Below are positions 1-64,000 of a stretch of DNA of 64,000 bases, piece by piece (positions within the stretch are counted from its first letter, which is position 1; every line of letters starts with the position of its first letter). The stretch is from Vitis vinifera (lineage: Eukaryota; Streptophyta; Magnoliopsida; Vitales; Vitaceae), in the NCBI RefSeq assembly GCF_030704535.1, contig NC_081819.1:17580001-17644000 (forward strand). The letters run 5' to 3'. The translations under genes and the position numbers were made by a program. A model generated the notes under the pieces. That model was not told the DNA's origin. It saw only the letters and a list, made by a program, of their open reading frames with translations, and did not search any database.

Positions 1-491
1 GATTGAGTAGGAAGGTTCGGGGGATTGATAAAATATCAAAAAACGAAAAAATAGTTTGATACTTTAAAAATTTTTACCGTGAAAAATAATGGATTAGGAT
101 GCTTCCTTGTGCGGGCCACATACAGATATGCCAGAACTGGGCGTCTCTGCTATCGACCAGAAAGCCTTGGCCCGGGCGCATCGGTAGGACTATATTTGAC
201 TATAATTTTGTAACTCATGTAGCTAAAGGGCCATGTTGGCATGTCCTATGACTTCCCCTCATGCAAGAGGGATTGAAAGAAATAGAGACATCCTTTTAGC
301 ATCGTCTACACTTTTGCATTATGTATGGAAATTTTTTCTTATAAAAGTCGATAAAAAAAAATGTTTTGAGTAATTATACTCGTAGTGGAGAACCTGCTTC
401 TCTAATTACCGGATCAATATTAGGCTGATTAGGAATATGTATGTGGTTAAAAACCAAAATAAAATTATTAATTGTGCAATTAAATGATATC

Positions 492-554
492 TTCGTTGTA
501 GTTTAGTTGGTTAGGATATTCGGCTCTCACCCGGGTTTAAGTCCCAACAATGGA
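492..554 (+). pseudogene. tRNA-Glu-like pseudogene, unit 1
   Basis: The 5' half resembles plant tRNA-Glu(CUC): TTCGTTG acceptor strand, D-arm 'TTTAGTTGGTTAGGAT', and the anticodon segment CGGCTCTCACCCG. The 3' acceptor strand CAATGGA can still pair with TTCGTTG if G-U pairs are allowed. About nine bases covering the 3' anticodon stem and variable loop are missing, so it cannot fold as a normal tRNA. It is best read as a decayed copy. Confidence 0.6.
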
Positions 555-1153
555 AAATAAGTTTGAATTTTAATGAGTGAAAATTATATAGGTTCACAAA
601 GATTCAAAATATTTATATCTAAGCAAAAGTCATTATATTTTATTTTCTATAAATCATATAATTGAGTGAGTAATAGGGATTTTTATGGTTTATAAGTGGT
701 TTATAGAAAATAAAGGTTTAACATTTAACCCTCTTAACAATTTTAAGTTTTCATAAGCAAATTATATAGAATGATTAAATGCTCTCTAATAAAAGAAGAT
801 ATACATTTTGGGGTGACAAAGTCTGATACGATTCACCAATACACTCAAACCCAACACCAATACATTTTTCATGGATTTGGGTTGAATATATCCATCTAAG
901 AGGAATTGAAAAAAAGTAAATACCACATTTTTAGCATCATCTACACTTTTGTGTTATTTATGAGAAATTTTATCTTATAAAAGCCGATAAAAGAAAATGT
1001 TTTGTGTAACCACACCATCCTTGACTATAGAGGAAGACATCCTCATGGAGAAGAACCTGCTCCTCTAATTACAGGATCAATATTAGGCTGATTGAGAAAA
1101 TACATGTGGTTAAAACTAATATTAAATTATTAATTGTGCAATCAAATAATATA

Positions 1154-1222
1154 TTCGTTGTAGTCTAGTTGGTAAGGATATTTGGCCCTTACCCCGAAAG
1201 ATTGGGTTTAAGTCCCGACAAA
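1154..1222 (+). pseudogene. tRNA-Glu-like pseudogene, unit 2
   Basis: It has the same tRNA-Glu-like order (TTCGTTG, 'GTCTAGTTGGTAAGGAT', then a T-arm 'GGGTTTAAGTCCC'). The anticodon loop is mutated to CCCTTACC and the 3' acceptor strand is replaced by an A-run. It is not expected to be functional. Confidence 0.55.
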
Positions 1223-1962
1223 AAAATAAGTTTTTCAAAGTTTAAGCAAATTATAATTAAATCAAATAATATCTCGTTGTAGTCTAATTGGTTAGGATAT
1301 TCAATAAGATGAGCAAAAATTATGTATCATAATATTAAAAAGTGAGTAACAGGGTTGACAAAGATTCAAAATATTTATATCTAAACAAAAGCTAGATTAT
1401 GATATTTGGTTCTCACTTCGGTTCAAGTCTTGACAATGGAAAGTAAGTTTTTCAAACCAACATATTACTTTTTAATGTTCTTGTGTTTTCATGAGCAAAT
1501 TATATAACATTATATTAAAGAGTGAGTAATAGGGATTTTTATTGTTTATAAGTGGTTTATAGAAAATAAAGGATTAACATGTAACCCTTTTAATAATTTT
1601 ATTTTTTTATAAGCAAACTATATAGAATGATTAAATGCTTTTTAATAAATAAAAAAGGAGTTGTATATTAAGGGGTGACAAAATCCAATACAATTCACTA
1701 ACACAACTCGAACTTAACCCCAACACATTTTTCATGGGTTTGGGTTGAGAATATCCATATAAGAGGAATTGAAAGAGATAAAGATCACCTTTTTAGTATT
1801 GTCTACATTTTTGTGATGTCTATGAGAATTGACTGGAAAGGAAAACATCCTCACGGAGGAGAACCCACTACTTCAATTACAAAATCAATATTAGGTTGAT
1901 TGAGAATATGCATGTGGTTAAAAATCATATTAAAATTATTAATTGTACAATTAAGTAATATC

Positions 1963-2030
1963 TCCGTTGTAGTCTAGTTGGTTAGGATATTCGGCTCTCA
2001 CCCGAAAGACCCGGGTTCAAGTCCTGAAAA
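1963..2030 (+). pseudogene. tRNA-Glu(CUC)-like pseudogene, best-preserved copy
   Basis: From TCCGTTG through the D-arm 'GTCTAGTTGGTTAGGAT', the anticodon arm 'TTCGGCTCTCACCCGAA' and the T-arm 'CGGGTTCAAGTCCTG' it closely follows plant tRNA-Glu(CUC). The pairing 3' acceptor strand (CAACGGA expected) is missing and A-rich sequence follows. Both Pol III internal boxes look usable, so transcription is conceivable but a mature tRNA is not. Confidence 0.6.
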
Positions 2031-2480
2031 AATAATTTTTTATATAAGTAAACTATAATTAAAGGGTCATTAGTGACAAAGTGATAGAATTGCACAATAA
2101 AATTACTAACATTTTTGTCATAGTCTAGTTGGTTAGGATCGGAAAATAAGTTTCTTAAAGTCCAACATATTAATTTTAATGTTTTTCTGTTTTCATGAGC
2201 AACAAATTATATAACATTTATTTATCGTCTATAAGTGGCTTATAGAAAATAAAAGTTTAATGTGTAGCCCTTTTCGTAAGCGGCTTATAGAAAATAAAGA
2301 TTTAACATATAGCCTTTTTAACGATTTCATGTTTTCGTAAGCAAACTATATAGAATAAAGCCCTCTAATAAAAAGGAAATGTACATTTAGGGGTGATAAC
2401 CTCTCATATGATTCATCAACACAACTCAAACCTAACACCAAGACATTTTTCATGGATTTGAGTTTAATATAAATAGGTTT

Positions 2481-5003
2481 TGGTCAAATTCGTATCAACT
2501 TGCATAACTCATTTAATAAATTGATAGTTTTTAGATCAACATGCATAATATAAATTTAACCTAAATTAACCAATTGATTAACCTAATTCTATTTTAAAAC
2601 TATTTAGTCTATATTTGATTCATTTTAAATTTATTTTTGAATAAATACCATCACAGTTCAAGCTACGTATGGCTGGCGTACAACCTACGGGTAAATTGAG
2701 TCATAAATATGTTTGATTGAAATATTAATCATATATATAGACATATACAAAACCTAACTTAACTTGATTATTAAATAGGAGGATCTTATTATTAAATAAG
2801 TTACACGATTTGTTACCTATTTAATAATTAAGTAACATTTAAGTGTATATTTTTGACACGATTATTATTCATGTTGATTTGTATTGATATATGTATTAGA
2901 ATACCTAGACTTTGACACAATAGGAATATGACCTATCAATATGAATTGTCACCCCTATGTACATTGACATGAGAAAACATACAAAAGATTAAATTAGATT
3001 AAAGTCACCTAAGAGAAACATTTTAATAGATAAGAAGTAATAAAATGGGTGACTTAAAATAAAAAAAGGTTACAATTTCACCAATCCATTAAAAATACAT
3101 GTTAAACTTGTAAATGAAGTCATTTCATTTCTTTTGGATTTAATGTTTAGTTCTTTTTTGGAATCAAGACGATCATGGGTCTCTTCTGACCTTGAGAAGT
3201 CATTCCTCCAAAACGAAGAATGGGCTTTCTTAAGGCTATCTAAAGAAATTACTTGAGTTTCCTCCCTGAGTAAGTTTGTATAAAAATATTTATATTAAAT
3301 GGAAAATTAAAGTCCATCTCATCACTCGCTAGACTCACTTAACTTAAAAGTTGTTTTATGAGTAATTTTTCTTTCTTTCTTATAAGTGGTTTTTTATTGA
3401 CACTTATCACAAAGACATGGAAGTTGAAACATTCATATTTCCAATAAATTCATTTTCGCTTGATTAATAAGATTGCAGGTTATTTTATGTAACGTACATA
3501 ACTTTCTTATCATTTTTCTTTGAAGGACATTGCACAACAAAGTATTTACTTTCCTTACATTTGAAGTATTCGATCTCAAATTATTTTTTTGACACTCTGG
3601 TCTTCTTATTTGATTTTCTTAGTTCAAAATTTACATTTTTAGCATTTTCTTTATATTTATTCTTATTTTCTAAATTTCATACACTTCTTTAATTTTCTAA
3701 CAAATCTTGCAACTTTTCTATCTTGTATCTCAATACTCTCAACTTCAAAACCTTTGGATTCTTCTTGGATTACATTCAAAACAATACTCTTAACTTTCGT
3801 AGGTGGTCCAAGGGTGAATCCATGAGTTCATCTATTTTTAGGTAATCAACATCCTTGAACTCCTTGATGATGGTCACCTTGGCTCTAAATATTTTTAGGA
3901 GAGATCTCAAAATTTGACCGACAATTTAAAGCTAAAGATGAGTTCATTGAGATATATAAAAATGGAAAAATGATTGAAATCAATTTCAAATGCATGTTAA
4001 AATAATGTGTTAACTTTAAATCCTTTTTTTTTTTTTTCATTTTTTTAAATAAAGTTATGATTTTGCTTAGACTTTTAACTTTTTAATAAAATAAAAATTA
4101 AGTATCAAATAGTGATAATTTTTACATAAAATATAAAAACTCTAAAAAACTTAGATTAAAAATATATTGGTTTTTTAAAACTAATTAAAAAAATTTAAAT
4201 ATTAATATTTTTTACCACCTCAAATTTTAAAATTTGAAAGTGATTTTTAAAGATGTAAAATAAGTCTATACTATTTGGATAAAAATTTTATTTTTTATAT
4301 AGAAATTTATATTTTAAAACCCAAAAATAGGAATTGTATCCATACCAAGCCTAAATAATTTGTTGTATAAAAATTTGCACCTTTTTTTTTTAATTTCGGA
4401 ATTATTATAAAAAAATTTTATAGGCTCAATGAGTTATATTTCTATAATGTAAGTTTAAATCATTTTATTTTTATAAATATAAAACATAAATTATAAGTTA
4501 CATTTTTATAATTTCAAGAATGAAAAACAGTTCCTTATAAAAATTATTGTTTGTCTATTTCAAAAATTGACTTAAGTTTAGTTGAAAAATCATTCAGACA
4601 CATCTTATTATAGGTACAATTGTGATATGCTCAAGCAAAGCTAGTCGAAAAAAATATTAGTGGGCTACCAACAATTACAACACTAGAATTTAATAAATTA
4701 TGGACCCAAAAATAAATGTATGTGAAAAATAAAAATTTATATGAATAAAAAATACATATAAAAAATAAAATATTTCGATAAGTTATTTAAAATTTTTTTT
4801 TTTTTTCTAAAACTAATACACAATTCTTAGGGTGATCAGTCATTTGGAAACTGTTTTTGAAAGTTATCAAAATACTTCTACAACATCACGGTGTTTTGTA
4901 AAACATTGAAATACTTTTGAAATCAAAACACTTTTGATCCCATCGCACCCATCCAGTAAGCTATACACAGAGCAGCGCAGGCCGAGGACTTTCTCTCTCT
5001 AAA
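2481..5003. other. AT-rich intergenic region and TFCD upstream region
   Basis: This 2.5 kb stretch is AT-rich and full of stop codons on both strands. No gene, RNA or clear transposon was recognised. The last 200 bp precede the TFCD start codon and become more GC-balanced ('CAGCGCAGGCCGAGG', then a CTCTCT run just before the ATG). That fits a 5' leader. No convincing TATA box was seen, which is common for housekeeping genes. Confidence 0.5.
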
Positions 5004-23351
<18,348 letters not shown>

Positions 23352-24262
23352 TTGACTTGAATTAAACCATCCTTCATGTTTGTTGTACATTTTCGTCACT
23401 TCTCTTCACCTTAGACATCTACCTCTCTAGCTTTTCCTGCATGTCGCACAATTTGCGTGACATAAGTCTTGTTTGGATAGACTTATTGGAAGCACAAGGC
23501 ATTTTTTTTTTGAGTTATACAAAATATTTTTATGTGCCCGTTTTAGCTTCTGCTGTTCAATAGAAGTCAGTGAAAGTTTTGAAGGAAAAGTTATATCACT
23601 TGAAAAATTCGTCTAAAGCCTCTGGCGACTTAGGGAAAGATTCAGAGTGTCGGAGCCCGTAACTTAATTGAAGCACATGAGCATGGCATCACATGTTGCC
23701 AGTGTCACACGACGTGCCCACAAGTCATGCAGTGCCTGTTGGCAGTGTCGTGCATTGCGCACTGTCCACAGTGCACGCCCTTACTGCTACATGTCAGTCC
23801 ACTTTCGTCCCTCGAGGCTACCTCAACCAAGTACCACGCATCTTTGAAAGCCACAGCCCTTGCTACCAAGGTATTTTCTAAGCCACAACACTGTGTTGAC
23901 TTTAGATACCGTCACCCCAAGGCCCTAACATGTCTTGAGCCATGTGGACAAGATGCCACCATACATGCCCATATGTACGTTCTAACAATTAGGGTGCTAC
24001 TGGTGGGTGTGAAAAAACGAGTATTTTTACCCTTCACATGTGATTTTTTATTTTAAAGACAAAAATAAAATAAGGTTAATGCTGAGAGGAAGAAAATTGA
24101 GTGCATTTGACATCACCCAAACAAATTTCAAATCCAAGTATTCATCAACTGTAAAGAGTCTAAAGGCGGGATGAAATGAGTAGTTTTAAGCAGTCCCCTG
24201 GCAGACACCGTAGTGCTGGCATGATGCGTTCTGGGCCTTCTGGCCGCAGTCTTAGGACTGTA
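23352..24262. other. TFCD 3' flank up to the inverted-duplication breakpoint
   Basis: The first few hundred bases are the probable TFCD 3' UTR. From about 23650 to 23960 the sequence is unusually GC-rich and repetitive in short words (GTGTC, GTGCC, GCAC), unlike its flanks. At 24176-24262 a short Arg/Ser/Gly-rich reading frame (starting MSSFKQSPGRHRSAG) runs straight into the pectinesterase homology. It could be the start of a gene cut by the rearrangement or a chance frame; I do not recognise it. Confidence 0.4.
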
Positions 24263-24668
24263 AAGAGCCTACTGGAATTTCAGTACAAGGTTCGAGAGTT
24301 CTCTCGTCTCCTGAATTCACTACTGTTAAAGGCTCTTTCAAGAGTTTCTTGGGTCGACCTTGGAAGCGATGTTCTAGAACTGTTTTCCTAGAGACAGACT
24401 TGGATGGTTTGATTGATCCAAGAGGATGGACAGAGTGGAGTGGAAACTATGGGCTGTCGACATTATACTATGGGGAGTATAATAATTCAGGTGATGGAGC
24501 ATCGACAAAGGAAAGAGTGAAGTGGCCTGGTTTTCATGTGCTAAATGGTGCTGAAGATGCTATGCCTTTCACAGTGAGTAGATTCATACAAGGAGAGAGA
24601 AATGGATTCCTGCTAGTGGTGTTCCCTTCTCTCCTGGAATTTAAGAGAGGTCTGACTATAATTAAGTC
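24263..24668 (+). pseudogene. Truncated pectinesterase 3' fragment
   Basis: It matches the last ~126 codons of the intact pectinesterase at 54786-57126, from 'EPTGISVQ' through LGRPWK and 'DPRGWTEWSGNYG' to the C-terminus. Only the active-site arginine (in LGRPW) remains; the PMEI region, the QAVAMR and QDTL motifs and both catalytic aspartates are absent. A 2-bp GA insertion near 24595 shifts the frame at the '...FIQGE' end. It is a by-product of the inverted duplication whose breakpoint cut the gene. No function is expected. Confidence 0.9.
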
Positions 24669-24717
24669 TGTAATTAACTAGTAATTAAGATAGTATTGTG
24701 AAACAATAATGCATCCA

Positions 24718-24747
24718 TATGTATATATATATATATATATATATATT
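24718..24747. repeat. (AT)n microsatellite
   Basis: An uninterrupted AT/TA run sits between the pectinesterase fragment and the extra MADS 3' fragment. It may mark the point where homology between the two arms was rearranged. Confidence 0.85.
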
Positions 24748-24750
24748 CTG

Positions 24751-24873
24751 CACATAGCATTGTAGACTCAAGAATGAAAGAACAAATACCGTCAAAAAAT
24801 TATTTGACGTTCAACATATAACAAATGAAGCCATGCCAAGAAGTACTGCATATACGCCTATATTTGCTGCATT
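24751..24873 (-). pseudogene. Third, fragmentary copy of the MADS gene 3' end
   Basis: This 120-bp stretch matches 25955-26072, the 3' UTR and last codons of the neighbouring MADS gene, with substitutions. Shared words include 'CAAGAATGAAAGAACAAA', 'CCGTCAAAAAATT' and 'TACTGCATATACGC'. It lies in the same orientation as the MADS gene 1.2 kb away. It implies a local tandem duplication in the left arm only, since the right arm lacks it. Confidence 0.75.
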
Positions 24874-26029
24874 AGATGATTAAGTTATATTCAAGAGATC
24901 TAACTCTGATATTAATTGTGGGGTTAAGGCTAATTAAGACCCTGTGCATGACCTTATCTCCTTAACTTGAATGTGGTCTTCCGATTAATGATTTTTAACT
25001 TTATATCATGCTTAATTAAAACTTAAAGATCATGATAAATCATTACATTTTGTTCATCTCCTTTGGCTAACAAAATAGATACTATGGAACTTTCCAAATC
25101 AATAATATGATGACAATTTTAAAAGAAGTAAAATAAAAATATTTAAAAAATGAATTTTTTTTCCAAACAATAAAAATTTGAAATAAGATAAGTTCACATG
25201 AATTAAAAACAAAAACATTTAGAAAAATATTAATTTAATAAAAAATAATACAATGCAAGCATTATTCTCCTTCCTTATATACCTATTAACATAAGATGCT
25301 TTTTAATGTATGATTTTATAAAAGTTTTTTTTAAAAAAAATATTATCACTAAAGAGAGAAAAGTAAAAAGTCTAAAAAAAAAAAGTCATTGGATTTGCAA
25401 TTAGAAAGTATTGATTTTGCAAATTATGGAGGCTTGGCAAAATTTTCACTTAAAATCTAAATATTATAGACCTTGAAAAGGTAAACACAAAAAAATGAAA
25501 ATAGCAAGAAATTCCACATCATACCAAAAAAAGAGGGGGAAAAAAAGTGGAAAAGCTTTGAGAAAATAGAAGAAAAATGATAATTTTGGACTTTGAAATT
25601 AAAAATGCAAAAAAGGAAAAATACAAAGATAGACGGTTGATAATGCATTTATCACAAGGCAAGCATTATCACTATTAAAAATGCAAAAATGATAATATTG
25701 ATAATGCATGATCACAATGGGTTGTTTAATACGTACTCTCTTTCAAAGATAGACATGCCACACAAATCTAAAAGCAATTAGGCATGCATCAAAATGGTAA
25801 CTCAAAATGTTAAGTTTATGAATGTTCACTGCCATATCTACTTGTAATCGACTAATTGATTTTATGAATGTTCTTGAATGTTTTTTATTTCATTGATTGG
25901 TAAGTAACACTGTACATGAACCGTGTCAATACAGGTAAACAAAATTGGTACAGAGCATTATAGACACAAGAATGAAAGAACAAACAACCGTCAAAAAATT
26001 GTTTGAAGTTCAACCTACAACAAATGAAG

Positions 26030-27289
26030 TTATGCCAAGAGGTACTGCATATACGCTGCTATTTGCTGCATAGAAATGCTTTGATCAATGTCGGGCATCG
26101 TATTCTGAGATAACCCCATCTGCGGCAGGGAATTTGTGGGAGTGGTGTTAAACATCATCGTATTCTCGGATACTGACATCCCTTGCATGGTAGGAACAGT
26201 GCCCATACTCTGATATGAAGTTGAAGATACCGACGTACCTTGCATGGTAGGAGCAGTCCCCATATTCTGATATGAAGTTGAAGGATCGATGTTATTCTGG
26301 AACATCCCATGAGCTGGATCACTCTGGAACAGGAGGTCGCTGCTGGATGCCCTTCCACCTCCAAGTTGTGGGTATTCGTTGTTCTCCATGTTCATCATTA
26401 TCTCAACCCCTCCATTACTTAGATCAGCAAAATCCAAATCATAGAAGATCGTTTCAGTGCCTTGCATGGTAGGAACAGTCCCCATCTTTTGATATGAAGT
26501 TGAAGGATGAGTGTTATCCTCCAACATCCCATGAGCTGGATCACTTTGGTGCAGGAGCTCACTGCTGGATTTCTTTCCACCTCCAAGTTCTGGACATTCG
26601 TTATTCTCCAAATTCATCATCGTCCAGGTCAAATCAGATTCAACCCCTCCATCACTTAGTTCAGGAAAATCCAAATCATACAAGACCATTTCAGAGCCTT
26701 GAAAGGCTGAGTCATCCATGGCCACATGGATATCAATTGGCTCAGCTGTAGGCAAACCCGGCATATGATCAGGGCAGTTCGCAAGAGTCTCACTCATCAA
26801 ACCCGCTTCTCCCCTCTTCAAATCAATCAGACTCTCCACACTCTCAAGTTTCTTGTCCAACTTATTAACAATTTCCATCAGCTTTTCATAGGAAAGCCCA
26901 TCCAATTCCAATCCAGTCTCGGAAGTCTGCCCTTTGGTTTTGCCATTTTTTTCCTGCAACTTCTGGAGCTCAAATTCGGCCCTCGTCTTTCTGCTTTCAA
27001 GAACCCCAGATAAATCCACCGTCCTCTTTCCATTCTCTTTCTTCCTCTCATTGATGTACTTGTTAATTATCCGTTCAACTTCGTAGTGATTTTCAGGCCA
27101 AACACAGGGCTGAGAAGAATAGGTGCCGTTGCCATTAGGACAACATATGATCATACATGCTTCAACACCACATAGAGTTGAGAGCTCATGAACTTTTTTC
27201 CTCAGACCCTTTTGTCTATTTTGGAAAGTTCTGTGCCGGATTTTTTCATTAGCGATCAACTCCAATTTCAACTTGCCGCCAACCATCAT
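26030..27289 (-). CDS. Type I (M-gamma-like) MADS-box protein, copy 1
   Basis: A single coding exon encodes 419 aa. Residues 1-60 are a MADS domain ('RHRTFQNRQKGLRKKVHELS', 'LCGVEACMIICCP') followed by 'QPCVWPE'. That pattern is typical of the AGL80/PHERES-like M-gamma group, which binds DNA as dimers in the nucleus, often in female gametophyte and endosperm. There is no K-box, but residues 100-165 are charged and probably helical. The C-terminal half is acidic and repetitive: YDLDFPELSDGGVE (204-217) recurs as YDLDFADLSNGGVE (283-296), and PSTSYQKMGTVPTMQG recurs three times (262, 336, 355). The 5' leader carries an intron (27291-27464) with a TATA box further up. It is nearly identical to copy 2 at 52691; compared with it this copy lacks FDLNW after residue 296 and has 11 extra residues around 325-335. 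Confidence 0.9.
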   Translation of the reverse strand: MMVGGKLKLELIANEKIRHRTFQNRQKGLRKKVHELSTLCGVEACMIICCPNGNGTYSSQPCVWPENHYEVERIINKYINERKKENGKRTVDLSGVLESRKTRAEFELQKLQEKNGKTKGQTSETGLELDGLSYEKLMEIVNKLDKKLESVESLIDLKRGEAGLMSETLANCPDHMPGLPTAEPIDIHVAMDDSAFQGSEMVLYDLDFPELSDGGVESDLTWTMMNLENNECPELGGGKKSSSELLHQSDPAHGMLEDNTHPSTSYQKMGTVPTMQGTETIFYDLDFADLSNGGVEIMMNMENNEYPQLGGGRASSSDLLFQSDPAHGMFQNNIDPSTSYQNMGTAPTMQGTSVSSTSYQSMGTVPTMQGMSVSENTMMFNTTPTNSLPQMGLSQNTMPDIDQSISMQQIAAYMQYLLA

Positions 27290-27290
27290 T

Positions 27291-27464
27291 CTGAAAGAGA
27301 AAAGAAGCAGAGGAAGAAGAAGGAGGAGGAGGAATAATCAAAATTCATTCTTTGGGTTTGAATATGTGGAGCAACGGAAGAAAAAGGAGAGAGATCAAGA
27401 AGAAGAAGAAGGAATAATCAAAATTCTATCTCTGGAAGAAAAAGGAGAGAGATCAAGAAAATAC
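27291..27464 (-). other. 5' UTR intron of MADS copy 1
   Basis: On the minus strand CTCAG|GTATTT (GT at 27464-27463) and CTTTCAG|A (AG at 27292-27291) bound a pyrimidine-rich intron ending one base before the start codon. The intron contains a tandem repeat of a CTCTCTCCTTTTTCTTCC-type unit. The same structure is conserved in copy 2. Confidence 0.6.
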
Positions 27465-27511
27465 CTGAGCGCGAGATGATCTCAATGTAGACGGAAAGAG
27501 GCGTATTGCTG

Positions 27512-27521
27512 GTATTTATAG
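27512..27521 (-). promoter_or_regulatory. TATA box of MADS copy 1
   Basis: CTATAAATAC on the minus strand lies about 50 bp upstream of the leader-intron donor, a normal spacing for a plant TATA promoter. The matching position in the right arm (52487-52495) is identical. Confidence 0.65.
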
Positions 27522-29056
27522 ATTGAATTTAGAACCGTTTTATAACGGTCATAAAATCAAATATTTAGAAAATCCGAAAAGATTATATTTTATTCCAAAA
27601 ACCCATTTTCAAAATATACATAGAAAATAAAATGTTTTCCGTGTATTTGACATTTACTGACTGAAGATTGAAGTCAGTTTTATTAAAGAAACTGTCATAA
27701 ATCAGGTTTATTTCTAACCAATTTTGAACCCTATTAAAATTAATAATAATTGTATTAATTGACATCACAACATATTTCATTTTCAAATTTTTAAATATAT
27801 ATAATTATAATTTAAATTTAAATTTAATATCATTATTAAAAAAAATTGTATAGTTTGACAAAAAAACACTTATAATATTAAAATAACATTTTTGAAGAAA
27901 AACTAAAAATTTAAAAAAAATTTAAAAAAATAAAAAAAATCACTTATATGTTTTCTAAAAAAATTCTTGGTAAATAATTTTTTCAAAAACATTTTAAATC
28001 AATAATATTTCGAAAAAAATATTGTTAAATATGTTTTAAGAATACATTCAATAATACTTTTAAAAAAACACTTTTATTATAAATAAAATATTTTCATTAA
28101 AAACAATTTAAATAAAAATATTATTAAATGAGCTCTAAAAACGCTTTAATTATAATCACTTTCAAATGACTTATCTTTATATCAACCATTTTTTTCTTAC
28201 TTCAATTTCTAATAAATAATTTAATCATTTTAATAAATGAAAACAAAATTAGATTTTTCACTATTATTCTTTATATCAATAATTCAAACATGTCATATTT
28301 ATTTTAAAAATAAGAATAAAAAATTCATTTGCAAAAAAATTGCTTTGAGTTTAGAAAATATATTTAAAGTGCATTTGACAATACTTTTAAAAAATTATTT
28401 TAACATAAAAAATATTGTTGAAGAAAATAAAGTGTTTGAATTTTTTTTTATCAAATATTAAAAAAATTAAAAAATCACTTAAAATACTCTCTTAAGAAAT
28501 ATTTCATGAATAATTTTTTAAAAATACTTATTGAAAAAATATTTATATTAAAAACATTTGAAATAAAAAATATTATCAAACACCCTATTTAATAATCTCA
28601 AAATTTAAGAACTTGTTTGGTGGAATTTTTAAAAACAATTTTATGAAAAAAAAAGCCCCCCAAATCAGCACTAATTTTCTTTTAAATATGTTTGATAAAA
28701 ACATAAAAATACAACCACCAAAATGCAAAAACAAACATATTTTTCTTAAAAAAAAAAATCAAAATTTAAATCTGGAAAAAAGACCCATGTAATTAAGAAG
28801 GAGCTCAACCTAAGTCAGGTCAAAATTGTAATTTTCTAGCTTTTCTTTTCCCTTCGGTCAAGTTGCTTCCTCCTCCGTCACCACCATCGTCTCCATTCTC
28901 GGCAAACCCTACCATACGCTCTCTTCAATCGAAGCCACTCTCAGTCTCAGAACTGTTGGAATCTACTCAATCGGATTACAAAATCGATAATCTTGACCTC
29001 TTTTTTGGTCAATACATCTGACGATCCTTCTTCATTTCGCTCGAGGTTTTGGTCCA
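27522..29056. other. AT-rich region between the divergent MADS and MAP1A promoters
   Basis: MADS copy 1 (-) and MAP1A (+) are transcribed away from each other across this 1.5 kb. Most of it is extremely AT-rich with no coding potential. The last ~250 bp (28800-29056) are balanced in composition, with CT-rich words such as 'CTTCCTCCTCCGTCACC', and are the probable MAP1A promoter and 5' UTR. The whole stretch is duplicated in the right arm. Confidence 0.5.
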
Positions 29057-32000
29057 ATGAGTGCTACTGAATCCATATCGTCCTGTGGTCGATGTGGAAA
29101 GCCTGCGAATCTGCAGTATGCGATCGAACTTTCTCTTCTATTTTAGATTTCGCTTTTACGACGTCGATTTTTTTTGTCCGCATTTTGGATGCGCTTTTCT
29201 CTTGATTCTTGAATTCGAGGTCTTGCAATTGATTTTAACTCGTAAAATGAAGAGAAATAAAGTGTTTCAAAAATGCTGACCAAATTAGGGATAAGTTTAC
29301 GTTACGATTTACGAGTGTTTTCCCCTATATTTTTGTCGAGTTTAATACAATAATTCCTGAATTATTTGCAAGATGACATCTTGTATGGTTCTTGATTTGT
29401 TGATGTGCGTTGTTTTTCTTGGCATCAATTTATATGGATTATTTCGGATTAAGTTTTATACCCACTTCCTAAATTTTCTGTACCAGTATATACGTTTATT
29501 TTTGTTGCTTTTTTACTGGGCCGAGACTGGTTAGTCAGGTGCCCACAATGCAAAAATAAATAAATAAATGAAAAATAAAATAAAATTGACATGGGCATGG
29601 CTACATGGGTATTCTGCAATATTGGCATGTGTAAAGAATATCATATTGACGGCAGAAAATTTGGAGCATTAATGGTTGAAAATTGAGAGATTCATATTTT
29701 TTGAAGTTAACAGTCTTGGTTATTTTCTTAAAATGAGATAAAACATGAGATTAACAGACATGTTATCTGATAAACATCCAAAGAAAAGTATGGGATTGGG
29801 TATTAGAAGTTGGCCTTTGCTTAGTAAAGCATTTCTTACAGAGGAGCTTTGGAAAAGTATATTGGGAGGGTGGGACAAATTTTTGAAAGCTTGTTAGTTT
29901 ATTTTGGGAGAGGGTCAAAGAGTAAGGTTATGGCATGATTGTTGATGCAGTAGTTACCCTTTGAAAAACTAGTTTCATAGAGCTTTCCAGGATTGTGCAA
30001 AATGGAGATGTCACAGCGGAGAATTTTCAGTTGTGGACAGGAAGCTGGATTGCGATGTTCATTAGAAATTTTCATGTCTAGGATTGGAGGTGGTTGGTTT
30101 TTTCATGAATCAAATATACTGGTTTGTTGTGGACAAGTGAGAGTAGATGCTATAGTTTGGATTTGGGAGAAAAATGGAAAATATGCATTCAAATCTTTTG
30201 TAGGATTATATCTAAGGGGTGAAGCAAATTTCCATCAGAAGAAATTTGGGAAATGCTAACTCCTTTCAAACATGGCTTTCTAACTCTGGGCAACAATGTG
30301 AGAAACGATTCTCACTATGGATCAATTGAGGCTAGGAGAGGGCCATTGCAAACTGGTTTGGCATGTGCAAAAGGGCAGAAGAGTCAATTTATCAATACCG
30401 GTTCTTTGATTCTTGTTTTGTTTGGTATGCGTCCTCCTTCACTCAATGATGGAAGTTCTTTCTATTTGGCAAAAGAAATCTTTTTATAGTGGCCAGGGAC
30501 AGGTGCATGAACAGCAAACTACATCCCAAAGGGAAAAAATAGGATAATTTTTGAAGGTGTTGATTTACCTGCAAGAAAGCTGAAGGAAATGGTCCATATT
30601 TCCTTTATATTTGACAGTGGAATCTGCTTCTAATAATAGAAGCAGGTCATGGGAATTCATTGATAAATTTGGCTATCACTGTGTTTTTGGGTTTCTAGAT
30701 TGTATTCCTTTCCAGTTACCTAGTTGTTTTTGGGGATTCACATTTTTCCTTCCTCTGCAGAGTTGCACTTTCTTCGACGCTTTTTTATATTTTTCTATTA
30801 TTGCTTACATATAAAAACAACAAAACAGAATGTGAGATACGTGCTAGAATTTAAGGATGAGGCCCCATTTTACATCCATCATTAGAAATATTATCCTTGG
30901 TGTACGCTTTAGCGTTATTCGGAATGAAATTGCATATTAAGGTATGGCTAGGTTGCTGAGATGAGGCAACTGATCTATGTTTTTTGCTTTTTGGCTATCA
31001 TTCAAGAATCCAAATCACATTATAATATCTCATTTCATATCAAACACCATCTTGTTGAGTATTATTGGTTTTGTGGGTTGTTCCCTGAAAATAGTCCGAT
31101 CTCATGTGCTCTAATCTGTGTCCAATATTCTGATTTTTTTTTCCTGCTGTTTGCAGGTGTCCCAAGTGTGTGGAACTGAAGCTTCCCCGTGAAGGTGCTG
31201 CATTCTGGTTTGTACCCATTTCCTGAGTTGTCTGAATTCTATCCCACAAGAGCTAGGGTAGGTTGAGGAAGATGAAAAAGTAGAAATAGAAATCAAGTTG
31301 GTGGTATCAATGTTGCCCCCTGTATCAAAATTGGCCTGTTATGCTCTTCGTATAGACCCTTTCCAAGTCTGCGCGATTCTAGAAGTATTACTTCTTGATT
31401 GCCAATTATACTGCATAACCAATAGTTTTTTTTTTTTTTTTTTTTTGATAAGTAAAGAAAATTCATTTAAAAAGAGACGCCAAAAGAGCTGCATAACCAA
31501 TAGTGCAGGTTTTCCCGGCTGCGAACTAGTTTTGGCTAACATTCTTGGCAAGCCCTTCTCCTGTTACCGACTAGCCTCCTAGGAAATTGGCATTAATTCA
31601 AAGAGTGTTTTAGAATAATCTCAAAACTTGAAAGGTGACCCAAAATAGTTTGGGTGTTGTCAGCTGGTTGATTGAACTCTTCTCTAATCGAATTTGTACT
31701 TGTGTAGTTTTGCTTTAAATAAATCTTATTGAAGAGGCAATTAGGGGAAGTTGGTGCTCTTTGGTTGTCAACGGTCCTTTATTTTGACTGATACTTTTTA
31801 GACTTTCAAAAAACCAATTTTGGTTGTTAATTCGGAGATTGGCAAAGAACCAAATTCATTTTGCTTCATGGTTATGCAAGCATGATCATTCAGTAGGTGC
31901 CTGTTTGACCATTGTTAGAGCATGATATACACCGTGGGAGAAAATTGTACCAGTTTACACTTTTAGGAAAGTTGGTAGTCTAACATGGTATCAAAGCTCT

Positions 32001-35000
32001 AATCAACTACAAATCTCTTTTTTGAGTCCTTCCTCATCTATTTTCTATGTGATTTGTCTGCTTGCTTATTTCTTTCTCCACCACATGAGTGGGTTGGCCT
32101 TAGAGAATGATATATATTGTGAACTTAAATACTAACAACTTTAGCTTTTAGGAAAGTTGGTAACTCAACAACCAGGATTTCTCAAAGAACAATTTCTGAA
32201 ATTTGATTTTTAGTACAAACCCCACCAAGGGGTTTTTGCTGCATTGGTATGAAGCCACCACTCTACAATGCTTGCAATCCATTAAAATACGGGGAAGAGG
32301 AACTGTTTTAAATTTCTTTGCAACTAAATCTCAAGGAGGAACCAAATTAGCAATTTTGTCCCAAATTTTGTTGAATTTCTTTCTGATCCAATTGCCTAAA
32401 ATGAAGCAAAATGAATTGAACCCCAAAAATATCTTATAGCTGGTTGGTGGAACTATGCCATGTGTTTTGTGGTAAAACTGTTTGCTGATTATAAAATTGT
32501 ATTACTAATTGTGGTTGGAGTGATTGATAATGTAGTTTGTTGTTTTATGTGTAAATATTTGTGGAGTATTTGTTTGCCTAATTGAAATTGGGGTGAGTCT
32601 GTTGTGTCTGTACAGGATTAAGAATGAGCCTTATAATGAGTTATTCATGTTTTATCTAGAACATTTTAGACTCTAACCATTGATATTCTCTATTTTTCTT
32701 TTGTTGACAATGGTGTCTCCTTTCCATATCATATTATCAACTACATTTTTAAATGTTGTATAAAACACAATGGATTAATTCAATTTCAGGGAGACACATA
32801 ATATGCTCTTAATGTCAAGTTACAAAGGTCCTGCTGGGGTGTAGCTCAACTGTAGTGGCCTTTTGGCAATGAGCCAAGTGTCTAGAGCTCCAGCATCCCT
32901 AGTATTTAAGTGTTGTAGGAAAGAAGGGGAGGCCCAAGGTATCTGAGGTTTGCTTCACTGGTAGATGGAATAAATATCTTGTTGTTGGGGTGAATTCCCC
33001 GTTATAATTATATTTTTTTTTTTTAGAAATAAAGTTATGTTACAGAGGTTTTCTTTTCTCATTTTTTCTTTTGTCAAGTCCGATGGGTTTGGTCACTGCC
33101 ACAGTTCCTTCTTTTTCTGATGTGCATGGCTACTCTAGCTGGGGACAAGCTTAAAATTTTCCTGTTCATCTTCTTTCCATTTAGCTCACTAGTTGTTTGA
33201 TTGAAGACATCTTGATTTAATAAGTATTAGTTACTAAAATGTGTACTCTAGTTTTTGTTTTTCTACTTATAGAGCTATATCTCTTATCAGCACTCAGGAT
33301 TGTTTCAAGGCTTCATGGAGCTCTCATAAGTCAGTTCACCAGAAGGCAAAGTTATCATCACTTGGGACAGGGACTCCAGCTGTGCAAAATTCAGCATCAC
33401 CTAATGAAGGGTGGCTGTATTGCTTGAAGAAAGGACAAGCTAGAACTCCAAAAATTCCATTTTTTGATTGGACGGGGTATTCATGATGACTTTTGTTTAT
33501 CTTGGTGTTTCTTTGTTTCGTACCCTCATGATAATGCTTCTCAATCAATTTCTGGAAGTTGAGATGTTTCCTGTAGTGTCTTTGTTTGTCACACTAGAAA
33601 ATATACGAAGGCAGTTGAAGAGGGAATTTATTTATTTTTCTGTTTTTTGTGGAGATAAAATTCAAATAGGGAAATATAAAAGTCTCTCGCTATGTATTTG
33701 TACCTTGTGCTGAAATTTGTTACTTTTCTTCTAAGTGCTCTCTCCGAACTGCTCCGCCTCAAAGGTGGAAATTTTGTGGACAAGAAGCCATTGCACTCTT
33801 GCCCTTTAGATTCTCTTATTTTCTATCCTTTTAATTAGATTATGGCATTCTTTCAGAAGAAGCAACTTTTTTTTTTTTTTTTTTAAAAAAAAAACTCCTA
33901 TAACCTGCAAGATGTGCTAATTTTTCTTAAATTGATTTAGTACTTAATTATTCAGAAGGATCCTAGTGTTTTTTTCTTTTTGTTCATTTCTTTTTTCAGT
34001 TTCTTCTTCTCTTTTAGGTCAAACTCACATCTTACCTTTATCATTTTTTTAATGTGTTTTATGGATGGTTTTTTCTTGTAACTTTTCTTTCTACAGGACA
34101 TTGAGGCCTTATCCCATATCAAGTAAGCGTATTGTACCTGACCACATCGATCTACCTGACTGGGCAATTGATGTGAGTTGTTTGACTCTTTTATATATTT
34201 TTTGTAAAAAAATTGTTGATATGAAAATAAGTCATTTGAAAGTGATTCTGATTATGGGTAAAAAAATTGTTTGACTCTTTTATATTTAAATGTCATGGAT
34301 CAGTTTTTGTGTTTTCATATACTAAATTGTATTATATGTTAAACATTTGACTCTGGTTATGGGTTTATTGTCCATTTATATGGTTATCCTCTCATGTGAT
34401 AATTTATTTGGTCCATTTCCTGATGCAATTCAAATTTGGTAAATTACTGCATCACATGCTCATTGATTCCTATGATTATCCTATAGGTGTCAAATTACAT
34501 TTCTTGGTGTATTGTACATTTTTATCAGATTGGTGTATTTTACTTTTAATACTTTGTTCCCCTTAAAAAAATTGTAGGGAATCCCAAAAATTGAGCCCAA
34601 CAGTGATTTGCAGCATATTGTAGAGGTAACATTGGACTTGAAAATCTCTTGAAGCAGTTCTTTTTAGTATGAATCATGCAATCAAGTTGCATTTTTCTCT
34701 TAAAATGCATATTTTTGTTTTCTTGTCATTCACTTTTTGTTCTAATTGAAATGTTTGTTTTGAAGATCAAAACTACAGAGCAAATTGAAAGAATGAGAGA
34801 AACTTGCCGAGTGAGTTTCTATTCCAAACTTTTTTTGTCTAAAATTATTGTTTGATGAAGCAAATTTGTCTTGCTACATGTTTTCTTTGTGCTTGGATGT
34901 TGAGTTTACACAATGATCTCCTTACACCTGCACCAAGTGGCTGGAGTCTTGCTTCCAGATTGTGAATTTTGGCTTATCATATTTCATGAACCATGGATAA

Positions 35001-38000
35001 GTGGCTTAAGTTGCATTGAAATTGGTTGTTGCGCCTAGGTAAAAGAGTAATGGATCATGACTGCATGCTCTAAGACATGGTGGGGTAGGTTCACTTAGGT
35101 ATCCAAGCTGAATCATGATGAGATAGTTCTGTATGGAAGAAGCTCCCTTCTTGAGTCTTTACTGACAAAGGCAGAGTAATGTACTTTGCATTTTGAAAAT
35201 TCACCAGTCTCCTGTTTATGTTAGAAAATTTTTCTATAATCTTCAGCTCAGTAATCCTAGACATGTAATGACCTTGCCTTGCCACCCTTTCAATCAGTTT
35301 GTGTATGTATATATGTATGTATATATGTATGTATTGGTATTACTTGCTTAAACACATGGAAGTAATAGGAAAATTTCTGAATTCTGAGATATAATGTCAT
35401 ATCTGATGTTCTATATTATGGATTTATCATTCATATTAGAGATTGTAGAGATGCTATTGTTGCATGGGAACAATTGGTGGCTCAATCACAAGTATATTAA
35501 TATATTAGCATTTTCGGGGTGCCCCAGTTGGTTAGGGTGAATGCTAGGATGTGTGGTAGAGGTGTACGGTCCTGGGTTCAGATCCTGCCACTGGTTAAAT
35601 ACCCTAATTTACCTGGTGTTGGTTGTTGCGGGTGCGGTCAACACCCCTAGGTTTGCGTCCCTATGGAGGGTCCTAAGGGCTTGACCGTGAAAGGTTCCTC
35701 TGGTATAAAAAATAAAAAAATAAATTAATATTTGCCTATCAATTTTTTATTTTTATTTCTTGTTCTACTTTTATTGTTTTTCAAAATATGTGTATTTTCA
35801 TTTTATTTATTTTGATGTTTGATCATAATCATCCTCTATTTGAAAAGTTAAAATAGTGAAAACACATGAGGATAAACTTAATCTAATCACAATTTTCCCC
35901 CTTTGGTTTAAAATGTTAGGCAATAGTGGTAGCTCTAGCAGTATGGCAGTATGATAGGGTGTTGATTGTGGGTTTTAGCAGAGCATGTGAGTAGGTAGAG
36001 TGTGATGGTGGTGGAGGTTGCAGCAGATTGTGGCAGTGCTGGAGGTCATAGCTATGAGGTCAGAGGTGGAGGGGGGTGACAATGGCGATCATGGGTTGGT
36101 TGTGCTGGTGGATTAGTTGCAGAGAGGTGGTGTTGTCAAGGTTTGCAATGCTAGTGGTGGAAGAGGCAGTGGTGGGGGTGGAGTAGAGGTGGTAATGATC
36201 TGTTGCTCTCAATTTTTGAAAGATCTTAGTGAACAACAAGACAAGCTTGATCCCCAAGGCAAAAGAATGGCCAGGTGTATGACAAAGGAGAAAAAGAGGG
36301 GCAGATCCTTTTTTTTTTTTTTATTTATTTATTAGAAACAAAACATATATTAGTTATGAAGAGAAGTACTAGAGAAGGATGAGAGTTCCTCCCCACAAAA
36401 CACAAAATACAAAAGGAGCAGATCTTTTAAGTCTTTTGAAATGAAAAAACATCTTAGTAAACCTGTATAATTGATTCTGCCTATCAATTATGTATATATG
36501 TAGCATATGTGTGTGATGACGTAGATATCTCCATGCTAAATTTATCTTTGTCTATAGAGAGCTTATACTCCTACTACAGGCTTGTCTTCTTGATGCAGTA
36601 CAGAAAATAAAATGAGAGTATAATTGAAAGGACCTTAGGAATCACTCCTAGAAACCTTAGGCTTCACACCCAAGTATTCTTTGCATCTCACAAAGGAAAA
36701 ACTGGCTGCTGAAAATTCATTCATTGATTGATTCCTTCCAAAGACTAATCAACTACTATATAAGACTTTTCTAGGGACTTATAACTCCTTGGAACTAGAC
36801 ACAATAAATGCAACTTGAAAATGACAAACTTGGATTGATTACTGACCACATTAAAGACTGTTGGAAAATGACAACAATAATGACTGAAAATGGTAACTTT
36901 AACCATTGACTAAGCCCATAACTTAAGCTGAACCCATATTGACTTATATAAGATCCCAACTAAGCCCATTATCATCTAGAGAGTGCCAAATTAAAGCTTG
37001 GGCCTTGGAGCCCACTCCTTTGTGCCTCTGACAAACTTTTAAAGGTGGCTGCCACTTGTCTCTATCACTTCTCTAACCAAATTAGGCTGCTATAAGTATA
37101 TACTGCTTGTAGATAACTCCGTGCTAAATTTATCTTTATGTCTTATAGAGAGCTTATACTCCTACTACAGGCTTGTCTTCTCTAACCAAATTAGGCTGCT
37201 ATAAGCATATACTGCTCATATAGTTCCATATTTTCTGGCCAAATTAGGCTGCTATTTATCTGTTCTAGACGATAATGCTTTTGTGCTTGAGGAACATGGC
37301 AAAACTCAAACATTGTACAAAAACTTGTTTGGCTTGTTCTCTAATTTAGATATTCAAGTTTCATGCTCTAACAAATGTCGCATTCAGATTGCAAGGGAGG
37401 TTTTGGATGCAGCTGCTCGTGTAATTCGACCTGGTGTGACAACTGATGAAATTGATCGTGTGGTTCATGAGGCAACTATTACTGCTGGTATGTCAAATAC
37501 TTAAAGACAAAAAATAAGATAAAAACAAAATAACAAGCTGTGTTTTAACAATGTTGTTATTATTGTGTCTAGTTGAATACCTTTACTTATTGGCATATTA
37601 ATTACCCTCAGTTTTCCCCCCTCTTTTAGTCTAGCAAAGGAGGTATCATCTTATGGTTTTAGATTACATCGAGTGCACTTATTTATAAGTTCTACACAAA
37701 AAATTTGGTCCTGTTTTGCCTTTTTCCTTATGAAGGATATTTTTGTTTGTTTTGTTTGTGTCGGACACTTACATCTGTGTTTGTGTCTGTCATCAAATCA
37801 CATTTCAATTTCATTGTGTTTGAGAGCTCATGTCTTTGTCAGACTGATACACATATCTGTGTCTCTTGGCAGTTTTTTTTTTTGGCTGATTGTGTCTGCA
37901 AATGGATCAGCTGGTCCAGTTTCTTGCCAGGGTGATTTTGGTTGATCAAATAGAACTCATTCTGCATTTTTTTTTTGTACACACTACACACATGTATTAT

Positions 38001-41000
38001 CAATAAATATACACGTTGGAATTGTAAGAAGAAGAATACAATGGTTGTTTGTGTTAGGATTTGTAATGCTTACTGTTGGTGTGGTTCATCCTTCTAAACC
38101 AGCAGATCCATACAATTTTACCACCCATGTTTTTGGAGGTAGTAATTTGCGTTGATACTTAGGAGTATAAGGGTTTTGTTTGGGATTAGGATGACATAGC
38201 ATTATGTCTTGAGAGGTACCATGAATTTATGATTAAAAAAATTATCTGCATCAGCAGCTCCTCATGGTGTTGTGACTTTTAGTCACACCATGGTTGTGAT
38301 TGCTATGAATTAATGATGTGGCTAATTTTTATTTCTTCAGGATGATTTGCTAGTACAAATTTGTATGTAAGAGTTTTGAAATCTACTACATCATTTCTCC
38401 TATTTTGTAGTAAAATTAGCATACAGACATCTATATTTGTTATGTGGCCTTCGGATTTTAGATGTGTGGCAGCACATATCATTAGCCATCGTAACCAATG
38501 GTTGGCTTGCTAAATGTTATTTGTTTTGGCCCACTTCAGGAGGATATCCATCTCCACTCAATTATCACTTTTTCCCAAAGTCTTGCTGCACGTAGGTACT
38601 TTCTTCTGCGTGCATTATATTAATTTGTGAGAAATTGCGATTTGTTGTTCAAGTATCAAGCTTTTCTCTTTTTTCACAGGTCAGTTAATGAAGTAATCTG
38701 CCATGGAATTCCTGATGCCAGGTAGTATTGTGTTCAATCATGTGAAATTTGTTTTATGCTCATTTTTTTTTTGGATTTTAATTCCTTTGATTGTCAAAAC
38801 ACCCTCATTATAGTTATTTTCTGTTACCATGCTACTTAATTTTGTGTAATCTTGATATGTCTAACGATTTTCCTAAAATTTACCTGTACTGATAATATAT
38901 TTATATAATTTTTTTGTGTTTCTAATCCCTTCTTTTACATTATTATTTCTCCTTTGCATGCTATAAATCCAAATTTTGGAACAATAATATAATTATTTTC
39001 TATTTGTGCGTTAATTTGTGCAGCTGGAAGCGTTTTCATGATTTTCCTAAAATATGTAATAGTTTTCTTTTGTATTGTTTGATAGTATTACAAATATTGT
39101 TTTGCTTGTAAATCTTTGCTGAATTTAACAATCATCCTTGTGTTCTTTGGGTCAATACTGAGCATACAGGGATGGAACCACATTAGCATGTCTCATTGGC
39201 CTTAATCTTGTATAATGAGGACTGATTCTAGTTTGAGATCTGATTTAATTTTTTATGCATTGTCCCCTTACATTTTTTTTGTAGGTTCTTGAATTTTTCA
39301 GTGTTTACCATTTAGGCTTCTCAAGTTTTCAATAAGCATTATAAATCTTTTATCTTTCAAAGTTGAAGTTCATCCTGTATGAAGCTTTTCTCTTCCAATG
39401 TATTCAAAATAATTGTTTCAGGAAATTGGAGGATGGTGATATTGTAAACGTCGATGTAACTGTCTATTATAAAGGTGTTCATGGTAAGAAGGTTTATACA
39501 GTTTCTTTGAACAATTTGTACTTGACTTGCAAGGTTCCATACTTGACTAATGGTTAACTCATTATGCAGGTGATCTCAATGAAACATACTTTGTAGGAGA
39601 AGTTGATGAGGCTTCTCGACGGTTGGTCCAGTGTACTTACGAATGCCTGGAGAAAGCGATATCTATTGGTATGTGTAGATTCTTACACTGAAGTATATGA
39701 ATTTATGCTTAGAGGAAGAAATATGTATCGGTGTTGGAGCTCTCTCCTTTATAAGCCCCCAATACTTTGGACTGGTGTGGATTATTTCATATATTCTATA
39801 GGTCACACTAACAACAAACTTTGGGGAAAGATTTTTTGTGGCGATTAGAGCAATTCCTCATTGAATTATTGGCTAACATAATTATTTATTATTTCTTTAG
39901 GAATTGTTGCAATTACCAATTACATCACACTGCATTAATTTGGTCTTATAAAAAACTACAAGGATTGTAGTATCCAAAATACTGTCTAGATTCATAAGTG
40001 CAAGAACCTTAAAATAAAGTACTTATGTAAGATACTTCCCCTACTTTGACAGATTCTTTTAAGAAATTTAATGAATAGAAAATTTTTGTGATCATGGAAA
40101 GTTTCAGGGAAAGAAAAGATGGAGAAAAAATTTAAACAAAAAAAAAATGATTTAGCTCATTAACGTTTATCTCATCCTTCTTCAAAAAAAATTTCCTCTT
40201 TTACTAGAGTACTTGGGAATGTAAAAGTTTTTAAGTAATTTTCATTATATTTTATCTTCCTTCTTATTTTCCATCACAGAGCAAATCAATAGAATTTGAG
40301 ATTCCTTTTCCTTTTTTTTTTTTTTTTCTGTCCTTTCTCTAGGACTTTCCAAAATCCAAATAGAGCCTAAATGTTCAGGTTGGTTTCAAGAGAAAATCAT
40401 AAGCTAAAATCTGATTGAGGTCATGTACAAGGCAGCTGGCAAGGAAATTATGCTGTTGATGGTGGGATAATGAACAATGTTATATTTGTTCACATATCTC
40501 TAGGATTCTGTTTTCACATTAGTGTGGTGGTATTATTTTGATCACAATAACTTGCAAATTTAAAATGTCATGTGAAAAACATCATGTTCATAGAACTTTA
40601 CCCTTCTGATCTGGATTTTCAAAGTGTTTGTGATATAATTACTCTGTGAACCTTCCACGATGTTGCTAATAGTTTTAGGAATTACATTTTGATTTCTGAT
40701 TTCTGTATTTTACCACATTCAGTAAAACCTGGAGTACGATTTCGTGAAATTGGGGAAGTCATCAATCGGCATGCTACGATGTCAGGGTTATCTGTGGTAA
40801 TATGTAACTTTGTCTCTGCAATTGTAGAGCATTTTCATTTCTGTGAAGAGTCATTGTTCCAAGCAAATTCTTACTCGTCTCTTGTTAAAATAGGTGAAAT
40901 CATATTGCGGGCATGGTATTGGAGAGCTGTTTCATTGTGCACCAAATATTCCCCACTATGCCAGTATCCTCAATAAAGCTGTTTTCTGTCCCATATTCTT

Positions 41001-44000
41001 TTTAAATGAAAATGCATTCACATTTTAATAGGCAAAGAAAAATAAATTATAAAGATGGCAAGAAAGGAATATAACTCAAGTACTGGGAGTTATATAATCT
41101 ATACCCAAAAGAAGAACTTGGGCAAACAAGATAACAGGGGAAAGGGAAAGGAAACAAAACCCAGGCCCCAAGAAAGCAAAACCCCTTCCATCAAGAATTG
41201 ATCCTGGGAAGAAACAAGCTGTCTAGATTTCCTTCAGCAACCTTGGCAAGAACCATATCACCCTAAAGAGAATTGAATATTAAAGATCCAGGGCTGTGAG
41301 CCACAGAACTATGGATAAACAGATGCCTAGTGGATTCTTCTATTTTGCACATACATCACCAATTTACAAGAGTCATTCATCAGCGCAGAATCTATTTAAA
41401 GTTAAGATATTATCTTACATTGCGGCTTAAATGGAGATCATACCACTTCATATACCTAGTGCTTTGGACTATATTTAACCAAGAAGCAACAAGCCGGCAA
41501 CCCTTGTCTTAACTCGAAATCAACCTATCTTTCCTGGTTCCCCCAATCACCTGAAAACCTGTTCTTTTTCTTGGAAACTTGAGAATGAAGAATAGTAAAT
41601 GAACAGAATTCATGTCTACTTTGACATAATGAATTGAATTTCTTATAACTTGCATCTGTTTCTCCTTTGTTTTACACATTGCTGACCTTAACACAAGTAG
41701 GAAATAAAGCAGTTGGTGTCATGAAGGCTGGGCAAACCTTCACAATTGAACCTATGATTAACACAGGTACTTTTACAAGCTACTTAAAATGGTGACAAAT
41801 CACTTTCACAGTTGCTTCTCTTGTTATCTTTATCTCAAAATAACTTTCTTGATAGGGGTTTGGCGTGATCGGATGTGGCCCGATGGATGGACTGCTGTTA
41901 CTGCAGATGGCAAACGAAGTGCTCAGTTTGAGCACACTCTTTTGGTAAATGTCCATTTCCATTTAATTTTCTTTCATTACTTTTGCACTGCCTTAGAAGC
42001 AGCTTTAATTGATCTCATTTTGCATATGGATTTGAATATTATCCTAAGACTAGGTGGCCTCAATTAAATTTATTATTTTAATCTCTGCTCTTGTTTCACT
42101 AAGAAGGGTCACATGTATGAGAAAATCTATTTTTTTTTTTTTCGATAAGTAAACACATATATTAGCAAAGGCAAAGCGCCTCAAAGCATACAGGGAGTAT
42201 ACGAGGCGACGAAGGCCTCATAACAAAGGACCAAAAAACAACAAAAACCCACCAGCCCTCAACTGGAGGCTATCCACTCCAGGAAACCTATAAGGGAACG
42301 AGGCTCCGCACCATTATACAATTTTGCCCACCCCCACATATTACAAACAAAATAATACTTAACTTTCTGTATAGCTAATTCCCTCCCCCCTCTGAATGCT
42401 AATCTATTCATTTCCTTCCACACCGTCCAAAAAATAAATAACGGTATGGATCTCCAAATTTTCTTCCTCTTTTTACCCACAAAAGAACCCTTCCAGCTGA
42501 TAATCACCTCCTTTACAGTTTCTGGAAAGACCCACTGGGCTCCAAACAGACTAAGAACCATCCCCCACAACACACTAGCCACTATACAATGAATAAGAAG
42601 ATGATTAACATTTTCCTCATCACTACCACATAAATAACACCGGTTAGGAATCTGCCATCCTCTCTTTTGAAGCCTATCAATAGTAAGAACCCTCCCCCAA
42701 GTAGCTTCCCACGCAAAAAACGCTAGCTTGGAAGGAACGTTCTCCACCCAAATGCCCTTTTTGGGAAACAAAGGGGTGCAATGGCTGGTCAACAGCCCAT
42801 ACGCATCCTTGACGTCAAACTTCCCATTTTTTCCCCCCTTCCATAAGGCCAAGTCCTCCTCCAAGGTAATTCTTTGACTCCTTAGGATTTGAAGCAATTC
42901 GTCAACCAAGGTCAGCTCCCAATCATTGAAGCCTCTAATAAACCTTAGGTTCCAGCCTCCTTGGCCAGAATTCTGGTCCCATAAATCCCCCACAGTGACA
43001 CTCTTTTGGGCAGCCACATTGAAGAGTTGAGGGAACCTCCGAGCTAGCTCCACATCCCCACACCAAGGGTCCTTCCAAAACCTGATTTTGGTGCCTTTTC
43101 CTACCTTAAAAGTCATATTGTTCCAACACCAATCAGCTTCTTTCAGAATCTCCTTCCATAGCCCAACACCAAACGCCCCATTTGCTTTTTTAGTTCTCCA
43201 CCCAAATTCCTCTTGCCCATATTTTGCCACAAGAACACGTTTCCACATCTCCTCCTTGGCACGAGCAAATCTCCACACCCATTTTCCAAGAAGGGCTTTG
43301 TTCAAATGGACTAGTTTCCTCAAGCCAAGCCCCCCCTTCTCCTTGCTCACACACACCCTCTCCCAACTGACTAGGTGTGCTTTTCTTTCCGTACTTCCCC
43401 CTCCCCACAAGAAATCTCTTTGCAATTTTTCTAGTCTTCTTGCCACTACCTTAGGCATACGGAATAGGGACAGTTGATATAATGGCATGCTAGCCAGTAT
43501 ACTCTTTATGAGGGTGATTCTACCACCCTTAGAGAGGTATTGCCGCTTCCAAAGGGCTAATTTCCACCTCATCCGTTCTTCCACCCCATCTCACATGTAT
43601 GAGAAAATCTATGGCATGAAACTGGCTAAGATTGGTAGTTTGGAGGCTGTTTCGGATGGAGCTGCATATGCATGATATTCTCGATTTCCTTGCATTGAAG
43701 CATTAGTGTCCATTTTATTCTCCCTTGCTCTATGTCACCTCTAGTTTCGTATCATTAATATCATGAAGTAGGAGTTAGTTATCCTTGTTAGTTATGCATA
43801 TATGTGTACATCTAGTTGGTCATGCTACAATGTCACAATTGTGTGAACTTCATAATGTTGGTTGTAAGGTATGTCACTGATCAATAAGGCCTTGGGAAGT
43901 GGTGTTGAAAGTTTGCTAGGAGCGAGATAGCTTGTGGAGATATGTCATCTTAGGAAAGCTTGAGGAGGAGACAAGGGTTGGGTGTTTTAGAGAAGGTAGA

Positions 44001-47000
44001 GAGAGGTTTGGGGTGGGTTTATGGAAAGAAATGAGGAGTTAGGAAGGAGTTCAGTGCTAGGACTTCCATGGTAGAAAATGACTGGTGGAAAGTTAAGTTT
44101 TGGCATGATATAGGGTGTGGGGTCTCTTAGGTGAGTACTATTCAGCATTGCTGCATCCAAGGAGGCTTAGATTGTTGATATTTGGGAGGACTTGAGGGGA
44201 TTGGGCCATTGGAATCTATGTTATGTGAGGGATCTTCTTGTTTGGGAGTTGGAAAGTGTAGATTTATTGGATGGATTCAGAAGGCATATGACCATGTAAA
44301 CTGGAATTTTCTTCTTTGGTTGTTGGAAAGGATGGGTTTTGGAGCTAAGTGGATCGGCTGAATCTAGTGGTGTATTGGCACTGTCAACTTCTCCGTCCTT
44401 ATTAACGGAACCCCCATTGGTTTCTTTCAAAGTTCTCGGGGTTTGAGATAGGGGGATCCCTTATCCCCTTACCTTTTTTGTGATTGTCATGGAGGCTCTC
44501 AGTTACTTGTTGAAGAGAGCGAGGGAGGGAGGGTTTTTGACGAGGTGGCAGTTTAGTGGTAGAGGAGGTGTGGGAGTGGAGATCTCTCACTTGTTGTTTG
44601 CAGATGACACTTCAATCTTCTGTGAGCCTTCTCTAGATTAGATGTCCTACTTGAGTTGGCTTCTTATGTGGTTCAAAGCCATGTTGGGGTTGAGGGTGAA
44701 TTGGGACAAAAGTGAGCTCATTCTAGTGGGGAGAATGGAGAATGTAGAGGAGTTGGCTCTTGAGTTTGATTGCAAGTTTAGCACGCTTCTGTCTTCTTAC
44801 TTGGGTCTTCCTTTGGGTGCTCATTTTAAGGAGGTGGCAGTTTGGGATGGGGTAGAGGAGAAGCTGAGGAAAAGACTTTTGATTTGGAAAAGACAGTATA
44901 TTTCCAAAGGGAGTAGGCTGACCTTGATCCAGAGCACTCTATCCAGTATGCCTATCTACCATATGTTCTTGTTTTATATGCCTAGGAGTGTGAGTTTGCG
45001 GTTGGAGTGGATCCAAAGGAATTTTCTTTGGGGTGGTGGAGCTTTGGAAAGGAAGCCCCATTTAGTAGATTGGTGTATTGTTTGCTCAGATAAACAAAAG
45101 GGTGGTTTGGGTGTGAGGAATTTGGCGTTGTTGAATAAGGCTCTTTTATGCAAATGGAGTTGGCGTTTTACGGTGGAGAAGGAGGTTTTGTGGAGGCAAG
45201 TTATCTGTGGGAAGTATGGGGAAGAAGTGGGCGGTTGGTGGTCTTGTGATGTGAGAGGTAGTAATGGGGTTGGCTTGTGGAAAGCTATTAGGAGAGATTG
45301 GGATGCAACAATATGGTTTATTTTGTGGGGAATGGTAGGGGTTAGATTTTGAAAGAACATGTGGTGTGGAAACAATCTTTTTTGTATTTCTTTTTCATCC
45401 TTATTTTCTATTTCCTTGACTAAGGAGGCTTGGGTGGAGGATGTGTGGAGCCACTCTGGAAGGGGGAGTGATGGGGGAAAGTCTTTTAAAGTTTATTCAA
45501 AGAAGAAAGGGAAAACCTAAGTAAACTTTAAGTAGGATTAATATTAATTAAAATTGAATTGAGATTGGTATTTGTTGGAGTCTAATTAGGATTAGCTAGT
45601 TGAGTTATAATATAATTAGAATTTGAGTCATGATAGGTTATTAGAGTCCTAGTAGACTTTGGATTTCTTAGAGAAGCCTATAAATAGGCTAATCAATGTA
45701 AATCAAAGAGATGAATTGATATGAATAATATTATATTTTCTTTCACTGCAAGGTTGCAACTCTCAATGGTGAGACTCCTGTAGTCCTTAGTGAGACTCTT
45801 AAGGTTTTCCATATTTTCTTCATTGTTTTTTTTTTTTTTCTCTATTTCTTATCTTATAATTTTCTCTACCATAAAATTTATTCTTTGTTCCTCTCCTTGT
45901 ACCCTAAAAAATAAAACCCTAGCCCACCTACCCTTGAGTGTAGGCAACCATCCTAGGGTTGTCCTATATTAGGGGGTGTGGGTTCCTCAGTTCTTTAGGC
46001 GGCTTAACGATTGGGAGGTGTTCGGTGTGGAGCATTTTCTCTTAAGACTACAAGGGAGGAGGGTTTTTAATGATGTGGAAGATCAGGTAGTTTGGACAAA
46101 GTCAAAGGACGGCAGATTTTCTGTCAAGTCTCTCTATAAGGCTTTGGAACCGGAAAGACAAGGAGATTTTCCTGCAAGAGTAATTTGGAACTCTTTGGTG
46201 CCTTTGAGGGTGAGTTTTTTTTGCTTAGGAGGCTATGTAGAAAGAGGTCTTAACCTTGGATTAAATTCAAATGAGAGGGTGTCCTTTGGCTAACAAATGT
46301 TATTTGTGTCACTTAGAGGAAGAGTCTATTGATCACATCCTCTTGCATTGTGAGCTGGCAAGAAGTTTATGGAACTTACTGTTTTCCCTTTTTGAGGTGT
46401 TGTGGGTGCTCCCTTTTTTAGTTAGAGAGGCGTTATTGGGGTGGCTTGGGTTTTGTGTGGGAAAGAAGAGGAAGAAAGTGTGGCTTTCAGCTCCCTTGTG
46501 TCTTTTTTGGATAGTTTGAAAGGAAAAAAATAGTAGAGCTTTTGAAAATGAGGGTCATTTGGTTCAAGGGTGTAATTTTTTTTCCTTTGTAACCTCTGGG
46601 CGTGGGCCAAGGGGTTTTTAGACTTTGGCCCCCCTTCCATTGTGGATTTTGTAGATTGTTTAGGCTTTGTTTAAGGGGTTCTTTAACCTCTTTTGTATAC
46701 CACTTGTATACTTTGGGGAGCTTCCTTGATGTGCCTTTTTATTAATATACTGCTATTTATTCATAAAAAAAAAAAAGGAAAAGAGAGAATCTGAATCAGT
46801 TTGAGGAAAGCCTTTTTATAATGGACCAGGTTGGCCTATAGCTAATGAAATGTTGTTTGTATAAGAGTGAAAAAGCCAACCACATCTTTATTCATTGTAG
46901 TTCTTCTTTTTTTTTTTTTTTTTATCAGATTGATTCATTGTAGTTTAGCTACTGTCAAACAGCATCTCTTGCTCTCTATGTTCAGCCTTTCTTGTGTACT

Positions 47001-48315
47001 CTCTCAGTTGGTTAAAGAGGTTTTATTTATCTTTAAAGGAGTCTTTTTTTTTTTTTTTGTTTGGTGCTCTCTCTGTGGTCTAGAAAGTCTTTGCCTCTGG
47101 GTTCTGTCTTTGTTGGATTTCATTGATTTAAGCCCATGTTAGTATTTAGGAGATTGTGAGTTGTCCCCACTGTGGTTGCTTTTTGTATGCTCTTGGTGTA
47201 TGTGGGCTTCACCCCCTTTTAGTTGGGCACCTTTTGTAAACCATTTCTTGCCTATCAAAAGGAAAAAAGATAAAATAAAATAAAATAAAATGCTGCTCAT
47301 GAGGTTGTTGTAGTATTGTTGGAATTCTAATCCACACCTATATTGTCAGTCTCATATCAAATTGAGTTTGTTTTGACATTCATTAGTGCATTAAATGATT
47401 ACAAAGCAATTTGTGATACATTTTCAGGAAGAGATTTTAGGTGTATGTCAATTAAAAGTGGAAGAGTTTAAAGTAGTGATATCAAATTAGACAAGTTGCA
47501 CATGAAAATGAATGGGAGAATGGAAAAGCATAACTTCAAGCATCATCCGTTAGAAAGAAAATCCAGGCATATGAACTGGTGGCTGGTTGATTATTACTTA
47601 TTGGAAACTATGTTACAATTTACAGCAAAACCATTGTATATCTACACCCATGGGATATAGAAATTAAGTTACAGGTTCAAACCAATATCACAATGGGGCA
47701 GTTGATTAGGACCCATGAATTTCATGACCAAGCTTATTACTTGACTGGTGGTCCAACCTCTAATATTACATCTATATAATTTCTTATTTTATTCTTGTTT
47801 CCTTTTCATAGCATGTGACAAGTTGAGCAATCCCCTGACTGAGGTAACTGCATCCATGGGAAGAGAAATTGAAGGAATGAACAAATTTCCATATTTCTTT
47901 TGGAGTGTGCTATAAGCCCAGCTTAGCTCTCATATCCTCGGGCAGCACAATCACTGAAAGAACTACCGACTAGGTCATTTTGAAATTAGATTGTTTGCTT
48001 AGATGACCGAGTGTCTGACATGGGGCTAGTCCAAAATTCTGATTTGACCGTAGTCTAAATTTGCGTCAGATAGGATTAGGGTAGATCCTGCATCATGTAT
48101 TATTTGGGAGTTTATCTACATTTGATCCTTCTTTTGTCACTTTAACTTTCATATATAGTTTAGGAATTGGAATTTGCCACTTTGGAACTACCTGTGTGCA
48201 CATTTCTTTCCTGACCTTTTTCTGTGTTGTCATGCAGGTGACAGAGACTGGAGTCGAGGTTCTTACAGCTCGGTTGCCTTCATCCCCCAGCATGTTTCCT
48301 TGGCTAAAATCATAA
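29057..48315 (+). CDS. MAP1A: Methionine aminopeptidase 1A (cytosolic), 16 exons
   Basis: Exons: 29057-29115, 31157-31207, 33291-33476, 34097-34172, 34578-34625, 34766-34810, 37388-37487, 38540-38591, 38680-38721, 39422-39483, 39570-39668, 40723-40796, 40894-40963, 41701-41766, 41856-41944, 48238-48315. All are GT-AG; 399 codons give 398 aa, the usual plant MAP1A length. The enzyme removes the initiator methionine from nascent proteins at cytosolic ribosomes. The N-terminus has the eukaryotic type I zinc-finger region (C10, C13, C21, C24, then 'FCTQDCF' and downstream His). Metal ligands D231, D242, H305, E338 and E369 have intervals 11, 63, 33 and 31, the same as E. coli MetAP (D97, D108, H171, E204, E235). 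The last intron is 6.3 kb and full of LINE sequence, as detailed separately. Exon 1 and the promoter lie inside the left duplication arm, with an identical exon 1 copy in the right arm. Confidence 0.95.
29760..30500 (+). mobile_element. Degraded LINE ORF2 remnant in MAP1A intron 1
   Basis: Broken frames resemble the C-terminal part of plant L1 ORF2: '[20 protein letters not shown]', '[12 protein letters not shown]' and '[15 protein letters not shown]'. The last two parallel '[15 protein letters not shown]' and '[16 protein letters not shown]' of the intact LINE at 42131-43590. Many stops and frameshifts show it is old. It predates the inverted duplication, since the same remnant is in the right arm (49380-50110). 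Confidence 0.65.
31426..31488 (-). mobile_element. Minimal LINE 3'-end insertion with 15-bp target duplication
   Basis: A poly-T run followed by 'GATAAGTAAAGAAAATTC' sits between two perfect copies of CTGCATAACCAATAG (31411-31425 and 31489-31503). The 'poly-T then CGATAAGTAAA' motif is also the 3' terminus of the larger LINE at 42131, so this is a minus-strand LINE copy cut to about 63 bp. It lies in MAP1A intron 2. Confidence 0.85.
31915..32180. repeat. Dispersed repeat, two partial copies in MAP1A intron 2
   Basis: 'GAGCATGATATACACCGTGG' and 'TTTAGGAAAGTTGGTAGTC' precede 'AACATGGTATCAAAGC'. A second piece at 32098-32180 has 'GAATGATATATATTGTGAAC' and 'TTTTAGGAAAGTTGGTAAC'. These belong to the family seen at 15030-15296 and 58118-58270. 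Confidence 0.45.
32830..33025 (+). mobile_element. Possible tRNA-derived SINE in MAP1A intron 2
   Basis: It begins with a tRNA-like A-box segment 'TGGGGTGTAGCTCAACTG', continues through GC-richer sequence and ends at a T-rich run near 33010. No confident B box or target duplication was found, so this is tentative. Confidence 0.3.
35295..35336. repeat. (GTAT)n-type microsatellite
   Basis: Alternating GTATGTATATAT units lie in MAP1A intron 6. It is simple sequence only. Confidence 0.75.
35517..35722 (+). mobile_element. tRNA-derived SINE candidate in MAP1A intron 6
   Basis: The head 'GGTGCCCCAGTTGGTTAGGG' resembles a Pol III A box. 'GGGTTCAGATCCTGCC' about 45 bp later is close to a B box (GGTTCRANNCC, one mismatch). 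A GC-rich body follows, and the element ends in an A-rich tail ('GTATAAAAAATAAAAAAATA'). Flanks 'TATTAATATATTAGC' and 'AATTAATATTTGCC' may be a decayed target duplication. The overall architecture and ~200-bp size fit a plant SINE. Confidence 0.6.
36308..36412 (-). mobile_element. Short LINE 3' end, minus orientation
   Basis: A poly-T run followed by 'ATTTATTTATTAGAAAC' resembles LINE tails elsewhere in this gene. Imperfect flanking repeats (GGGCAGATCCTTT and GGAGCAGATCTTTT) look like a diverged target duplication. It is older than the copies at 31426 and 42131. Confidence 0.5.
37071..37218. repeat. Local duplications in MAP1A intron 6
   Basis: 'CTCTAACCAAATTAGGCTGC' occurs at 37071 and again at 37180, giving a 109-bp period. 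The stretch between, with 'AGAGAGCTTATACTCCTACT', is itself a second copy of 36521-36591. This is nested local duplication with no visible function. Confidence 0.65.
40096..40365. repeat. MITE-like element in MAP1A intron 11
   Basis: GGAAAGTTTCAGGGAAAG at the left and 'CTTTCTCTAGGACTTTCC' at the right are inverted relative to each other, around AT-rich sequence. The right edge 'TTTCCAAAATCCAAATAGAG' parallels the element at 5853-6147. The class is uncertain. Confidence 0.35.
42131..43590 (-). mobile_element. 5'-truncated L1-type LINE, perfect target duplication
   Basis: The 1460-bp element is inserted in the last intron of MAP1A, antisense to the gene. It is flanked by a perfect 22-bp duplication at 42109-42130 and 43591-43612 (begins TCACATGTATGAG). 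Its 3' end is a poly-A (poly-T on +, 42131-42142) preceded by the CGATAAG-type tail. A single open frame (43584-42259, 441 codons) spans nearly all of it. The frame encodes the C-terminal part of ORF2: the post-RT region ('[19 protein letters not shown]', FLWGGG) and the zinc-binding zf-RVT motif ('[18 protein letters not shown]'). RT catalytic motifs are missing because of 5' truncation. The clean ends and open frame indicate a recent insertion. Confidence 0.93.
43895..44255 (+). mobile_element. LINE ORF2 C-terminal fragment, decayed
   Basis: Broken frames include '[11 protein letters not shown]'-like sequence near 44090-44120 and a '[15 protein letters not shown]'-like stretch near 44210. 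Those belong downstream of the reverse transcriptase in L1 ORF2, yet here they lie upstream of RT sequence. It is therefore a separate LINE piece joined to the next one. Confidence 0.5.
44256..46778 (+). mobile_element. L1-type LINE, 5'-truncated, decayed, sense to MAP1A
   Basis: It starts inside the RT domain ('[12 protein letters not shown]', then GDPLSPYLF and the LLFADDT motif near 44600), then '[20 protein letters not shown]', '[19 protein letters not shown]' and '[15 protein letters not shown]' (frame 44642-45352). After an LTR-like insert the C-terminal region resumes (45976-46293 and 46271-46519) with '[18 protein letters not shown]'. The 3' UTR ends in poly-A at about 46766-46777. 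Stops near 44360 and 44640 and a frameshift near 46280 show it is inactive. No target duplication was found. Confidence 0.85.
45478..45971 (+). mobile_element. Solo-LTR-like insertion inside the LINE
   Basis: About 494 bp unrelated to LINE sequence interrupts ORF2 between '[10 protein letters not shown]' and '[14 protein letters not shown]'. It is flanked by GGGGG on both sides (45473-45477 and 45972-45976), compatible with a 5-bp target duplication. It has an LTR-like promoter (CCTATAAATAGGC near 45679) and no coding sequence. Canonical TG...CA ends are not visible at these edges, so the class is tentative. Confidence 0.5.
46790..47300 (+). mobile_element. Third LINE fragment, C-terminus and 3' UTR
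   Basis: '[11 protein letters not shown]' near 46870-46900 matches the zf-RVT region. The 3' part ends 'CCTATCAAAAGGAAAAAAG' followed by an (AAAAT)n tail at 47270-47291, as plant L1 3' ends do. It is interrupted at 46903 by a tiny T-rich insert and is inactive. Confidence 0.55.
46903..46932 (-). mobile_element. 30-bp poly-T insertion with 13-bp target duplication
   Basis: ATTCATTGTAGTT occurs at 46890-46902 and again at 46933-46945. Between them is almost only poly-T, followed by ATCAGATTG. This is the expected product of a LINE reverse-transcription event that copied little beyond the poly-A tail. It interrupts the LINE fragment at 46790-47300, so it is younger. Confidence 0.65.
47301..48237. 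other. Last part of MAP1A intron 15
   Basis: AT-rich intronic sequence before the final exon. No element, conserved frame or RNA was recognised. The acceptor is CATGCAG|GTGACAG at 48237|48238. Confidence 0.5.
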
Positions 48316-48539
48316 GAATGTTGCCTCTCCAATTTTACTGCCAGTTGACATTGGACATAGGTGGCAAAAAGCATAAAATGGTGCTGGTCCTTTTTTTTTT
48401 CTGTTCTGGTTGACATTGGAAGGAAGAGAATCCATTCATGAACTATACTGTCAGTAACAGATTATAAACTATTGTGCGGGGACTTCCATGCCTTTTTTTT
48501 TTGTCTTTTGGGCTCAGTTGTATTTGTAATTCGCCAGAT

Positions 48540-48545
48540 AATAAA
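48540..48545 (+). terminator. Candidate poly(A) signal of MAP1A
   Basis: AATAAA lies 225 nt after the stop codon, preceded by T-rich sequence and 'TTGTATTTGTAA'. If used, MAP1A transcripts end shortly before the right duplication arm begins at 48822. Confidence 0.5.
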
Positions 48546-49379
48546 AGGTCTTTGAATTTGAATTAGAAGTGTGGTTAATGTGGTCTACATATATGATCGA
48601 GTACCAATGCTACCCCTGAAGAAATATGAAATGGGATTCCAAAGGAAAGAAAGAGGGACCAATGGTGAGTTATAGCCCATTTATTTACGAGAAGTAGGGG
48701 CCATGTGATGTGTGCTATGCAGTTTAAAGTGGTTGAATACTGGGAGGATTTGAGTAGGGATTCCAGAAGAGCACTAATCTGATGAAGTATTAGTTTTGAA
48801 TTGCGAAACGGTAGTAATATCCAACAAGATGGTGTTTGATATGAAATGAGATATTAAAATGTGATTTGGATTCTTGAATGATAGCCAAAAAGCAAAAAAC
48901 ATAGATCAGTTGCCTCATCTCAGAAACCTAGCCATACCTTAATATGCAATTTCATTCCAAATAACGCTAAAGCGTACACCAAGGACGATATTTCTAATGA
49001 TGGATGTAAACGGTCCCTCATCCTTAAATTCTAGCATGTATCTCACATTCTGTTTTGTTGTTTTTATATGTGAGCAATAATAGAAAAATATCAAAAAGCA
49101 TCGAAGAAAGTGCAACCCTGCGGAGGAAGGAAGAATGTGAATCCCCAAAAACAACTAGGTAACTGGAAAGGAATACAATCTAGAAACCCAAAAACACAGT
49201 GATAGCCAAATTTATCAATGAATTCCCATGACCTGCTTCTATTATTAGAAGCAGATTCCACTGTCAAATATAAAGGAAATATGGACCATTTCCTTCAGCT
49301 TTCTTGCAGGTAAATCAACACCTTAAAAAATTATCCTATTTTTTCCCTTTGGGATGTAGTTTGCTGTTCATGCACCTAT

Positions 49380-50110
49380 CCCTGGCCACTATAAAAAGAT
49401 TTCTTTTGCCAATTAGAAAGAACTTCCATCATTGAGTGAAGGAGGACACATACTAAACAAAACAAGAATCAAAGAACCAGTAATGATAAATCGACTCTTC
49501 TGCCCTTTTGCACATGCCAAACCAGTTTGCAATGGCCCTCTCCTAGCCTCAGTTGATCCATAGTGAGAATCGTTTCTCACATTGTTGCCCAGAGTTAGAA
49601 AGCCATGTTTGAAAGGAGTTAGCATTTCCCAAATTTCTTCTGGTGGAAATTTGCTTCACCCCCTTAGATATAATCCTACATAAGATTCGAATGCATATTT
49701 TCCATTTTTCTCCCAAATCCAAACTATAGCATCTACTCTCACTTGTCCACAACAAACCAGTATATTTGATTCATGAAAAAATCAACCACCTCCAATCCTA
49801 GACATGAAAATTTCTAATGAACATCGCAATCCAGCTTCCTGTCCACATCTGAAAATTCTCCGCTGTGACATCTCCATTTTGCACAATCCTGGAAAGCTCT
49901 ATGAAACTAGTTTTTCAAAGGGTAACTACTGCATCAACAATCATGCCATAACCTTACTCTTTGACCCTCTCCCAAAATAAACTAATAAGCTTTCAAAAAT
50001 TTGTCCCACCCTCCCAATATACTTTTCCAAAGCTCCTCTGTAAGAAATGCTTTACTAAGCAAAGGCCAACTTCTAATACCCAATCCCATACTTTTCTTTG
50101 GATGTTTATC
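49380..50110 (-). mobile_element. Degraded LINE remnant, duplicate of 29760-30500
   Basis: The minus-strand copy of the decayed ORF2 remnant in MAP1A intron 1, with the same broken frames (for example '[15 protein letters not shown]' at 49625). It was copied as part of the right arm. Confidence 0.65.
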
Positions 50111-50762
50111 AGATAACATGTCTGTTAATCTCATGTTTTATCTCATTTTAAGAAAATAACCAAGACTGTTAACTTCAAAAAATAGGAATCTCTCAATTTT
50201 CAACCATTAATGCTCCAAATTTTCTGCTGTCAATATGATATTCTTTACACATCCCAATATTGCAGAATACTCATGTGGCCATCCGCATGTCAATTTTATT
50301 TTATTTTTCATTTATTTATTTATTTTTGCATTGTGGGCACCTGACTAACCAGTCTCGGCCCAGTAAAAAAGCAACAAAAATAAACGTATATACTGGTACA
50401 GAAAATTTTGGAAGTGGGTATAAAACTTAATCCGAAATAATCCATATAAATTGATGCCAAGAAAAACAACGCACATCAACAAATCAAGAACCATACAAGA
50501 TGTCATCTTGCAAATAAATCAAGAATTATTGTATTAAACTCGACAAAAATATAGGGGAAAACACTCGTAAATCGTAACGTAAACTTATCCCTAATTTGAT
50601 CAGCATTTTGAAACACTTTATTTCTCTTCATTTTACGAGTTAAAATCAATTGCAAGACCTCGAATTCAAGAATCAAGAGAAAAGCGCATCCAAAATGCGG
50701 ACAAAAAAAATCGACGTCGTAAAAGAGAAATCTAAAATAGAAGAGAGAGTTCGATCGCATAC

Positions 50763-50821
50763 TGCAGATTCGCAGGCTTTCCACATCGACCACAGGACGA
50801 TATGGATTCAGTAGCACTCAT
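50763..50821 (-). pseudogene. Orphan copy of MAP1A exon 1
   Basis: All 59 bases match exon 1 of MAP1A (29057-29115), including the start codon, the first two zinc-finger cysteines ([13 protein letters not shown]) and the donor CTGCA|GTATGCG. About 240 bp of the upstream leader and promoter region are duplicated too. No exon 2 follows, because the duplication ends at 48822. A transcript from here would run toward and antisense to the 3' end of MAP1A. Confidence 0.9.
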
Positions 50822-51216
50822 TGGACCAAAACCTCGAGCGAAATGAAGAAGGATCGTCAGATGTATTGACCAAAAAAGAGGTCAAAATTATCGATTTTGT
50901 AATCCGATTGAGTAGATTCCAACAGTTCTGAGACTGAGAGTGGCTTCGATGGAAGAGAGAGTTTGCCAAGAAATGGAGACGATGGTGGTGGCGGAGGAGG
51001 AAGCCACTTAACCGAAGGGAAAAGAAAAGCTAGAAAATTACAATTTTGCCCTCGAGGTTGAGCTCATCTTAAATACATCGGTCTTTTTTTCAGATTTAAA
51101 TTTTGTTTTTTTTTTTTTTTTAAGAAAAATATGTTTGTTTTTGCATTTTGGTGGTTGTATTTTTATGCTTTTACTTTTTGAAATATGCTAATAAAGCTTA
51201 AAATTTTGAGAAAATG

Positions 51217-51220
<4 letters not shown>

Positions 51221-51258
<38 letters not shown>
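51221..51258. repeat. (TA)n microsatellite, right arm only
   Basis: A TA run of nearly 40 bp is absent at the matching site of the left arm, so it expanded after the duplication. Confidence 0.85.
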
Positions 51259-51260
<2 letters not shown>

Positions 51261-52486
51261 AATCAAACATATTTAAAAGAAAATTAGGGCTGATTTGGGG
51301 GCCTTTTTTTTTTCATAAAATTGTTTTTAAAAATTCCACCAAACAAGTTCTTAAATTTGAGATTATTAAATAGGGTGTTTGATATTATTTTTTATTTCAA
51401 ATGTTTTTAATACAAATATTTTTTCAACAAGTATTTTTTAAAAATTATTAATGAAATATTTCTTTAGAGAGTATTTTAAGTTATTTTTTAATTTTTTTTA
51501 ATATTTGATAAAAAAAAATTCGAACACTTTATTTTTCTTCAAAAATATTTTTTATGTTAAAATAATTTTTTAAAAGTATTGTCAAATGGACTTTAAATAT
51601 ATTTTCTAAACTCAAAGCTATTTTTTTGCAAATGAATTTTTTATTCTTATTTTAAAAATAAATATGACATGTTTGAATTATTGATATAAAGAATAATAGT
51701 GAAAAATCTAATTTTGTTTTCATTTATTACAATGATTAAATTATTTATTAGAAATTGAAGTAAGAAAAAAATGGTTGATATAAAGATAAGTCAGATTATG
51801 ATTAAAGCATTTTAAGAGTACATTCAATAATATTTTTATTTGAATTTTTTTTAATGAAAATATTTTATCTAAAAGTTTGAAAATATTTAATTTTTTAAAT
51901 CTCCCCAACACTTTATTTACACTAAAAGTGTTTTTTAAAAGCATTGTTGAATGTACTCTTAAAACACATTTAACAATATTTTTATTTGAAATATTATTGA
52001 TTTAATATGTTTTTAAGAAAATTATCTCCCAATAAATTTTTTAGAAAACAATATAAGTGATTTTTTTTTATTGTTTTTAAAACGTTTTTTTTTTTTAATT
52101 TTAAGTTTTTCTTCAAAAATGTTATTTTAATATTATAAGTTTTTTTTTTTTTTTTGTCAAACTATACAATTTTTTTTAATAATGATATTAAATTTAAATT
52201 TAAATTATAATTATAATTATATATATTTAAAAATTTGAAAATGAAATATGTTGTGATGTCAATTAAAACAATTATTATTAATTTTAATAGGGTTCAAAAT
52301 TGGTTAGAAATAAACCTGATTTATGACAGTTTCTTTAATAAAACTGACTTCAATCTTCAATCAGTAAATGTCAAATACACGGAAAACATTTTATTTTGAA
52401 AATGGGTTTTTGGAATAAAATATAATCTTTTCGGATTTTCTAAATATTTGATTTTATGACCTTTATAAAACGGTTCTAAATTCAAT

Positions 52487-52495
52487 CTATAAATA
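52487..52495 (+). promoter_or_regulatory. TATA box of MADS copy 2
   Basis: CTATAAATA lies about 58 bp upstream of the leader-intron donor and is conserved in copy 1. Confidence 0.65.
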
Positions 52496-52544
52496 CCAGC
52501 AATACGCCTCTTTCCATCTACATTGGAGATCATCTCGCGCTCAG

Positions 52545-52689
52545 GTATTTTCTTGATCTCTCTCTTTTTCTTCCCGAGATTGAATTTTGATTATTCCTTC
52601 TTCTTCTTCTTGATCTCTCTCCTTTTTCTTCCAGAGATTGAATTTTGATTATTCCTCCTCCTTCTTCTTCTGCTTCTTTTCTCTTTCAG
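52545..52689 (+). other. 5' UTR intron of MADS copy 2
   Basis: CTCAG|GTATTT to CTTTCAG|A encloses a pyrimidine-rich intron ending one base before the ATG. It carries the same CTCTCTCC/TTTTTCTTCC tandem repeat as copy 1 but is shorter (145 versus 174 bp), so the leader has changed by repeat loss or gain. Confidence 0.6.
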
Positions 52690-52690
52690 A

Positions 52691-53932
52691 ATGATGGTTG
52701 GCGGCAAGTTGAAATTGGAGTTGATCGCTAATGAAAAAATCCGGCACAGAACTTTCCAAAATAGACAAAAGGGTCTGAGGAAAAAAGTTCATGAGCTCTC
52801 AACTCTATGTGGTGTTGAAGCATGTATGATCATATGTTGTCCTAATGGCAACGGTACCTATTCTTCTCAACCATGTGTTTGGCCTGAAAATCACTACGAA
52901 GTTGAACGGATAATTAACAAGTACATCAATGAGAGGAAGAAAGAGCATGGAAAGAGGACGGTGGATTTATCTGGGGTTCTTGAAAGCAGAAAGACGAGGG
53001 CCGAATTTGAGCTCCAGAAGTTGCAGGGAAAAAATGGCGAAACCAAAGGGCAGACTTCTGAGAGTGGATTGGAATTGGATGGGCTTTCCTATGAAAAGCT
53101 GATGGAAATTGTTAATAAGTTGGACAAGAAACTTGAGAGTGTGGAGAGTCTGATTGATTTGAAGAGGGGAGAAGCGGGTTTGATGAGTGAGACTCTTGTG
53201 AACTGCCCTGATCATATGCCGGGTTTGCCTACAGCTGAGCCAATAGATATCCATGTGGCCATGGATGACTCAGCCTTTCAAGGCTCTGAAATGGTCTTGT
53301 ATGATTTGGATTTTCCTGAACTAAGTGATGGAGGGGTTGAATCTGATTTGACCTGGACGATGATGAATTTGGAGAATAACGAATGTCCAGAACTTGGAGG
53401 TGGAAAGACATCCAGCAGTGAGCTCCTGCACCAAAGTGATCCAGCTCATGGGATGTTGGAGGATAACACTCATCCTTCAACTTCATATCAAAAGATGGGG
53501 ACTGTTCCTACCATGCAAGGCACTGAAACGATCTTCTATGATTTGGATTTTGCTGATCTAAGTAATGGAGGGGTTGAATTTGATTTGAATTGGATAATGA
53601 TGAACATGGAGAACAACGAATACCCACAACTTGGAGGTGGAAGGGCATCCAGCAGCGACCTCCTGTACCAGAGTGATCCTTCAACTTCATATCAGAATAT
53701 GGGGACTGCTCCTACCATGCAAGGGATGTCGGTATCTTCAACTTCATATCAGAATATGGGCACTGTTCCTACCATGCAAAGGATGTCAGTATCCGAGAAT
53801 ACGATGGTGTTTAACACCACTCCCACAAATTCCCTGCCGCAGATGGGGTTATCTCAGAATACGATGCCCGACATTGATCAAAGCATTTCTATGCAGCAAA
53901 TAGCAGCGTATATGCAGTACCTCTTGGCATAG
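52691..53932 (+). CDS. Type I (M-gamma-like) MADS-box protein, copy 2
   Basis: This 413-aa single-exon protein is about 97% identical to the product of 26030-27289. The first 85 residues, covering the whole MADS domain, are identical; the DNA there differs at only three synonymous sites. Later differences are about eleven substitutions, five extra residues (FDLNW) that complete the second acidic repeat, and loss of 11 residues before the second PSTSYQ motif. The domain layout is as in copy 1: DNA-binding MADS domain, charged middle part, and acidic C-terminus with repeats of YDLDF..LS.GGVE and PSTSYQ.MGT.PTMQG. An AATAAA poly(A) signal lies at about 54073. Expected to be a nuclear transcription factor. 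Intact frame and promoter suggest a working paralogue. Confidence 0.9.
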   Translation: MMVGGKLKLELIANEKIRHRTFQNRQKGLRKKVHELSTLCGVEACMIICCPNGNGTYSSQPCVWPENHYEVERIINKYINERKKEHGKRTVDLSGVLESRKTRAEFELQKLQGKNGETKGQTSESGLELDGLSYEKLMEIVNKLDKKLESVESLIDLKRGEAGLMSETLVNCPDHMPGLPTAEPIDIHVAMDDSAFQGSEMVLYDLDFPELSDGGVESDLTWTMMNLENNECPELGGGKTSSSELLHQSDPAHGMLEDNTHPSTSYQKMGTVPTMQGTETIFYDLDFADLSNGGVEFDLNWIMMNMENNEYPQLGGGRASSSDLLYQSDPSTSYQNMGTAPTMQGMSVSSTSYQNMGTVPTMQRMSVSENTMVFNTTPTNSLPQMGLSQNTMPDIDQSISMQQIAAYMQYLLA

Positions 53933-54785
53933 CTTCATTTGTCGTAGGTTGAACTTCAAACGATTTTTTGACGGTTGTTTATTCTTTCATTCTTGTGTCT
54001 ATAATGCTCTGTACCAATTTTTTTTACCTGTATTGACACGATTCATGTACAGTGTTACTTACCAATCAATGAAATAAAAAACATTCAAGAACATTCATAA
54101 AATCAATTAGTCGATTACAATTTACAAGTAGATATGGCAGTGAACATTCATAAACTTAACATTTTGAGTTACCATCTTGATGCATGCCTTGCTTTTAGAT
54201 TTGTGTGGTATGTTTGTTTCTTTTAAGTTATTTCTACTTGAAACTTAAATAACCCATTGTGTATACACATCATTTCTTTACGATATTTTGTTCGAGAATT
54301 GAATTCTTCCCTAGTATTGGATATATTTCATGTTTTTTATCTCTAAAATAAGAAAAATAATTGTAACTTTTATATAAGACATAAGAATTTTTAAAAATTT
54401 ACATTAAAAATAATGATTTTAAAAACTATTTATAAAATAAGATACATAAAAATTAGCTTAACATACAATAAAAACTCTTATTAAATATAAAAAAATATAT
54501 ATATTTTGCCTTCTCACAATTTTGTCTTATATTTTAGAGAAATCTTATAACATTTTGAGTCCATGCATTGTAATTACAATGAAGATTTTGAACATTATGA
54601 GAGTAATAAGACAACATCTATATTACACTTTGGAGATAGCATATTAGGCTCCTCTTTATAGCTGCTTGCATATTAGGTATTTTACATAAGGCAACTCATG
54701 TAGTATTAGAGATGGATGCATTATTATTTCACAATACCATCTTAATTACTAGTTAATTACACACTTAATTATAGTCAGACCTCTC
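53933..54785. other. Convergent 3' region between MADS copy 2 and pectinesterase
   Basis: The two genes point toward each other. The sequence is AT-rich, with a poly(A) signal for the MADS gene near 54073. The left arm matches it only in parts, with extra sequence and a duplicated MADS 3' fragment there. Confidence 0.5.
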
Positions 54786-57126
54786 TTAAATTCCAGGAGA
54801 GAAGGGAACACCACTAGCAGGAATCCATTTCTCTCCTTGTATGAATCTACTTACTGTGAAAGGCATAGCATCTTCAGTACCATTTAGCACATGAAAACCA
54901 GGCCACTTCACTCTTTCCTTTGTCGATGCTCCACCACCTGAATTATTATACTCCCCATAGTATAATGTCGACAGCCCATAGTTTCCACTCCACTCTGTCC
55001 ATCCTCTTGGATCAATCAAACCATCCAAGTCTGTCTCTAGGAAAACAGTTCTAGAATATCGCTTCCAAGGTCGACCCAAGAAACTCTTGAAAGAGCCTTT
55101 AACAGTAGTGAATTCAGGAGATGAAAGAACTCTCGAAGCTTGTACTGAAATTCCAGTAGGCTCTTCGGGGATGTCTCTTCCCTGTGCGGTGATCATGTTG
55201 GATTGGCGGTTCATTGGTTTTCTCACGTAGATATCACAGTTTTGGAAGACAACTGCGGCATTACCGAATATGAAATCGATAGTGCCATATACATGGCAGT
55301 CGCGAAAGAATTGTCTATTAGAATGGACGTATAATGTGTCTTGGTAACCTTTAAAACTACAACGGTAGAACACCGAGAGGTCCGAGCTCACCCTCATTGC
55401 CACTGCCTGATGTTTGTGAGGCCCTGCTCTGTTCTCAAATGTTATGTCTTTTGCCCAAAAGCCATCTCCAGACACACCTGCAAAGGACCAAAACTATGAT
55501 CAGTAAAATTGAAGGGCACCCTCTCCAACAATTAGAACCGTTACATTATAGTTGAGTACCAAACGTGGCGGAGCTTGGAGTGGTTGCACCATCGTGGACA
55601 TTTCGATCAGCGGTGATAATGGTTTTATCAACACCATCACCAACAAACATCACATTGTTCAAGTTTTTTCCAATCTCCACCTTCTCATTGTAGATCCCGG
55701 ACTTCACGTAGACAACCACTCTTCGAGTCCTCTTATGGACCATGCGGGTTAGTGCAGCAACAGCTTCATTAATTGTCATGTGATTTCCGGATCCGTCCTT
55801 GGCCACCACGATGTCTGCCTTGGATGTTTTTGGACTCCATTCAGCTAGCATCACTTCATTTTGGCTCGGTTTCAATGTCGGTTGCACTTCTAAGTATTAA
55901 TATAAAAAATAATAAATTTCAAGAAAATGCACCTTCATAATAACCACGTGTACTCGATAGGCACCATTTATCACCAATTTTGTTTTGATATGTACGTATA
56001 AAAAGAACATGCGAGTGTCCAAAACAACTAACAAGAAATTTCTTGCAAAGGCAAAACAAGTTGGAAATTTTGGCAAATTTATTTTACATTATTTTAAATC
56101 ATGATAGAGAAGGCAGCACTTTGATGGTGTTCATGAATTTCTAATTTTATTTAGAAATAATAATTTTTAAAAATGTTTCTAACATTTTTAACATTTAAAA
56201 ATAAAAATTTTCAAATATTAAAAAATCAAAAATATTTTTAAAAATCAAATGCACTCTTAAAGTGTGGGATTTTAAAAAGTATTTTTAAAGTCTAAAAGCG
56301 TTTCTAATAACTCAGGTGTTTGTTTTTTTACTTAATTATAAATAGAATTTTAATATTTAATAGCGTTAAATATTAGATTGTTTGTTTTTTTAACATTTTG
56401 TTTTTATTAAATATTAAAAAAGTAAAGAAAAATCAATATGTTATTTTTTCTATTTAGTTTTTCTATTCAGTAAAAAATTTATAATAAATCATGAAAAAAT
56501 ATAAAAACAACAAACTAAATCCAGAAAATAAATGTAAAAAACCAAAAAAATAAACATCGTATCAATGTCAAATACACTTTTAATATATTTTAAGATTCGA
56601 AGCTTCAAACACACTCTTAATATATTTTAAGATTCTCGTAATCGGATCAGTTTGGCCATTTGCATAGAAACTTACCCTTCTCCGCATCCGTATCCGGCTC
56701 CTTATACTTCGCATACAAAGCCAAAGCTTCACTTAGCCACACGGTGACATTCCGAGCCATAGGAGCCTCAGCCATCCCCTTACCCTCCAAGCCATCCAAA
56801 CAGGTCCTATGGCTAGCCAGCGCGCTGCTGAGCCACGTACGTGCATCATCACAGTTTCGGGTCTCACCCGAGAGCAACCTGGTCAGTCGGCTCTCGGACT
56901 CTTCATAAAGCTTAACACAGTCACCCAGAGCCTCACCCACATAACCCGAATCAACAAGATTTAACCCGTGAAGCCTCAATGAACCCCGAGCCCATCTCCC
57001 ACCTTGCAAGAGTCCGAACCGAGCCGTCCGAACCGCTTTGAGCTCTTCATTGCAGGCAACACTGATGGTGAAGGATAAGAGAAGAAGAAAGGTAGTGACC
57101 CAATAAGCCATTTCGGTTGTGATCAA
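54786..57126 (-). CDS. Pectinesterase with PMEI pro-domain, 3 exons
   Basis: Exons on the minus strand: 57126-56676, 55889-55560, 55477-54786 (both introns GT-AG, phase 1), 490 aa. It demethylesterifies wall pectin, releasing methanol. The N-terminus is a signal peptide (hydrophobic WVTTFLLLLSFTISVAC). A PMEI-like pro-domain follows with four Cys (in SVACNE, LGDCVK, TRNCDD, HRTCLD). The catalytic domain has GIYNEKV, QAVAMR (284-289), QDTLYV (306-311; D307), DFIFG (D328) and LGRPW (R396): all five active-site residues (two Gln, two Asp, Arg) are present. A basic RRLL/RKLL processing site is not visible before the catalytic domain. Start choice is open: a TATA box at 57145-57154 is so close that the second ATG at 57111 (MAYW...) may be the real start, giving 485 aa. 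Confidence 0.92.
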
Positions 57127-57144
57127 GAATGAACCGGAAGTGGG

Positions 57145-57154
57145 TCATTTATAG
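57145..57154 (-). promoter_or_regulatory. TATA box of the pectinesterase
   Basis: CTATAAATGA on the minus strand lies only about 20 bp before the first ATG and 35 bp before the second. With normal TATA-to-start spacing the transcript would begin near 57115-57120, which favours the ATG at 57111. Confidence 0.5.
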
Positions 57155-58371
57155 ATGGATCAAGAAACCAACACGGCAACACATGGACCATGGTTCAAGC
57201 CATGTGTCCCCGGGTCAGATCCCTAGTGAGTGGATGTCTTATATGGAAATTTTAAGTATTGACGCGTACGTTAAGGAAAAAAAAAAACAAAAAACTCAGT
57301 TGATATTAATTTCCCAAGACTTCGAAAATATCTCTCAGAAAATTATGCTTTATAAATCATGAAAACAATAAAAACATTAAAAACATTAAAAACATTTCCA
57401 CTATTTCAAATACTGCGAATCAGTCGGGGTGTAATGGAGAACCCTGAAACCATCAGTTGGAAAAGCGATTCCAAGGGGTGGACGCGTTACCGATTGGAAA
57501 AGCGGTGGTGATGAATAGGATACGTGTGGGATGGTGATCCCACTACTGCTGAGAAGAGGCCACTGTTTGGACACATGGGCAGCAAGGAAACAAAAAAAAC
57601 ACTTTGCTTTTGAAAATCATAGCCATCAATGGAGGGTACTTTGTGATATGCATTTCAGGTTTCCAAAAGCTCAAGTAATATCTATTTTTGTTACTTGTTG
57701 CATTCATTTAAGGCAACTTTTGTCATTTTTTTCTCGTTTATTTTCCTTTTCAAAAAATTGTTTCCAATTTGTAAATCATGGTTAATTTTGAAATGCCCTT
57801 AACGTGCAAGTGAAGAATTTAAATGTCCGAGGTGTAGCATCAAGGATTACGCACGTGTCGAAATGTTTGAGTAGAGGTATTGTCGACAATAGCTCTTGCC
57901 ATTGCAGTCGACCTTCTCTTAAGCCTCTACTGAAATAACATGGAGACTCCTAATGAGGAGAGGTAGAAAGCTACTACTAAGACTCTTTCCCAGACACGAC
58001 AGGGTTAAAACTGGCCTTTGCTTCCAAGACTCGACCAAAGCTGTACCATTAAAGATGTCGGTTGGATATACTTTTTATTTTTAAGCTTTTTAGAAAAATA
58101 AAATGATAATAATGTTAAGAAACATGATAGATATATTGAGTCTAAATCCTATAAGTTTACATTTAAAAAAAAAAAAAAATTTAATATGGTGTATAAGTTT
58201 ACATTTTTTAAAAAATTAATAGTTTAATATGATATCTGATTTGATGGAAGGTCATAGGTTTAAACAATCTCTTAACCATTTATTGGCAATATTTGGTATC
58301 ACTGTACCCAATTTGCAATTCAAAGCCGTGATAGTTCACCAAATAATTCTTATACAAAATGTAATACATAG
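57155..58371. other. Intergenic region upstream of the pectinesterase
   Basis: Mixed AT-rich sequence with no gene recognised. Short patches at 57420-57560 and 57840-58040 are more GC-balanced but have no sustained coding frame. The dispersed repeat at 58118-58270 lies near its end. Confidence 0.45.
58118..58270. repeat. Dispersed repeat, further copy
   Basis: 'ATATATTGAGTCTAAATCC' and 'TATAAGTTTACATTT' precede 'TTTAATATGATATCTGATTT' and 'GGAAGGTCATAGGTTTAAAC'. The order matches the family at 15030 and 31915 (gagtccaaatcctataagc, then tggtatcagagc, then aggtcatgtgttcgag), but it is strongly decayed. Confidence 0.4.
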
Positions 58372-58374
58372 TTA

Positions 58375-58773
58375 GGGCATGTTTGAGAATTGTTTTTAAG
58401 AACAGTTTTATATTCTTCAAAACAAAAAACACAGAAAATATGTTTAGTAACTAAAAATTATTTTTTATTTTTTAATCTTAATAACATAAAATATGTTTTC
58501 TGATAACATCTTTTAGTTGTTTTTTATTATTTTCATTTATTTTGTGAATATTATTTTAAAAAATAATTATACAAATATGTAGAAAAATTTAAAATAAAAC
58601 ACTAGATATAAAAATCATTTTTAAAACATATTTAAAGATATTAAAAATATATTAAAAAAAATTTGGTTTTCAAACAAACTTTTGTTATGCAAAAATCAAA
58701 AAATAATTTTCAAAAACTATTCTAAAGAACTATTTTCTAGAATTGTTTTCAAAAATAGTTAGCAAATAGACCC
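58375..58773. mobile_element. PIF/Harbinger-type MITE, 399 bp
   Basis: It is flanked by TTA on both sides (58372-58374 and 58774-58776). The ends GGGCATGTTTG and CAAATAGACCC are imperfect inverted repeats (8 of 11), and the inner ends continue as partly complementary sequence (GAATTGTTTTTAAGAACAG versus TTCTAGAATTGTTTTCAAA). It is AT-rich and non-coding. TTA target sites and GGGC/GGGT ends are typical of Harbinger-derived MITEs. Confidence 0.65.
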
Positions 58774-58776
58774 TTA

Positions 58777-60002
58777 ATATTTTTATATGAGAGTTATTAG
58801 ATTTTATACATTATAAATATATTCTAACAAACACTAGATCAATTGATATTTTTTAAGTTGCTTTTATTTTAAGAAATGAAGTTTGATAAGAGGTTTTTTG
58901 GAATGAGAATAGATGGATATCTCATCTAAACATATAGTTGAAAAATCAAAAGATATGTTGTGCTTTTCTGATAGTCATAGCCCAAATCCTTAGATTAATA
59001 CCCATGCCATTGTTAGACTAGTCGCATAGCCCGACTTGTGTTGATCGGATGAACTGACCTAACCCAAGCCAAGTAAATGAAGGAATGCTCGAAGAGAGAA
59101 ATGGTTGATCCAACACCAAAAGACTAGGAGAAATTTGTTGGGCTTGTCCCCTACATCAACACCTTAGCCACCATATACATTTGAAACAAGAAATAATAGA
59201 GTTCTCCGAGATTTTTAACAATACTGTCGTTCTAGATCTTACAATACCATCCAAAACCCTATCAACACCTCTTTCTTCCCTTCCATGACTCTTTCTCTTC
59301 CGTAGTCCCTTCCTCATTTCCCTATTTTTCCTACATAGAGGTGGCTAGTGTGTCAGGCAGGCTAGCCTTGCCCATGACTTGGCCTAGTCCAGGACCATAT
59401 TGGGCCACAACAGTGCCTACTTGTGGAGACATGGTCTGTGGCCCACCTGCTCCTAGCTCGGCCCAGATGGCCCAAGCAGGCCGCATGCTCGTCTCGGGCC
59501 AAGTTGTCAGGCTGTCAGGCATGCTTGGTTTTCAAATATGTCGGGAACAACCAATCTTGCGTCTCCTTTGGACATTTGAAAACACTGTGCTGCCCTACCA
59601 CAATATGTCGACCACATGTAGGTTTACATATAGGTTAGAAGTTGAAATATTTGGACTCTTGATATGAGGTATGTTGAGATATCATAGAACTTTGTTTTAA
59701 AATTTTATTTTATTTTAATTAAATTTGCAAAATCCTTTTATTTTATTTTATTTTATTTTTAAAAATGATAACATATAAGCAAATCAAGAACATCAAGAAA
59801 GAAAAATGAATCAATTTCCAAAATTTATTTGTCCGATTCAAATTTAGAATGTTATTATGAGTCCTATTTTACCTCAAATGTGGTTCCAAAATGGGCAAAA
59901 GATTTTCTCCATGAGAAAAATGATGAGAATGACATTCCTTATTCTAAACCCATTTCATTTACATCCCTAATTCAATAAAATAAGACAATTATTGACGTGA
60001 GT
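58777..60002. other. Intergenic region before the Copia element, with GC-rich island
   Basis: Mostly AT-rich and without genes. At 59331-59540 there is a GC-rich island with repeated words (GTCAGGC, GGCC, CAGGCC). It gives overlapping open frames on both strands, which follow from composition rather than from a recognisable protein. No family was identified. Confidence 0.45.
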
Positions 60003-60198
60003 TGTTGAAGGAGCAGTTATAGAAATAAAAATATTCTAATTACCAAGTTAGTTTTATTTGATTGTAAATCATCCAAGATTGTAGCCTAGATTAGTGTGAT
60101 TAGTTTCTTCCAAATTAACCTCATGTACAGGTTATATATAGCCCTCCTCTGTTGTATCTTTTACATATAGAAGAATACCATTTTTCTTCTCCTCAACA
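60003..60198 (+). repeat. 5' LTR of the Copia element
   Basis: It starts TGTTGA and ends TCAACA, a perfect 6-bp terminal inverted repeat. It contains 'GGTTATATATAGCCC' as a promoter TATA, then 'CTCCTCTGTTGTATC'. The length of 196 bp is short for Copia. Confidence 0.85.
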
Positions 60199-60210
60199 TG
60201 GTATCAAAGT
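60199..60210 (+). promoter_or_regulatory. Primer binding site (tRNA-iMet type)
   Basis: TGGTATCAAAGT directly follows the LTR and matches the usual Copia site TGGTATCAGAGC, complementary to the initiator tRNA-Met 3' end, with two changes. Confidence 0.85.
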
Positions 60211-60264
60211 AAAGATTCTAGGGCCATAGAATTTCTAAAAAAAAAAAAAAACAGAAAGAGGAAA

Positions 60265-60870
60265 ATGGAAACACCTCCCACTGGGGTGGAAAAACACGAA
60301 CGGGGGAATTCAATTCTCGCAGATCTTACAACAAGAATGACACAAGTACTAAACCACAACCAAACTCAGAACCAGATCACAAGTCATGAACCTGCTACAC
60401 AGATTGGAATCAAGTTATATGGTACCAATTATGCACTATGGTCCCAAATTGTCGAGATGTATATCTCAGGTAAAGACAAGTTGGGATACATAAATAGAGA
60501 TCTTCCACAGCCTCTGCAAACAGATCCTGCATTCACAAAATGGAGAACCGAAAACGCAGTGGTGAAGGGATGGCTAATCAATTCTATGGATCCAAAGTTA
60601 GTCAGTAACTTTATCAGATTCTCAACGGCTAAGGCTGTTTGGGATAATATTGTTATTACTTACTTTGATGGCACTGATACATCACAAGTATATGATCTCA
60701 AAAGAAGAGTAACCAGACTCAAACAAGGAGAAGGATCTATCGAGACATACTACAACAATCTGCAAGGCTTGTGATATTGATATACAAAAATATAACTCTG
60801 TTTTGTAGGAGGATAGAGTCTACACCTTCTTAGACGGACTTGATGATTGGCTTGACAAGATCCAAGCAGA
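60265..60870 (+). pseudogene. Copia gag, broken
   Basis: The open frame 60265-60774 has the gag_2/UBN2 pattern: 'IKLYGTNYALWSQIVEMYIS', GWLINSM, AVWDNI, 'RRVTRLKQGEGSIETYYNNL'. A stop at 60772 follows 'NNLQGL'. Gag sequence resumes after it ('EDRVYTFLDGLDDWLDKIQA' near 60810-60865), so the frame is disrupted by the stop and small losses. Confidence 0.85.
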
Positions 60871-60871
60871 T

Positions 60872-63816
60872 GTGCTGCAGATACAACGGTTCCCAACAAT
60901 GGAACAAGCTTATGCACAAGTTCGAAGAGAGGATTTGAGGCAGTCCGTAATGATGATGAATGAAGATACCATATCTAGTGGTGCTATGCTTTCAAGAGGA
61001 GGACAAAAACCTCAACACCAATTATCTTTTCAAACACCATCAAATGGAAAGCCTAACACAGCCACAAAACCAAAGTCACAAGGGGAAGAAGGAGGTTGCA
61101 CACATTGTGGGAATACAAAACACACCAAAGAAACATGCTTCAAACTACATGGTTATCCAGATTGGTGGTATGAACTCAAGGCAAAGAAAAAACGTGAAGC
61201 AAGTGGAGGCGACAATCCTGGTCATGCAGCTCTTATGAGCGTAGAGCCTCAGCTATCTCTTATACCACAACAAGAATCTTCTATCTGCACTAGTGAACAG
61301 ATTGCTCAGAATGACTCAGGTAACCAAGGTTATGTTTTTTCTTGCTCGAAAACGGGGAACCATGATGGCTGGATCATTGACTCTGGGGCAATGGACCACA
61401 TGACCTTTGACCCTTGTGACTTCTCTAAAGCCACCCAACTGAAACGAATATGCATTGTCAATGCTAATGGAATAACATATCCAGTAACAGGGGCTGGAAC
61501 AGTGGCTCTTTCTCCTTCTTTTTCATTACCAAATACCTTACTAGTTCCATCACTTTCCAATAAATTGTTATCTATTAGACAAGTGACTGAGGAATTGAAC
61601 TGTTGTGCTCTAATGTATCCTAACTTCTGTTTGTTTCAGGATATTCTCACCAAGGAGATTATTGGTTGTGGTACTAAAAGGGAAGGGTTGTATTACATGG
61701 ATGATTTCAGTTATGGTCGAGCAAATAGTATATATTCTGATGGAGTTAAGGAAAGACAGATTTGGTTATGGCATAATCAGTTGGGGCATCCCTCGTTTCA
61801 GTATTTGAGATGTTTATTTCTAGATTTATTTACGAAGTTTAATGAGTCGGATTTTAAGTGTGAAGCTTGTATTCAAGCTAAGAGTCATCGGGTACCTTAT
61901 TCAATCAGTTTGAATAAATGTGACACTCCTTTTTTTATTGTTCATTCTGACGTTTGGGGCCCTGCTCCTATTACTATTTCTTCTAGTGTTCGCTGGTTTG
62001 TAACCTTTGTCGATGATTGTACATGAATGACTTGGCTTTATGTGTTGAAGAATAAACATGAAGTGTTTGAAATATTTCGATCATTTCATAATATGATTCG
62101 AACACAATTTTCTGCTAAACTTCAAATTCTTCGATCTGATAATGGCGAGGAATATGATAATGCATAATTTCACAGATACTTTCAAGAACATGGTTTGCAT
62201 CATGAGGCATCTTGTTCTCAAACACCACAACAGAACAGTGTTGTAGAGTACAAGAATAGACACATCTTGGAAATCACTCAAGCTCTCTTGACTGCTACTT
62301 ATGTCCCTAAACGATTTTGGCCAGATGTAGTAATGATTGTTGTATACTTAATGAACCGACTGCCATCACGAGTTTTGCACTACAAAACCCCTCTTCAAGT
62401 TTTCGCACAACATGTGACGTTAGCATCAGTTATAATGCTTCCTCCAAGAAAGTTTGGTTGTGTTACATATGTTCATATACACAAGAATCAATGGACAAAG
62501 CTTGATCCATGTGTTGTTCGTTGTGTTTTTCTTGGCTATGCAGCTCACAAGAAAGGATATCGATGTTACGATCCAGTTACAAGGCGACTCTATACCACCA
62601 TGGATGTCACCTTTATTGAATCAGAGAATTTCTTCACTTCTCAATCTTCTCGCTCCTCTCTTTAGGGGGAGATGATGAGTGAAGAGCAGAATTGGGAAAA
62701 TTGGCCAAGCTTCGAAGAAACTTCAAATGATATAGGGGAGGTTTAGTCAAGAGAACCAATGGCAATACTGATAGATCAAAGAGGAGAAGTTGAAAATGTT
62801 GAGCATGTCGAAGCAGAGATCGAACAACAACCAACAAGAGTAAATCAAAATGGAGAAGTTACGGAAATTGAAAGTGAACAACCCTTCCATGACCTGACAG
62901 TACCACAATCAGACCAATTTCCTGAGAATATTCCTGAGGTACAAGTTCTAAACTCTCTTCACAATATTTATGCTGGCTATAAATTACCTTTCAGGCATAA
63001 CCACGAGCAACCACCAAACTGCTATTCACCCGATCATGGAACGAGCAAGTCAAAGTACCCAATTGCCAACCATATCTCAACTCAAAAATTGTCTGAACCT
63101 TTCAAGGCATTGGTTCATAAATTATCTGCATATGGTGTTCCTAATACAGTGAATGAAGCCATGAATAATCCCAAATGGATCCAAGTGATAGAGGAAGAGA
63201 TGAAAGCATAACAGAAAAATGATACTTGGGCGCTTGTGCCATTGCCTGAAGGAAGAAAATTGTGGGATGTCGATGGGTGTTCTCTATCAACACAAAGCAG
63301 ATGGATCAGTTGAAAGATATAGAGCAAGGCTTGTTGCGAAGGGATATACTCAGACATATGGGGTAGATTATCAAGAAAATTTCTCACCTGTAGCAAAATT
63401 AAATACTGTGAGAGTACTAATCTCTTTTGCTGCAAACTTGGACTGGCCGTTGCACCAATTTGACGTAAAAAAATGCCTTTCTCCATAGGGATCTTGAAGA
63501 GGAGGTGTACATGGACATTCCACCAGATTTTGTTTCTTCAACACAAGGGAAGGTAGTTTGCAAGTTACAAAAGGCGTTATACAGATTGAAACAATCTCCT
63601 AGACCATGGTTTGGATGATTTATGAGAAAGCACGGTTTCAAGCAAAGTAATTCATATTATACTCTCTTCTTGACGCACCAACGGGGGAAGGTAATAGCTC
63701 TAATAATCTATGTTGATGATATGATAATTACAGGAAATGACGAGGAAGAAATCTCTAAATTACAAGAGCATTTAGCAACTAAATTTGAGATGAAAAATCT
63801 TGGAGGGTTGAAGTAG
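60872..63816 (+). pseudogene. Copia zinc knuckle, protease, integrase and RT region, broken
   Basis: Frame 60872-62026 carries the CCHC knuckle ('CTHCGNTKHTKETC'), the protease active site (WIIDSGA), the gag-pre-integrase H..H..C..C (LWHNQLGHPS, CEACIQAKSHR) and the start of the integrase core (HSDVWGPAP). A stop after 'FVDDCT' cuts it. The rest continues in 62195-62665 (integrase C-terminal part, 'QNSVVEYKNRH'), 62759-63211 and 63219-63488 (start of RT, '[18 protein letters not shown]'). The last part, 63622-63816, has the RT catalytic box YVDD at 63709-63720. Multiple stops make it inactive. Confidence 0.88.
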
Positions 63817-64000
63817 CATGATCAAAACGAGGCATATTTCTATCCCAAATGAAATACGTGCTTGACTTGTTGTCTGAAACAAGAATGCTTGATTATAGAC
63901 TTGCTGATACACCAATTGTTCAAAACCATGGCTTGGGAGAATTTCCTAACTAGACTCCTACCAATAAAGAAAGGTATCAACGCCTTGTGGGAAAGCTGAT

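Follow-up and report, generated by a model that had tools for sequence, protein, structure and literature searches.

Inverted duplication with reciprocal gene truncation around MAP1A in Vitis: a layout that fits a small inversion with duplicated ends

Gene content and limits of the arms

In this study, we analysed a 64-kb stretch of Vitis DNA (hereafter the window), which contained no N. From left to right, it carries the gene for tubulin-folding cofactor D (TFCD, + strand), the left arm of an inverted duplication (L), MAP1A (+), the right arm (R), a pectinesterase gene (-) and a Copia-type element that begins at ~60.1 kb, beyond the pectinesterase. In protein searches with MADS, pectinesterase and TFCD, the best relatives with a named source were from Vitis. 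Pfam domains also indicated the presence of transposon fragments within the window. A viral contig scan returned no relatives, and the single 19-base match to a bacterial record in a bacterial genome scan was taken as chance.

The initial annotation had described 24263-31057 and 48822-55165 as inverted copies of each other. BLASTN of the window against itself, together with alignment, bore this out and placed the true limits within 7 bases of those positions, at 24263-31064 for L and 48815-55165 for R, the inverted copy. Between them lies a block (31065-48814) that, from the layout of the arms, would be the inverted segment. The arms are joined by three collinear inverted matches, i.e. 24263-24718 vs 55165-54712 (97.4%), 25753-28711 vs 54213-51247 (91.3% including gaps) and 28696-31064 vs 51173-48815 (96.5%), whose lengths are far beyond chance.

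Homology is not continuous along the arms. Each has an internal block of its own between the pectinesterase end and the MADS 3' flank, a feature that the initial annotation had missed: 24719-25752 in L (1034 bp, at an (AT)n run) and 54214-54711 in R (498 bp). Comparison of these two blocks gave no credible homology (best E value 0.005 over 17 bp). Inside the L block, 121 bp (24752-24872) match the MADS 3' end at 86-88% and are probably the remnant of a third MADS copy.

Genes in and across the arms

Each arm contains a MADS gene with one open exon and a Pfam SRF-TF domain, of 418 aa in L (26030-27286, - strand) and 412 aa in R (52694-53932, + strand). A codon alignment revealed 7 synonymous and 11 non-synonymous differences between the two (dS 0.028, dN 0.011), and one private in-frame deletion is present in each copy. 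We reconstructed a tree of 11 MADS proteins, including the two from the window and 9 of the 13 database matches, in which L, R and P0001 (from another source) formed an unresolved group with end branches of 0.013-0.015; P0001 is about as distant from L and R as these are from each other. Two lysines are common to P0001 and L and are absent from R and P0002-P0004. Other residues are common to L and R and absent from P0001, one example being a histidine that is also missing from P0002-P0005. As far as these proteins tell, the duplication may predate the split from the source of P0001.

A MADS relative from V. piasezkii (P0003) was considered as a guide to the locus and rejected. Its longest contig (31.5 Mb) differs from that of the V. 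piasezkii pectinesterase P0014 (23.1 Mb), and P0003 is probably a paralogue located elsewhere that is uninformative on the present locus. M-gamma MADS genes on grapevine chromosome 15 are named in an excerpt of one previous study (PMC4729134), and none of the grapevine MADS genes in that excerpt could be identified as the gene found here.

The first exon of MAP1A lies in L (29057-29115, +), in line with the remainder of the gene, which runs from exon 2 to the stop codon at 31157-48315 (+). Once exon 1 is joined to exons 2-3, a zf-C6H2 domain is recognised, and the joined exons match Methionine aminopeptidase 1 over 115 aa. It had been claimed that L is joined to an intact MAP1A: the junction of L to exons 1, 2 and onwards stands, and the intactness of the gene is judged from the exons recognised by eye and by matches. 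LINE-type fragments occupy ~42.3-46.5 kb in the last intron (placed by eye); they gave a zf-RVT match, which fell below the Pfam cut-off in a second search. R starts inside MAP1A intron 1 and, as initially described, has only exon 1 of this gene. The orphan exon (50763-50821, -) is identical to exon 1 of L and reads toward the MAP1A 3' end.

The earlier description of the pectinesterase also agrees with our results on both sides. R continues into a whole gene of PME36 type (54786-57111, -), with three exons and 485 codons by our own splicing (485 aa) and with both Pectinesterase and PMEI domains of Pfam; its product is 93% identical to V. piasezkii P0014. L has only the last 380 coding bases, which start inside the last exon. 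This 3' coding fragment (24263-24644, +) is a pseudogene with a Pfam Pectinesterase match at residues 2-114 of the translation and, when aligned with R, a 2-bp frameshift; the indel sits in a GA run, where a sequencing error could be an alternative to a real frameshift. The fragment also has Cys at a column that contains Tyr in 112 of 120 homologues, and its sequence indicates that it is decaying.

Two other residues that differ between the arms were compared among the same number of homologues. At the first, the L state (Gly) occurs in 32/120 and Ala in 4/120; at the second, the L state (Ala) occurs in 31/120 and Thr is outside the 12 commonest letters. As the L state is commoner at both and is common to P0014, R appears to have its own changes too. 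P0014 seems to be misread beside the first of these residues, and so it counts little there. In excerpts of previous reports, VIT_15s0048g00500 is named pectinesterase 36 (PMC6839162) and VIT_15s0048g00510 is a pectinesterase (PMC4301461, PMC9965549); a literature search for the ids VIT_15s0048g 00460-00490 found none.

Junctions

TFCD occupies 5004-23351 (+), as defined by a stop codon and by exon-wise alignments of two TFCD proteins, P0134 and P0135 (of which P0135 is named Vitis vinifera), that extend over 5004-23348. Its coding end is 0.9 kb to the left of 24263, just as proposed in the initial annotation, which had placed the other break beside TFCD. At the left junction (24262/24263), the TFCD downstream flank meets the middle of pectinesterase exon 3. 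The homology between L and R ends between 24262/24263 and 55166/55165 without microhomology, the outer base being A vs G in the pectinesterase. At the right-inner junction (48814/48815), the MAP1A 3' flank meets MAP1A intron 1 of R, and the motif TATTA (31060-31064 / 48819-48815) is common to both sides. These 5 bp could be a microhomology.

Near the left junction we noticed a repeat pair with an insert (24148-24271, +), defined by positions and GC content. The 11-base sequence ACTGTAAAGAG is present at 24148 and 24257 and at no third place in the window, and its second copy (24257) straddles the junction. The ~98 bp between the copies have a GC content of 0.54 vs 43% in the flank, and it is possible that this GC-richer stretch is filler DNA. 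The junction 15-mer had a best match of 13/15, and the chance test was set at 14/15 (0/2000 shuffles and 19/1500 random window positions), so we draw no significance for the direct repeat. The translated stretch near this junction gave no Pfam match and no credible PDB match.

We recognised no element ends at the junctions when Pfam domains and the repeats of the window were examined. We also searched for remnants of the truncated genes. No credible remnant of the pectinesterase 5' part was found between TFCD and L (23349-24262 vs 55166-60100, best E value 0.045), and none of MAP1A beyond R (48313-48814 vs 31065-42200, best E value 0.19). Both breaks are inside a gene; even so, a full pectinesterase and one MAP1A, as far as its exons were recognised, remain.

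Divergence between the arms

Piecewise realignment of the arms revealed 10 differences in 454 bases of the pectinesterase end (2.2%), 144 in 5208 bases from the MADS 3' flank to MAP1A intron 1, and 30 indel events in all. Within the longer part, substitutions amounted to 8/277 in the MADS 3' flank, 17/1223 (1.4%) in the MADS coding sequence, 66/1535 (4.3%) in the AT-rich stretch between MADS and MAP1A, 8/232 (3.4%) in the MAP1A 5' end around exon 1 and 45/1941 (2.3%) in MAP1A intron 1. The most divergent 300-bp window differs at 30 of 299 positions (10%). Extra bases found in R only include 48 at 51922-51875 and 89 at 51262-51174.

The similar values for the pectinesterase end (2.2%), MAP1A intron 1 (2.3%) and the MADS dS (0.028) fit one event. 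However, the uneven divergence elsewhere (1.4% to 4.3%, with one window at 10%) counts against a single event. The Jukes-Cantor (JC) distance for MAP1A intron 1 is 0.0235. If plant substitution rates are taken to lie between 2.5e-9 and 6.5e-9 per site per year, this would correspond to a rough age of ~2-5 million years.

Gene order in other plants

The adjacency of pectinesterase and MAP1A is already implied by the duplicated segment itself. Two pectinesterase gene models from other plants also contain short matches to MAP1A. In the Hibiscus model (P0028), residues 498-519 match MAP1A exon 2 (12/22 identical, E value 0.006), and transketolase domains are listed in the same protein; in the Reevesia model (P0105), residues 396-416 match MAP1A exon 3 out of frame (12/21, E value 0.004). 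With E values of 0.006 and 0.004 among 253 queries, about one such match is expected by chance, and unrelated matches of P0085 (0.000145) and P0079 (0.000888) scored better among the same queries. We took the two matches seriously mainly because they are located in the C-terminal extension. Both genera belong to the Malvaceae, and their gene models would give a weak, though independent, hint of pectinesterase followed by MAP1A on one strand.

Linkage of pectinesterase and TFCD was counted by eye for 10 species that appeared in both the best 120 of 147 pectinesterases and the best 120 of 557 TFCD proteins. The longest contig was the same for both proteins in six of these listed species (Liquidambar, Cornus, Pistacia, Cephalotus, Ziziphus and Diospyros) and different in the other four (Bertholletia, Macleaya, Ricinus and Reevesia). 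For Cephalotus, this contig has a length of 213 kb. The Liquidambar locus tags differ by 209 numbers, and the two genes may not be close together in that genome. These data suggest a linkage between TFCD and pectinesterase in several lineages and are silent on the orientation of MAP1A. For Arabidopsis, we assume that the pectinesterase At3g60730 is beside TFCD (At3g60740) and the transketolase At3g60750, and that another pectinesterase, At2g45220, is presumably near MAP1A (At2g45240) and the transketolase At2g45290. Such an order favours an arrangement in which TFCD and MAP1A are both to one side of the pectinesterase. A literature search for this neighbour order found no paper.

Possible origins of the layout

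In each arm, one flank is complete and the other truncated, the complete flank being the outer one in R and the inner one in L. A simple copy-and-paste duplication would leave both flanks complete in one of the copies and does not give this layout. The initial annotation had proposed a staggered-break inversion. The reciprocal truncation is what such an inversion predicts, and an inverted duplication whose two copies later recombined would end in the same arrangement; our results support the proposal in part. We regard a small inversion of about 31065-48814 in Vitis, with staggered or repair-made ends, as the best single-event account, with roughly even chances of being correct.

According to this inversion account, the ancestral order would have been TFCD (+), MAP1A (-), MADS (+) and pectinesterase (-). 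One break would have occurred in the short stretch between the 3' ends of TFCD and MAP1A, and the other would have been staggered, with cuts 6-7 kb apart in MAP1A intron 1 and the last pectinesterase exon. The stretch between the staggered cuts would have been kept or re-copied at both broken ends, and the MAP1A block would have been rejoined in the reverse direction. Rejoining with the duplicated segment would leave a copy of the segment at each end of the block, with MAP1A and pectinesterase each whole once and MADS doubled. The ancestral orientation, the single event and the end-joining are the parts of this account that we infer. The layout is compatible with each of several sources of the overhang, including one chromatid, two sister chromatids, two homologues and repair synthesis; an isochromatid overhang of 6-7 kb would be long. 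On the other hand, the non-homologous inner block is unpredicted by one event on one chromatid and counts against the single-event account.

The odd inner block is no problem for a route of two steps, in which a truncated copy of pectinesterase, MADS and MAP1A exon 1 first entered the stretch between TFCD and the 3' end of MAP1A in reverse orientation, and recombination later flipped the segment between the arms. Such a flip, which can recur, swaps the flanks and ends in exactly the layout observed, and long similar arms 17.75 kb apart are good recombination substrates. However, the route takes two events and requires that >6 kb were inserted at a break; we consider it unlikely. Two events are also needed if an inverted duplication (whole pectinesterase, MADS and MAP1A exon 1) arose downstream of MAP1A and the 5' part of the original pectinesterase was then lost, with no inversion at all. 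One whole copy of each gene would be explained in this way as well, and the decay of the L pectinesterase fragment would agree with it. Against it, no remnant of the lost part was found (best E value 0.045), and the original pectinesterase would have been between TFCD and MAP1A, contrary to the order that we assume for Arabidopsis, which makes such a history improbable in our view.

Two haplotypes of a heterozygous plant could likewise differ by 2-3% and in structure, as the arms do, which would fit an assembly error in which haplotypes or contigs were misjoined and allelic copies pose as an inverted repeat. The window without N and the private in-frame deletion in each MADS copy speak against this, as do the change of L at a strongly conserved residue and its frameshift (if the indel in the GA run is real), which are unlikely in a working allele; an assembly error appears distinctly improbable. 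A transposon-driven rearrangement, either by alternative transposition or by recombination between elements, is hardly credible. Transposon fragments do occur in the window, and alternative transposition yields inversions in maize, as described in an excerpt of PMC8225341; however, the maize cases have element termini and 8-bp target duplications, and here Pfam domains and repeats of the window revealed no element ends at the junctions, and nothing beyond a short direct repeat close to the left one was seen.

A bolder version of the inversion account combines a base-resolved, gene-preserving staggered-break inversion in a woody crop genus with arms derived from two homologous chromosomes, so that a structural heterozygosity of the founder would be frozen as the inner blocks; through the remaining inverted arms, the MAP1A block would be able to go on flipping, and both orientations may segregate in Vitis. 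Taken as a whole, we consider this version speculative and improbable.

If the inversion is confirmed, the locus would offer a compact example from a plant of how a small inversion arose, legible base by base. It would show genes that were cut and a duplication at the break that spared both, and a type I MADS gene would have been doubled as a by-product. In addition, the extra copy of MAP1A exon 1 and the region upstream of it, which face the MAP1A 3' end, could make antisense RNA.

Comparison with known inversions

Among the papers found in our literature searches, those that name staggered breaks in inversion studies were mainly on Drosophila, and the plant papers concerned Ac/Ds rearrangements of maize and rice, tomato and soybean. 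This limited search found no plant inversion with staggered-break arms, and we make no claim of priority; in the excerpt of a tomato pangenome paper (PMC10181942), nothing on inversion mechanism was found.

The closest likeness is to maize and Drosophila. The alternative-transposition inversions of maize p1/p2, as excerpted from PMC8225341, are also from a plant and have sequenced junctions, and the same paper refers to staggered cuts as one way in which inversions with inverted duplications at their ends arise. However, the maize inversions have Ac/fAc ends and 8-bp target duplications, none of which was recognised in the Vitis window. In D. subobscura O7, inverted duplications may arise by repair alone or by rejoining with two homologues, according to an excerpt of PMC7584159. 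Rejoining of the latter type could also explain the Vitis arms with their different inner blocks, although O7 is a complex multibreak inversion.

Inversions with duplicated ends are a well-known kind in Drosophila. Excerpts of two other studies of this genus report flanking duplicates of between a few hundred bp and 8 kb (PMC4965816) or of 1, 4.3 and 7.1 kb (PMC3355041). The Vitis arms of 6-7 kb are within this size range, which counts for the inversion account. In D. subobscura E12 and E9 and D. mojavensis 2h and 2q, single-copy DNA was duplicated inversely at the block ends, and the duplicates contain complete or partial genes (PMC4965816; PMC3355041), an arrangement like that of the Vitis arms. 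The Vitis case differs from these Drosophila inversions in being from a plant, in its block of ~18 kb, in the non-homologous block in the arms and in an ancestral orientation that is still putative. Judged by its layout, it fits the kind of inversion that is flanked by duplications.

Repeats and other features of the arms and flanking sequence

The coding sequence of the MADS gene contains a tandem unit of 57 bp, located at 26169-26283 in the left-arm copy and at 53679-53793 in the right-arm copy. Among the MADS proteins, a 19-residue unit is present in both of these copies and in P0001, their close relative from outside the window, and is absent from P0002-P0004.

In the right arm, a perfect (AT)19 run was observed at 51220-51257, and the 89-bp stretch around it is missing from the left arm. 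The same arm holds the orphan MAP1A exon 1 (50763-50821), which together with its upstream region faces the 3' end of MAP1A and is a possible source of antisense RNA.

Fragments of LINE-type reverse transcriptase were noticed on both strands of the last MAP1A intron (42262-46516), including a Pfam match to zf-RVT on the minus strand (42262-43590) and another, below the cut-off, on the plus strand (45973-46290). A stretch of MAP1A intron 1 found in both arms (about 29880-30490 in the left and about 49390-50000 in the right) resembles, on visual inspection, what is left of an old LINE; its right-arm part 49416-49655 had no Pfam match.

Comparison of the window with itself revealed a cluster of related repeats at 265-2471, within which two tRNA-like stretches (1154-1226 and 1970-2027) scored above the Rfam gathering score. 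This cluster possibly represents tRNA-derived SINEs or a nested element. At the right end, a Copia-type element with gag, GAG-pre-integrase and retroviral SH3-like domains occupies 60142-64000 and seems to extend past the window end.
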